Assembly (NCBI GenBank): GCA_015143295.1 | Contig: CM026568.1 | Coordinates: 13,646,607-13,710,606 of the forward strand | Source of the DNA: Tetracentron sinense | Lineage: Eukaryota > Streptophyta > Magnoliopsida > Trochodendrales > Trochodendraceae | Direction of reading: 5' to 3' | DNA: 64,000 nucleotides | The notes under the pieces: generated by a model | What the model saw: the letters and a program-made list of their open reading frames with translations, nothing else | Database searches by the model: none | Told to the model about the DNA's origin: nothing | Shown here: positions 1 to 64,000 of the stretch, in pieces | How positions within the stretch are numbered: position 1 is the first letter of the stretch | How the letters are laid out: each line of letters begins with the position of its first letter | Program-made: the position numbers and the translations under genes

Positions 1-187
1 ATTGAATTTAGAAAACATAATTATTTTAATTAATAATTCTTATTAAGTGGATGATCAATTAATAAGAGAGATGAAGGGTCCAACATTTAGAGAATTATGA
101 TGAAAGAAGTATTATTTAATACATTTGATATTTAATTAAGTAGAGGTAAACAACTATGTCAGACTTTCATTTATCCAGTTTTGATAT

Positions 188-458
188 GGAAAATAATCAC
201 CTCCTCAGTCGGTGACGTGAGGAGGGGCATCTCGGCTCCCTTTTCTTGCGAATTGTCCCCCTTTTGACCTCTTTTAACTGTAGTTAAGATTCAATCCCTC
301 CTAGGGTTCACCCATTTACCCTTGGTTTGTTAAAAAAATAAAATAAAATAAAATATATTTATCCATAGGATTAAAAAAAACTTAACCCATTGAAGGGGCG
401 TCTTTGTGAGAGCGAGGAGCAATAGTTTGCTCCTCGCCGGTGGAGCTAACTATTGCTC
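188..458. mobile_element. MULE-type foldback MITE, terminus type A
   Basis: A 271-bp non-coding element flanked by a perfect 9-bp direct repeat TTTTGATAT (179-187 and 459-467), the target-site length of Mutator-like elements. The left terminus holds a hairpin (CCTCCTC...GAGGAGG, about 198-223). The right terminus holds a second hairpin around GAGCAATAG/CTATTGCTC (418-458). Between them lies a diverged version of the core seen throughout the window (TTAACTGTAGTTAAG, then a CACCC tract). A second copy lies in opposite orientation at 38348-38623. No transposase is encoded, so it would be mobilised in trans. The MULE assignment rests on TSD length and the relationship to the other copies. Confidence 0.75.
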
Positions 459-467
459 TTTTGATAT

Positions 468-703
468 ATATACCTAATCTTCCTTGAGGGTAAGACCCAC
501 AAAGTATGTCAGGTTTCGTATTTCCACATCCTTCCTCACAAGATGATAGTGCGAGCGAGTTAGCGAAATAAAGAGGCGTCCATACTGCCTCTCCACGATT
601 TTCCACGATTTTCTATGTTAGACCAACGAGTTATCATTTTTAAAAAAAAAAATGATGAATTTTGGCTACTAACCCTGGACAACTTATTTAAATAATAAAT
701 CTA
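468..703. other. Unassigned AT-rich spacer
   Basis: Nothing recognisable lies between two MITEs. The reading frame at 382-606 on the minus strand runs across the end of the type A MITE and does not look like a gene. Confidence 0.4.
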
Positions 704-712
704 TTTTCCTAG

Positions 713-2169
713 GGAGTCAAATCATCTTAGGTGATAACCAAATTATCACCCCTACAGGTCACCACGTGTCTCCTTTGACACTTGTGGGGGGTTTTTCTGG
801 GCTACACTTGTCAATAGCTGTTTGGCTGATAGAGCAATTAAAATATTTATACATGTAATACCTGCAAATAATATCACAAAAGAGGGGGCAGGTGTGCACC
901 CTGAAATAAGCTCCGATGATAAAGTCAGTACACATAAAAGAAGATGAATAGTAAAATCATGAGAAGCATTGGAATGCTGAGGCTTGACATTATTCCTTCA
1001 CACTTCTTTTCCTTTTCTCTTAAGGTTCACTTTTAATGGCCTTTCTTCCTCTCGTTTTTTTGTGATTGGTTGATGATTCCCTCCTCTTTTATGATCCTGA
1101 TGCACTGAGTCTCGGGGGTATTTATAGGTTTAAGCTTGGGATGCCCATAGATGACCATCGATGGCTTGGATGACCATGCCATAAGCTATTCACTCATTAC
1201 CAAATCTGTCAGACAGATCTTATGAATGACGTGGCACTCTCGGGAACCTACAATCTTTAAGTCGGTTCTAAGTCGAAAACTCATCTGAGGTGACTAGCAA
1301 TAAATGCTAGGACAGTGTTTTCCACCTAACGTCAGAGACAAATGATCGCCTCTTAAGGATCGGGTCCTACAAGTCGGTCTCGTTGTCGACATCAAGACGA
1401 GTTCGTTATCCACAACGGGGACGATACTACTGTCTTGCTGACTACGAGTTCGTTGACAGAGGACAAAGTTCTCGTTGTGAAGAACACAACGGGTTCGTTG
1501 TCAAAAACACAACGAATACGTATTGCAACAACACAAATGAGCTCGTATCCACCGTTCAACACCGAAAACATGCTTTCTGCCACAACACCAGATTAATTAC
1601 GAATTTTATCCTTTACAACACTCCTTAACCGTGGGTAAGGTTCACCCACCTATTTTTGGTTTTTTTTTTTTTTAATATTAATTCTTTTTTTAAAAATTAA
1701 AAAACTGTTTTTAATATTAAAAAAACTCTAAAAACAGTTTTTTAATTGAGATAAGTACCAATTAGTCGCCCTAAGTCAAAAATATCACCTAAAAGGACAT
1801 GATTTGAAAAGTTTTACCAAATAGGGTATGTAGTCCAATATTACCCTTATCCGTGTTGAGTTTTATATGCGTAGCTAAGGGGTTAATATGTCAAAAGCAT
1901 ACCCTATTAGGTAATAAAAATACAAAGTATACCTTTTTTGATAAATATGTTAACATGCCTTTTTAGGTAATAAAAATGCAAAGCATAACCTTTTCGGTGA
2001 ATCGCAAGAATTAATAGTTTAAAAAAAAAAACCAAAAATAGGTGGGTGAACCCTAGGGGTGTGTGAACCTTACCCACGGTTAAGGGGTGTCAAAGGAGAC
2101 AAGTGGCGACCTCTAGGCGTGATAACCGGATTTGCCAAATCCGGTTATCACCGTAGAGGATTTGACTCC
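713..2169. mobile_element. MULE-type foldback MITE, terminus type B, copy 1 (interrupted)
   Basis: Inverted termini begin GGAGTCAAATC and end GATTTGACTCC, and are flanked by a perfect 9-bp TSD TTTTCCTAG (704-712 and 2170-2178). Just inside each end is a self-complementary hairpin built from GGTGATAACC/GGTTATCACC. The arms carry the shared core (CACGTGTC, TTAACCGTGGGTAAGG, CACCCACC). A solo LTR (783-1617) split the left arm. Without it the element is about 617 bp. The middle (about 1755-2010) contains roughly 250 bp not seen in the shorter copies, with two related motifs around AGGTAATAAAAATACAAAG. Sister copies are at 50090-50420 and 55189-55587. Confidence 0.8.
783..1617 (+). mobile_element. 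Solo LTR nested in a MITE
   Basis: An 835-bp insertion starts TGTGG and ends TTTACA, so it has TG...CA termini. It is flanked by the 5-bp duplication ACACT (778-782 and 1618-1622) and splits the left arm of the surrounding MITE. A TATA-like TATTTATAGG at about 1119-1128 fits an LTR promoter, which puts the element on the plus strand. No primer-binding site, coding domain or second LTR is present, so this is most simply a solo LTR left by recombination between two LTRs. The superfamily (copia or gypsy) cannot be told from the LTR alone. Confidence 0.75.
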
Positions 2170-2178
2170 TTTTCCTAG

Positions 2179-3171
2179 GGATCTAAATGTGTCCTCATAA
2201 AAAGAAAACAAGGGCTACTGTATAATCTCTTGGAAAGAACAAAGAAAGAAGAAATAAATAGAGGTTACAAATTTCGAATAAATGCACACACATCCATTTT
2301 GATTTAAACGGTAACACACATTTATTGAGAGACAATTTAGGCTTGTGGATAGACCAAATGGATCCGCATGAAGAAAACTCCCTATTGGCTTCTTCATCGC
2401 CGCCCCATGAATAATTTTTACATAACCCCCACCCCCGCTGGAAAAAGAACAATTTAAATATGAAACGGAGTAATTACACATTTGCCACCCATAATGTGTG
2501 TAAAAAGGGAGCTCCGCACATGCAGAGCTCCACATGAAAAATAATCTCAAAAAAGAAATACACAAAGATTATGGTCCTTAATTAAACGGCACCAATTCTG
2601 AGCAAGATCACTTTATAGATATTGCAACTAAAAATACCCAGATCCAGGACCATTAGATCGACATTACAATCATTCAAGCCAAAAATCCAGTGACAACATT
2701 GTGGTTGATGTTGATAACACCTCTTCAAATAATGGTTTTGATGCTTATGTCCATATCCTCCTCTATTTCTTTCCTGCATGTTAACCCATTCTCAATCGAT
2801 CTGTTGCTAAGATTGTCTCAAGAACAAAACCAAGAAGCAAAATTGCATTGTTGTGAATAGAAGCAGCAATCAAAGGAAAAGCATGGAGAGAAATATCATA
2901 AGAGAAAAAAATTAAAAACTAAAATTTAAATTATTCAAACGATCTATTTTAAATCTTACCTCAGATTCGATCAACGGACTCCAACAAAAAACCTAAACAC
3001 CAATAGATCTGTGGTTTATTATAATCTCAGAAGCGTATTATAATCTCAAAAGCTTAAGTGCTGAGAATGAAAAGGTATTCTACGAACACCACAAGAAAAA
3101 GCCACAAACGTACCATTAGGGAGGATTCTTTTGGACATGAGAGAGAGAAAAGTGAAATATGGTGAGCCGTG
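2179..3171. other. Unassigned intergenic DNA
   Basis: About 1 kb with several short minus-strand reading frames, the longest at 2215-2565. None has a recognisable domain and they overlap one another in different frames. I see no RNA gene or repeat boundary here. Confidence 0.4.
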
Positions 3172-3425
3172 AGAGCATCTCCAACGGTGAATGCTATATT
3201 GGCTGTGCCAATTCCAAATTTGGCACAACTACAGTGTCAAAATGTCATATTTGGCACAGGCTGCTACAATAGTCTGTGCCAATTCATTTTTTTCACAATC
3301 ACAACCCCTGAGGTCGCCACGTGTCTCTTTTGACACCCCTTAACTTTGGTTAAGATTCACCCACCTCTAGGGTTCACCCACCCCTAAAAATATTTTTTTA
3401 ATATTTAAAAATAGAATTAATATTT
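3172..3425. mobile_element. MITE remnants: GAGCATCTCCAAC terminus and a single core arm
   Basis: The segment opens with GAGCATCTCCAACGG, a terminus common to many plant DNA-transposon MITEs, followed by several TTGGCACA motifs in both orientations. From about 3310 one arm of the shared core follows (GAGGTCGCCACGTGTC, then TTAACTTTGGTTAAGATTC and CACCCACC). No matching opposite arm or TSD was found, so this is a truncated or rearranged copy. Confidence 0.45.
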
Positions 3426-4183
3426 TTTTCTAAAAACCAAGGACAGAAGAATAAAATGGTAAAAAAAATATAATCGTGTGAGGGCAAAATAGTAAAAAAA
3501 TCAAATACAATCGTTCGAGGGTAAAATGGTAAAAAAATTAATCGTTGGAGGACAAAAAGGTAAATACCCAACAAAAGTCATCCTAGCACACGGTTGGAGA
3601 GATAGATGAGGCTGGGGAGAACTTCCAGAGAAATATGTGAGGGCGTAAAGAGAACTTGAGATTGTGGTCTCCTTTTATAGATGCAAGAGAAACATTAAGA
3701 AGAATAAAAAGGAAAGACAGAGAAAAGGGAAGATAGGGAAATAGGACGTCGTTTCAACTTCTCAATTCGCTGGGGGGAAATGCAGAACTCCCGGAAGCAT
3801 AGAGATCGTGGACAGCCGTTTCAAATTCTCAATTCCCTGGGGGTAAATGCAGAAATCCCAGAAGCATAGAGAACGTGGCAGCGTTATCCATTGAAAAAAC
3901 GTAAGGGAGAGAGGTGGTAGTTGTGGGATTAGAACTTGGATAATGCTACCATCACAGTCTTTGATTCGAGAGTCTGTTAGTGGAAAACACATCTCTTTCT
4001 CTTACTCTTACTCTTACGGGAAGACAATGACATATGTTTGGTCCATCAAAAGAAAGTGAAACTAAAAGTGGAACAGTCCTATCAGAATAACCTTGGGTGC
4101 AAGAGTCCAAACGGGAGGGTTGTTCAAACTTTTCTATAGCATCACGTGTCCTCCAACTTTTCTACAGCCACTTTTCATAATAA
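3426..4183. repeat. Short tandem duplications
   Basis: Positions 3426-3560 hold about four degenerate copies of a roughly 45-bp unit built on AAAATGGTAAAAAAAT and AATCGTTGGAGG. Positions 3747-3882 hold a two-copy tandem duplication of about 70 bp (GTTTCAA.TTCTCAATTC...GCATAGAGA.CGTGG). The flanking DNA is unassigned. Confidence 0.55.
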
Positions 4184-4209
4184 CTAGTAAGAAACCGGTG
4201 CGATGCACG
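4184..4209 (-). mobile_element. Helitron 3' terminus (minus strand)
   Basis: Reading the minus strand, a GC-rich hairpin (CCGTGC...GCACCGG, 4194-4209) is followed by a few bases and then CTAG at 4184-4187, with a host T beyond. This is the standard Helitron 3' end. The partner 5' end was not identified with confidence. Confidence 0.55.
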
Positions 4210-6222
4210 GAAATCCTTTTGACAAAATAATTCTCAGAATAAATTGATTACTAAAATTAATAGGCAAATTAAATATAAATCAGTAAGGTATAGGAACTGG
4301 GTTTTGCTGAAAAATGATAACATTGCACTATTATGAAGAAGTGGAGGAATTTCTCAACATTTAGGTTTGAATATATTTTTTTTTAATTCCTTGTCAATTA
4401 CATATATTATTATTCTAAACAACAATGGCGACGCTAACAATATGGTAGATTACATGTACTGTTTTCTTACAAAAATCATGTGACAATTCAGGATTGGACA
4501 GGATCTGGACTCTCCCAAGATCTACGAAGAAGAGCTGATTTGATTTTTTATTTTTATTTTTTAATTTTTAAGAGTTCATTTAGGTGTTTCCATTGATCAA
4601 TTAGTGAAAATAAACAAACCCTCTATAACCGTCCATGAATCCGAATTTCAAAATTTTTATGAGGACAAATCAGAGACATGCTTAAAAAAATAAATAAATA
4701 AATAATGGGATTGTATGATGAAGAAGAATCTATGTTTTACTTGTACTTTCGGGTCCCCATGTCCTCTCACTAGTTCCATTTATTTGCATCAGGTACTTGA
4801 ATTTTGGAACATACCAAGTATGTGACAGTAAAATATTAAAACGTTTTTTCATTGTATCTATCCAATGCTTTAGAAAATCTGTAAGAACAATACATTAGAA
4901 GCTCCAAATAAATAACAAAACCCAAAAGCAAATCCAACGAAAAAAAACTGAAAGTAAATCTCCAAAGCCTAACCCGACAGAAAACACATGCAAAAGGAGG
5001 AAAATAGAAAGGCAGCCATAAAACCAAGATACAAAAAAAAATATTAAAAAAATCATAAACCTTAAGAATATCGGATATTATGCAAACCTCTCCATCATCT
5101 CAATCTCTATCGAGCAACCACTTGCCCCCCAAAAAAACTTGCAAAACTCTTTTCCACACGGATATGCTTCTCCAAGTTATGAATTTGCAAACATCCTCCT
5201 TCAATTAATCATCTCAATCTATACCCAAACACCCCAAAAAAGGGAATCAAGAGACATAACGTAATGGGCAAATATCCAGTAACATCTAAGAGCAAAGCAC
5301 CATTGCATACCTAAAAAATCTAAGATTTGAGGGTGGCGACGGTTGAATGAAATCTGTATGCATGTTGAGCTGGGTCTGACAAGAGAATGAAGGCCTCTAA
5401 TGCAAGCATTCCTCAATCCAAGCTATCCAACATAAATACTTTTAAAAAGGATATCTAAGATGTCATATAGGTCGGATGATGAGGAGGCTTTTAAAGAGGC
5501 AGGGGTGGTGTATCTGATAAGGAGCGTCCGTTACTTGCAATTTAAAGGTAGAGAGGAGGTAAAACCGTTTCTACACGTTAAAGATGAAAGGCTGAAGCGA
5601 GCCAGATCCATAAAAAAAGATGAAAGAGGTGAAACAGTAGGGAGATATATTGGGAATGTTTTCTCTTTGAATCAAATGACCAAAAAGGGACTTATGAATG
5701 TTTTCTCTTGAAATTTAAAGGAGCCGTTTCAAGAAGGGATTTAGGAGAGATAAAATGAGAAAGAGATAATTAAATAGACACCTTATTTATACACCTGATA
5801 TGTGTCCTCAAACCATCTCTAAACCCACCACATGTCCACCTGCTTGCATTTCATAGTAAGTAATTGAGAATGAATGACCCTCTTAGGGTCAAGACCATGC
5901 TCTAAGAGCATGGGATTTCAGGTGGAGCCCACCATGTGAAATGGACCCCATCTAAAATCTCATGCTCTTAGAGTATGGTCTCGGTCCTAAGATGGTCTCA
6001 GTAGCAAAGTCCATTGAGAATTGTGACTTTTACTCTTCTATTAATAATATTTTAATTAAGGTGAGTGGAGTCCACATCTTAATAATTTAAGAGAAGAAAT
6101 AGATATAGGTGACACATGATATAAAGCTATTGGTTAGAGGGTGTACCATGTGACACCAATTTGAAGATAATAGAAAGTAATGGAGTGTGCCACGTGGAAC
6201 CAACCGGCATATAGTATTAGTA
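4210..6222. other. Unassigned DNA, possibly Helitron body, with a small foldback
   Basis: Mostly featureless AT-rich sequence. At 5877-5997 there is a roughly 120-bp foldback. Its arms (GACCCTCTTAGG and CCTAAGATGGTC) enclose the palindromes CATGCTCTAAGAGCATG and CATGCTCTTAGAGTATG. No clear TSD was seen for it. The plus-strand frame at 5460-5711 shows no recognisable domain. Confidence 0.4.
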
Positions 6223-6248
6223 CTAGCAATGACCCCATGCGATGCATG
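6223..6248 (-). mobile_element. Helitron 3' terminus (minus strand)
   Basis: CTAG at 6223-6226 with a hairpin CATGCGATGCATG at 6236-6248, read on the minus strand. The matching 5' end could be the one at 19695. In that case the Tat-like retrotransposon between them inserted into this Helitron. Confidence 0.5.
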
Positions 6249-6622
6249 AGCGTGATAAAAAATGCAAAATAATAAATACTATATGTTGTAAGGTATGGGC
6301 ATTATGAAATCTATTCTTTAAGGAGCCACGAAAAGACTTCGAAGGTGATTCAATTGTCAGTAGGTTTCATAATGTATGGCATGTGAGGGACAATGGTTGG
6401 TCTAAAGAATTTCTTTTGCATACTGCCGTCCCAGCCACAAATGTGAGACTTCTAACCAACACTGTCACCTGTTTGCTATTGGGTCGTATTTCACCAACCT
6501 CCTTGTGTTGTCACGGATAAGGATTGCCACTAAGGTATCCCTACAAGATCCTATTGTTATTTATTTGTGTAAAAAAAAGTCATTTATTTGTATAACTTCG
6601 ATAAAATCCAGGTACTCACAGC

Positions 6623-6640
6623 TGGCGACTCCACTGGGGA
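6623..6640 (+). promoter_or_regulatory. Primer-binding site, Arg-tRNA type
   Basis: TGGCGACTCCACTGGGGA begins two bases after the CACA that ends the 5' LTR remnant. It resembles the Arg-tRNA 3' complement used as primer site by Ogre/Tat-type Ty3/gypsy elements. It fixes the element's left boundary and orientation. Confidence 0.7.
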
Positions 6641-7596
6641 CTCTGGTTTCGCAGACCAGTATTCAAACCAAAATCTAAGTCTAAATCAAATACCGGAAAC
6701 CACATCAGAATCTTTCAATTTCATCTATATATTATTTCATCCATTTTTTTTTATTAAAACCTCGGACATTTGTTTGCAAAACTTAGCAACATGCCTAGGG
6801 TTCCATTTTTATTTATTGCTTGATTTTAATTGATGCATTCATATTAATTGCATAATAAAAACCCTACACCTATCTAGATTGGATCCGGTAAGCTTACAAT
6901 CGAGGGATGGTTATCCCCGATGCTGAAGCCCAAAGATCTGTGGAAAGTACTGGTTGTAGACCGAGAAATGGTTATCTCCGGTAAACACGACTGATCTTTC
7001 CTGCTTACACCAATCGTCCCTTTTCAGGTATGTTCTATACCGGGGAGTCGCATATACGGTCAAGTGCTCCTCAACCTTATAGTCAAACCCTGTATATACC
7101 AACATAAGCATGTAGATTATAAATCGTTGTTTGGGCGTAAACCAAGAGCTACCCATCAGGAGGGACAACCTTATCCCTATTCTATTCTTGGTTTAAGCTG
7201 CTCCCTCATTTCTGCTTAGATATAGGGATTTCCTTATCCCTATACCTAACCTATTTTGGAGCTTGTGTGAGCCCTATTTTATGTTAGATAGGTGTGAACC
7301 CTAACTACCCTTCTTAGCCAACTCAACACATGTGTGAGGCTAATACCCTAGATCAAACTGGTCCAGGGGGCAACCAACCAACCCACATTAAAATGGGCTG
7401 TATGGACTCTCCTTTTTTTTTTCAGTTTTATCTTATCCCATTTGGGCTCTGGTTTCCTACAACCCAGATAAATGAAATGGACTCCTATCCACTCACCCCA
7501 ATGGGTTACACACGTTGAATTAGCTTACCCTTAAAATATGTTAATTCTTTCAATTCAATTCATTCAATTTCATTTCAAATCTCAATTCCTATCAGC
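6641..7596 (+). other. Leader of the Tat-like element
   Basis: Non-coding sequence between the primer site and the leader tandem repeat. It includes related motifs around GGTTATC-CC-GATG/GGTAAAC. No conserved protein was seen; the short frames at 6588-6833, 6911-7168 and 7330-7518 have no recognisable domain. Confidence 0.4.
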
Positions 7597-8300
7597 ATCA
7601 TCCATTTTCTGAGTTTACATCTAAACTCAGGTTTTTTAGTCAAAATTTATTTTGATTAACCTGGCATCATCCATTTTTCTGAGTTATATCTAACTCAGGT
7701 TTTTTTTTTTTTTAGTCAAAATTTATTTTGATTAATCCATACCAACCCATCCATTTGCTGAGTTATATCTAACTCAGGTTTTTTCTTTAGTCAAAATTTA
7801 TTTTGATTAATCCATACCAACCCATCAATTTGCTGAGTTACATCTAACTCAGGTTTTTTTTTTAGTCAAAATTTATTTTGATTAATCCATACCAACCCAT
7901 CCATTTGCTGAGTTACATCTAACTCAGGTTTTTTTTAGTCAAAATTTATTTTGATTAATATCCAATCCATACCAACCCATCCATCTTCTGAGTTACATCT
8001 AACTCAGGTTTTTTTAGTCAAAATTTATTTTGACCAATCCATACCAACCCATCCATCTTCCGAGTTATTTCTAACTCAGGTTTTTTTAGTCAAAATTTAT
8101 TTTGACTAATATCTCATCCACTTGTCTACATCACCCTTATTCATCATCTGAGTTTCCATCTAACTCAGGTTTTTACCAAAACTCATTTTGGTCAATTCAC
8201 ATTTAATCCATTTCAATTCATTTCATTACTATTCTTTATCTAAGTTTACATCAAACTCAGGTATTATTTTTTTAGTCAAAATTTGTTTTGATTAATTCAC
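7597..8300 (+). repeat. Leader tandem repeat, about 75-90 bp unit
   Basis: Roughly nine imperfect copies of a unit reading TGAGTTACATCTAACTCAGG, then a T-run, then AGTCAAAATTTATTTTGATTAAT and CCATACCAACCCATCC. Each unit contains an inverted pair (GAGTTA...TAACTC) and an AAAATTTATTTT palindrome. Copies diverge toward the right end. The array lies between the primer site and gag. Confidence 0.75.
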
Positions 8301-8993
8301 ATTCAATCCATTGGACTTAATCATTCTCATTCAATTTCATTTCAAAAAGTTCATTTCTATTGTTTCCATTAAGATTCAATTCATTTATTAGCATCATCAG
8401 CATTCATCATTTTATTCTCAGTTTAATCAGTCATTTCTTTCAAAATCCAAAATTATTATGCTCAAAAATTCAATTTCATCATGTGTATATTAGTCAAGTT
8501 TGATCCATCTGCATGCAATATCACATTGGCAAATGGTCCTTCAAAATTGGGTAATTTCATCAAGCCACAGGGATTCTCCTAGGCTATGAACTAATGATGC
8601 TAGCAAAAAACAAAAGAGGTCCAACACTCACATCAATGCCCTAGACCAACAAATCACATATCCAAGGGGCATATCACGGTTGTTTGATTTTGTTACCCCT
8701 TTATTGAAAGATCAGTAATAGGATCTGACCCAAGCACACAACACTCAGCACCCATTCCTTCATCATTGTATAAACAGAATGTTGTCCATTTGTATGAAGG
8801 GTCCATCAACATGTCTTGCAACACATCTTGTGCATGATCATCATCATCCTGTATATCACCATCTCACATTTTATGCATGCTCTCGTCATCTTCTATGTCA
8901 TGCATGTTATGTACCATCATTTAAGTTATCATGTCATCACTTACACACCATCATTTCATCTTTTGAGTCTCATGTCTAGCGTCAACTCGCTCT
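8301..8993 (+). other. Leader between tandem repeat and gag fragment
   Basis: Non-coding sequence rich in TCATT and CATCATC runs. Short plus-strand frames at 8779-9019 are low-complexity and do not look like genes. Confidence 0.35.
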
Positions 8994-9557
8994 ATGTTCT
9001 CAGTTCTTATCCTTTCTGAGCAGACGATCCAGAGGCAATCATTTGAAGAAATGGAGCATGAGGAAGCATTAAATGATCACGAAGGAATCATAGAAACCTT
9101 TCGCAGGGAAGAGCTCAGAGCCCTTCTGAGTGACGTCGCCTATATTCTGAATGGATTCCAAGAAGTACAGGGGCAAAACCTAAACCACTCACGGATCATC
9201 GAACAAGTCAACCAAAACCAAAACCAAGTTCTCACACCACAACAAGTGCGGACGTTACCTAGAAACTTTACCCCACTACCGTGTAAGCTCAACCAACTTT
9301 TACCCTTGCTCATACAGAAGAAACTGGTTCAGCCTCGAGATCCTACACCACCACCAACCCGTCCCTCACCCGGTTTTCGCATGGACCAATATTGTTCATT
9401 CCATCAAGCCATTGGGCATGACACTGACCGATGTATGCTTTTGAAGCATGTAGTCCAAGATTTAATTGACCAGGGCGATATTATAATAGGACCAGATATC
9501 ATCCTTGGAATTGGGTATCCTTTTCACCAAAACAAGTCCATCCATTCGACCCAATGA
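8994..9557 (+). pseudogene. gag: Gag C-terminal fragment of a Tat-lineage gypsy element
   Basis: A 187-residue frame; the more gag-like start is the internal Met near 9051 (MEHEEALNDHEG). The second half shows hallmarks of Tat/Ogre Gag: a TPLPCKLNQLLPLLIQKKLV segment near residues 92-112, a proline-rich linker (PTPPPTRPSPGF), then a knuckle-like block with Tyr-Cys-x2-His and GHDTDRC, followed by LKHVVQDLIDQGDI. The structural protein would form the virus-like particle and package RNA. It is far shorter than a full Gag, and no pol frame follows, so it is a remnant. Downstream sequence quickly loses coding character. Confidence 0.7.
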
Positions 9558-11984
9558 GTGGCCTCTGTACCATCTAAGCTTCCAAGACAGAAGAGATGAT
9601 TGAAGCATCACCAGCAAGCTTGCTACTATGAGATTGATCAGACCATGTTTCAAACTTCGTCTGTTCAAGTTTCTTTTTGTTTTTTGTTGGCCCCAGTGGT
9701 CAAGGAAGTCTGTAAAAATTCCCTTTTTTGAGTCAAGTCCTGTATAGTCCTTTTCTATAAAATGGTACTTTTTCCAAACATGACTCCACCTTTATGCACA
9801 AAAAAAAATAATAATAAGTTCATGATGGTACGACCTAAATCTTCTCAGAAGAGTTAGTGATTTAAAGCCACCCAAAAAAATATATTCTCATGCTAACTAA
9901 GCTTGTTGGTCTAATGAGGGATTGCCCAAACATTCACCAAGTCATCCACTTCATAGTACCCAGGGGCAGCATATGTCAATGAGCAGAAGAGAGACCTCTC
10001 GAAAAGAGACCCTCGACCTCGCTGAGCCAAGCCAAGTAAGAGAAAGCTCAAATAATGACCCTAAGCATGCAAAGATTAGCACCTTGCTAAGCCAAGTGCT
10101 AAGAGTGCACGGATACTACCTGCAAAATACTTGCATAATCCCCTGAAACACTCAATTCCCTCCACCAATTTCAAGTCTCCAACCGTCAATACAAGCAGGG
10201 CATTCACTGAGCAGATTGGGGCATCATCGAGATAGACATCTTACAGTCTAAGACATGGGGAATGCCACCATTTGAAGCTTGATGGTTCACGCACTGAAGT
10301 AATACTGTACAATATGAGAAGTCAAACTATCAAACCTCAGTAAAAGGTAGATACTTGTACGAACAAAGTCAGAAGAAGCAGAACAGACTCTAGTGTATCT
10401 AAAGTAGTTGAACAACCATATCAGTCAGGGCTACAAGCCAGAGCATTGGAGGAAGATGATCCCATCTTCACACAAGAATCATTCGCTCATTCAAATACCA
10501 GGGGCAAAATATGTCCATTTTTGAAGGCTCATACGGTTGGTCAAAGATTCTCTGAATACTCTTCGGTTCAACCGCATGGATGACGAAGACCTCCTAGAGC
10601 CTGTCTGCATAGATCAGATCAGAAGAAAGCACCATGCTCAAGATCTTGTCAAGAAACTGCCTGTACTCTTAATCACTTTGGGAAATGAAAGAAGGCCATG
10701 TTTGGCATACCATTCCTCCCTATTTATAACCCATCAAAATTCATGAAGACCGCTAGTTAGCCCTTCGAGCCTAATAGCCTTTCTTTTACTAAACCTTCGT
10801 AGTGGGACGCCCCATGCAAAAGTTTTTACATGCCTGAACTACGTCATGACCTGATCCTGAAAAGGGTACGTAGGCAGCCTGAAAAACAGGCGCGGTCAAA
10901 TCAATCAGCTTTCTTAAGCAAACTAAAGTGTCTCAAAAAGAAAAATCAATCAAAAGCCAAAGGGAAAGGCAAAATTCAAAGTTCAAAAAAAAAAAAAAAA
11001 AAGGGTTAAAGCTCTACAAAAATGCTCAAGAAAGCTCAAAGCGAAAAGGGTGTCCCAAGATTTCGACCCCCTAACCTACGTTTTGTCCTATCCTAAGTCC
11101 TCCTAGATCCCTCAGAGATTAAGAGTACTGGCAAATTGACAGACAAGTATCCAACAGCTGTATCAAATCCACCAAGCAATGACAGGAGAGGACAGTTCGA
11201 CTCAGAAAATCGCAGGCCCAGTGAAAACCAGAAATGGCACTAAGGCGCAAAAATCATGCAAGCCCAGCCTTGATGTTGTTATCAGGGGCAAAAAAGGGAA
11301 CAAGAAAATCAACTTCGCAGGCATGAGTGAAAACAGGAAACGGCCTCATTGCGCAAAAATTATGTGATCCCCAGACTTGGTCATTCCAAGGATAAAAAAG
11401 GGAAAAGTTGAACTCCGGTAACAGGATCCTGACAACAGTTATCCCAGATCCCCGACAACATATCTGCAAGCAACTCAGACTGAAGAACTCAACGTCGTTT
11501 GTAATCCGAAGCCCTTGGCTCCAAGCAAGACCAGATTCAGCATGCAATAAAGTCAGAGTTGAGTAACTATCTTCCTTGGCTGAGCCCAAAAGATCGACAT
11601 TGCTCGTTGCTATATCCTGCCCTATGGGGGCAAAGCATTAAAATCTTCAGTAAGGGCAAACCCCTCACAAACCAACAAGCAAAGAAAGCACTTATTTTGA
11701 AAAACTCAAAAGCTATTTGTTTTCAAAAGGTTTTATTTTTGTCTATAATCGGTGTCCAATGTGTCTTATGACTTGGTCGAAATCAATCTCCCTATAGCAA
11801 GCTCTCCAACAAAAGCAGGCAAAGCCTAGGATCTCAAGTCATCAAGAAGCGAGAGCAAGACTGGATTATAGAGCGAGTCATGTTTTTCATATTCATCGCA
11901 TGTCATGCATACGCATATGTCAACTAAATCGCACGTTGTACATGCTTCACAAATTGCACACCAACACATGGACATTCACACCCA
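9558..11984 (+). other. Degenerate internal region of the Tat-like element
   Basis: About 2.4 kb with only short frames in shifting registers (9922-10146, 10537-10746, 11179-11367, 11559-11771). At 10838-10905 there is a motif block (GAACTACGTCATGACCTGAT, then GGGTACGTAGGCAGCCTGA) that resembles the block at about 17150-17205 inside the 3' LTR. That suggests a piece of a related LTR embedded in the internal region. AGGGGCAAA-type purine blocks recur at 10501, 11285 and 11629. Confidence 0.45.
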
Positions 11985-12205
11985 TTTCCATTATCTTTGT
12001 TAGCCACCCTCATTCGGTGCACCCCAGATACATCATGTTTGATGCGTCATTTTTTTGTTAGCCACCCTCATTCGGTGCACCCCAGATACATTATGTTTGA
12101 TGCGTCACTCTTTGTTAGTCACCTCATTCAGTGCACCTCATGTTGCATCGCATCCGATGCATCGCTCCGTATTAGCCACCTCATTTGGTGCACCCCTTGA
12201 TATGT
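11985..12205 (+). repeat. 58-bp tandem repeat, about 4 copies
   Basis: The unit contains GTTAGCCACCCTCATTCGGT, GCACCCCAGATACAT and ATGTTTGATGCGTCA. The first two copies (about 11998-12114) are nearly identical. The last two are diverged and slightly shorter. Confidence 0.75.
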
Positions 12206-12759
12206 TTTATTTGACACATTTATTGTGCACATATATTTACAATGTTATCTACACTACATGCTTTCACATAGTTTGTCACACTACCCACACACATTCGCCA
12301 TGTTAGCTCACTAGGCATGCACATTAAGTAAGTCACACTCTGCACATACATCTACATAGATTAATTGCATTATGCTTACTTCCACTTAGGTGCAAACTGT
12401 ATAGCCACCACACGTGTTTCCACTACACACACACATTTGTCGCTCACTGCGCACGTGCATTCACAATGTTAATAACACTTTGCACACACATTCACATAGT
12501 TAACCGCACAGCATTCACAATGTTAGTTGCTCTCTGTACACACATTCCACGTGGGCAATCACGCTCCACACACATAATCACGATGTTAGTTGTACTATTC
12601 ACAAACATCTGCACCACAGACACTCATAAAATAAGTCGCACTCTATACAGACACATCCACGTAGTTGCACTATGCACTCATATCACACGTAACAAACTAC
12701 ACTCACGTCCACTAGCCAAGTGAAATAACTGAAGCTTGATTCTCAAAAGCGGTTTCTGA
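12206..12759 (+). repeat. Degenerate CACA-rich repeat
   Basis: Loose repeats of CACATTCACAATGTTAG and CTCTGCACACACAT separated by variable spacing. It looks like an old tandem array that has decayed. Plus-strand frames here are a by-product of the repeat. Confidence 0.5.
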
Positions 12760-13650
12760 GCATCCCATAGAGCATTTCCCGCACTACGTGCGCATCTCAG
12801 CTTTCCGTAAGCATTTTCTCGCACTCCGTGCACATCTCAGCTTTCCGTAAGCATTTTCTCGCGCTCCGTACGCATCTCAACTTTCCATAAGCATTTTCTC
12901 GCGCTCAGTGCGCATCTCAGCTTTCTGTAAGCATTTTCCCGTGCTTCGTGCGCATCTCAGCTTTTTGTCAGCATTTTCCTGCGCTCTGTGCACATCTCAG
13001 CTTTCCGTGAGCATTTTCCCGCACTCCGTGCGCATCTTGGCTTTCCGTAAGCCTTTTCCCACGCTCTGTACGCATCTCGGCTTTCCGTAAGCATTTTCTC
13101 GCGCTCCGTGAGCATCTCAGCTTTTCGTAAGCATTTTCCTGCACTCTGTGCGCATCTCAGCTTTCCGTAAGCATTTTCTCGTGCTCCGCGTGCATCTCGG
13201 CTTTCCGTAAGCATTTTCCCGCACTCCGTGCGCATCTCAGCTTTTCGTAAGTATTTTCCCGGGTTCCGTGCACATCTCAACTGTTTGTAAGCATTTCCCC
13301 ACACTTCGTGCACATCCCAGCTTTCCGTAAGCATTTCTCAGCGCTCCGCGCGCATCTCGGCTTTCCGTAAGCATTTTCTCATGCTCCATGCACATCCCAG
13401 CTTTCCGTAAGCATTTCTCCGCGCTCCGTGTGCATCTTGGCTTTCCGTAAGCAATCCCCGCGCTCCGTGCGCATCTCAGCTTTCCGTAAGCATTCCCCGC
13501 GCTCCGTGTGCATCTCGGCTTTCCGTAAGCATTTCCCCGCACTCTGTGCACATCTCTGCTTTCCGTAAGCATTTCCTCATGCTCCATGCGCACCTTAGCT
13601 TTCCGTAAGCATTTTCCCGTGCTCCATGAGCATCCCAACATTCCATATGT
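12760..13650 (+). repeat. 40-bp tandem array, about 22 copies
   Basis: Unit of 40 bp: CTTTCCGTAAGCATTTTCTC followed by GCGCTCCGTGCGCATCTCAG. The CTTTCCGTAA block recurs at 12801, 12841, 12881 and so on at exact 40-bp steps; a few late units are a base or more shorter. Because 40 is not a multiple of three, the minus strand stays open with a 40-residue protein period; these frames (12957-13334, 13237-13641) are artefacts of the array. Copy-to-copy differences are concentrated at CpG sites in the GCGCTCCGTGCG block. Confidence 0.9.
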
Positions 13651-13734
13651 ACACCCTGGTACATCGAGTACACCATTTTAGCATTCCTGTGCACTGCATA
13701 ACACCTGCATACTAAAATTCATATACTTCTCACT

Positions 13735-13905
13735 CAATCCTGTCGGTTGACATCGTAATGAGTTGTCATCCACCCTTTCGTTCAGCCTGACATCACCGAG
13801 CTTGTCATCCACTCTTTTCAGTCCGATTAACATCGTAATGTGTTGTCATCCACCCTCTTACCACCCATCTGGCTGACATCGGAATGGTTGTCACCCATCA
13901 TTTCA
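13735..13905 (+). repeat. About 42-bp tandem repeat, left block
   Basis: About four diverged copies of a unit with CTGACATCG, then TTGTCATCCACC. The same unit reappears at 14986-15130 on the far side of the 41-bp array, so the 41-bp array seems to have expanded inside it. Confidence 0.7.
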
Positions 13906-14985
13906 ACTTTAACATTTCAAAAGCAATCCCTCCTGTGAAGAGGCTAAAAGCAATATTTCAAAATCGATCCCTCCTGTGAAGAGGTTAAAAGCAACATTTC
14001 AAAAGCGATCCCTCCTGTGAAGAAGCTAAAAGCAACATTTCAAAATCGATCCCTCCTGTGAAGAGATTAAAAGCAACATTTCAAAAGCGATCCCTCCTGT
14101 GAAGAGGCTAAAAGTAACATTTCAAAATCGATCCCTCCTGTAAAGAGGTTAAAAGCAACACTTCAAAATCGATCCCTCTTGTGAAGAGGCTCAAAGCAAC
14201 ACTTCAAAAGCGATCCCTCCCGTGAAGAGGCTAAAAGCAACACTTCAAAAGCGATCCCTCCTGTGAAGAGACTAAAAGCAACATTTCAAAATCGATCCCT
14301 CCTGTGAAGAGGTTAAAAGCAACACTTCAAAAGCGATCCCTCCTGTGAAGAGGCTAAAAGCAACATTTCAAAAGCGATCCCTCCTGTGAAGAGGCTAAAA
14401 GCAACATTTCAAAATCGATCCCTCCTGTGAAGAGATTAAAAGCAACATTTCAAAAGTGATCCCTCCTGTGAAGAGGCTAAAAGCAACATTTCAAAAGCGA
14501 TCCCCCATGTGAAGAGGCTAAAAGCAACATTTCAAAATCGATCCCTCCTATGAAGAGGTTAAAAGCAACATTTCAAAAGCGATCCCTCCTGTGAAGAGGC
14601 TAAAAGCAACATTTCAAAAGCGATCCCTCCTGTGAAGAGGTTAAAAGCAACTCTTCAAAATCGATCCCTCCTGTGAAGAGGCTAAAAGCAACATTTTAAA
14701 AGCGATCCCTCCTGTGAAGAGGCTAAAAGCAACATTTCAAAATCGATCCCTCCTGTGAAGAGGTTAAAAGCAACATTTCAAAAGCGATCCCTCCTGTGAA
14801 GAGACTAAAAGCAACATTTCAAAATCGATCCCTCCTGTGAAGAGGCTAAAAGCAACACGTCAAAATCGATCCCTCCTGTGAAGAGGTTAAAAGCAACACA
14901 GATCCCTCCTATGAAGAGGCTAAAAGCAACATTTCAAAATCAATCTTTCCTGTGAAGAGACTAAAAGCACATTTCAATCGGGCTG
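13906..14985 (+). repeat. 41-bp tandem array, about 26 copies, with alternating variants
   Basis: Unit AAAAGCAACATTTCAAAA, then (G/T)CGATCCCTCCTGTGAAGAGG(C/T)T. Two variants alternate over much of the array: one with AAGCGATCCC and GAGGCTA, the other with AATCGATCCC and GAGGTTA. This gives an 82-bp higher-order period, interrupted at a few places by two of the same kind in a row. Homogeneity is high, so expansion looks recent. Confidence 0.9.
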
Positions 14986-15130
14986 ACATCGCCTAGCTTG
15001 TCATCCACCATTTCAATCTGGCTGACATCGCCAAGCTTGTCGTCCGCCCTGCCAATCTGGTTGACATCGCCGAGCTTGTCATCCACCCTTTCAATCTGGC
15101 TGACCCTAAGCTTGTCATCCACCTTTTTTC
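14986..15130 (+). repeat. About 42-bp tandem repeat, right block
   Basis: Four copies of TCTGGCTGACATCGCC, then AAGCTTGTCATCCACC, more uniform than the left block at 13735-13905. The last copy is a few bases short. Confidence 0.75.
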
Positions 15131-15367
15131 CCTCATTTCAGATGTTACTTCACCGAAGTTTGAACCATCCATTTCTCTTCTCTATCCCTAGTAACTAAAC
15201 AGGTTTTCCCGTCAACCCTATCCTCTAGGATCCCATTTGTGGTAAGCAGTCTAAGCATAATTTAGCTTTTTCTTTTTTCGATTCTTTTGTCTTCAAACTC
15301 ACAAGTTTTTCGCACGTGCAAAATTGAAGTCTTATAACCTTTGTCGTTCACGTGCCCGCACCCTCCG
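15131..15367 (+). other. Spacer before the polypurine tract
   Basis: Short non-repetitive stretch between the last tandem array and the purine tract of the Tat-like element. No coding signal was seen. Confidence 0.4.
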
Positions 15368-15382
15368 ACAAAGAGGGGCAAC
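15368..15382 (+). promoter_or_regulatory. Polypurine tract
   Basis: ACAAAGAGGGGCAAC lies directly before the 3' LTR, the expected place for the plus-strand DNA primer of an LTR retrotransposon. Confidence 0.65.
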
Positions 15383-15882
15383 TATAAACACCCCAATTTT
15401 GTACCCCCTTAATCTATTTTCACACCTCTAAAACCCTTTTAAAAACCCTCTTTTAAAACCCTCTTTTCAGGTGTTTCGATTTTAAAAAACTACCCCTATG
15501 GTAAAAAATGACCAAAATGTCCCTAGGGTGAAAAATGACCAAAATACCCCTGAAAATGTGTTAAAAAGTTGTCATTTGGTTCAAAATGATTTTACAAATT
15601 TTTTGATGAATTTTGGCTATTTTTAGGATTAAATTAGACTTAAAATGGTAGAAAATGATTGAAATGCCCCTAGAGTGCAAAATGACCAAAATGCCCCTAA
15701 AAAGTTCTGAAAAATTCATGTTTTATCTAAAAAATTATTCTGGATTTTACCCGTTCAATTTTGACTATTTTTGTGCTCAAAATGTGCTTAAAACGATAAA
15801 AACAGTTTTTCGGCAAATAGGAGTATAAACAAAAAAAGCCAAAATATCAGTTATTTGACGGGCCACAGGCCCTAAGGGGCAA

Positions 15883-16093
15883 TCTCGCCTTTTTAAAAGG
15901 CGCGGAACCATGTGGGCCCCACCTACACTGCAAACTTCATTTTTTATTATTATTTTTGTTCATAATAAAATATATTAAAATATCGCCCTTTAAAAAGGCG
16001 CGGATTTAGTAATATCCGCGTTGCCGACTCACTGTTCACACCGCTTTACTATTCATTAAAATATAGTAAATCTCGCCCTTTAAAAAGGCGCGG
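15883..16093 (+). repeat. Three copies of a GC-box hairpin upstream of the LTR TATA box
   Basis: Nearly identical blocks TCGCCCTTTAAAAAGGCGCG at 15883-15905, 15983-16003 and 16071-16093, spaced about 100 and 88 bp apart. Each can fold on itself. They sit just upstream of the TATA box, so they may be repeated regulatory modules; that role is inference. Confidence 0.65.
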
Positions 16094-16110
16094 GCACTAT
16101 TCCGAAACAC

Positions 16111-16117
16111 TATAAAT
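16111..16117 (+). promoter_or_regulatory. Probable LTR TATA box
   Basis: TATAAATACC followed by a C/T-rich stretch, placed about 730 bp into the LTR and downstream of the repeated GC hairpins. This fits the U3/R boundary of the LTR. Confidence 0.55.
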
Positions 16118-16348
16118 ACCCCCCTCTCTTCCTTCAAAAATCATCCATTTCACTCCTCTCGCCTTGGTTTTTCGAGTTCCATTTCCGAAACACTAAGTTT
16201 TTAGTTTTTTTGGAGAATCCCTCTTTGTCCGAAAGTTCGCCGTACTTTCGGGCAGGTAATCCCTCTATCCCTAGTCTTGCTTTCAAGTTTTTAGTTTTAT
16301 TAAATTGCTTAATTTCTAGTTTTGTCTTTAATTTCTAGTTTAGACTGC

Positions 16349-16690
16349 TAAGCCTCACCTAGTCGAACCTCTGCCCAAATTCCAATTCAAAACTAGCCTC
16401 GCCTAGTTGAACCCCTGCCCAAATTCCAGTTCAAATATAGCCTCGCCTAGTCGAACCTCTGCCCAAATCCCAGTTCAAATATAACCCCGCCTAGTCGAAC
16501 CTCTGCCCAAATTCCAGTTCAAATATAGCCTCGCCTAGTCAAACCTCTGCCCAAATCCCAGTTCAAGACTAGCCCTGCCTAGTCAAACCTTTACCCAAAT
16601 CCCTGTTCAAAACTAACCTTGTCTAGTCAAATCTCTACCCAAATCCCTGTTCAAAACTAGCCTTATCTAGTCGAACCTCTGCCCAAAAAC
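16349..16690 (+). repeat. 44-bp tandem repeat inside the LTR, about 8 copies
   Basis: Unit AGCCTCGCCTAGTCGAACCT, then CTGCCCAAAT(T/C)CCAGTTCAAA. Copies become more diverged toward the right end. Confidence 0.8.
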
Positions 16691-17575
16691 CCTAGGTAAT
16701 CCTAGTTAAACCCTAGGTAAATCTCAGCTTAACCCTAGTTAAACCTTAGGTAAACCACAACTTAACCCTAATTAAACCTCAGCTTAACCCTAGTTAAACC
16801 CTAATTAAACCCCAACTTAACTCTAATTAAACCCTAGGTAGACCCTAGCGAAACCCTAGTTAAACTCTAGTTAACCCCTATCTGCTTCGATTCAAGCCCT
16901 GTTCAAATACCCACTTCCAGGCTCCTCAGCACGAGCTTAAACTGCCCCATTGCTCCTCAGCACGAGCTTAAAAGGCCATTTCGCTGCCAAATCAGCGAAA
17001 TCCATCAAATCCTCCAACCTTTTGCTCCTCAGCACAAGCTTAAAAGGCCACCTCGCTCCTCAAATAGGAGCAAAAACCCTCAAAGCTTTCAATCATCCAT
17101 AACCCAGTCCAATCAAATCAACTCAAATCATCAATCCTTCTGGAACTATGTGCGGCTTGATTCCACTAACAGTGGATACGTAGGCAACCCTGATCGGGTT
17201 CAGCTCCCCTAGGATAGAATCCTTATTCCATTCTTATCTTGTATATCTCAATTCATTCATTTCTATTAATAATACATTGCTCAGCATATAGATGAAATTA
17301 CAAGCTTCTTTTATGATTTCCTTTATTTGATTCAGACTTAGGGAGTAGGTAACCATCTCTGGATGGGAGTTTAGGAGTGCCTAACACTTTCCCCTAATTT
17401 AACTGAATCCCTTACCCTGACCTCTGATTTCCAGACCATGCCTTATCCAACAATTTCAGGGACCTATTTCCCTCAAAATTAGATAGTTGGCGACTCACAA
17501 CCCAATACAATTTATCACTATTCCTTATCAGATTTATCCTGATCGGGAAGGGAGGGTAAAATCCAGGTACTCACA

Positions 17576-18728
17576 GTTATATAAGAGCTAATCGGCTCTC
17601 AGGATGCTCTGTATCACCTAACATTAATCTGAAGTTTCTCACTGAAGGCTTTAATGAGCAACCTTAATCTAAGTCGTTCAAATTAAATCTAATGAGCAAC
17701 CTTAATCTTAGTCGTTCAAATTAAATCTAACAGTTGTAAGAGAACCTATATAAAGCCTAAAATTTAGCTATTATGTGCAGCCACCAAGCCCCATACTGAG
17801 CAAGTGAGCGCGCCTCCTTGAGGCCCGATTTATGAAGGAAATCTACGACTGCATGCAAAAGTCCCCTCTTACTTTCTCTGTCCTTGCTGTGTGTCAGCTC
17901 CAAGAAGTTGCTTGCTTGGTGACTCGCACTTTGCCCGTCTAGCCCTGGAGCTGGCCTGGACAATAGGAATGCACACAACAATAGGAGCAAACATGACAAA
18001 CAACAAAGTATTATTATAGTTAAAACAGATTCTGCCAAAAAAAACTGAAACAGATTCATCTTCTAAAAGTCTATAGCTGAAACAGATTCAACAACAAAAA
18101 AATACCAGAAAGAGATTCATCTTCTAAAAGTGTATAAACCAATGTCCAGCTTGTAACACTTGGAAAAGTATCATCTTGAATACATAATCTTGCTATACAT
18201 TATTTGTGAAATCTTCTACATACTCTTCCAACCTTCATAAACTTAGACATGAACTACAAACCACCCCTTAAGTTAGTACATATCAGCATTGTCAGAGGAA
18301 CACGGGGCAATTGTAAAAGAGATCAGCCAAGCCAATCACCAACTTGTCTGAATTTTGCAATGTTGGTTTTGACGGATTTAATAGAAAAAGTAGGTAGGGT
18401 TGGACGGTTACAATTTCAAAGGGTTTAAACTGAGAAATGGACACCCCACTCCTTGTAACTGACCTTCACAGCTCCTCTCGGTGGGGTTGGACTGTTACAC
18501 TTTCAAATGGTTTAAATTGAGAAATGGACACCCCACTCTTTGTAACTGCCCTTTACACCTCCTCCCTAAGATCCGTGGCATAGAGTAGAGGAGAGAGGTG
18601 GGTCCGTTACTTGCAAGTTGAAGAGTAGAGGAGACGAAACGGGAATTTTCATTTGATAAGCGCACACCCCTCCACTGCCATCCACAGTAGAGAGGTAGTG
18701 ATTAAAGGGTAGATCTGGATAAGGCACA
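17576..18728. other. Unassigned DNA flanking the Tat-like element
   Basis: A 100-residue minus-strand frame (17757-18059) has a strongly hydrophobic stretch near its start (SCLLLLLCAFLL) but no domain I recognise; it could be a captured fragment or chance. At 18646-18720 is a block (TTTTCATTTGATAAG...CACTGCCATCCACAGTAGAG) repeated directly at about 19303-19355. The segment may be Helitron body. Confidence 0.35.
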
Positions 18729-19260
<532 letters not shown>

Positions 19261-19695
19261 TGAGCCATCAGATAAAGATGAGAGAGGTGGTGATTAAAGG
19301 GTAGAGAGTTTTCATTTGATAAGTGCACACCCCCTTCCACTGCCATCCACAGTAGAGTAGAGAGATAAAAGAGGAGATATGAGACCATTAAAGGGTAGAG
19401 ATGAAGATGAGAGAGGTGGTACTGTTTCGGATTAAGTGCACCCCTTCCCTTTCGTAACTGCCATAATAATTAAGTGAAATAATAAAGGGGTAGATTGAGG
19501 GGGAGGTGAATGAAGAGATTTTGGAATTGTTTGTGAAGGGCAGATGAATGAGAGAAAAGAGGTGGGTCGCACTTATTGATTTTAGCATCCTTACTTGACC
19601 TCACAAATGAAGAACAATCCTGCATAACATCAATAGGAAAACCTATATGCCATTCAGAAAAACAACTTAACTGTGTTTTATAATAGTAGTATAGA
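19261..19695 (-). mobile_element. Helitron 5' part (minus strand)
   Basis: The right end, read on the minus strand, is TCTATACTACTATTATAAAA followed by CACAGTT, ending at 19695 with host T at 19696. This matches the 5' TC end of the Helitron family whose other copies end at 34341, 36944, 40543 and 42581. The upstream block (CTCACAAATGAAGA, then a GGCAT/ATGG motif) is also shared. The 3' partner may be at 6223 or 4184. Confidence 0.5.
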
Positions 19696-19709
19696 TAGAT
19701 AGATAGTTA

Positions 19710-20362
19710 CTAGCAGAGAACCCGTGCGATGTACAGGTAATAATTTAAGAAGATCTTTGATTAGATAATATTATTTATTTATTTAAATATTAAGTAATGT
19801 ATTTTTAAATATTTAATAATTTTTTTAATAATATAAGGTTTTTTATTTGATAGACATTAATAGATTTTATAATAATAATTTATTATTATTATAATAATAT
19901 TTAATGAAAAATCATAAGTTTCTTAATATTAAATTTAAATTAATACGTTAACAAAAAAACTTAAATTAATACACCCCAAGAGTTGAAGATAAGAGAGGAC
20001 TCTACAATAGTGGAGATAGAGAGGGCTGTAGGATGAGATAGTGGGTCTCAAATTTGTAAGAGTTTGAGATCAGAAGGGACTCTACAATAGTAGAGTTAGA
20101 GAGGGCTCTAGGATGAGGTAGTGGGTCCCAAACTTGAACGGTCAAGATTAAACTCTTATCACAATCTCCTAAAATTCCTCTAATGATTTTTGAATTGAGA
20201 GAGAGACGTGTGAGAGAGAGAGAAAGAGTTAACGGTTGAGATTAAAGAAGGGTGTCACATGGCATTCTTAAAATAGAACTCATAAGATTCCTGCGATTAA
20301 AGATTAGAGGGCAAAGAGAGGGAATTAGGTGGCACTTATTTCTTTAAATTATAGTATATGTA
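19710..20362 (-). mobile_element. Helitron (minus strand)
   Basis: CTAG at 19710-19713 and hairpin CCCGTGC...GTACAGG at 19721-19737 give the 3' end. The 5' end lies near TATACTATAATTTAAAGAAATAAG (minus strand, around 20340-20362), blurred by TA repeats. The first about 460 bp is an inverted copy of 20935-21341. No coding sequence. Confidence 0.6.
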
Positions 20363-20370
20363 TATATATA

Positions 20371-20815
20371 CTAGTAGAGACCCCGTGCGATGCACGGGTG
20401 TGAATAAAATAAAATTAAAAAACTCTACATCTCTCTCTATCTCTCTTATCACAATCTCCTAAAATTTCTCTCTACATTCTCTGTCTCTCTCTCCCTATCC
20501 TTCTTATCTCTCTCTTTATCCCTTATCATAATCTCCTAAAATCTCTATCTACATTCTCTATCTATCCTTATCTCTATCTCTCTTATCACAATCTCCTAAA
20601 ATATTTCCAATGATCTTTAAATTGTGAAGAAAACGTATGTATCCCCTAAAATCTCTCCAATAGTTTTTGAATTGAGAGGGAGATGTGTGTGAGAGAAAGA
20701 GTTAACAGTTGAGATTTAAAAAAGTGTGCCACGTGGCATCCTTAAAATAGAATTCATAGGATTCCTAAGATTGAAGATTAGGGAGCAAAGAGAAGGGGTT
20801 AGGTGGCATCTCTCT
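20371..20815 (-). mobile_element. Helitron (minus strand)
   Basis: CTAG at 20371-20374 followed by the 18-bp hairpin CCCCGTGCGATGCACGGG (20381-20398). The body contains repeated TATC-TCTC-TTATCACAATCTCCTAAAAT motifs. The right end shares GGTTAGGTGGCA with the previous element. It abuts or overlaps the start of the next Helitron. Confidence 0.6.
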
Positions 20816-21341
20816 CTATACTATAATATAAAGAAATAAGACTTCTCTCTCTACTCTCCAAACCTCAATCCCTCCAATCTTATAACTTCTATTTTAGAGA
20901 TAAGACGTTGATTTTCTCTTTAATCTCCACCATTCAAGTTTGGAACCCACTATCTCATCCTTGAGTCCTCTATATCTCCACTATTGTAGAGTTCCTCTCT
21001 TATCTCCAACTCTTGCAGGTTTGGGATTCACTACCTCATCTTAGAGACCTCTCTATCTCCACTATTATAGAGTTCTCTCTTATCTCCAACTCTTGGATGT
21101 ATTAATTTAAGTTTAATACTAAGAAATTTATGATTTTTTATTAAATGTTATTAAAATAATAAAAAAATATTATTATAAAGTCAGTTAATTAATACAAATT
21201 ATAATGTTTATCAAATAAAAACATTATATTATTAAAAATATTATTAAAATATATTACTTAATATTTAAATAAATAAATAATATTATTTAATTTTAGATAT
21301 TCTTAAATTATTACCCGTGCATTGCACGGAGCCTTTGCTAG
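20812..21341 (+). mobile_element. Helitron (plus strand)
   Basis: The 5' end is around TCTATACTATAATATAAAG (20816). The 3' end is hairpin CCCGTGCATTGCACGG (21313-21328) and CTAG at 21338-21341, with a host T after it. It is an inverted relative of the element at 19710-20362. Two tandem copies of a TCTCCACTATT-TAGAG block lie at about 20980 and 21055. Confidence 0.65.
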
Positions 21342-21653
21342 TATTATATATATATAATACTAGCAAAGACCCCATGCAATGCACGGGAAAATAAAAATAA
21401 AATAGCAAATTGTAGACAAAAAATTACAAAAGACAGAACCATATATTTATTGAGATTAACTATCAACAGGTGCTCAGGTTGAAGAGGAACTCAGAGCGTG
21501 TCAAAAAATGCCTTATGGTAAGGATAGTTTGCGAATTAAAAAATAAAAATAAAGAAAGGGTATTTTTGATAATTGATAACTAAATATATTTTTTTTTTTT
21601 GTAATATCCAAAATACATTACCAATGCATATTTTAGGACGCTCTAGTTATAGT

Positions 21654-21765
21654 TAATTTCGAGCAAGGAACTTCTTATAGTTAATCTCGAGCAAGGAACT
21701 CCACAAGCTTCTGAGTCTGGTCAAACTGATCTCAAATTGATTAACTAGCATAAAATAGTTAAGCT
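21654..21765 (-). pseudogene. HHO-like gene fragment, copy 2
   Basis: On the minus strand one frame reads FDQTQKLVEFLARD then a stop, closely matching DQTQKLAEFLAHH of the copy at 24980-25156. The following KRELPLC block is missing here. A short internal duplication (CGAGCAAGGAACT twice, 21659-21702) sits at the break. It is a shorter, older or rearranged copy of the same captured fragment. Confidence 0.45.
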
Positions 21766-21859
21766 CCTGGTAGTAGGTTGAGAGAAGCATTGAGAGGACA
21801 AAAGGGAGGAGAGAATACTTAGGAGGTTGTAGTGCACCCATTTTGGGACAATACATGAT

Positions 21860-22851
21860 TTGAAATGTAATTAACCTAGTGTGTAGAAGAAAAGTGTATA
21901 ATACCCTTTAACCCCACATTTTTAAATTTTAAACCCCAATCATTTTTCATCCAAAAAAAACTCCAATCAATTCCTTTTCATGTGTTAGATAATGTCCATT
22001 AATGTGTTGCTTTTGCTAGATGATGTTAATCTTTAATTCGTCTTTAAATAAAATTAAGAACAATAGCTACTTTAGATATTAAGGGATGATCTCACCAAAG
22101 AAAATATATACCAATGGCAATGGAAAATAATTTCTCACTTTTATTAAGAAAAGAAGGGAGAAGATATAAAAAGCTAAATTTCTTTTGGTTAGGAAAACCT
22201 ACAATTCACTGCAGAGGAAATGAATTTCCACTTGTGGGTACTGAGTAGTAAGTAACCTTTTATTGAGCTTCAATATGTTTTTGGAATTAAGGAATGCTAA
22301 GCATGCTCTTGCAATCATATTCTAAAAAGTGTGCATGAGAGTATGCTTAGCATTGTTTTTTGGAATTATAAGTAGGATTTCGCTTGCCCCCATTGTAAAT
22401 CTTCAAAGATGCAACTAGGCTCTACAAATGTCTAACATTTTCTGACATTCACTTTTTAAACTATGAAATGCACTCGTGCCTTAAGGTTAGATGTGATCAA
22501 ATGTAAGTATATGTTCTTATCTATTTAATATCTGATACGTAGCCCATCGGTCCACACGATATTAAATTAATTTTTCTCTGAGGAAGGGCCCACCACAGTA
22601 GCTTGCTATGCCTACTGCCTGTTTGCACTCCGGATCCCAATCCAATAGGCCCAAGCCAGATTGCATTCAGAGGCAAAGATACCCGTACCACTGGCTGCAA
22701 AGGAGGCGGCCAGCAGTTCATCTAAGCGGTTAGATACACCCCAGAGGTTAAATCAACGCTAGAATGGTCTGAAACTGGGCGCTCATTCTCCTACTCCAAC
22801 ATGTGGAGATGCTTATATGTACAACAAATAGAATCTCACTTATGATAATGT
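21860..22851. other. Unassigned DNA
   Basis: No repeat boundary or gene recognised. The higher-GC stretch at 22540-22800 might be another captured fragment: one plus-strand frame stays open over about 45 codons, but I do not recognise it. Confidence 0.35.
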
Positions 22852-22866
22852 AAACTCATGGTATTG

Positions 22867-23122
22867 GTGAGTGTTTAGTCCCACATGGAGTAGTTATCCG
22901 AGCATGCTGTCCTTTACAAGTTCCTTGGTGCCTCAAACGGTTGGTACCCATTTTGAGGAGCTCTAGGATGAAGCTTACAAGGGTTGCATGTGTGTGTGCT
23001 GTGTATGTGAGTTTGCATGTTGGGTTTGTGTGTGTGGATTTGCATGGGTGTGTGAGTATTTCCTTGTATTTGCCTTCAGTCATTGCCTTGTGGTATGATT
23101 GAGTTTACCAAAAAAAAAAAAA
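22867..23122 (+). mobile_element. Retroposon (SINE or 5'-truncated LINE) with poly-A tail and 15-bp TSD
   Basis: A 256-bp insertion ends GAGTTTACC then an A-run, and is flanked by the direct repeat AAACTCATGGTATTG (22852-22866 and 23123-23137). It begins GTGAGTGTTTAGTCCCACAT. The 3' part is rich in TGTGTG and GCATG. The 3' end (GCCTTGTGGT...TTACC-A tail) resembles 49671-49779, and the tail matches the tiny insertions at 26344 and 50556. No clear tRNA-type promoter boxes, so a LINE 3' fragment or 7SL/tRNA-diverged SINE are both open. Confidence 0.75.
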
Positions 23123-23184
23123 AAACTCATGGTATTGCGATCATGAGCTTAATCAATAAACCATGCTATGATAGTATGATTTTA

Positions 23185-24970
23185 GGAGAAAATATATTTA
23201 CACCCCCTGAGGTTTGATGAAAATACGCATAGACCCTCTTGGTTTTCAAAAAACACATCCTTACTTTTTAAAATAATGGCACTTAAACCCCTCCATCAGT
23301 TGACCGTTAGTCAACTCACAGAAATACTTATGTATATTGATGTCATGTGATAAAGTACATAAAATTCCAAAACTATCTCTCAAATTTTCAGAAAACACTA
23401 ATCTTACTCCAAAACACTATTTATTTAATATTTAAAAATCTGGTTCTCACCCATGAGGTCGCCATGTGTCCCTTTTGACACCCCATAACCGTGGTTAAGA
23501 TTCACCCACCCATCCTTGTTTTTTTAAAATATTAATTCTTTTGAAAATTAAAAAAAAAATTAGTTTTTTTAATATTAAAAACAGATTTTTAATATCACCC
23601 CTTGAGGTCGCCACGAGTCCCTTTTGACACCCCTAAACCATGGTTAAGATTCACCCACCCATCCTTGGTTTTTTTTTTTAAATATTAATTCTTTTTTGAA
23701 AATTAAAAAAAAATTAGAGTTTTTTTAATATTAAAAACAGTTTTTTAATACCATCCCTTGAGGTCGCCACGTGTCCCTTTTGACATCCTTAACTGTGGTT
23801 AAGATTCACGCACCCATCCTTGGCTTTTTTTTTAAAATATTAATTCATTTTTTAAAATGAAAAAAAATAGAGTTTTTTAATATCACCCCTTGAGGTCGTC
23901 ACGTGCCCCTTTTGACACCCGTTAACCGTGGTTAAGATTCACCCACCAATCCTTGTTTTTTTATACATATTAATTTTTTTGAAAATTAAAAAAAAAAAAA
24001 GAGTTTTTTTAATATTAGAAACAGATTTTTAATATCAACCCTTGAGGTCGCCACGTGTCCCTTTTGACACCCCTTAACCGTGGTTAAGATTCATCCACCC
24101 ATCCTTGGTTTTGTTTTTTCAAAATATTAATTCATTTTTGAAAATTAAGGGGTGAATCTTAACCACGGTTAAGGGGTGTCAAAAGGGACACGTGGTGACC
24201 TCAAGGGGTGACGGTTAAGGGGTGTCAAAAGGGACATGGGGGCACCTCAACTGGTGATATTTAAAAACTGTTTTTAATATTAAAAAAACTCTAATTTTTT
24301 TAAAAAATTTTCAAAAATGAATTAATATTTTTTTAATAAAAGCCAAGGATGGGTGGGTGAATCTTAACCACGGTTAAGGGGTGTCAAAAGCGACACGTGG
24401 CGACCTCAAGGGGTGATATTAAAAAAGTGTTTTTAATATTAAAAAAAACGCTTTTTTTTTTACTTTCAAAAAAAATTAATATGTAAAAAAAAAAACAAGG
24501 TTAGGTGGGTGAATCTTAACCACGGTTAAGGGGTGTCAAAAGGGACACGTGACGACCTCAAGGGGTGATATTAAAAAACTCTATTTTTTTTTTTAATTTT
24601 CAAAAATGAATTAATATTTTAAAAAAAAGTCCAGGATGGGTGGGTGAATCTTAACCACGGTTTAGGAGTGTCAAAAGGGACACGTGGCAACCTCATGAGT
24701 GAGAATCGGATTTTTAAATATTAAATAAATAGTGGTTTGGAGCAAGAATAGTGTTTTCTAAAAATTAGAGGAGCAAATTTGAAATTTTATATATATCATC
24801 GCATGACATTAGCATACATCATCATTTCTGAGAGTTGACTAACGGTCAACTGATGGAGGGGGTCTAAGTGCATTATTTTAAAAAGTAAGGGTACTTAATG
24901 TATCTTTTGAAAATTGAGGAGGTCTATGTATATTTTCGTCAAACCTCAGGAGTGTTAATATATTTTCTCC
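23185..24970. mobile_element. Giant foldback MULE with multiple nested core arms
   Basis: A 1786-bp palindromic element with ends GGAGAAAATATAT/ATATTTTCTCC and a perfect 9-bp TSD ATGATTTTA (23176-23184 and 24971-24979). The outer about 250 bp on each side are inverted copies, including GTTGACCGTTAGTCAAC hairpins. Inside, the left half holds five forward copies of a roughly 145-bp unit starting GAGGTCGCCACGTGTCCC (about 23456, 23605, 23760, 23903, 24045) and the right half holds about five reversed copies (about 24160-24690). Each unit includes CTTAACCGTGGTTAAG and CACCCACCCATCCTTG. No coding capacity. Confidence 0.8.
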
Positions 24971-24979
24971 ATGATTTTA

Positions 24980-25156
24980 TATACTAAATCTGGATACATA
25001 AAGAAAAAATATACCAATGGTGAGAACTGAGAAGTTGCATAGAGGTAGCTCGCGCTTGAATGCATCGATCTTGAGTCGTTCTTCACCATGATGAGCAAGG
25101 AACTCCGCAAGCTTTTGGGTCTGGTCAGCCTGATCTCCAAATGATTTTAGTAGCAT
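24980..25156 (-). pseudogene. Captured fragment of an HHO/NIGT1-like G2-type MYB factor gene
   Basis: A minus-strand frame from ATG at 25156 reads MLLKSFGDQADQTQKLAEFL, then AHHGEERLKIDAFKRELPLC. The stretch EER.KIDAFKRELPLC is the conserved N-terminal motif of HHO/NIGT1 (HRS1-homologue) GARP transcription repressors of nitrate and phosphate signalling. After LPLC the frame turns to unrelated residues and stops, so the conserved continuation is lost at a breakpoint, and the DNA-binding domain is absent. Only about 40 residues match. A related, shorter piece is at 21654-21765. It is best read as gene capture by a Helitron or MULE; recognition is from motif memory. Confidence 0.6.
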
Positions 25157-25310
25157 AAAATAGCTGTGGAGCTTGCAATCAAGGCCTAGTTCGGAAGGCT
25201 TTGAAAAGCTGTGAATTGAGGAAGAGAGATCGTTGCAATCAAGCCTAACACACGTTTCTCTTGTCCAATAATATTAGATAGTACTAGTAAGAAGCCCATG
25301 CGATGTACGG

Positions 25311-27313
25311 AGAATGTAAAAATAAAATAAAATAAAATAATAATTTATCATAAAATTATATTTAAAAAATAAAGAAAAAAATATTTTCCAACATAAATGT
25401 AAAATGTTTCTTAGTTAATTTTAGACCATGACCAAGATGAATGTAATTTTCTAGGACTTTGACTAGAAAACCCCAAGCAGAACCGCTCAACCAATGATCA
25501 CATTATATGGGGTAGACCTAAATAAGAAAAGATCCCATTCTCTCACCACGTTATCTTCTATAGGCGCCAAAACTGTAATAGCAAATAGAGAACCTATGCT
25601 GATGTTGAAGTCATGAAACTGGTTGAAGAAGATGATGGCCTTTTCTTCCTTTGGATTGATCACAATGAACTGACCGACCCGGATCTTGACATGCATGTTG
25701 GATTTTATACCACTACCACCCAATGCAGGGAATACTATTTGGGCTGAAATGGTGTTGGAAACCTTACCAACTGTCAATATATTGGCTTACACTCGTCTCC
25801 ACAATCTCGATCTTCTCATAAGTCACCTAAAATCCCTCCAATGCAAGGAGAATAAAATATCTCAATCACCTAAGAGTTGCAGTGCACGTAGAAAGGTTTT
25901 AAAGGGAAGAAGAGTTGCAACACTTGAGAGTTAACAATCACAGTACTAACTGTCTTTGCGTTTTTTACATGCCCTCTAAGAATCAATGAATTAAATTATT
26001 AAAAAAACAATAAGCAAGCAGTGAGATGTCATTTATATTCCAAAGACTTCTCCAACTTTAGAAGAGTCCTAAAAAACCCATCAAGTGGTTAGGATACACT
26101 CACCCCCTAGGATTAAGCAATCTGACCATGGTTTTTAGAAGAAAAAAAAATTATTAATTTTAATGTAATTAAACCTAACCAAGGTTTAGAAGGTGTTAAA
26201 AGGGACACTGGACACTGCGGTCAGCTTAGAAGACTCTGAAAGAAATTCCACATTAGCCCACAGAACCTGAGGGATAGCCAGAGACTTTTGGATTAAAGGA
26301 ATAATGTTAAAAGTGTCCTCAATTGCATGGAGTACTAAACAACGTAACTTTTTTTTTTTTTTGGTAAACTACTAAACAACTGATATAAACCCAAAAGCCA
26401 TTATTTTCTTTTATCCAATCCCTCAGCAGTCAAAACAAAGTTCTGGATGGAGTAAACAACTGATCATAAACACATAAAGGTTTAGTCTTTCAGATTCAAT
26501 TTGGCACGTTTTCAAAGAAACTCCATTATAGTGTTTTGCCTTGCTTAAGTAAACAACCCTTTTTGGGTTGCCCCAAACAGCCTTCCATTCTTTCTTCACC
26601 TTTTCATGGTGTCTTTCTTCACTACCCCATTTGCTTTTGCTAATCTGAAAGTAACACATTGGTATTACAAAAAAAAAAAGAGTTAAAACACGTTGGTCCC
26701 ATGCACTACCTCTCAATCGAAAGCTTAATTTCTATGCAAGCATTCATCTCTCTCCCTCGTAGTACCCACCCATTGAATTTGAAAAAATAATAGACACTGC
26801 AAAACAGTTTCCAATTCTTTTCTTTTTTTTGCACTTAATGGATTCATGCTCTACTTTCTCTGCCGATGAAATTTATTTTTCATCTCTTTTCAACCATATA
26901 TCTCAATGGACTTCACATCTGGCTTCATAGTCTCCTCCTTTGGCACCATATATAACTGTAAGCACCCCAACATCCATCTTTTCTTTCATGAACTAGTCTA
27001 CCTTAATTTGCAATCTCCAGCAATCAGAATCTCCACGTGAAGTACTTGTCACTGCTTAGATCCACGCAGTGCCATTTGTCATTATTCTCTTCTCTCGGCT
27101 CCTCTCGCCATTGGAGTGGTTGTTGGGAATTGAGATCTTCATTCCAAAACCAATTGAAGTCTCTGCAAGTGTGGAAATTAATTGTGATTTTTTTATCGAC
27201 GATTGCTGAATTGGTTTTGAGTCCTCGCCCTGTCGGTGAGTGGGCGTATCAGTCTTGACGATAAAGTTATGATTCTCGCAGGAAAATCATGCTAAAGAGA
27301 AGGGATCACGGAA
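25311..27313. other. Helitron interior with possible captured gene pieces
   Basis: A 96-residue minus-strand frame (25487-25777) and a 97-residue one (26423-26716, with an AG acceptor-like CTTTCAG before ISKSKWGSEERHHEKVKKEW) look more protein-like than average but match nothing I know. At 26080-26230 there is a diverged core arm of the MULE-MITE family (AACCTAACCAAGGTTTAGAA and GGGACACTGG). At 26945 is a TATA-like CATATATAAC, followed at about 27234 by a donor-like CGGTGAGTG, which could be a captured promoter and 5' exon. All of this is tentative. Confidence 0.35.
26344..26369 (-). mobile_element. Micro-retroposon: tail-only insertion
   Basis: Only GTAAC, a run of T and GGTAAAC lie between two copies of TACTAAACAAC (26333-26343 and 26370-26380). 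On the minus strand this is GTTTACC plus poly-A, the same 3' end as the retroposon at 22867-23122. It appears to be an almost completely 5'-truncated target-primed insertion. Confidence 0.6.
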
Positions 27314-27318
27314 GGGTT

Positions 27319-27531
27319 TAACAAAAGAGACAATACAGAAGGTTTGATTTGAATAAATTTCCTTGCTGATATGATATTAGTATTGAGTATATATACAAAG
27401 AGATATCCCATGATTGAAGGGATAGAATCTAGAGGCTATTAAGATTGGATAGAATCCAAAATATACAAGCTTCTATGAGTAGGATGGGTCAGGATCGGGC
27501 ATGATCTGATTTTGAATTGTTTCCTCTAATA
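27319..27531 (-). repeat. 3' LTR of the copia element
   Basis: 213 bp; on the minus strand it runs TATTAGAGGAAAC to CTTTTGTTA. The termini are TA...TA rather than TG...CA. The pol frame reads through the purine tract into this LTR before stopping at 27489. Confidence 0.9.
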
Positions 27532-28677
27532 CGCCCCTTCAAGCTTAACGGTGGAGATTCAACGTGAAGTTTGGATTTCAAGTAGGCAAAACGAGTGGTG
27601 GATAAGCCCTTGGTGAAGATATCCGCGATCTGATCCATGGATGGAACAAACCGAATATCAAGTTCTTTGCGGATCACTTTTTCTCGTACAAAATGATAAT
27701 CGACTTCGATATGTTTTGTACGCGCGTGAAATACCAAATTAGATGACATTTTGATGGCCCCTTGATTATCACACCATAAAATAGGAGGTTGATGAAGATA
27801 AATGGAGAGATCTCGAAGGAGTGTACGAATCCAAGCAAGTTCAGCCGTCATATGGGCCAGTGATCGGTATTCGGATTCGGTGCTTGATCTTGACACCGTG
27901 GGCTGTTTCTTAGCGCTCCAAGAAATCAGATTGCCACAAAAGTAAACACCATAACCGCTTGTAGAGCGACGATTGTCAGGACTTCCGGCCCAATTGACGT
28001 CGGAGTAGGCAATGAGTTCAAATGATCCACCTCGAAAGTGAAGACCATGATCGATTGTGCCTTTCAAGTACCTTAATATTCGTTTCACGGCTTTCCAATG
28101 ATCAATTGTCGGAGAATGCATGAACTGACATACTTGATTCACGGCAAATGCGATATCAGGTCGCATCATGGTGAGGTATTGGAGAGCACCAACGATACTA
28201 CAGTAAGTAGACGGATCAGCAAATGGTTCGCCTTCAAATGAGAGTTGTTGGCTGACAACCACAGGTGATGGTAATGGTTTCTCCCCTTCCATATGAGCAC
28301 GCCTTAACAGATCGATAGTGTACTTTGTCTGGCAGAGATGAAGATCATTGGATGAACGAATAGCTTCAATACCCAAAAAATAATTGAGTGGGCCCAAGTC
28401 TTTCATTGCAAATACACGGTTGAGATCGCACATTAGTTGTTGTAGAGAGCCATCATGATTACTTGTAACAATGAGATCATCAACATATATAAGAGTGAGA
28501 ATGACTGTCTTTGGTGTGGCATAGATGAATAGCGAGGAATCTGCATTAGAGCTTACAAAGCCAAGGCCCACTAGATAATCAGTAAGACAGGTATACCAGG
28601 CCCGCGGGCTTTGTTTGAGGCCATATATAGAGCGATGTAATTTACAAACATACTGAGGATGTTCGGGGTTGGCAAAG
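27489..28677 (-). pseudogene. pol: Copia pol: reverse transcriptase C-terminal half and RNase H
   Basis: An open frame of nearly 400 residues. It starts at the downstream edge of the nested solo LTR, with NPEHPQYVCKLHRSIYGLKQ and SPRAWYTCLTDYL, then YVDDLIV (catalytic Asp pair near 28481). RNase H follows: SDVNWAGSPDNRRSTSG, SWSAKKQPTVSRSSTESEY, LWCDNQGAI and RTKHIEVDYHFVRE. Together these copy RNA to DNA and degrade the RNA strand. This portion has no stop or shift and is the best preserved part of the element. It has lost the N-terminal RT finger region to the 1.7-kb insertion. Confidence 0.92.
27532..27544 (-). promoter_or_regulatory. Polypurine tract of the copia element
   Basis: Minus strand TTGAAGGGGCG directly before the 3' LTR. 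It also encodes part of the pol C-terminus. Confidence 0.6.
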
Positions 28678-30387
28678 TGTTACAACTTAATTTAATCCAA
28701 ATTAATGGACATAAAATCAAGAGTAAAAATAATATACTTGCAAGTACACAAGTGACACAGTTGATGTATCGGTGAGCATAGGGTCGAATCCACAGGGATT
28801 GACTATTGTGCAACAAGAATTAAGGAAACGAAATCTAAAGAGAAGAGAGATTTAAAATCGATTTTCCACTCAATGAGAATGGAGCAAAAATCACTGATAG
28901 CTGTAAAGCAATGAAAAAGAGGTCTAAAGCTTCAGGAAAATCCACATATCCCTCCTTATGCTTAGATTTGGATGAAAACACATCTAGAATTAAATAAAGA
29001 TTTAATCTAGATGAAAAATTATACGATAAAACCACTGACCATTAAATTCAATTGAATAATTAGAGAAATTTGAAGAGTACTTTGTATCTAACTCACAGGG
29101 GATCCAAGCATTCCATATATCAGTAGATCATATGAAATCAAAGAGCATATAGAGAAGAACAATTAACCAAAATAAGAACTATTCAATTAAAATTAATGAT
29201 CAAACCATCCACATCATCCACATAAATCGGAAAAAGGTTTCAAATCCCTAACCTTAGAAAGGTGTTTAGCCCACCATGATTGGAGTTGTCATCCTCCTTA
29301 ATGGTGTTCCAAACACTACAATAAAATAACTCAAAAAAAAGCTAAAAGAAGAAGAGAGAAAAGAGAATGAGAAAAGATCAGAGAGCCCTAAAAGTCTCTC
29401 ACTTTAGGTTTATATAGACTAAAGGGAAGAAGAGAATGAAAAAAAAACAAAAGAGAAACTTCTAATTCCAAAATTCCAACCAAAATTGCACTTCCCTCTA
29501 CTTGACGACATGTTTTGACCCCTTAAACGTCTGAATTAGGAGATCTTTATGAACTACAATTTTGTTTCCCTTTAAGTCTTCTTTCCAAAAATTAAACCTT
29601 GCCTTAATCCGAATTTTGAGTCAAAAGTTATGTCCAAATTAGTAAGTACTGTCCAGATTAGTCAGGAATCCGGGAAATCCTCATTCTTTGTTTGGGATTG
29701 GTTGCTAAATAATAGCACTCCTCTAGCCATCCATGAAATTTCTTGCTTTTCTTGTAGATTTAGTTGACCTCCATTAAGCTCCTTGCTTGAATTCCAAAAT
29801 CCACCCAAAATAAAGAGTTCTTGTGACCAAAATAGGTTTTCTCCTTTTTTCTGAAATAGAAACATTAATATAGCACACTTCTTCTTTCTAATTCAAGAGA
29901 GTTCCACCATTTTTATGCCAAAATCATATTAATCCATATCTTCCTAAGATTCTCCAGCCATGTTGTAGAATCTTTCTATACTTGGTCTTGGGCTTTGCTC
30001 TTGGGCTTGCGACTTTTTGACTTGCGACTTGGCTTCTTGGACTTTTGGCTTGGGCTTTACTCTTTGGGCTCTAGCTCCTTTAGATCTTTGAGTTGAACAT
30101 GGGGTATTTGAAACTTTGGACTTCTTGAATCCCGAGAGTAGTCTAGGGTTAGGATTCCTACAAAAAATAAATACACGTAATAAGTCTCTCTTAAAAATAT
30201 TTTGCATGCGGTCTTCCAAGACATATATGAATACATGCAAATGTATCATGAAAATTAAGAGAAAGAGGACAACGCAATGGTGAGAAGAGAATACACCACT
30301 TTACATGTAAAAATGAAGATATAAACCAAAGAAGTATGATAATGCTTATTTAAATGGGGATAATTAAGCAAAATTAAGCACTTATCA
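28678..30387 (-). mobile_element. Solo LTR (probable Tat-type Ty3/gypsy) nested in copia reverse transcriptase
   Basis: A 1710-bp insertion with TG...CA ends on either strand, flanked by CAAAG (28673-28677 and 30388-30392). On the minus strand it begins TGATAAGTGCTTAATTTTGC. Near its end it carries TCAATCCCTGTGGATTCGAC, a phrase typical of U5 in large gypsy LTRs. A TATA box TATATAAACC lies on the minus strand near 29410. No primer site, purine tract or protein domain; the 101-residue frame at 29944-30249 is low-complexity KSQ-rich. It is most simply a solo LTR; a non-autonomous element is the alternative. Confidence 0.75.
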
Positions 30388-30895
30388 CAAAGCCTTGGGG
30401 TTGGGCCATGAAAACAACCTCATTAAGAAGCCCGTGTAAGAAAGCATTCTGAACGTCCATCTACCTAATGGGCCACTTGTAGTGAAGAGCAATAGCAAGA
30501 ACGGTACGTACAGTAGTTGGTTTGACGACAGGGCTAAAGGTGTCACCATACTCAATGCCCTCTTGCTGATTATATCCTTTTGCAACGAGCCGCGCCTTAT
30601 AGCGCTCAAGAGACCCGTCTACCCGTTGTTTAATGCGATAGATCCATCGACAACCAACGAGATTCTGTGAGGGATGTGAGGGAACAAGTGTCCAAGTTCC
30701 CATTTTATGGAGAGCATCAATTTCAACTGTCGTGACAGCCCGCCATTCTAGGATTTTGTTAGCCCGTGCAAAGCTAGTAGGTTCCTCTAGTAGACAAGTT
30801 GCAAGCCAAGCAGTGGATAACGGGTGTCGTGTCGACATAAAAGTTCTGATTTTGGGTTTAACAATACCATCCTTAGCTCATGTGAGCATTGGGTG
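30388..30895 (-). pseudogene. pol: Copia pol: reverse transcriptase N-terminal half
   Basis: Continues from the integrase region. It has the HPMLT motif before RT, then EWRAVTTVEIDALHKMGTW, GCRWIYRIKQRVDGSLERYK, ARLVAKGYNQQEGIEYGDTF, SPVVKPTTVR, and after a stop, DVQNAFLHGLLNEVVFMAQP. It ends where the solo LTR begins. In-frame stops are at 30896-30898 (TGA), 30878-30880 (TGA) and 30461-30463 (TAG), but the frame itself is not shifted. Each stop lies where copia relatives have a coding residue. Confidence 0.88.
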
Positions 30896-32283
30896 TCAAG
30901 ATTGTGTGGTAGCTGGCCTAGGGGGAGGGTCGGGTGGGGTTGATAAGGGATTCATAGGTAGGTGTGGTTCGGTAAGTGAAAGTTGTGAATCAGGCCCAAT
31001 GGGAACTTCATTATGAAAGGGTAATGAGGTGGGATGAGGTGGTGTTGGGCTAGTAAACTGATTTTCCAAAGGAAGAGTTGTGTCTAGTGGTGCGGAAGTT
31101 GGTGGGATGGACTGTATAGTAGGTGGTATGGCTGCTATAGGCAAGGAGGTTTGGTCATGGTGTTGGTAAGGAGGAGTGGTATTGGTGGTTGGGGTACTGT
31201 TGGGTTGTGCATGAGAAGCCATGGATGTGGGTAATGGGCCAAGTATGCTAGGTTGAGACAGCCATAGCGAGCGGTCGAAAGGAGGCATATCCACACATTG
31301 AGAGAGGAAAGGGAAAGTATTTTCATCAAACCGAACATTGCGGGAAATGTAGACACGCCCAGAAGTAGGGTCAAGGCATTTGTATGCTTTATGATTAGGG
31401 CTATATCCAATAAACACACACGGGGTTGATCGAAAATCAAGTTTATGGGATTGGTAAGGACGCAAGGAAAGCATAGACATCCAAAAGATTTGAGAAAATT
31501 ATAGTCAGGTGAAGAACTAAATAACCGTTGCCATGGAGATAAATTATTGATGACTTTGGAGGGCATGCGGTTAATAAGGAAAGTGGCAGTGTGGAAAGCT
31601 TCAAACCAATATTGAAGAGGCACATGAGAATGGGCTAAAAGGGATAAACCCGTCTCAACAATATGTCGGTGTTTGCGTTCCGCAAGGCCATTTTGTTCGG
31701 GCGTGTGTGGGCATGAGAGGCGGTGGAAAATACCATTGTCACCTAAAAATTTTGTGAAGTGGTTGCTTTTGTATTCCCCACCACCATCTGATTGAAAAAT
31801 TTTAATTTTGGCATTCAAAAGATTTTCAACCAAAGATTTAAAGGACACAAATATATCAAATGCATTAGATTTACGAACTAGAGGATATATCCATGAATAC
31901 CTGCTGTAATCATCAACGAACACAATGTAATACCTTAACCCACTAAGTGAAGAAATAGAGGATGGTCCCCAAATATCCGAATGGATAAGTTGTAGAGGAG
32001 CATCAACAATAGAATCTAATAAAGAAAATGGTAACCTCGAGTTCTTTGCCATTTGACATGATGTGCAAATGGAAGGGAGTTTAGGTGTACCATGTAAACT
32101 AGAATTAAAACTAGATAGTATTTGAAGCATGACTGGTTTGGCTGGATGACCGAGGCGGTGATGCCAAACACTTGAAGTAACCCGATCGGAGAGAAAAGCA
32201 ACTGAAGAAGAAGAACTAACATGGGTAGGGATTTGTAGTGGATATAGACCATCCTTACTCCGCCCGCAAAACACTGTCTTCCC
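30896..32283 (-). pseudogene. pol: Copia pol: integrase
   Basis: Zinc-binding HHCC domain: HHRLGH and CTSC. The catalytic triad is D in SDIWGP (about 31977), D in QSDGGGEY (about 31788) and E in NGLAERKHR (about 31680), with 35 residues between the second D and E, the classical D-D-35-E spacing. The enzyme joins element cDNA to host DNA. A frameshift near 31460-31470 moves the downstream part ([20 protein letters not shown] and the Pro/Thr-rich linker to 30896) into another frame. An in-frame TAG (32284-32286) separates it from protease. Confidence 0.9.
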
Positions 32284-33010
32284 CTAGCGATTGTCCTTCA
32301 CATAAAATTCAGCGGCATTAAAAATGAATGAACAATCATTGCCTTTGCAAAATTGGTTCACTGAGAGTAAATTTGCAGAAATTTTAGGAACATGTAAGAT
32401 ATCTTTTAGGTAAAAGGTATGATCATTGGAAGTAAAGGAAGTAGAACCAGACTTTTTAATGTCAAGACGATTACCATTACCAACTGAGATGCGATTGCTG
32501 CCACTGTAGTTGGAGTGAATGGACATGTTCGATAAGTCGGAAGTCACATGATTGGTGGCCCCTGAATCTGTATACCACGCAGCCATAGCGGCAAGTTTGG
32601 ATGGTGGTTGCCTGCCTTGATAGGCATGGTCCATTCGATGGAAACAATCCAAAGCAGTATGCCCGGTTTTGTTGCATATTTGACATGGCATGCGAGCTGA
32701 AGTAGGAGGGGTATTGTTGGAGTTTACCACAGGATGATGGTGATTTGTCCTTCCCCTACCTCGTTTCTTTTGACGGTACCCATCTTTATAGCGATCTGTT
32801 GATTTGGGTGTAAATAATGTTGTTGATGGTAACTCTACAGGAGATTCTTCAACTCTCTGTGTTTCAAGCCGCATTTCTTGGCTTAAGAGAAGACCATGTA
32901 GCTCATCAAGGGTTGTTGGTTCCTTTGCAGAGATGACATGTAAATACAAAGAATTGTATTCTTTTGGGAGGCCTCCAACAATAGCGAGGACCAAGTCCTC
33001 TTCAGATACA
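32284..33010 (-). pseudogene. gag-pol: Copia gag C-terminus and protease
   Basis: Starts after a frameshift in gag. It carries the zinc knuckle CQICNKTGHTALDC (CX2CX4HX4C, near 32685-32643), then protease with YTDSGATNHVT (catalytic DSG near 32568) and ILHVPKISANLLSVNQF. The protease would cut the polyprotein as a dimer. A TAG at 32284 ends the frame before integrase. It could be read as a natural readthrough site, but copia elements normally lack one and other stops here suggest decay. Confidence 0.9.
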
Positions 33011-33485
33011 GGACAATCAATAATGCCAAATTATTGGCAATGGTTTTGGCCAGATTGAAATATTCAAAAGCCGACGATGAGCCTTTCTTCAAGGTCTGAA
33101 TTTGAAGACGCAATTCTGCTTTACGAGTGCGACATCGAGTGGCATATTGGGCGGCAAGAGATTGCCAAATTTCGTAGGATGTTTTCAAACGAACAACCTG
33201 AGTCAATGTATTCTTAGATAGTGTGGCTTTAAGCCAACTTACCAACATGCTGTCTTGTTTCTTCCATGTCATATACTCCTTATTGATTGTTGTTGTAAAT
33301 TTGCCATCAGAATCTGTGACAAATTTTTCTGAACATGGAAAAGATCCATCAACGAATCCGTAGAGATCATTGCTAAGAAGAATCGGTTCAAACTGACTCT
33401 CCCAAATGAGATAGTTATCCTTGTCAAGTTTCATAGAGACAAGGTTGTTGACATTTTTGAGAACAAGAGTATTGGAAGAAGCCAT
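33011..33485 (-). pseudogene. gag: Copia gag N-terminal part
   Basis: Begins at ATG 33485 (MASSNTLVLKNVNNLVSMKL), 29 codons downstream of the primer site region, and shows the copia Gag (UBN2/retrotran_gag) features LDKDNYLIWESQF and LKTSYEIWQSLAAQYATRCR. An upstream Met at 33611 lies in the LTR and is not favoured. After FEYFNLAKTIANNLALL a small deletion near 33020-33030 shifts the frame; the rest of gag continues in the frame ending at 32284. Confidence 0.88.
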
Positions 33486-33513
33486 GAGGATCGTATGAAG
33501 GTGAAAGGCCTTA

Positions 33514-33530
33514 GAGGGGCTCTGATACCA
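33514..33530 (-). promoter_or_regulatory. Primer-binding site, initiator Met tRNA
   Basis: On the minus strand TGGTATCAGAGCCCC starts directly after the 5' LTR, the standard initiator-Met-tRNA primer site of plant copia elements. Confidence 0.9.
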
Positions 33531-33744
33531 TAACAAAAGAGACAATACAGAAGGTTTGATTTGAATAAAATTTCCTTGCTGATATGATATTAGTATTGAG
33601 TATATATACAAAGAGATATCCCATGATTGAAGGGATAGAATCTACAGGCTGTTAAGATTGGATAGAATCCAAAATATACAAGCTTCTATGAATAGGATGG
33701 GTCAGGATCGGGCATGATCTGATTTTGAATTTTTTCCTCTAATA
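33531..33744 (-). repeat. 5' LTR of the copia element
   Basis: 214 bp, nearly identical to 27319-27531. It differs at four bases and by one extra A. It is followed by the target duplicate GGGTT. Confidence 0.9.
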
Positions 33745-33749
33745 GGGTT

Positions 33750-34461
33750 TTCTTCTTTGCATAAACTATTCCAAACCTCCAGCGTAAAGAGGAATCGATC
33801 CTTCAGCAACAACCAAAATTAATAAAATCAGTGAGATCTCTATAGAATGATTTAAAACACAAAGCCAATTTTAGAGGGAAGGGCGATAAAAATCACATCC
33901 TGAGCTCTGAAGATTCTGAAGTAGATAATATAGGGGAGGACAGTTTGAAACATTTGAAATCCCCATAACTCCTGAGCTCCCATATCGCATTCATTAGGTG
34001 AAAACGATTCCTCCATTACTCCCAAGATCCGCTCATAATGGAAAACACTTGAATTTATTCAAAGGAATGAGGAAACGATTTGAGACTTGCCTAATATGGG
34101 GTTTCCTAAAAAGAGAAGGAAACGCTTCAATGGGAGAAAGGGTTTGAGAGAACTCTTAGAATTTAAGTCCATGTGTAAGGGGAAGATTGTGGGTCCCACC
34201 AATTGATTTTAATTTGATGATGTTGCCTCACAAATGAAGAGAAGTCCTACATGGCATCAAGAGAAACGTGGCATCAAAAGAAAGGATTAGGTGGCATCCA
34301 TAGAAGCACACTAACTGTGTTTTATAATATAGTAGTATAGATTCAAGGACATAGCTAACAAAAATAAAAGGAGAGTGGGTGAACGTTACATCCTACAATC
34401 ACACGTTCACACCCCTCCTTTCTCACTTTAACTCCTCACTTACGTTACACCCTACAACCAC
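33750..34461 (-). other. 5' portion of the host Helitron and adjacent spacer
   Basis: Non-coding sequence with the family's subterminal block (GTGGGTCCCACCAATT, then CTCACAAATGAAGA) before the Helitron end at 34341. Beyond it, CACACCCCTCCTTTCTCACT and TTAACTCCTCACTT occur on both sides of the next MITE. Confidence 0.45.
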
Positions 34462-34750
34462 GGCTCAGGACTGTCTCTGGCGAAGCCAAGGTGGTCTCGG
34501 GCATCCATACATCATGCAACAAGTGGCCTGAAAAAGGGGAGAAGTCATTTCATTTTCTCCCCATGATTTTGACTTCTCCCCACTGGATATCTCTCCCCCT
34601 TTTTCTCATCCATTTATTGCCACATGTCCTCTAGTGTGTGGAGAAGTCAAAATTGTGGGACCCATGATTTTGACTTCTCCACCACATGTCCTCTATTTTG
34701 TGGACACTCGAGAGGAGTCTTTCTGGCTTCGCTAGAGAGAATCCGAGGCC
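34462..34750. mobile_element. MULE-type MITE, terminus type D, copy 1
   Basis: 289 bp with inverted ends GGCTCAGGACTGTCTCTGGC and AGAGAATCCGAGGCC and a perfect 9-bp TSD TACAACCAC (34453-34461 and 34751-34759). The end can fold as TCTGGC-GAA-GCCAAG. The body holds repeated CATGATTTTGACTTCTCC. It matches 47067-47358. Confidence 0.85.
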
Positions 34751-34814
34751 TACAACCACACGTCCACACCCCTCCTTTCTCACTTTAACTCCTCACTTTA
34801 AATGTTGTAAATAA

Positions 34815-36796
34815 GAGTGTAGATCCTATACGGTTCATGCTTGTCCAATTGAGTCCGGTAGCTACAGAAAAGCAACATGCATCCATATAATTTGCGGGAT
34901 ATGAAAAGTTAACGGAGGTTCCGTTTGTCTTTGTTTTAACAATTAAAATATAATTTTAATAAATTTCAAAAAAAATATAATTAAAAAAGAGAGGAAACTT
35001 AAGTAATGAGAGAAGCACTTTTCTTCTTCTCCTTGAATCTTGCACCTTCCTCAACCTAGCACCTTCCTCTTCCTTCTCCAGAAATCTTTCCTATATTTCA
35101 TTTGCCCTCTGCAATTTCCAGCAAAACAGTGTGCCATATAGAAGCTGAGGTGCTTTGAGTCTCGTTTCCATTTGTTCTCTGCAGTTTCCAGCAAAACACT
35201 GTAGTTTCTAGCAAAACGTAGGCAATCTTCATCCCTCCAACCATAGAGGATCTGTAGTTGGTCTCCAAATCACATGCCCTTACAAGTGCAAGAGATGCTT
35301 TGTGACTCTCTTCCTATTGGGTCAACTTTCTCTCTTAAATCTCAATATATCTCCATTTCTCTCCCATGGCCTACAACGGAGATACCCATCAAAATCTTAC
35401 CCAAACTCACCGGACCACCAGTTTCCAATGGTCTAGTCGCTTGAAAATATTGTCACAACGGTGGAATGTACCATCAGTTCATCTAGGAGGGAAGATGTGT
35501 CGACAGAGATGAAGATGGTTTTTAGCTTGAGTGAGGTGGCTGGTGCATGTTAAAGAAGATGAAGGAGTACAATCGTTCGATGGTGAAGGACCTTATTGAA
35601 GCCTGTGCAATATTCGAGTTCGTACAACAAAGGATCATGATGGATGCCTATTTCGTGGTTCCTGGCATGGGAATCTCCTTTGCCAGCTTCCCGGCATGAG
35701 ATCAAACCATCCTCAACTCAAGAAATAGAAAATAAAAAATTTAATGTCATCTTTCTTTCTTTTTTTTCAATCTTTTTTGTGGCTTTTTTTGTTTAATTTG
35801 TTTACTTAATATTGGAAAGAGAAATAAATGTAATAATCTTTCTTGTTAGTCTTCTATACTGAAGCAGATTTAGATCTTAGATCTACTGCCATGGTTGACT
35901 TTAATAAGTTTGTTCACCGAGGAATACGGTTTTTAGCTCTGTTCAAGTGTTTGGATGGGGTGAGATGGGTAGGACGGCGCATGATAATGAAATTTTATCT
36001 GAACTCTCTATGTGCTAGAGAACATTATTTTTTTTTTGGAATCAAATCCTCTACCCCTTTAGGTGCTTTGGATAAAGATTTTTGATATGTTCTTTTCTTT
36101 TACAACATATCATTTGCAATTTTGCAAAGAATCATATATAGCTAAGATAAAAACAATAAAAATGGCTCCGTATGCAACAAGTAAGGCTAAAAAAAAATTT
36201 ACAGACAAACAAATCCAAGGAGAAAAAAATAATAAACACCAAGTCAAATCAAAATCCATCAACAATACAAACCTAAGTTCATCTACCATCTTACCAATAT
36301 AGTTGAAAGGAAAAAAAAGCATCCCAAAAAATCTCAGATCAAAACCTATTGCTATCCAAAACAATGTTTCAATGCAATTAAATCCAACTAAACAGAGCAT
36401 CCTCATACTCTACCTTGCTTCAATCGTTTGGTTCAGTTTAACGTTTCTTGAATGCTAAGCATCCTCTTTGCCACTGTTTTGCTGGAAATGCAGAGAACAA
36501 ATGGAATAGAGAGATGAAGAATTCTCTAGAATGAAGATGAAGAAGGTGCAAAGTTCGAGGAGGAAGGTGCAAGGCTCTAGGAGAAGAAGAAAAGTACTTC
36601 TCTCATTGCTTACGTTTCCTCTCTTTTTTTATCATATTTTTTTGAAATTTATTAAAATTATATTTTAATTGTTAAAACAAAGACAAACGGAACCTCTGTT
36701 AACTTTTCATATCCCGCCAATTATAAGGACGCGTATTGCTTTTCTATAGCTACCGGACTCAACCGGACAAGCACGAACCATAGAGGATCTACACTC
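34815..36796. mobile_element. Non-autonomous MULE with about 300-bp TIRs
   Basis: 1982 bp. Long inverted ends start GAGTGTAGATCC and extend inward about 300 bp (34815-35120 and 36470-36796). The flanking 9-mers are TGTAAATAA (34806-34814) and CGTAAATAA (36797-36805), matching in 8 of 9. No transposase. The interior (35120-36470) has higher-GC stretches that may be captured host sequence, including a 50-codon plus-strand frame at about 35549-35701 (KEYNRSMVKDLIEACAIFEF, then VQQRIMMDAYFV) that I cannot identify. Long TIRs and the interior fit a Pack-MULE-like element. Confidence 0.8.
35549..35701 (+). pseudogene. Unidentified captured coding fragment inside a MULE
   Basis: A 50-codon frame beginning MLKKMKEYNRSMVKDLIEAC and continuing AIFEFVQQRIMMDAYFVVPG before a stop after FASFPA. 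It looks like real protein (amphipathic helix, then a compact end), but I do not recognise the family. An upstream stop and the absence of continuing exons suggest it is a captured exon rather than a gene. Confidence 0.3.
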
Positions 36797-36805
36797 CGTA
36801 AATAA

Positions 36806-36944
36806 AAGAGATGTGGGTCCCACCAATTAGTTTTAGTTTGAAGACATGGCCTGACAAATGAAAAGGAGTCTTATGTGGCATAAGGAGAAAGACATATGTG
36901 GCATCAAGAGAAAGGCTCAAACTGTGTTTTATAATAGTAGTAGA
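36806..36944 (-). mobile_element. Helitron 5' end, separated from its body by the MULE
   Basis: Minus strand TCTACTACTATTATAAAACA then CAG at 36944, with the family block GTGGGTCCCACCAATTAG and ACAAATGAA upstream. Its body would continue left of the MULE at 34342-34805. No 3' end was found for it. Confidence 0.5.
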
Positions 36945-37532
36945 TATATACTAGTAAAAACTCGTGCAATGCACTGGAGATAAAAGGTTAAAATAAAATT
37001 CAAATTAAAGAAAAATTTCACTATGACGAATAAGTTTTTAAAATGTAAATGATAATGAGACTCTTAGTTAGGCAAGATTTGTTGAAGGAAATAAGACGTG
37101 CAAAGGAAACTAAGTTTAAGGATTGAACAACAAGTCTGTAACACCTAGGTCATCAGCGTAGGCTTTATGCAGCAATTTCCAAACCTAACTTTGATGATTG
37201 ATCATCCAAAATCGCCTGAAGTAGAAAGATAAGCAAGGTAAAAAAAGCTATTAGGTCCTACATATCTGTGTTGTTTGAATGCAAGTCAAAGGAACCAAAA
37301 AATTATATTTCTTCTTATAAATGCTAAAATAGATAAACTAAAGCAAAGCAATCAAGCATTCTAGTCAACCTAACAAAAATCCCGCGAAATGCATGCAAAT
37401 AACTTTAAATTATGATTACTCGAATTTTTTTTAACATATGTAAGTGATCTCATAGTAAGAAATATATACTATTAAAAAATAACTTATTACTAAATCTAGT
37501 TAATGTAATAATTACTCAACTATCTAAAATTC

Positions 37533-37560
37533 ACTACAACAGAAACCGGTTAGATGATTA
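37533..37560. mobile_element. Possible CACTA transposon terminus
   Basis: CACTACAACAGAAACCGG resembles the conserved end of En/Spm-type CACTA elements. No opposite end was found; it may be a fragment. Confidence 0.35.
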
Positions 37561-37793
37561 CCTAATTTCTCTCGGCAACTGCTAAGCACTGAAAAATCTC
37601 AGGGCATAAAAACCAATTTAAGGATAAAAACCCATGTCAAATTTCAATAAAATTTATCAATGATTAGTAATAGTTAGTAAGGAAAAACGAAAGGCAGTAG
37701 TTAAACCAATTGTGGGGCATATTGAATATGTTTTGAGCCCATCTAATCCACCACTTAAACTAATTTCTTTCAATCATTGATTGAAGCTATATA

Positions 37794-37925
37794 CAAAACA
37801 AATCCAAATACCTTGAGCAATTGAGCATATAAACATTATAAAAAAATTTTAAAAACAAAACAAATCCAAATACCTTGAGCAATTGAGCATGTAAACATTT
37901 ATTTTTTGTTTGGTTCAATAGATAC
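37794..37925. repeat. Two-copy tandem duplication, about 65 bp
   Basis: ACAAAACAAATCCAAATACC, then TTGAGCAATTGAGCAT and GTAAACATT, occurs twice in a row with few differences. Confidence 0.7.
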
Positions 37926-38347
37926 TACTATTAGTATATATTTTATGTTAGCTAACAGGTGGCTATATCAACCATCACACCCTCTCTCAAATATTTAGGA
38001 GAGAAATGAAACAAGCACACACTTCAAACAATCATGAATACTGGTTGGATAAGTTCTTCCTCAATGTTACAATGATAAGAAATAAAGCACGTAGGGAGAA
38101 GCTTGCGGTTAAAAGATAAGAGAGAGAGAATGAGGAGTGGGGATTCGCAACTCCTGTTGTTCTGGTTCAAATAAAAAAATTGCTTCCTACCAAAAAATAA
38201 AATAGTAAAAAATTGAAAGATGAGAGAGAGAATGAGGAGAAAAAAATTGCTTCCTGCAAAAAACAAACTCTTGAAAAAAAAAGATGAGGATGAGAGAGAG
38301 AATGAGGAGTTGAACATCTCCCATTGTTCTGATTCCGCCAAAAAAAA

Positions 38348-38623
38348 GACCAATAGTTCACTCCATTGGCGAGGAGCAAACTATTGCTCCTCTCTTTAAC
38401 AAAGCCACCCCTTTACCTGCCATAAACCCGAGTTTAATTCTTTTAACCCTATAGTTAAATATTTTTTATTTTATTTTTATAAATACTAAGGGTAGATGAG
38501 TGAACCTTAGGGGTAAGCGAAGCTTAACCACAGTTATAAGGAGTTAACAGAGAGAGACGTGTCATGAAAAGGGGACCGAGACACCCCTCCACGCGTCACC
38601 GACCGAGGAGGTGATTATTTTCC
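38348..38623. mobile_element. MULE-type foldback MITE, type A, copy 2 (inverted)
   Basis: The reverse-orientation partner of 188-458. It starts GACCAATAG, has the GCGAGGAGCAAACTATTGCTCC hairpin region and a core with GTTAACAGAGAG and TTAACCACAGTTAT, and ends GGAGGTGATTATTTTCC. Both flanks are A-rich (CAAAAAAAA and AAAAAACAA), so the TSD is not decisive. Confidence 0.75.
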
Positions 38624-39951
38624 AAAAAACAAAATCCTGCAAAACAAATTATCTTTTAGGCTTGCGGTAAAGAGAGAGAGAGAATGAGTAGTGGGACATA
38701 GAATTGCCTGTCATTCTGCTTCCTGTCTAGATTTTTTTAAAAAAATTATTGTCTACCGTTTTCTATACTAATAGCATGGCTCTAACTCTCCCATGCCCCA
38801 GCACTAAACTGAGCTAAAACCATATAATGATAAAAAGGCATCTACTAATGATAAAGACCCACCAAGTAAAGAATTCTACTCCAAACTACAATATCTATGT
38901 TTCATCTATTTTTGAGGGTCTCCATAGACTACTTCTCAGTGATAACAATCATCCAACCACCCATAACTTCAATTTTAAACTTCAATAAATATGACTAATC
39001 TCCAATTAAAACTCAATTCAACAAAACACAGAACAACAACATAATCACAAAAAACGAAAATATTTTTATTAATTTAATAGAAATATAAGTAGATTACTCA
39101 CCTAATGCTCTTCCTGACATATGTTTCAGGAGGCATGTCCTTCTGGGTATTGACAAATCCAAACTTCTTCTTATCACCATACCTCTTCGAATTGATATGC
39201 AGATAAACCTGAACCTTATAACAAATGTTCTTGCACAAAGAAACATAGATGTTGAGCTTATTACCACCTATATTTAAAATAAGAAATTTCTAGATGAGGT
39301 ACATGTGGAAAGGAACAAATCGAGATATAAAAATTCAAATCTACCAATAAAAAATAGAACAATAACTCAGTCTCACCCCTGATGCATCCGCCATTAGATC
39401 CTTGTTAAACAAATTGTTGTAGAGCATGAGATAGATTGGGGAGAGAGAGAGAGAGAGATGGAGTGGATTCTTTGCCGCTGAGATGACAGATCATCTGATC
39501 GTGCAGATGTTAAGGAGGAGAGATGAGTTGTGTGTTTTAAGGAGCTCAGGAAGAAGGATGGAAGGAAGAAAGATTGTTTTCATCGGTTAGATGGGAATCA
39601 ATGCCCAAGAGATGGATGGATGGAATCAATGCCCACCCTCTTAAATTTGGAATTGTGAATATGAGGTAATAAAAGGGGGAAACGTAAATTTGAATGAGGG
39701 GGAGATGAATGGGAGGAAACGTAAATGGGTAGGGATGAGAAAGAAATGGGTGGGCCCCACTATCTAGAATCTTTAAAAAAAATGTTTGGTAGGAAGATAA
39801 ATGATATGGAATACAAAATAAAGTAGTGGCTCCCATTATTTTGCTTAAGTGGCTTCACAAATGAAGAGCAAGCTGAGGTGGCTTCACATATGAAGAGTAA
39901 GCTTATGTGGCATAAGGAGAAGAGTTTTCACTCTGCCATATAGTAATAGTA

Positions 39952-40543
39952 CTAGTAAGAAACCCGTGCGATGCACAGAAATAAGAGTTCTAACTACAGA
40001 ACTTTAACACATGTATAAAACATTCTTATTAAATAATTTGTATCTATGCATTCCTTCCTACTTACGTCGTTTGTGTTTTTAAGGGTCTATTACAATAAAA
40101 TAAACCCTCCCTACAACAACTATTAAAATACAATATATGGCTATTAGAAAGAGTTTGAAATAGGTATCAATATAGTCTATTCAAATCGCAGTCTCCCATT
40201 CTGACGGTTATCCACTGAGGATAAAAGGATGTGAAAGCCAGTACTTAGAGACAGTGATATCCAGGTAGGGCACAAATTTCGTCGACTTGGATGGACCTGT
40301 GTTGTCCTTTGACTTGATATCAGATAGCTAGAAGATGACGTCTCTCCTCCTCTCCCTGCCCATATCGTCTCTAGCTTTTCCTCTCTTCCCATCCCATATC
40401 ATCTCTCCTCCTAAAGTTTGAGATATATGGAGGACGGGCTGTACAAAATTTTAAAGGGGGAGATGGTTGGTATTTCAAGAGGCAACAGGCACGTCCATTG
40501 GTATTTAAAACACTCTAACTGTGTTTTATTGTAGTAGTATAGA
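39952..40543 (-). mobile_element. Complete small Helitron (minus strand)
   Basis: The cleanest copy: 592 bp. The 3' end is CTAG at 39952-39955 and hairpin CCCGTGCGATGCAC (39963-39976). The 5' end is TCTATACTACTACAATAAAA then CACAGTTAG, ending at 40543 with host T. It sits between A and T as expected. No coding sequence, so it depends on a RepHel helicase elsewhere. Confidence 0.75.
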
Positions 40544-40675
40544 TTTTTTAACACAATAATTACATGTGATCGCAAAAATGAAAAGAAAAAAAGGCAAAAT
40601 GTCTATAAAAATAATAAAATATTATGTATAATCTTTTATTCAAGAAAAGTATATAATTTTTAATAATGGAAATTA

Positions 40676-40715
<40 letters not shown>

Positions 40716-40917
40716 ATGACCGACCTCCTGTGTGTAGTAATTAGTGGTTGGCAATGGGGAGTGGAACTATCTGGTATGGTCTATTAGGTGGAAAGTTTGT
40801 TATGAAGATCAAATTAAAAGAAGGTATGTGCAAGCTTGGATACAATATTAGTCACAGAGAAGATGTTTCATGTTTCATATGGAACCGCTCAACTTATATT
40901 ATATTCAAATATATATC

Positions 40918-40958
<41 letters not shown>

Positions 40959-41984
40959 TATAGAGACACGTGATTAGGCCGCAATCCTGGTTAGTAGTTA
41001 ATATCTGTTTTAAGTTAAGGGCGGGTGGACAATACAACACTCTCACCCTCTCGGGAATGGATCCCGGAACCTCCCTCCTAAGGAGGGGATACACCTACCA
41101 CTAGGCTATTCCTAGGGTGTATAATATATATATCACATATGAAGGAAGGTATATTGAACAAACATAATAAAACATATAATACTATATTTTCTTTGTTTTA
41201 ACAAACTGCCCAACATCATTACTTGATGAGAGGACTTCATTTAAATGGTGGAAGCATCCTAACAGCATACTCTCATCAAGATTATGATAGGTATTCTAGT
41301 GTGTGCTCCTTATTTTATGAAAGTTTTGTGATCTAGTCCGAATAGATTTTAGATATTCTCCTAGAGATGTGGCTAAAGGGATAGATACCACACTAAACTT
41401 GTATCGGAAAAAGTTTTAAAAGACCATAAAGAAAAAAGTAAAGAATTAAAAATAAAAGTACAATTAGACATGTGCTAGCCCTAGGCATTCCCTACACACA
41501 GGCAACAACAATTGATACTGATATTATAGTGACTTGAACATATCGAAGATGGAACTACAAACCAAAAAAAAAGTGAAAAAAGAACGTGATAATCATCACC
41601 AAGGTAGGAGCGTGATTTTCCCTGAGCACTCCCTCAAGTTATTTTTGTTACGGGATGTTGCTATGAAAGATGAAGGACTACGAAATCATCTCTCGGGTTG
41701 ATGTGAGAGAAACAACAAAGCTTGCATGAAGAATCTCTTCCAAAAAAGTGTCATTTTGAAGGTTCTTTGCATCCTGAATGTTCATCAATCTCCTCGCAGA
41801 TGTCTTGTTTCCTACATTGGGATATGAATCCAAAAATGAAAGATTTGCAAATAGTGTGTTAGAGAGGCACCGGTGATGCTAAAAAGGCTCCAGATGGAGG
41901 AGGATTTATACAGAGATAGATATGTAGAAGAGTTTAGGAGATAATGAAATCAGAGAATAAGAGAATTCAAAGGGTTATAACCAT
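40544..41984. other. Unassigned AT-rich DNA with TA microsatellites
   Basis: (TA)n runs at 40679-40712 and 40918-40955 flank a stretch of about 200 bp. A SINE-like copy lies at 40962-41121. The rest (41130-41984) has no recognised feature. Confidence 0.5.
40962..41121 (-). mobile_element. tRNA-derived SINE-like copy 1
   Basis: On the minus strand an A-box TAGCCTAGTGG (about 41099-41109) is followed by TATCCCCTCCTTAGGAGGGA and a B-box-like GGTTCCGGGATCC (about 41062-41074), the spacing expected of an internal tRNA promoter. The tail side has the family motif AAACAGATATTAACT. It lies beside a TA run, which hides any TSD. Confidence 0.6.
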
Positions 41985-42440
41985 TTGGATTGGGATAAAT
42001 GTGTGTAAAAATAATTAAAAACACATTAAATGGTAGAAGACCAAATGAAATATGGGAGAGTGAGAAACGTACGGGATGATCAGCAACTTATGGGAATAAA
42101 ATCCCAAGTCTCATTAAATGATAAAGAAACTAAATTTTAATGATAGTGGGGGTAACCTTTAAGCACTACTATCCTCTTTAATAGGGATTGAAAAGGCATT
42201 TGACAAAAAAAAATTGTAACCATTTGCACTGGGATAAATGTGTGTAAAAATAATTTTAAAAATTATTAAATGGTTGAGGACCCAATGAAATATGGGACAG
42301 TGAAAAATGTATGGGAGGAGAAACTTATGGGAATAAAATCCCAACTCATTAAATGATAGAGAAACTAAATTGAAATAATTGAGAAGGTAACGTTTAAGCA
42401 CTACTCTCCTGGCATTGAAAAAGCATTTGTCAATGAGGAG
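41985..42440. repeat. Two-copy tandem duplication, about 225 bp
   Basis: Copies at about 41985-42205 and 42227-42440 share GATAAATGTGTGTAAAAATA, CCCAATGAAATATGGGA-like, ACTTATGGGAATAAAATCCC, and TTTAAGCACTACT segments. They are moderately diverged. The duplication is probably part of the Helitron whose 5' end is at 42581. Confidence 0.7.
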
Positions 42441-42581
42441 AGAGAGTTTAAAGGGAGAGAACTTATCGTCACACATGGCAAAACTTGGAGAGAAGTTTTT
42501 TGCCACATGGCATCAATTTGGGAGAAAAATAAAGACTTTTGAGTGTGTCCACGTGGACACACTGTGTTTTAGTATAGTAGA
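42441..42581 (-). mobile_element. Helitron 5' end (minus strand)
   Basis: TCTACTATACTAAAACACAG on the minus strand ending at 42581. The 3' partner was not identified between here and 40543. Confidence 0.45.
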
Positions 42582-42597
42582 TAGATAGATATATATA

Positions 42598-42624
42598 CTA
42601 GTAAAAGTGCACATGCCTTGCACA
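42598..42624 (-). mobile_element. Helitron 3' terminus (minus strand)
   Basis: CTAG at 42598-42601 and hairpin GTGCACATGCCTTGCAC (42608-42624). It lies a few bases from another Helitron's 5' end. The right end of this element was not found. Confidence 0.5.
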
Positions 42625-44379
42625 TATAATTTTTTCATCTTTAATGAAAATATAACTTTTAAGAAATATATATAATTTTTAATATATTTTCAGAGTTATG
42701 GTGGGACGTCCGTATGACATGGGATATATATAGTTATATGTGTTTACTTTTCGCTTTTATTTGATTTAGATTTTCTCCTTCCTTTAAAATAGAGACATCT
42801 TTAGAGAACATCTCATCTTTCTAATTTAAGAGAGTTTTCTTCTTTTTGTGCCAAAATCACATTCTTCCATATCTTGCTAACTTTGTATTTCTTATAGGTT
42901 CTCTCTCAATAAGAACATGGCAGTCCTCCACTGTATGTATCAGTGATTAACTCTTGTATCTCTATTGCATCCAAGAGTTTCCTAATAAAAAGAAATGGTA
43001 TTTTTATAATATTTGGATTACAAATCAACATTTTATTCGTAAAGAATTATATTTGTGAAGAGGAGAGAGTTATAGTTAAAAAAAGAACCCGATGATTCTA
43101 TAGGAATACATGCAATTTTTTTTTTAAAATGTATGTTATTTTTTGCAAAAACAGTTTCTTATGGACAAACATTTTTGTAATGGCAAGAATCATTATACAG
43201 GTAGCAATACTGCGCCACACACACCGACCACAATGCACTTAGAATATTGCAGACCTCAATCAAGCAGACCATTATCCCGAGCTAACCTCCAGCTTGGATA
43301 GCAAACCTTACCCTGACCTAACTTCCAACTCACACACCGAACATATCATTATCCGACCTATACGCTAATTCCACCAGACCAGTATGAGGACCTCCTAACT
43401 TGTGCTAGAGATTGTTCAAGCTGCAATTAACAACACTCAAACTATTTTAAGAAGTTTTTGAGTACCAAGGGATCATACTCAATCCCGCAGATCTCACCCG
43501 AGATCGTATTGCTCTCTTATTAGGAAGGAAAAACTTTTTGCTAACCCAAACAGAGTTGGAAACATACCTTGGAAATTCTTGCCACATAGGCAAACATGCA
43601 TGAGAATGATTCATACTTCGATTAAGAGTTGGAATAAAAGAGCAACGGGCCAATCCTAGTCTAAGAACTATAAAATAAGACTAGTTGGGGCAGAGAAAAT
43701 TATCCGAATTCAAACCAACTTTTGGCCCAAAACTCTCTACAAGTTCCTGATCTGTCATTCTCTTTCCCAACCATCCTATTATCACCTACCCATGTGCTAA
43801 CTTGATCATTGGAGCATCTTTGCAAAGACTGAACCAAAGAAGGGATGGGATAGACATATCCATCTCTCCCTCACCCCGCAGCTCAAACTTTGCATCCTGA
43901 TCCAAATCCAACTACAGACTTACTAGAGCTACTACGCATCTTAGAATTGGGGGAATGCATCTAGATGCCTAAAAGAAGGCATGCATAACTGTCTGAATCT
44001 TCCTAAAGTAGCAGCTTAAGGAAAGCTAAAAGGCAATGCAAAGAAGTAATGGAGGATCTGATATAGATTGAAAAGAGGGAAAGCAAGTTGGACGACCACC
44101 ACGTACTAAGGAGGAAGGAGTCAACAGTCAATCAGCAACATGCACGAGTCCCCACAATATCAAATTAGGTATTTTTCCCTTACAATTTTTATTTGAAAAA
44201 TTTTTGTGCGCTAGTCACATGAAAAATAACATTTTTAGAGAATCGAAGAAGGCCTCCTTTAGGGGGGGGCCATCAATGAGATACACAACAATGTGATAAG
44301 TAAATCATTTTATTCTTAACACTTCACTTGTCACCCATATGTGTTTTTCCTTTTTCTTTTTACACTTGCTAGTTTGCAA
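42625..44379 (+). other. Unassigned DNA with a possible Ty3/gypsy LTR remnant
   Basis: At 43190-43960 the sequence is less AT-rich and has an LTR-like run: TATA-like ACTATAAAATAAGAC (about 43668), a C-rich downstream part, and CTAACTTGATCATTGGAGCA (about 43798-43817), a phrase recalling the R/U5 of Tat-lineage LTRs. No LTR ends, primer site or domain were found. The rest is featureless. Confidence 0.35.
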
Positions 44380-44490
44380 AGTTTGTATCTGTTCTAAATC
44401 GTAGAGAAATCAACCATGCATACCCTCATGGGAATAGATCCCAGATCTAACATGTGGTGCTTATGCACACACCAATGGGGCAAGTACCGC
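44380..44490 (-). mobile_element. SINE-like copy 3 (diverged)
   Basis: On the minus strand TTGCCCCATTGGTG (A-box-like), then GATCTGGGATCTATTCCCAT (B-box region) and AGAACAGATACAAACT match the other two copies in order and spacing. More diverged than the others. Confidence 0.45.
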
Positions 44491-44915
44491 TTAGTCACCC
44501 ATATATTCCAAAGCTATGAAAATTATAAAGCTTTATTCAACAGGCTAAACTAGATTACACCAAACTCAGTTTTTTATAAGTAGATGATAAAGTATAGTTT
44601 TCACCAATATCTTATTCTGTTTTTATCTTTTATGTAAAAATTTCATCTTAAACTAGTTAACAAACTATTGAAAATAGAGGAGCAAATGAATAGAATATAA
44701 TCGAATTTATTTCACAAAAATCACTAAAGCTATATAATTCCTTCATACGTTAGTTATGAGAATGGTGAGTAAGGTAAGGGAAAAGTGCTAATTGTGGAAA
44801 GTTTTTATTCATGAATGGACTTTAAAACATGTGGTGTCTTTAAAATAACCTAATAACTATATTTTCAAGTGATTAAGATTATCCCATTATCATAAATGTT
44901 TAGTCTAAGAGTTCT

Positions 44916-46560
44916 CACTACAAGAAATCTACTGATCATAGACAGCAATTTAAAGACGGATTATAGAACCGTCTCTAATACATACCTATAGAGACGGTAA
45001 TAAAAATTGTCACCAATGTTCCGTCTCTAATGCATATTTCGACATTTAATACATTAAAAAAAATTACCTATAGAGCCGAAAATATTCCGTTGCTAATATG
45101 AATAAAGTATAGAGACAAAACAATTTCGTCACTCATTCATATAGGGACAGTAGAGTACCTAAGGAGACAGATTTATTTCTGTCTCTAGTATTAAAAGACC
45201 AATTGTGATTGTTTCTCTCCTTCCATTCTATCCAACCTATGTTAGTAAGCAGATAAGAAACTACCTTTTGGCTTCTTCAATAGTTTAAATGCTATCACCA
45301 TGTGCTCCCTATTCATTTCATTTTTTCGACTCGATAAGGATTGACTCATGCCAACAAGGTCAAATGGAAGAAAAAATTAAAAAAACAAGGAAATATAACT
45401 GAAAGACTGAAAGAAGTAAAGCAAAAGGACTGAAGTTAAATAAGGTTGCTCAAACTTGGCTGTAGAGTGATCAGGCTGGTGCGCCTTAGTTTTTGGGTTC
45501 TACATTAAAAACATTTTTTTTACTTTTAGCAACGGATTTAATTTCGTCTCTAAAGATGTGAATTTAAATGAGGCTTAGGTTTCTTTCCCACAAAAAATTT
45601 GAACTCTAAAAGGGTTCTTTCCCATTGGAACCTCTCCATTTCCAGGTAATTTGGGTCTGTCAATGGTCTAGTAGTTCGATTTGTCCAGATTTGGATGATT
45701 GAGGATGGATATAGATTTGAGAATGGGGTGATTTTCATAACAAGCTAGCCGAGCAAGAAGGGGTCAAGCTATTGATAGCTAACCATGCACAATCTAGTAG
45801 AGAGTAATCCACTTCAATCCTCAACTTGTAATTTTGTAATTGTACATTTATATCCACTAATGCTGATAGAATGGTAGATCACATCACGACATCTTAACAA
45901 GTTTTGCCAAGTAATTCTATGTCACTTTCTCGCTTGTTGAAATTTAGGGAAAAACTGTATGTTTGGATTGTCTCCTGATTTACTTTTTGTTGTTCTAAGC
46001 TTTTACTCCTGATTTGTTTCATCTGCTGCAGCTTTACGATCACATATTTTTAAGTGGCTATGTATTCTGGATTACCTAGTAGGTAATATTATAAATTCCT
46101 CTTTGCAGCAAATTAATTTACTTCCTAATAATATCAATTTTTACATAGAAAACGCTTGTCTATGTCAGCATCAATTTAGACCATCACATATATTATGTTG
46201 CTTTATATGTTCTTACAACTTAGGGAAATAAATTCTTGATCGTTATCTTGAAGTGGTTACAAGAATAATTAATTGAGGTTTACATATTTCATGTTTTCAT
46301 TAATGTGAACGAAGCGGGTTACAACCTGTAAAAAAAGTGGGATTTTTACAAAAAAATTTATAGAAAAAATCAGTTTTAACAATGGAAATACTTCTGTTCA
46401 CTAATGTCTGCATATCATCGCTAATGTTCCTTTAACCGTGGTAAGTAAGTGATTTTAGGGACACATTTTTTTATCTTTATCGACGATCATAATTCACCGC
46501 TAATTACAAACGGATGACGGTAACCATCTCTAATTACTTCAAAAAATATAAATTGACTAA
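44916..46560. mobile_element. Partial CACTA (En/Spm) element
   Basis: CACTACAAGAAATC at 44916 is the canonical CACTA terminus. It is followed by subterminal direct and inverted repeats of the ATAGAGACGG / CCGTCTCTA type (44965-45200). At 46370-46545 a second cluster of related short motifs (CGCTAATG, ACGGTAACCATCTCTAATTA) suggests the opposite subterminal region, but no TTCTTGTAGTG end was seen. No transposase; a non-autonomous and truncated copy. Confidence 0.6.
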
Positions 46561-47057
46561 ATCAAAAACATGTATGAGTTGTTTAACATAGTAATAAAAT
46601 TAATTAAATTACTTTAATTTAGGATTATTGAAAAAATAAATATTTTAATCACTTTTCAATGATTAAATCAGGGGAAAAAGTACCTCATTTAAAGCAAATT
46701 TCACTAACATTTTTTATTGCTTTGATGCTGATGTTTCCTCTTGTTTACAAAACATATAATTTTTATTTTATTTTATCTACAACCTACTATAAATTCTATT
46801 TGAAATAAAAATATTAAAAATCTCTATAATCTCTATCTAAATAAAAAGAGGATAGTACCGCTAAGTGACAAATATTTTCGTCGAACCTTTTCTTGTTCCC
46901 AAAATGGCCTCCCCTTGTGTGCTCATCATTTGTGAACCACCTCAACCGTCTAATAAGATATGATATTATAAAAATTGATGTGTACAACTATACTCTTTAG
47001 TGTTCATCTTTGTAGTTGTTGAGTAACAGTTGTCAAAGAACTTCCCTTAATTTATTA
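46561..47057. other. Unassigned AT-rich DNA
   Basis: At 46840-46905 AAAAGAGGATAGTACCGCTA and ATTTTCGTCGAACCTTTTC resemble a stretch at 49980-50025; both may be 5' ends of another Helitron-like or MITE family. Nothing else seen. Confidence 0.35.
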
Positions 47058-47066
47058 TATTTTAAA

Positions 47067-47358
47067 GGCTTTGGATTGTCTCTGGCGAAGCCAGAAAACC
47101 CTCTCGGGGTTCCATACATTATGCGACAGCTGGCAAAAAAGTGGGGAGAAGTCACCCCATTATCTCCCCATAATTTTGACTTCTCCCCATATGATATATC
47201 TCCCCCTTATTCTCATACACATATCGCCACATGTCTTATAATGGGTGGAGAAGTTAAAATCATGGGCCCCATGATTTTGACTTCTCCACCACTTGTCACC
47301 TATTCTATGGAACCCTGAGAAAAGCCCTTTCTGGCTTCGCCAGAGACAATCCAAGGCC
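47067..47358. mobile_element. MULE-type MITE, terminus type D, copy 2
   Basis: 292 bp with ends GGCTTTGGATTGTCTCTGGC and GCCAGAGACAATCCAAGGCC, and a perfect 9-bp TSD TATTTTAAA (47058-47066 and 47359-47367). Each end folds as TCTGGC-GAA-GCCAGA. The interior repeats CATGATTTTGACTTCTCC. It is a sister of 34462-34750. Confidence 0.88.
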
Positions 47359-47367
47359 TATTTTAAA

Positions 47368-49670
47368 ATTGACCTCTATCATATCATACCCTTGTCAATG
47401 TGAACCATTTACCTTGCACGTGTGCTTGATTTTGCCCCTCTAAAAGAAATTTAAGCAGTTGTTGTATAGCAGCAGTTAGCGAGTAACCTTCCTCTTTAAC
47501 TCCCCCACATCCCACCGCCTATGCCCTATCCTTATCTTTGCTTCCCACCCGCCTATGCCCCACTATTCTTATTCCTGATTACCACAGCTTGTGCTCTCGA
47601 CCTCCTTAGTGCTCCCAAGCTCCTTTATTCTTATCCTTGCTTCCCTTATACTATTCTTAATTATTTTATATACCCTTGCTTCCCTTGTATGATTCTTACT
47701 TATGTGTTGTACAATTCTATTTCTCTTAATTGGGTTTTGAAAAAATATGGTCTTCTCAATTTTTTTAAAGGGAGAAAGATTGCTTTTACTCCTGATCTAA
47801 TACCCTTTTGTCGTACTTAACTTTAATTAATGATTTTGTTGGGTTATTTTTAGTGATTTTGTTGGGTTAGGATTTAAGATATAATAATTAATTTCTAATA
47901 ATCTCCTTTTGTGTGGATGTTTCTCATTTCTCTACAGACAATGCTCTGATTCTTATTTTATTTTTTTTCCTATTTTTTTCTACATTTTCAGAGAATACAT
48001 TGACAAATCTCTTCTTCTTCTTCTTGACTTGGTTTTGAAAAAAAGAAGATATTTTATTTATTTATTTATTTATTATTATTATTATAGTAAAGTTACTTTT
48101 ACTCTTGATCTAAGACTTTTTTTAAAAAAAATTCTCTTTAGCTAATGATTTTGCTTGATAAGGTTCACCGATGAGTTCATCGGACACAAGATTTTGCTCG
48201 CTTTTTATATAGGTCATGAATTATTATTATTATTATTGTAAAATTGTTTTTACTCTTGATCTAAGACTTCTTTTAAAAAAAATTTAAAAAAAAATCTCTT
48301 TAGTTAATGATTTTGTTAGATATTCAGTTTGTTGTTCTTTGGAAAATAAATTTTATTATGAAACTTGTTAGGTTGATTTGGATCTCAACTTAACCCGAAA
48401 AAAAATATTGGATCTCAACCAAGTTGAGCCATTTTAATTAAGTAGTAGTACCTAGATAGGTGAAGACCAGAGTCACCAAGATTTGGTTAAGTTGTCGGGA
48501 GACCGGACAATATTCCTACAGTTAATTGTGTAGTGACCAAGGTTTGTGCTATACTTATTCAGAGTGCTAGCATATATTCAAAAAAAGTATTGCAAAGTTT
48601 TGGACATTTCAAATCTAAGGTGCTATACTTATTCAAAGTGCTAGCCATATATTCAAAAAAGTATTGCAAAGTTTTGGACATTTCAAACCTAATATCAAAG
48701 TCGGTGATAGTCTGACTAAGTTTCTTTTTGATAAAGTAATGTATAGATGGGGCAGTTTTAAAATTTTTAAGATCTTTGATGCATGTTTTACCACATTTCC
48801 TTTTTATCACATTATCATCACCCACACCTTTCCTAGTTCCACACGTCTCTCTTCAAATTTATTTTCTTTTACAGGACATGCATATGCGCTTTCATAAGCA
48901 TTTTTATTTTGGACATTGAATTTTTTTGTTAATCATGGGTAATCGTTCTATGACTTTTTTTTGGTGTTTTTCTTTTATGTTTAGTTTATTTTTTGTTTCC
49001 TTCCTCTTTAAAATAATTATTCATGCTTTGAGTTTATTGTTGAAAATATGATTGTAATTAATAATAAAAATCTGATGTGTTGATTCCTCCTTTGTTTTGT
49101 TCCTCGTTTTTGCTCATTTTGCTTCTCTTGTTAGATGACTATTTGCTTCTCTTGTTAGATGACTATCAGTAAGCATGTTAATAGTTTTTGACTTTTGGTA
49201 ATTGTTTTGTAACTTAAATGGAAAAAAAATTATTGATAGTTTTATTGAGTTTCATTTGCGCAAGTGACAATAGCCTATTTTTCTTAGGTGCCAATCTACT
49301 TGTGTTAAGAACATTTCTCATGGATAGTTGAATTCACGTAAAATTGTTTCTATTGAATTATAAATAAAATTCCTTTATTTACCAATCTGTCCCTTTATCA
49401 ACAATGGGTTTACAAAAACCCAAAATTCTCCTAATATTTCCCAAGGCATGTGTATGCTTTCATGGATATCAGCATGAAATGGAACATAAAAATTACAATA
49501 TATTTCCATATATGTTTTTTTTTTAATGTTTCTATGCTCTTTATACCTTTTTCATTGAATTGTAAATGATCTTAAGCTTTTTATATGAAAATTTGCATAT
49601 ACAAGTGTGATTATGTTTTAACAATTTTCCTGCAATGCCTTCAGGTTGGAAAAAAAATTACAAGACTTGG
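47368..49670. repeat. AT-rich spacer with local duplications
   Basis: Three spaced copies of TTTTACTC(T/C)TGATCTAA, then TAATGATTTTG occur near 47785, 48095 and 48245. A roughly 76-bp two-copy duplication (GTGCTAGC-ATATATTC...TTTTGGACATTTCAAA) lies at 48548-48692. A 24-bp duplication (TTGCTTCTCTTGTTAGATGACTAT) is at 49126-49174. Reading frames here are AT-rich and show no domain. Confidence 0.55.
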
Positions 49671-49779
49671 TTTTTTATTTTTTTTGGTTAAGGTAACAAC
49701 ACCACAAGGCGAAGCTACAGTAATGAGAAAGAAGACCACACACACACCACACACCCTCAACCCAAATAAGCTTCACCCA
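49671..49779 (-). mobile_element. Retroposon fragment, same family as 22867-23122
   Basis: On the minus strand it ends GCCTTGTGGTGTTGTTACC, then TTAACC and an A-rich tail, matching the 3' end of 22867-23122. It is flanked by AAGACTTGG (49662-49670 and 49780-49788). 5'-truncated, 109 bp. Confidence 0.6.
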
Positions 49780-49788
49780 AAGACTTGG

Positions 49789-50089
49789 GCTTTCACACAA
49801 TGCTGCCATGGGGAAACAAAAAAAATCCAAACTCTAATATGCTAACATTAGTAAAATTAGGAGCATCATTTTACTCTAAATACCATGAAATATTGATTAT
49901 TTTGCTTTAAAAAGAATTATATTTATTCAACCAACTGAAATAATAAGCAGGTTCAACTTATATCTATAACCTGTATAAAAAGAGGGTAAGTTTCACTAGC
50001 ATCCAAAAGTTTTCGTCGAACTTTTCTATAACCTATATTACCCTCGGTTCTATCACGCTGTCATTTTTTTCTTTAATGAACCAAATTAT
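49789..50089. other. Unassigned DNA
   Basis: No gene. The block AAAAAGAGGGTAAGTTTCAC with TTTTCGTCGAACTTTTC near 49977-50023 echoes 46840-46905. Confidence 0.35.
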
Positions 50090-50420
50090 CTACGGTGACA
50101 ATAGGATTTGGCAAATCTGGTTATCACCCCTAGAGGTTGCCACGTGTCTCCTTTGACACCCCTTAACCGTGGGTAAGGTTCACCCACCCATCCTTGGTTT
50201 TTTTTTTCAAATATTAATTCTTTTTTAAAATTAAAAAAACTCTAAAAACTGTTTTTTAATTTTAAAAAAAGAATTAATATTTGAAAAAAAAAAAACCAAG
50301 GATGGGTGGGTGAACCCTAGGGCTGGGTGAATCTTACCCACTGTTAAGGGGTGTCAAAGGAGACACGTGGCAACCTCTAGGGGTGATAACCGGATTTGCC
50401 AAATCCGGTTATCACCGTAG
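50090..50420. mobile_element. MULE-type foldback MITE, type B, copy 2
   Basis: About 331 bp from CTACGGTGACAATAGG to GGTTATCACCGTAG. Both ends carry the GGTGATAACCGG/CCGGTTATCACC hairpin. Both arms carry the complete core (CACGTGTC, CCTTAACCGTGGGTAAGG, CACCCACCCATCC) and meet in an A/T-rich centre. Outer bases beyond CTACGG are diverged and no TSD was resolved. Confidence 0.8.
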
Positions 50421-51336
50421 AATTCAGGAAATGTCATTCTCTCAATTTTTAACATCTCCATTCCCTAAAATGTCCTTCAATATGCTAAACGATAACATTA
50501 ACATGTCTTCCGTCTCGTATCTATTCCGTAAATAAAAAGTAACATGCCCATCGCTTTTTTTTTTTTTTTGGTTAGAACATGCCCATCACTCACCGCCTTC
50601 GTTCTTTTACTTATCATTAATCTTTATCCTTAACCAATACAACAATTACCCAAAAAAAAACCAACACAGCAGTTGGCAAAGAAATCGTGGGGCCCATTGT
50701 CTAAGACTAAGACTCTAGAGACCTCTTCTTGGTTCTCACTCATCTCACCTCAGGCCGTCCGATCAAATCTGATGTGTGCAATTGTCGCATTGATCTTGGT
50801 TCAGTTAAATGAAGTTAATTTAATGATTTATGAAATCCATTCATGATTATTTGATAAATAATTTGAATTTCAATGATTTTTGAAATCAACTCATTCTTTT
50901 TCTTTTTTACAGGCACCGATTAACTATCTCTCAGATTTTTCATTGTCTTTTAGGGTTTTAAAACCAGTATACGTGTTGTTAGTGGCTGCTGGTGATTCTT
51001 TTTGAATTTTTGGTAGCTGAGGTGGTTTAGTTACTTTAGTTAAGAGATTATAGCTTTTCTATTTTTATTTTTATTTTCTGTTAAATTTGGGGTATTTTTT
51101 TTAAAATCAGGTTTAGTGTTCTTTACAAAACCTTAGATTTTCTTATTTGTTCCTAAACAAGAAAGATACTGCATAAACCCTTCTTCTAAACATAAACAAA
51201 TTGGTTGAAAGTACTGGTTCCAACTCCCAAGCTGTAGTGAAGGGGTTCAAAATGAGATTGGATCACAGACAATCGCAATTGAATTTCAGGAGAGTTCAGT
51301 TGTACCCACGGGTCAATACGTGTCCCTTCTAATCCT
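50421..51336. other. Unassigned DNA
   Basis: Contains the tail-only retroposon at 50556-50575. The rest, including 50690-51300, has no recognised gene or repeat. Confidence 0.4.
50556..50575 (-). mobile_element. Micro-retroposon: tail-only insertion
   Basis: A T-run plus GGTTAG (minus strand CTAACC plus poly-A) lies between AACATGCCCATCGCT (50541-50555) and AACATGCCCATCACT (50576-50590), one mismatch in 15. It matches the tail of the retroposon at 49671-49779. Confidence 0.6.
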
Positions 51337-51344
51337 ACTAATCC

Positions 51345-52400
51345 CAAGGTTCTAAATATCGATTTCGCATGTCATTTCGAGCGTTGGAAAAAATATATAT
51401 CGAGAATATTTCGTAAGATATATCGATATCACGGGAATAAATCACACTTCGAGGAAAAAATCGAAAAAAAAATAGTGAAAACATAAAATTTTTCAATGAA
51501 ACTTCAAGAGATGTTAAAATAGATGTTAATACACATTTGAGAATAAAAAAATTTAAAAAAATAACAATGTATATAAAAGATACAATAAGAATGGGGCAAA
51601 AAATGTGCCCTAACGCTAACTACAATATATGATTCACTAGTAGTGATGTAGTTTACATAAAAGGTTTTATTCATTTCTCAATCAAGCATAACAATATACT
51701 CAAATACAATCAATTTCATATATAATAGTTAATACATCAATAATGGGATATAAGGGTTGAGGTTATTTGTCTTTTGGAAAACAAAGAGTTAATTTGTAAA
51801 ACTATTATACATAACAGTATTTTTGCAAATTAGAATAAACCTAGCAGCTGATATGTAAACCCAACTTTAAACTTAATAAAACCAAACTCTCATATCTCTT
51901 ACCATTAAAAGAAGAAAAGGGCAAAGCTTACTCAAAGGAGAACGAAGACATGGCTAGGTCTTTTTGCAATAGCGATGGCGACGGCAACGGCAACGGCAAC
52001 GGTGGAGGCTACAGGTATGGTTCTTCCTTTCTCCTCTCTTCATCTTCCTCCTTTCTTCTATCTTCTTCCTTTTTTCTCCTCTCCTCTCCTCTCTTCTTTT
52101 TCTTTTTTTCTTTTCTGCTTCAAACAAAGTGAACCCTAACAAGGTTTCACGAAAAATAATTCCACAGCAAAAAAAAGGAAAAAAATTGGGGTTTTTTTTT
52201 TTTTACAATATCGCATGAAAGACTGTCTTTTGACAATTTCGGTAGATATCTACAAAATATCGTCGATATTTCGTAAATATCGGTCGATATTGGACGAAAA
52301 ATTGTAAAAAATAAAATCCGGTGTCCAGATTTCTCGGCACCTTGCGAAGTCAAAATATTTCGTCAAAATTTTGCAAATTTCGACGAAATTTAGAACCTTG
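51345..52400. mobile_element. hAT transposon, non-autonomous
   Basis: 1056 bp with ends CAAGGTTCTAAATATCG and CGACGAAATTTAGAACCTTG, and a perfect 8-bp TSD ACTAATCC (51337-51344 and 52401-52408), the hAT length. Subterminal regions are full of ATCG/CGAT-type motifs (TATCGATAT, TATCGTCGATATT). The centre carries a short frame at 51950-52132 starting MARSFCNSDGDGNGNGN over a GGCAAC hexamer repeat, then a TCTTCC-rich tail. No transposase was recognised. Confidence 0.8.
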
Positions 52401-52408
52401 ACTAATCC

Positions 52409-53322
52409 TATGATTAAGATTCACTAACTCGGTTTAATAATCTAATATTAGTTTTAGAAAAAATATTTTCTTAAAAAAATTATTTTTATTTTAATGCTGT
52501 GCACATGCAGCCTCAACTAGTAATTAGGAAACTCTCCATAAAAATCTTCTAAGTTTCCAACCCCTTATCTGTTTTTGCCTTTGCATATGGTTTTGGTTAG
52601 TGACTTCTCCGAAAAGTCGTGACTTTTGCACATAAAGAGGTGTTTCGAATAGAGAGGTGTTCAAAAATTAGGGTTTTCATTCTCCTCCTTCAGCTGCCCT
52701 ACTCCTTTACTCCGGCCACCTGCCGTTTGCTCTGACCGCCTGTTCCACCCGGCGCCGGTAAGTTCTCCTCTTCTTCATCCTTCTCTTCTAAGCCATCCTA
52801 GGGTTTCGTTTATCTTCTACAACACCGAACTGCTTAGGAATAGAGGGAGAGTTCGTCACTTGCTAAAAGACTAGGGTACTTCCACAAATATACCTTGCAA
52901 CGCGCAAGACAAAATCAAATTCTAACTCTTTAATGTTCAATAAATCAATGTATTCAGAAACCCTATTCCACACTTCTGATCGAAAAAGGGTAATTTATAC
53001 TATTTTTTTATTTTCTTTTTCTCTAATGGGTTCTTAAATTTTTTGTTCTTGACTTTCTCAGATTTTTTCCAATTTTTTCTTTAATGGGTTCTTAAATTTT
53101 ATTCTAGATTATCTCTTCTTTTTTTTCCAATTTTTATTTCGCTCTGGGATTTTGTTTATTCTCAACCAGATGCCTATTTCGATTTTTGATTTGAGTTTTT
53201 TTTTTTTTTTTAATTCTGATATTTTCTTTTATGCCTATGTAACAAGTATACCAAGCAGGGCTGGGGTTTTTCTTATGGTTAATGGTTTCTAGAAGGGGTA
53301 GTGAGGTTGTTTGTTGTGAATC
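52409..53322. other. Unassigned DNA including a possible host 5' exon
   Basis: At 52640-52758 the sequence becomes C/T-rich and less AT-rich. It contains a telo-box-like ATTAGGGTTTTC (about 52666) and a consensus splice donor CGCCG|GTAAGT (junction near 52757), followed by a T-rich intron-like stretch. This resembles the untranslated first exon of a housekeeping plant gene. No start codon or coding exon is identified. A second-family Helitron 3' end (CTAG at 52871, hairpin CTTGCAACGCGCAAG) follows. Confidence 0.35.
52871..52908 (-). mobile_element. Possible Helitron 3' terminus of another family (minus strand)
   Basis: CTAG at 52871-52874 preceded by host A, with hairpin CTTGCAACGCGCAAG at 52894-52908. 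The spacing between hairpin and CTAG (about 20 bases) is longer than in the main family. Confidence 0.35.
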
Positions 53323-53666
53323 TAAGGTGGCGTTTGGATAGACTTTTCAAAGAAGAAAACTACTTCCTAGGAGTTACTTCGTAGGAAGTAATTCTTGAGG
53401 AAGTTTGACAAAATTGTTTCGAGGGATAAAATAATGTTTGGTTTGCACAACTTAAAAATGACTTTTAAAAACTCAAAAATCAATTTTGTGTTTGGTATGC
53501 ACTTACAAAAAGTAATTTTTAAAAGTTTTATATATGGTATCAAATTGATATATGATTATTTTCATATATAAACTTTTATAGAATTTGTGATGCTCATAGA
53601 TATAAAAGATGAGAAAAAAAAACATGTTTTATGCATGTACATGCACTAGTAGGTAAAATAGAAATT

Positions 53667-53853
53667 ACTACACACCGTGGACCTAACCCAATGGTAAAAC
53701 ATCCCCTTACTAGGAGGGAGGTTCTGGGATCTATCTCGAGGGGTGCTTCATAACCCTTAGCCAAGCTTCAAATGTTAGGAATTAACCCACTAACCTCTAG
53801 AACAGATAACCCAAGTTAACCTCAAAGTTGAGTTATACCGAAAAAAAAAAAAA
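53667..53853 (+). mobile_element. tRNA-derived SINE-like copy 2 with A-tail
   Basis: ACCTAACCCAATGGTAAAAC (A-box region), then CTTACTAGGAGGGAGG and TTCTGGGATCTATCTCGAGG (B-box region), AGAACAGATAACCCAAG, and a terminal A-run (about 53841-53853) before TA repeats. The same order appears at 40962-41121 (minus) and 44380-44490 (minus). Confidence 0.55.
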
Positions 53854-54070
53854 TATATATATATATATAGGTATTCATGATTTTTCTAATATGTTGGTGT
53901 TGGTTCTTTGTAACCTTAGGATACACAGATCATTGTTGTTGAGTTTCACTCAATAGCTCATAACCTAGACTCTAAAATAAGTGTGCCCTCTCCGTCTAAC
54001 CATGAATTAAAAGTACAAGCCCTATATCCTCCCAAAACCAAATTATTTATAAACTTGTAACCCTCCATAG

Positions 54071-54387
54071 TTATTATCGGACTTAGGGTGTCCAGTTACA
54101 TCCCTGAGGTTGTTATGTGTCCCTTTTGATACCCCTTAATTGTGGTTAAGATTCACCCACCCCACTAGGTTCACCCACCTATCCTTGATTTTTAGGGAAA
54201 AAATAATTTTTTTAACCCTAACTAAAATTCACTAACTCTTAGGGTTAATTTTTTAAAAATATTTTTTAAAGATAGGTGGGTGAACCCTAGGGGTGGGTGA
54301 ATCTTAACTACGGTTAAGGTGTTTCAAAAGGGATACGCGACAACCTCAAGAGCATAACTAAACTCCCCCCGAGTCTGGTTATAATGG
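54071..54387. mobile_element. MULE-type foldback MITE, further terminus type
   Basis: Arms (TTATTATCGGACTTAGGG left, GAGTCTGGTTATAA right) enclose two core copies: TGTGTCCCTTTTGATACCCC with TTAATTGTGGTTAAG on the left, and the reverse with TTAACTACGGTTAAGG on the right, including CACCCACC tracts. The CACGTG site is mutated in both arms. No TSD resolved. Confidence 0.6.
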
Positions 54388-54417
54388 TAGAAGATTAGAA
54401 ATCTTATTTTATAATAG

Positions 54418-54908
54418 GCAATGGATTACCTCTAGTAGATGCTTGAGATGCCATCTCGAGCACCACTCTTCAGTTGACGCATGGGAGGCATTTAACTAGA
54501 GAGTGATAACATGCATTACACATTCCGTTGAGTGGTACACGCACATCTCCCAAACTCACCATGTATGCTCTTTGACAGCCATTAACTGTGGTTAAGTAGA
54601 GTAACCTTAGTTTTTATAAAAATATCTTAAAATCATTAACCACATGAACAAATGAAATCATAACCAAGGTTAATTTTTAAATTTTTTTTACATAACAAAG
54701 GTTAGATTATTTAACCCTAAGTATGAGCGAATATTAACCATGGTTAAATGAATGTCAAAGATGACATCTGGCGAGCTTCGTAGGTGTGCATGTACCACTC
54801 AACAGGATGTGCAATGCATGTTATCACTCTCTAGTTAAATTCCTCCCACGCGTCAAGAGTGGTGCCCGAGATGAGATCTTGGCATCAGCCAGAGTTAACC
54901 CGTTTCAT
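54418..54908. mobile_element. MULE-type foldback MITE with 9-bp TSD, further terminus type
   Basis: Flanked by TTATAATAG (54409-54417 and 54909-54917). The outer arms share GAGATGGCATCTCGAGCACC-like, CACTCTT, TTTAACTAGAGAGTGATAAC and ATGCATTACACAT blocks in inverted order. The inner core is a diverged TTAACTGTGGTTAAG / TTAACCATGGTTAAA. No coding sequence. Confidence 0.75.
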
Positions 54909-54917
54909 TTATAATAG

Positions 54918-55179
54918 AGCCCTGAGATGAGGAACCCAATGTCCTCTTCTAAGCTGACCAAGTGTCCCTGTGTCCCTTTTAACACCTCTTTAATCATGGT
55001 TAAGCTTAACTAAATTGGAACTAATAATTTCATTTTTTTTGTTTTTTTAAACCGTGGTTAGATATAGGGGTTTAGTGAATCTAACCACAGTTGATGGGTT
55101 GTAAAATGTGGGCATGGACCAATGAGATCCCGGGGTCACTTCAAAGTTGACCCAGGGTCCGTTTTCCATTTCCCTTTAT
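54918..55179. mobile_element. Diverged MULE-MITE remnant
   Basis: Two opposed core-like segments (GTGTCCCTTTTAACACCTCT with TTAATCATGGTTAAG; and TAACCACAGTTGATGGGTTG) within outer sequence containing GACCAAGTGTCC and GTTGACCCAGGGTCC. It fills exactly the gap between two other MITEs. Boundaries are uncertain. Confidence 0.45.
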
Positions 55180-55188
55180 AATACTATA

Positions 55189-55587
55189 GGATTCAAATCC
55201 TCTACGGTGATAATCGGATTTGGCAAATCCGGTTATCACCCTTTAAGGTGGCCACGTGTCTCCCTTGACACCCCTTAACTGTGGTTCAGATTCACCCACC
55301 CCTAAGGTTCACCCACCCATCCTTGGTTTTTAGAAATAAATATTAATTATATTTTTTAAAATTAAAAAACTATTTTTTATGATTTTTTAGGATTTTTTTT
55401 AATATTAAAATATTTTTTAAAAATAGAATTATTACTTTTTTTTCTAAAAACCAAGGATGAGTGGGTGAACCCTAGGAGTGGGTGAATCTGAACCACAGTT
55501 AAGGGGTGTCAAAAGGGACACGTGGCCACCTCAAAGGGTGATAACCGGATTTGCCCAATCAGGTTTTCACCGTAGAGGATTTGCTCC
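55189..55587. mobile_element. MULE-type foldback MITE, type B, copy 3
   Basis: 399 bp, ends GGATTCAAATCCTCTACGG and CCGTAGAGGATTTGCTCC, perfect 9-bp TSD AATACTATA (55180-55188 and 55588-55596). Each end holds the GGTGATAA...TTATCACC hairpin. The arms contain CCACGTGTC, TTAACTGTGGTTCAG and CACCCACC. This is the best defined copy of the type. Confidence 0.88.
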
Positions 55588-56014
55588 AATACTATAAGGA
55601 TCCAAGCTAATCAGTGGTTGGTCCATACTTGAGTGGGTGGGTCCAACATTTTCTTCTTAATACTACAAAAGCTTACAAGTGAATAGTGATTGTTGTACGT
55701 AAGTGAATAGTGATTTTTGTGGATATCGTTCCGCCGGCTCTTCCGTCAACTTCCCGCCGAAGTGAGAATTCCACTTCCCGCCGAAGCTAGTCTCCTTAGC
55801 TTCTTGGGGGAAGTAAGAAAATTGCATTCTTATGACTTTTTACTTCCGTGTGAAGTCAAATAAAAAATGGTAAACCAAACACTAATTTGTCAACTTTTGA
55901 CTTCCTAAAAATTAAAAGTTGTTGGGGAAGTCTATCCAAACGACACCTAAGCAGGTCCCGTAGAAGTTAAAAACTGTAGGAACAGTAGAACTGTAGAAGA
56001 AATTAAAAGAAGGA

Positions 56015-56351
56015 TGATGCGTACCCATTTCCTAATATCAACAAACAACACAAGTTACTTGAATTTTGGTTCAATTCGAGGAGAACCGGGAACCTCCAAA
56101 ACTTCTCACGAAGTGCTTCAAAATTCATTAGTCCCTTTTATTGAGGCAATACATAGATTTAAATACATGGTAGACATAACCGTTTCCCATAGTAGCTAAC
56201 ACTCCTATATGGTAGCTAACACTCCTACATAGTAGCAAGTCTTAGTTACCCCTAAGACTTGTAGACTAATTCAAAAACATGCAAACGGTTGCGTGATTAT
56301 TGATACCCTACATCTCACCTACACCACTAATGACCAAGTACGTATGCATCA
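56015..56351 (-). repeat. 3' LTR of the deleted chromovirus
   Basis: 337 bp. It shares nearly all sequence with the 5' LTR but has fewer copies of a short internal repeat (GTAGCTAACACTCCTA). Confidence 0.88.
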
Positions 56352-56475
56352 TTCCTCCAGCCTGCATTAACCTTGCCCTCAAGGTTAAATTATGAATATC
56401 GATTTAGAAATGAAGTCAACAACATCCAAATAGCCTCATCCGGAGGACGGCCACACCAATATATTAACATTTTGC

Positions 56476-56721
56476 TCACCGCTTGGTTGTTGCATTTGAC
56501 AATTTGTTCGTCAATAATTTGATGCAAGTTAACAAAAACTTGAATCTCAGATCCCACTTTTTTTTTTGTAGTTGTGAAATATGGAAGATAGGATGAACCT
56601 TGGATCCAAGTGGCAAAAGTAACTTATAGGCAACCTTACCACCATTTTCCTTCTTTCTTTTGCTTTTGTAGGCACTAATCTTTTGATAAGTGGCAAGTTT
56701 AGTATTCATCTCCTTTGACAC
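56476..56721 (-). pseudogene. pol: pol C-terminal fragment (after integrase)
   Basis: Contains [20 protein letters not shown] and HISQLQKK, the conserved segment just after the integrase core of Ty3/gypsy chromoviruses. The catalytic integrase core is absent. The C-terminal half of the frame does not show a clear chromodomain, perhaps because of a frameshift near a T-run at about 56560. Confidence 0.7.
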
Positions 56722-56804
56722 TGCAACAGTTGGTGTCTTGTTAGTTGTTAGTGTCTGGACGACTAAGTTGACGATGTGCTTGAATTGATCTCGTTGCCCA
56801 AGTA

Positions 56805-57092
56805 TCAGGGGACGTGCTTGAATTGTCCTCTTTGATGACTTGTTGTATGTACAAATCCTCGAATCGATCCCGCCAGTTTGCCTTCCAACATAGCACCTGA
56901 GTTGAAAGACTCCACACCTTCTCCATGATGAAAATCACACCCTTCATTGTACTCCCTTTTTCCAGAGCTCAACATTTGCTCGAATTTGTTATCCAACTTT
57001 GCCTCAAAGGCCATGAGTTTCTGAGTTAAATCGGCAATAGCTTGCTGCAGGTTCATCTCTTCGACGCATCCTTCCGGTCTATGATCCGCCAT
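56805..57092 (-). pseudogene. gag: gag N-terminal fragment
   Basis: From ATG 57092 it reads MADHRPEGCVEEMNLQQAIA, then DLTQKLMAFEAKLDNKFEQM, a coiled-coil-like start found at the N-terminus of plant chromovirus Gag. The frame ends after about 96 codons in unrelated sequence at the deletion. Confidence 0.65.
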
Positions 57093-57099
57093 CGAAACC

Positions 57100-57113
57100 T
57101 GGCTCTGGGACCA
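57100..57113 (-). promoter_or_regulatory. Primer-binding site, Met-tRNA type
   Basis: Minus strand TGGTCCCAGAGCCA lies two bases inside the 5' LTR. It differs from the usual TGGTATCAGAGCCA at two positions. Confidence 0.65.
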
Positions 57114-57115
57114 AC

Positions 57116-57489
57116 TGATGCGTACCCATTTCCTAATATCAACAAATAACACAAGTTACTTGAAATTCGGTTCAATTCGAGGAGAACCGGGAACCTCCAA
57201 AACTTCTCACAAAGTGCTTCAAAATTCATTAGTCCTTTTTATTGAGGCAATGCATAGATTTAAATACATGGTATACATAACTGTTTCCCAAACCCTAGGA
57301 CTAACACTCCTACATAGTAGCTAACACTCCTACTAACACTCCTACATGGTATCTAACACTCCTACATAGTAGCAAGTCTTAGTTACCCACTAAGACGTGT
57401 AGACTAATTCAAACACATGCAAACGGTTGCATGATTATCGATATCCTTCATCTCACCTACACCACTAATGACCAGGTACGTATGCATCA
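57116..57489 (-). repeat. 5' LTR of the deleted chromovirus
   Basis: 374 bp; about 37 bp longer than the partner because of extra CTAACACTCCTACATAGTAG-type units (57290-57372). Confidence 0.88.
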
Positions 57490-57494
57490 AAGGA

Positions 57495-58266
57495 GAAGTC
57501 GTGAAGGCGAGAACAAAACCCCAACTGAGCAATTCGCTCTCCGCTTTCTTATGCTTTGCTCACTTCCCCAAGTAGATTCTCTTCTCTTCTTCATCTCATT
57601 CTCCTTTGTATTTTTATTTATTCTTTCTTGGTTTTACTTTATCGATTAGGCTTAGGGTTTCTGATTCTGAATATTAGTTTTTTTTTTCTCTAAAGTAATT
57701 AGTTGCAAATAAAATTCAATTATTCAAAACCCTAGCTCGCTAGAATTTTAATTCATTATCTATTTATCTTTGATTCCTCTCCCCTGGTCGGCTGGTCTTC
57801 TTCTTTCTATATTTACTCTAAAATTTTTTGGTTTTTTCTGTCTGCCTCTGTCTAAATTGGTTTGTTGATAAAGTAAGAAATTGAAAGTTTTAACACTTAT
57901 GGTGAAGAATTGGGAGTTGGAAGGCTGCTTTAGTATCTATGTATTTATAGAGAGAGAAAATGCTATATTGCGTATTGCCATATTGGCAATTCAAATGAGT
58001 GTGTGGTCAGGAATTAGGCAACTGGGTGGGTCTGGGAAGGGACCCAACTTGGCTGATGGCTTAACCAGGGTTAAACGGTGTTAAAAGGGTCACAAGGACA
58101 TGACAGTACGTTAGACAACGTACTGAGGGGTATGCTAATCACTGCTCTTTATACAATGACTTTATCAAAAAGGGAGACCTTATGTTTCTTCTTATGGACC
58201 TTTATGGGAATGCAACATTAACGAACTTTAGGGTCTTAATGGACTCCTTACTCAAAAAAAAATTCT
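57495..58266. other. Unassigned DNA, possibly part of a host gene's untranslated region or intron
   Basis: Begins with GAAGTCGTGAAGGCGAGAAC and a C/T-rich stretch resembling transcribed leader sequence, then T-rich DNA. Short frames at 57431-57649 and 57881-58084 have no recognised domain. Confidence 0.35.
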
Positions 58267-58274
58267 CATATTTT

Positions 58275-58890
58275 CAGTGTAGTCAAGGTGTCGCCTAGGC
58301 GATTTTGGGCCTGCGTCGCCTAGGTGCCCCTCTAGGCGGGCGATCCTAGTAAAATTTTTTTTTTTTTTTTTTTGCTTAAAAAAAATCCAAAATATCTTAA
58401 TAAATAAATTTTTTTTTTTAAATGTAATGAAGAAGTAATAAGATTTTAAATCGTTTTTTTCACTAAAAATATCATTTTCGACGCATAATCTGGGCCTAAT
58501 AGACCCAGATTACGGACTCACTTCGTGTGTCGCAGGGGGGCGTTGCCCCCCTTGCCACCCCCTCGGGCAATCGTAGGGGGGCTCTGCCTAATATTATACG
58601 TGGACAGTGACACAAATTTGGGTATTTGGCTCAGATTTTGAAGTGTTTAATACTCCACTATGTCAACATGTCTTTAGTTATGTGATGAATGATTGTTATA
58701 GACTTTTTATTTTATATTTTTGTGGAATGTGGGTGTGGAGTTTTGGTCTTTTGGATGTTATATATAATAATATATATACGTGATATATATATAATTATAT
58801 ATATATTTATATTAAATTTATCGCCTAGGCAACGCCTCGCTTAGCCAGGGCTAATCGCCTAGGCATCGCCTAGACGCCTTGACTACACTG
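58275..58890. mobile_element. hAT MITE-like element
   Basis: 616 bp with inverted ends CAGTGTAGTCAAGGTGTCGCC / GGCGTCTAGG...CCTTGACTACACTG and a perfect 8-bp TSD CATATTTT (58267-58274 and 58891-58898). Subterminal CGCCTAGGCGA repeats are frequent. The interior has a GC-rich patch (58525-58585, GGGGGGCGTTGCCCCCC hairpin) and A/T repeats. No transposase. Confidence 0.85.
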
Positions 58891-58898
58891 CATATTTT

Positions 58899-59631
58899 AA
58901 TAATTGTCCACTAATTTCAAGAGGTGTTTCCTGTATCAGAATTGTAAAGTATACTTATAGGCATGTTTGGATGAGCGCTCATATTCTCAGAGTAGGATGA
59001 GACCTATGTTCCTACATCAAACTCACACCTGTATTACTGTCGTTGAGGAATTCTAAATGTAGAAGAAGATGATGCTCCTACATCATTAGGCTCTTCAACT
59101 AGGCTTTCTGCAGGTGAAGAAACTGTCGTATTTGGTAATATACCAGGAACCCGGATTGAAAGATCCTCTAAAAAAGACCCTTCATCAACAAGTTTTTCAC
59201 CAAACATCCACTCTTGGATTTGTTTTGATCAATTGTTACATAGACCATTCTAATAAGATCCTTATCAACCGGATATCCACTCTTGGATTTGTTAGCTTCT
59301 TTTTTATTTAAGTTGTATTATTTTAATATCTTGAATTACCCAAAAAAATCTCTTGAATCAAATCTGTTAATAGGGAAAAATAGGAAAGAATATTAATGTT
59401 AAATATTTTTATGGCATTACTTAGCGTCATTGGGTCAACCCGGATTGACCCGACAATTCGACCATTTTGCACCATAGTTACTAGATCAAGAATCGAAAAC
59501 AAGAAGCAAAGCAAAAACGAGAAGTGGGAAGCGAGGCTAAAAAAAACCTTATGAAAGGGGAAGCGAGAAATGAAATATAGGCTATTCATTCCTCATTATG
59601 TTATTATGGATAGTTAATCTTTGATTTTATC
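58899..59631. other. Unassigned DNA
   Basis: Contains CACTCTTGGATTTGTT twice (about 59210 and 59279). No gene recognised. Confidence 0.4.
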
Positions 59632-62050
59632 TGTCGCGCCCCAAAATCTCATCTTGGTTATAATGAGACTTTGGACCCGTAGTACCACTTATCCAATCCT
59701 TATCCTTTAAAACATACAAGGCATGCTAAATATAAATCTTAAAATTTCTCATAATCATAAATAATAATTCATAAATACCAAAGTGAATCTAATCATTCAA
59801 CATGATCAATGACTAAAAACAAACCTAAACAATATAAATTTGAAATTTGTCTTATTATATCCCTTAAAATAAACAATTAATCATTTAGACTTAATAATAG
59901 GGAAAGTAATTCAGATTGACTTCCTCTTCTGGAAATCACCTTCCTGCTCCTCTATACACTCCTCATCTATCCAATGTGATAGAGCATAGATGTCGAACCC
60001 TCCTGAAACTACCGACATAAAAAAGTACAGTTGAACAAACGAAAGCTCAGTGTATACAAAGTCTAGCTAACAATATCATAACATATAATCATAGTCATGC
60101 TTGATTATAAATAAAAATATCTTACAGTTCATGTGCGGAAACATGTAAACATATAATCATCATTCATGATATGTTGAGACTCTTGTAGACATGTGCATGT
60201 TCATATAATCATATGTATCAATGCATGTAAGATGATTAGACAACGCATGTAAACATGATAATTCCTAATTTCATGTAATATGTATCGACAATGCATGTAA
60301 CATGATAATTCCTAATTGTATGTAATATGTATCGACAACGCATGTAACATGATATTTCCCCAATGGCATGATGTATCGACAACGCATATAACATGATAAT
60401 TCTCCAATGACATGTAAAATGTATTGACAATGCATGTCACATGATAATTCTCAAATGGCATGTAATATGTATTGACAACGCATGTAACATGATAATTCCC
60501 CAATGACATGTAAGATGTATTGACAACACATGTAACATGATAATTTCCCAATGACATGTAAGATGTATAATCCCCCATGACATGTAAGTGCTTGTGCTCG
60601 CGAGACATGTTCTTGTCATACCTATCATGCGGTGCAACATGTGCTTGAGTGTCTTGGTTAATCTTTAGATTCCAATATCAAAACATAGAATTCCACCAAA
60701 GTCACACATATAACTAAGGTTAATGAATTCCGAGCTTTGAGATCATCTTTTAAGTATTTACCTATCCAAAATTTAATCAATCGATATACATGCATAATTT
60801 ACATGAAAGTTCATACAAGGATAACTTATGTACATGGAATATAATCACAATTATAATCATAGAATTCCAAATTTAATCATCATTCAACCAAATCTCATTC
60901 TTCTAATTTTCATTCATGAACAAAATCTCATAATTCATCACTTCCATCACATACATTCACATATCTCAATATTAATTCTCAATCCCCTTGCTCAAGCATA
61001 AAATACTATATTTACAAGGTTATTCACATCCTACTTTGATCATTCAATAGAATATTACATGACGAACGATAAAATTCTTAGATCTTCTCATGTGCAAATA
61101 TCCATCATGAAAACTCCCCAGAAATCGTGCAATCCTACACTTAACATGATCAATAACCCATAATAACACGTAAACATCATTCTTATATCATAAAATATAT
61201 ATTTCCTACATATTATTAGGTTAGAAGAATGTATGGTACATAATCATTCATTCCCTTCCAAATCTTAACATTAAACTCTCTTTATATCATGTAACTCATA
61301 CATTCAACATGCTTATTCAAACCATGATAACACATAAAGACATATCCAGATCTTGTACTTTTCTTATAAAAATCATTAGCTAGAACAGTTTATAGTATCT
61401 TCCTTAATCGTTTTCTTACTATCTCTCGTTTGAGAATGACCTTGGATGAGATCTCCAAACTCTTCATTCCTCTTCAATGTGAACACTTTAAGAAACCCTA
61501 AGTTTTTCTTCCCCCTTTCTCTCTAATAAGTTTTAGAATGATAGAAAACCTAAAACCCACGAGTTTAAGGTCTATTTATAGAGTTTGGAACCCTAAAATA
61601 TTTAAAAAATCGAAATCAGCATTTTTTGGAAAAAAATCTCTTTTTAAAACCCTGCTCCGGTATTTGACCCGTAACTTTTGACTCAGTTATCGGAATTAGA
61701 CGATTCAAAATGTGTTGAAAATGTTATTCGAAGGGAAACAATTTTTTGTCTAATAGAGATATCTCAATTTTAAGTCTTTGGAGGTCAAAACAACTCGTTG
61801 AGTTGGATAAATGTAGAAAAGAACCCACAAACTTTTGGGTTAGTACCGAAAACCCAATATTAGAATCTTGCACTCCTAGAAGTTAGAAAATAAATACATT
61901 AACCTTGTTATAGGCAACGGGATGACCCCGTAGACCCGGAATTTTTAACATTTTTACAATTCAATTAATAACTCAATTTTTTTCACAAGAGTCAAGGTTG
62001 GTCATTTAACATGCATGAATTACAAGACATGAAAGGTTTGGGTCTCTACA
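59632..62050 (-). mobile_element. Chromovirus-type LTR, left arm of an inverted pair
   Basis: On the minus strand it runs from TGTAGAGACCCAAACC (62050) to TTTTGGGGCGCGACA (59632), about 2.4 kb with TG...CA ends. Both ends are typical of long Tekay/Del-like chromovirus LTRs. It contains a 47-bp tandem repeat (60235-60600) and a TATA-like TATAAATAGACC near 61570. It mirrors 62210-64000. No 5-bp TSD is seen across its two edges, so it is not a simple solo LTR. Confidence 0.75.
60235..60600 (-). repeat. About 47-bp tandem repeat inside the LTR, left arm
   Basis: Seven to eight copies of CATGATAATTCCCCAATGAC, then ATGTAA(G/T)ATGTATTGACAACG. Mirrored at 63475-63725. The minus-strand frames over it are repeat artefacts. 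Confidence 0.8.
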
Positions 62051-62209
62051 TCATTCACGTCCTACTTAGGTTTTTCACATCATACTTTAATCATCATTCT
62101 ATTGAAGAAGCCACTTAAGAAAAAGATGATGAAGTTTGAGAAAAGTATCCATATTTGTTCGTCTAAGGTATGTAATTTTGATGACGAAATTCTTTTAAGG
62201 ATGAGAGGA
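62051..62209. other. Centre of the inverted LTR pair: element internal sequence
   Basis: 159 bp. The right part reads TTTTGATGACGAAATTCTTT, then TAAGGATGAGAGGA directly before the plus-strand LTR, which resembles the pol end and purine tract of Tekay-like elements. The left part on the minus strand has a weaker counterpart (CCTAAGTAGGACGTGAATGA). So both LTRs appear to face internal sequence between them. Confidence 0.55.
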
Positions 62210-64000
62210 TGTAGAGACCCAAACCTTCATGTCTTGTAATTCGTGCATATTAAATTAAGAACCTTGATTGTTGTGAAAAAATGTTTGAGTTATTAATTGA
62301 ATTGTAAAAATGTTAAAAGTTCCGGATCTATGGGGTCATCCTGTTGCTTATAACAAGGTTAATGTATTTATTTTCTAACTTCTCGGAGTTTAGGGTTATA
62401 ATCTTGGATTCTCGGTACTAACCCAAAAGTTTGTGGGTTCTCTCCTACATTCATCCAACTTGACAAACTATTTTGACCTCTAAGGACTTAAAATTGAGAC
62501 ATCTCTATTAAACAATAAATTGGTCTCCTTTGAATAATGTTTCCAACTCATCTTGAATCATCCAATTCTAATAACCGAGTCAAAAGTTACGGGTTAAATA
62601 CCGGAGCCGGGTTTGAGAACGCTGATTCCGACTTTTTTAATATTTTAGGGTTCCAAACTCTATAAATGAACCTTAAACTCGTGGGTTTTAGGTTTTTTTT
62701 AATCATCATAAAACTTTAGAGAGAAAGCGGGAAGAAAAACCTAAGAGTTCTCATTGGAAATCTCATCCAAAGTCATTCTCAAGCGAGAGATCGTATGGAA
62801 ATAATCAAGGAAGATACTATACACTGTTTCAAGATCATGGTTTTAATGTTAAGATTTGGAAGGGAATGAATGATTATGTACCATCCATTATTCTAACCTA
62901 ATAATATGTATGAAATATGTATTTTGTGATATAAGAATGATGTTTATGTGTTCTTGATCATGTTAAGGGTAGGATTCCACGATTTCTGGGGAGTTTTCAT
63001 GATGGATATTTGCACATGAGAAGATTTAAGAATTTTATCATTCCTTATGTAATATTCTTTTGAATGATCAAAGTAGGATGTGAATACCGTAAAGTAGGAT
63101 GTGGATATAATATTTTATGTTTGAACAAGGGGATTGAGAATTGTTATACAGATATGTGATGGAAGGGATGAATTATGGGATTTGGTTGAATGGTGATTAT
63201 AATTGTGAATCTATTTCATGTACATAAGTTATCCTTGTATGAACTTTCATGTAAATTATGCATGTATATCGATTGGTTAAATTTTGGATAGATAAATACT
63301 TAGAGAATGATCTCAAAGCTCGTAATTTATTAACCTTAGTTATATGGTTGACTTTGGTGGAATTTTATGTTTTGATATTGAATCTAAGGGATAACCTAGA
63401 TTAACCATGGCACTCAAGCACATGTTGCACTGCATGATAGGTATTACAAGAACATGTCTCATAAGCACTTACATGTCATAGGGGATTATACATCTTACAT
63501 GTCATTGGGGAATTATCATATTGTCGATGCATTTTACATGTCATTGAGGAATTATCATGTTACATGCGTTGTCGATACATATTACATGTCATTGAGAAAT
63601 TGTTATGTTATATGAGTTGTCGATACATGTCATTGGGGAATTATCATGTTACATTCGTCGTCGATACATATTACACGCAATTATGAATTATCATGTTACA
63701 TGTATTGTCGAATCATTTTACATGCATTGATACACATGATTATATGAACATGCACGAGTCTCAACATACCATGAATGATGATTATATGTTTACATATTTC
63801 TACACGTGAACTGTAAGATATGTTTATTTATGATAAAACGTGACTATGATTATAAGTTATGATATTGTTAGCTAGACTTTGTATACACTGTGTTTTCGTT
63901 TGTTCAGTTGTATTTTTTATGTCGGTAGTTGCAGAAGAGTTCGACATCTGTGCTCTACCACCTTGGATAGATGAGGAATATATAGAGGAGCAGGAAGGTG
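62210..64000 (+). mobile_element. Chromovirus-type LTR, right arm, running off the window
   Basis: Starts TGTAGAGACCCAAACC and follows the reverse complement of the left arm closely to the window end, where GAGGAGCAGGAAGGTG matches position about 59935 of the left arm. About 300 bp of LTR should remain outside the window. The tandem repeat (63475-63725) has a different copy number from the left arm. Confidence 0.75.
63475..63725 (+). repeat. About 47-bp tandem repeat inside the LTR, right arm
   Basis: About five to six copies of TTACATGTCATTGAGGAATT, then ATCATGTTACATGCGTTGTC; the mirror image of the left-arm array with fewer copies. Confidence 0.75.

Follow-up and report, generated by a model that had tools for sequence, protein, structure and literature searches.

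The usual definition of a MITE family is based on its ends. FARE of Arabidopsis represents a group of short foldback MULE-type elements whose modular terminal inverted repeats (TIRs) fold as hairpins. MULEs with multiple (tandem) long TIRs have been described in tomato, rice, maize, and Arabidopsis (Ferguson and Jiang 2012, PMC3310237), and the same paper reports that MURA binds a conserved motif of ~32 bp in the TIR. For Galileo of Drosophila, chimeric copies have been ascribed to exchange between copies (PMC3573991). The window analyzed in this work, a stretch of 64,000 nucleotides from Tetracentron sinense, contains 13 elements (Table 1) that share one core sequence and bear several families of ends.

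The core block and the arms that contain it

The core (57 bp, consensus TGAGGTCGCCACGTGTCCCTTTTGACACCCCTTAACCGTGGTTAAGATTCACCCACC) is present in all 13 window elements and in both arms of eight of them; at 188, 3310, 26080, 38348, and 58060 only a single arm matches the profile. This profile of 57 positions, seeded with four arms and iterated over the window, gave 30 matches of 20-68 bits, whereas 50 Markov windows (3.2 Mb) gave seven hits at E<=10, the best of them at 11.5 bits. Each of the 12 loci at which the first-pass annotation had recognized a shared block holds at least one match, and a 13th core site, the arm at 58060-58099 (30.5 bits), was absent from that list. The literal three-part motif proposed at the same time is frequent in exact copies (CACGTGTC, 15 in the window; CACCCACC, 19) but not universal, as the arms of 188, 26080, 38348, 54418, and 54918 contain neither exact form. 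Among 210 arm pairs, the core is similar in 178 and the outer segment in 24 (<=1 of 400 shuffles), in agreement with the earlier view that a single homologous block is combined with many termini unrelated to each other.

The assembly (1.16 Gb) probably contains tens of thousands of core copies. CTTAACCNNGGTTAAG occurs in 4592 places genome-wide, versus 14 for the reversed control. Equating every one of these places with the core was ruled out: when the first listed places on C1 were cut out as 31 loci, 18 of these proved to contain a core of >14 bits and 13 to contain none, nine of the latter showing the CTTAACCGCGGTTAAG form. Searches with individual arms returned 955-3453 first-look candidates each, of which 40 were scored. 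Exact core patterns had no match in viral_contigs and genome_contigs.

Table 1. Elements and associated features of the window
Feature	Position	Strand	Description
E1	188..458	.	type B, GGAAAATAATCACCTCCTC end; TSD TTTTGATAT
E1, other end			hairpin GAGGAGCAAACTATTGCTCCTC; no core match above threshold
E2	713..2169	.	type A, GGTGATAACCGGATTTGG hairpin; TSD TTTTCCTAG
Insert within E2 left arm	783..1617	.	TG...CA, 835 bp, solo-LTR-like nested insertion; bounds by eye
E3	3309..3445	+	type I, single core arm fused to GAGCATCTCCAAC-type element
E4	18723..19266	.	type D; tip GGCACAGGATTC, hairpin GAACTCGAGAGAATCTCTCGAGTTC
Plastid psbC (CP43) fragment	18924..19091	+	centre of E4; best E 1.4e-30
E5	23185..24970	.	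type F, tip GGAGAAAATATATT; TSD ATGATTTTA
E6	26080..26250	.	decayed, ends approximate; right end related to type C
E7	38348..38623	.	type B
E8	50089..50421	.	type A; no clean TSD
Carrier	53326..55947	.	non-autonomous PIF/Harbinger-type, TIR GGTG(G/T)CGTTTGGATAGACTT, TAA/TAA; contains E9-E12
E9	54054..54402	.	degenerate type A within carrier; ends approximate
E10	54417..54907	.	type E within carrier; TSD TTTATAATA
E11	54917..55174	.	type C within carrier; TSD TTTATAATA, common to E10
E12	55189..55587	.	type A within carrier; TSD AATACTATA
E13	58060..58165	-	type G, single arm, hairpin CAGTACGTTGTCTAACGTACTG

The core is located within the inverted-repeat arms, 41-55 bp in, or 128-275 bp in for two types; the spacing between tip and core is greater in types E and F. 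In E4, E5, E8, and E12, the arms are 101-267 bp long and 84-93% complementary, and the whole element is an inverted repeat with internally repetitive arms, as in foldback elements. Type B does not have this structure, and the arms are weak in types B and C. The elements are short (258-544 bp for those compact elements of the window in which the two ends are both defined), non-coding, high-copy, and bounded by TIRs, as MITEs are, and they combine the 9-11 bp target duplications and long TIRs (about 100 bp or more) of MULEs. They probably form a single lineage of foldback MITEs that are non-autonomous and Mutator-like (MULE), which is part of the explanation favored below. The first-pass annotation had set a conserved interior against swapped ends and regarded this as the reverse of the usual MITE pattern. 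The block is, instead, part of each long TIR. Mutator elements ordinarily have a conserved binding site there (PMC3310237), so its position is not a reversed pattern.

Perfect 9-bp target duplications flank six of the 13 window elements (E1, E2, E5, E10, E11, and E12), not four as previously counted, and a clean duplication is missing in seven, including E4, where it has decayed (ATCTGGATAA/ATCAGATAA). Genomic copies with 9-bp duplications include L008 (TTTGTTAAA), L016 (TTTTATATT), and L027 (GTTTTAAAA). A blind test, defined as a 9-bp repeat plus a tip score of >=15 and passed by 23 of 2000 random placements, was passed at the true ends only by the elements at 713, 23185, and 55189 (3/13, with somewhat wider flanks searched). 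At 188, 54417, and 54917 the tip score was below the threshold, and the pass recorded for E4 is an artefact within its hairpin.

E5 contains ten core units, five in each direction, arranged as a palindrome. Across the palindrome centre, unit c has a deletion in common with j, and unit d a variant in common with i; by raw score the pairing is ambiguous (h pairs best with b). A 4.7-kb type F element elsewhere in the genome (L062) was considered as an autonomous form and rejected, its longest stop-to-stop frames being 83-100 aa; a perfect 9-bp duplication was not found there, and its extra length consists of sequence absent from the window element.

Hairpin ends and the replacement of an end

Self-complementary hairpin ends had been proposed for several terminal types. 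The hairpins of types GGTGATAACC and GAACTCGAGAGA are strong, but that of CCTCCTC at 188 is not significant alone (99 of 300 shuffles), nor is its sister at 38623; a third copy, in L016, forms a significant hairpin (2 of 300 shuffles). No significant hairpin was found in types E and F or in copies E7R, E11L, E11R, L031R, L020, and, by folding, E4R. In an alignment of 15 related rows of hairpin A, picked by eye, both partners have changed in 10 of the 17 pairs (in 23 of 254 cells, versus a shuffled mean of 6.9), a level reached in 0 of 500 shuffles and far above that of slid structures; one of five measures was unexceptional (further pair types, 69 of 500). The end hairpin alters its sequence yet remains palindromic, with covariation shown for type A. 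The core palindrome behaves otherwise, its changes over 109 aligned hits being nearly all one-sided. The core is conserved as sequence, the end hairpin as structure. Conservation of CACGTGTC and of the palindrome as sequence, together with persistence of the block in elements moved by other machinery, could also mean that the block is retained for a host-related function and not for transposition, for example as a G-box-like transcription factor site (CACGTG is the G-box). We consider this the least probable of the readings weighed here, as recent copying alone predicts conservation among the copies of a mobile family.

At least one end, that of E4, has truly been replaced, as the E4 cores nest among the hairpin-A cores while the outer 48 bp of E4 match no other class; this end is now a multi-copy family. 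Hairpin-A cores without E4 as one group were rejected (AU p=0.018, for a group defined after the sequences were seen). E4 keeps the core-adjoining spacer CCCCTAGAGGTCACC and differs only in the outer module; its end plus core has at least 39 further genomic matches at 94-97% among the 40 scored. These data bear on a reading without any end exchange, in which the ends are the fast-evolving parts of one ancient family, diverged beyond recognition. Hairpin A does drift via compensated variants (GGATTTGG, GGATGTGG, GGTTTTGG, GGACTCGAG), and the old elements E6, E9, E10, E11, and E13 have diverged cores, too. Nevertheless, divergence appears improbable: the E4 and E2R/E8 cores score 91-114 of 152 while their outer modules have no significant likeness, the AU result contradicts it, and intermediates between hairpins A and D were not noticed among the arms inspected.

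Other ends are multi-copy as well, with at least 39 other matches for the B end (82-92%), at least 39 for the F end (85-88%), and, among the matches scored, 13 other carrier places for the E10 end (91-93%) and further ones at 79-90%. The two ends of one family can carry unrelated modules, as in B (E1, E7) and C (E11, L031).

The explanation that we favor, with confidence only slightly better than even, is a single foldback MULE-MITE lineage with a conserved block, changeable hairpin ends, end replacement, and copying as cargo. Each arm would consist of a G-rich tip, often a palindromic hairpin of 20-36 bp, the 57-bp block, and an AT-rich tract, followed by the mirror arm. The block would most likely be a putative binding place of the transposase (or another protein), and we infer that the mover is a MULE transposase. 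The tip-adjoining hairpin would be free in sequence, its palindrome being maintained via hairpin-templated copying or structural constraint. In some lineages, ends would have been replaced at the hairpin, placed on both arms, probably via inverted duplication or inter-arm conversion, and afterwards multiplied. Arms and whole elements were also captured by unrelated elements (the PIF/Harbinger-type carrier and GAGCATCTCCAAC elements) and copied as cargo. More doubtfully, recognition in a MULE lineage may have shifted inward to the 57-bp block, leaving the end as a replaceable, structure-only hairpin cap that is repeatedly rewritten, with compensated drift, whole-module replacement, and caps that differ between the ends of a single element. 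If so, one lineage could found many seemingly unrelated MITE families.

Carrier, nesting and the search for a transposase

E9-E12 lie together inside one 2.6-kb carrier, which presumably belongs with the non-autonomous PIF/Harbinger (Tourist-like) elements, given its TTA/TAA duplication and G-rich TIR with TTTGG. The 3-bp TWA duplication of this type is seen at the window carrier, whose right part recurs in at least 11 other places at 96-99% identity. The right end is followed by TTA or TAA in 9 of 11 other copies, by TAT in one, and by GAA in one; in the single copy besides the window's for which the two ends were both read, the pair is TAT/TAT. Four recent independent hot-spot insertions were ruled out for E9-E12. 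All four sit within a single carrier that takes them along when it is copied, and their target duplications therefore date from an ancestral carrier. In type H, the core resides in GAGCATCTCCAAC-tipped elements with perfect TTA duplications in two of five tested. Elements with 3-bp duplications retain the core, which in them cannot serve as the signal for the mover. The E3 junction recurs at L003, and the insert in E2 is flanked by 5-bp repeats ACACT (778-782, 1618-1622).

Part of the apparent end interchange is nesting or cargo. The earlier suggestion that elements exchange ends is upheld by the E4 replacement, but several of the combinations then listed are due to the carrier, the GAGCATCTCCAAC elements, and the E2 insert. 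It is conceivable, although in our view rather unlikely, that everything is nesting, i.e., that many unrelated hosts, to which the ends belong, received one ancestral core MITE by insertion or captured it. This is true for E9-E12, for the H elements and E3/L003, and for the solo-LTR-like insert, and type F, where all that remains of the A hairpin outside the outermost cores is its inner half (by eye), is also in its favor. However, types A and D carry 9-bp duplications directly at their tips, which are separated from the core by about 55 bp, and no duplication around the core itself was noticed in an unsystematic look. Type D, with its retained spacer and changed outer module, argues against nesting as a complete account. 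Simple nesting, with the core fused throughout to a single ancestral terminus, describes types H and I and the E9-E12 cluster but not type D nor, we believe, types A, B, E, and F.

The MULE domain is abundant in the genome (1282 first-look candidates, 150 scored). By eye, no listed A, D, B, or F arm place was found <=10 kb from the 150 listed MULE-domain places. The only matches near them were to the E10 arm, two on C7, and the one fetched accompanies an old copy of the carrier that has a MULE frame next to it. At both MULE-domain loci fetched (L045, L046), the elements' ends were absent from the transposase; the candidacy of L046 as autonomous partner was rejected, since the core arms there face away from the transposase frame and include an old carrier copy. 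As this search yielded no autonomous partner, the earlier proposal that the core may be a recognition or replication signal keeps the rank of a hypothesis, with the core as a candidate sub-terminal transposase binding site.

Comparison with known systems

The inner block is common to families that end-based annotation would separate, and the same block crosses superfamily borders as cargo. This bears on the origin of new MITE families, on family counts in annotation pipelines, and on the recognition needs of MULE transposases; the contrast between hairpin as structure and core as sequence is directly testable. In the limited literature collection searched, no related design closer than the systems cited here was found.

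Compared to usual PIF/Harbinger elements, the carrier differs in holding four MULE-like MITEs as cargo. E4 resembles a Pack-MULE in that its long TIRs enclose a captured gene fragment but, in the single copy examined, this fragment is plastid DNA (psbC). MuTAnT of Medicago (PMC4486113) similarly comprises short foldback MULE-type elements with TIRs of hairpin-folding modules; it is, however, a single family divided into two subfamilies, its targets are TA repeats, and a shared core over unrelated ends was not encountered in the part of its description used here. Galileo (PMC3573991) resembles the present elements in its long, internally repetitive TIRs, TIR extension, and foldback architecture but belongs to the P superfamily and makes 7-bp duplications. 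Its chimeras have non-matching flanks, whereas the replaced-end copy L027 has a perfect 9-bp duplication. The MULEs of PMC3310237 share with the present elements the non-autonomous state, 9-11 bp duplications, possible acquisition of TIR sequence, and long TIRs tandemly duplicated inside the element (compare E5, L005, L007). In those MULEs, as described there, the external and internal TIRs are alike; here, in contrast, several outer modules unrelated to each other occur with the same core, and each side of an array can hold as many as five to seven units.

The conserved block and the elements that bear it

The window is plant-like DNA: its A+T content is 64%, it holds frames at 27.5-33.6 kb that read as a Copia-type polyprotein, and it contains a fragment of plastid psbC. 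A profile of the 57-position block, the core of the element arms, gave 30 matches at 20-68 bits, compared with a top score of 11.5 bits in 50 Markov windows. These matches represent 29 arms, one of which, at 713, is split by a TG...CA insertion of 835 bp flanked by ACACT repeats. All 12 loci that the first-pass annotation had listed as bearing the block match the profile, and a thirteenth was added at 58060. The block is present in both arms of eight of the 13 elements and is housed within inverted arms (101 bp at 50089, 168 bp at 55194, 178 bp at 18723, and 267 bp at 23259). Because it thus belongs to the terminal repeat, the earlier description of these elements as the reverse of the usual MITE pattern was overstated. 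Perfect 9-bp direct repeats, previously noted for four copies, end six window elements. In a blind test, three of these (713, 23185, and 55189) combined the 9-bp repeat with clearly inverted tips, as did 23 of 2000 placements made at random. The tips of the remaining three were weaker.

Features of the window (end classes were drawn from pairwise arm shuffles and inspection by eye)
Feature	Position	Remarks
Class A	713 (E2), 50090 (E8), 55189 (E12), 54071 (E9)	arm comparison and eye; 54071 degenerate
Class B	188 (E1), 38348 (E7)	arm comparison and eye
Class C	54918 (E11), 26080 (E6)	arm comparison and eye
Class D	18729 (E4)	arm comparison and eye
Class E	54418 (E10)	arm comparison and eye
Class F	23185 (E5)	arm comparison and eye
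Class G	58060 (E13)	arm comparison and eye
Carrier	53326-55947	ends GGTGGCGTTTGGATAGACTT and inverted partner; TAA on both sides; contains four loci at 54-55.6 kb
Plastid psbC (CP43) fragment	18924-19091	~165 bp coding, single open frame, captured between the arms of E4, a MULE-type MITE
Inverted-repeat element	19687-21362	long; arms ~450-480 bp at 77%, no core
Inverted repeat	34815-36796	arms ~320 bp, 87%, spaced ~1.3 kb
Inverted repeat	60317-63726	large; arms ~0.9 kb at 80%, both with 48-bp tandem repeats
Minisatellites	12771-15127	unit 39-41 bp, up to 26 copies

Diversity and replacement of the ends

Among 21 arms, the core (76 bp) was similar in 178 of 210 arm pairs, as opposed to 24 of 210 for the outer segment (at most 1 of 400 shuffles). 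A single pair of outer segments, the right arms of E7 and E10, is similar across classes, and weakly so; half of hairpin A is also common to class F. In A, B, C, and D, 41-55 bp separate the tip from the block (measured from 18723 for D), as against 128-275 bp for E and F.

Loci from contig C1 (the first listed palindrome places) contribute types H and J and a second I, the type of the element at 3309. The H elements, with GAGCATCTCCAAC tips, have a perfect TTA duplication in two of five cases tested and an imperfect one in three; J, at locus L003, was judged by eye to end in GGGGCGGAGCC tips with a repeat of 12 bp. By best BLAST class, the 72 arms of the C1 sample above 14 bits comprise 21 inner array units, 13 H, 11 A, 8 F, 5 D, 4 J, 3 C, and 1 I, with none for 6. 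Eleven arbitrary 10-kb stretches yielded five arms in 110 kb, in two of the stretches; for the 1.16-Gb assembly, this would scale to roughly 50,000 arms per genome (Poisson range ~17,000-120,000, wider if clustered). Four other loci (L013, L014, L015, and L025) hold a different repeat, CTTAACCGCGGTTAAG (L015: GTGG) with CTTAACCATGGTTAAG ~295 bp onward, that lacks the core.

The ends are real families, whose counts are lower bounds, as 40 candidates of 955-3453 were scored per DNA search. The 18729 end with the core (123-bp query) has at least 39 other matches at 94-97%, which span at least query positions 6-117; those listed are spread over 20 of the large contigs C1-C24 as well as several small contigs. 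Of the 40 scored rows, six begin precisely at GGCACAGG. Evidence for the type D tip comes from the inverted-arm ends and from locus L027, where GTTTTAAAA flanks GGCACAGGATTC and its partner. Types B (82-92%) and F (85-88%, inverted hits paired 1.6-4.7 kb apart) likewise have at least 39 others each, the E10 end is found at 13 or more other carrier places and elsewhere at 79-90%, and exact copies of the A hairpin plus tail number 1130 (reversed control, 0).

In the core tree, the two E4 arms are sister to each other and fall within a group that also holds hairpin-A arms from 713 and 50090 (98/97). A topology uniting five hairpin-A arms, those of E9 not among them, to the exclusion of E4 was rejected (p-AU 0.018, an optimistic value since the grouping was chosen once the sequences had been seen). 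E4 retains the spacer CCCCTAGAGGTCACC and is altered only in its outward part. Ends have been replaced at least once.

Hairpins, the core palindrome, and arrays

In 15 A-type arms from the window and genome, chosen by eye, the hairpin is 89% paired. Both-sided changes occur at 10 of 17 pairs (23 of 254 cells, a count reached by 0 of 500 shuffles, whose mean was 6.9), and all slid registers score far lower; further pair types were unexceptional (69 of 500). Type D has a similar pattern by eye (E4 vs locus L004). Stem scores of at least 8 were found in 49 of 107 arms with 75-nt flanks (8-11 in three shuffles), many of these stems being AT-rich and within arrays. When end segments were assessed one at a time, hairpins at no more than 3 of 300 shuffles were found in 11 of 22: type A (4 of 4), type D (2 of 3), type G, type C (in L031), and type B (its other end, 2, and the copy in L016). 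Types E and F, like the remaining segments, gave no significant hairpin in this test.

By contrast, the core palindrome CTTAACCGTGGTTAAG has one-sided changes over 109 aligned hits, apart from five exceptions, in the types listed, that are two-sided. Where a hairpin exists, then, it is its palindromic form that is maintained, and in the core it is the sequence itself. Template switching between arms, a known process of palindrome upkeep (PMC8604942), is an alternative to structural selection. In families B and C the two ends bear different modules, which means that the recognition site common to both ends cannot be a single hairpin sequence in these families; this argument is weakened by the second end of B, which has no core match either.

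Palindromic arrays of core units of ~130-160 bp, at most five to seven per side, form one family (23185-24970, L005, L007, and L062). Within E5, shared features link the forward units c and d to the reverse units j and i: c and j have a deletion in common, and d and i both carry TCGTCACG with a ACATATTAATTTTTTT spacer; raw scores leave the pairing of b, e, and h unsettled. This tentatively suggests a tandem array copied in inverted orientation, which would bring a new end onto the opposite arm. By eye, several of the junctions are close to the centre of a palindrome: F picks up at AAATC immediately beyond the centre of hairpin A, and E5 and L007 have the junction CTTAACCG / TCACCCC.

Nesting, mobilization, and known relatives

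Among the matches listed, 13 other places agree with the E12 arm at 97-99%, and 12 of them were analysed. Each of the 12 has E11 together with all or part of E12; in 11, agreement with the window extends over ~1.06 kb at 96-99% and terminates at the right tip of the carrier, and in L057 the match stops within E12. Left parts, fetched for three copies, all match leftward from E10 at 97-98%, one reaching the tip. The right flank of 11 carrier copies is TTA in seven, TAA in two, TAT in one, and GAA in one (excluding a weaker second end in L058); the copy on C12 has TAT at both sides. This pattern is PIF/Harbinger-like, so the MULE-like MITEs have multiplied as cargo of another superfamily.

MULE transposase domains are abundant (150 scored of 1282 first-look candidates, with many frames longer than 700 aa). 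Among the matches listed, no A, D, B, or F arm was seen by eye within 10 kb of the 150 scored places, which is weak evidence because both sets of places are limited in number; two E10 hits on C7 were. The one of these that was examined, L046, is a carrier copy adjoining a MULE frame. The domain locus L045 (3407-8815, with an 838-aa frame) lacks the core and has repeated inverted arms of its own, the left of which matches several repeats, all of them on the right side. The putative MULE-type mover is inferred solely from the 9-bp duplications.

The first-pass observation of one shared core with many different ends is confirmed and extended here, and its interpretation was partly right. The modular ends are real, and nesting accounts for some of the end variety. 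Among the publications consulted, the closest known systems include tandem-TIR MULEs (PMC3310237) and MuTAnT (PMC4486113), with Galileo (PMC3573991) being the closest for exchange of TIR segments.
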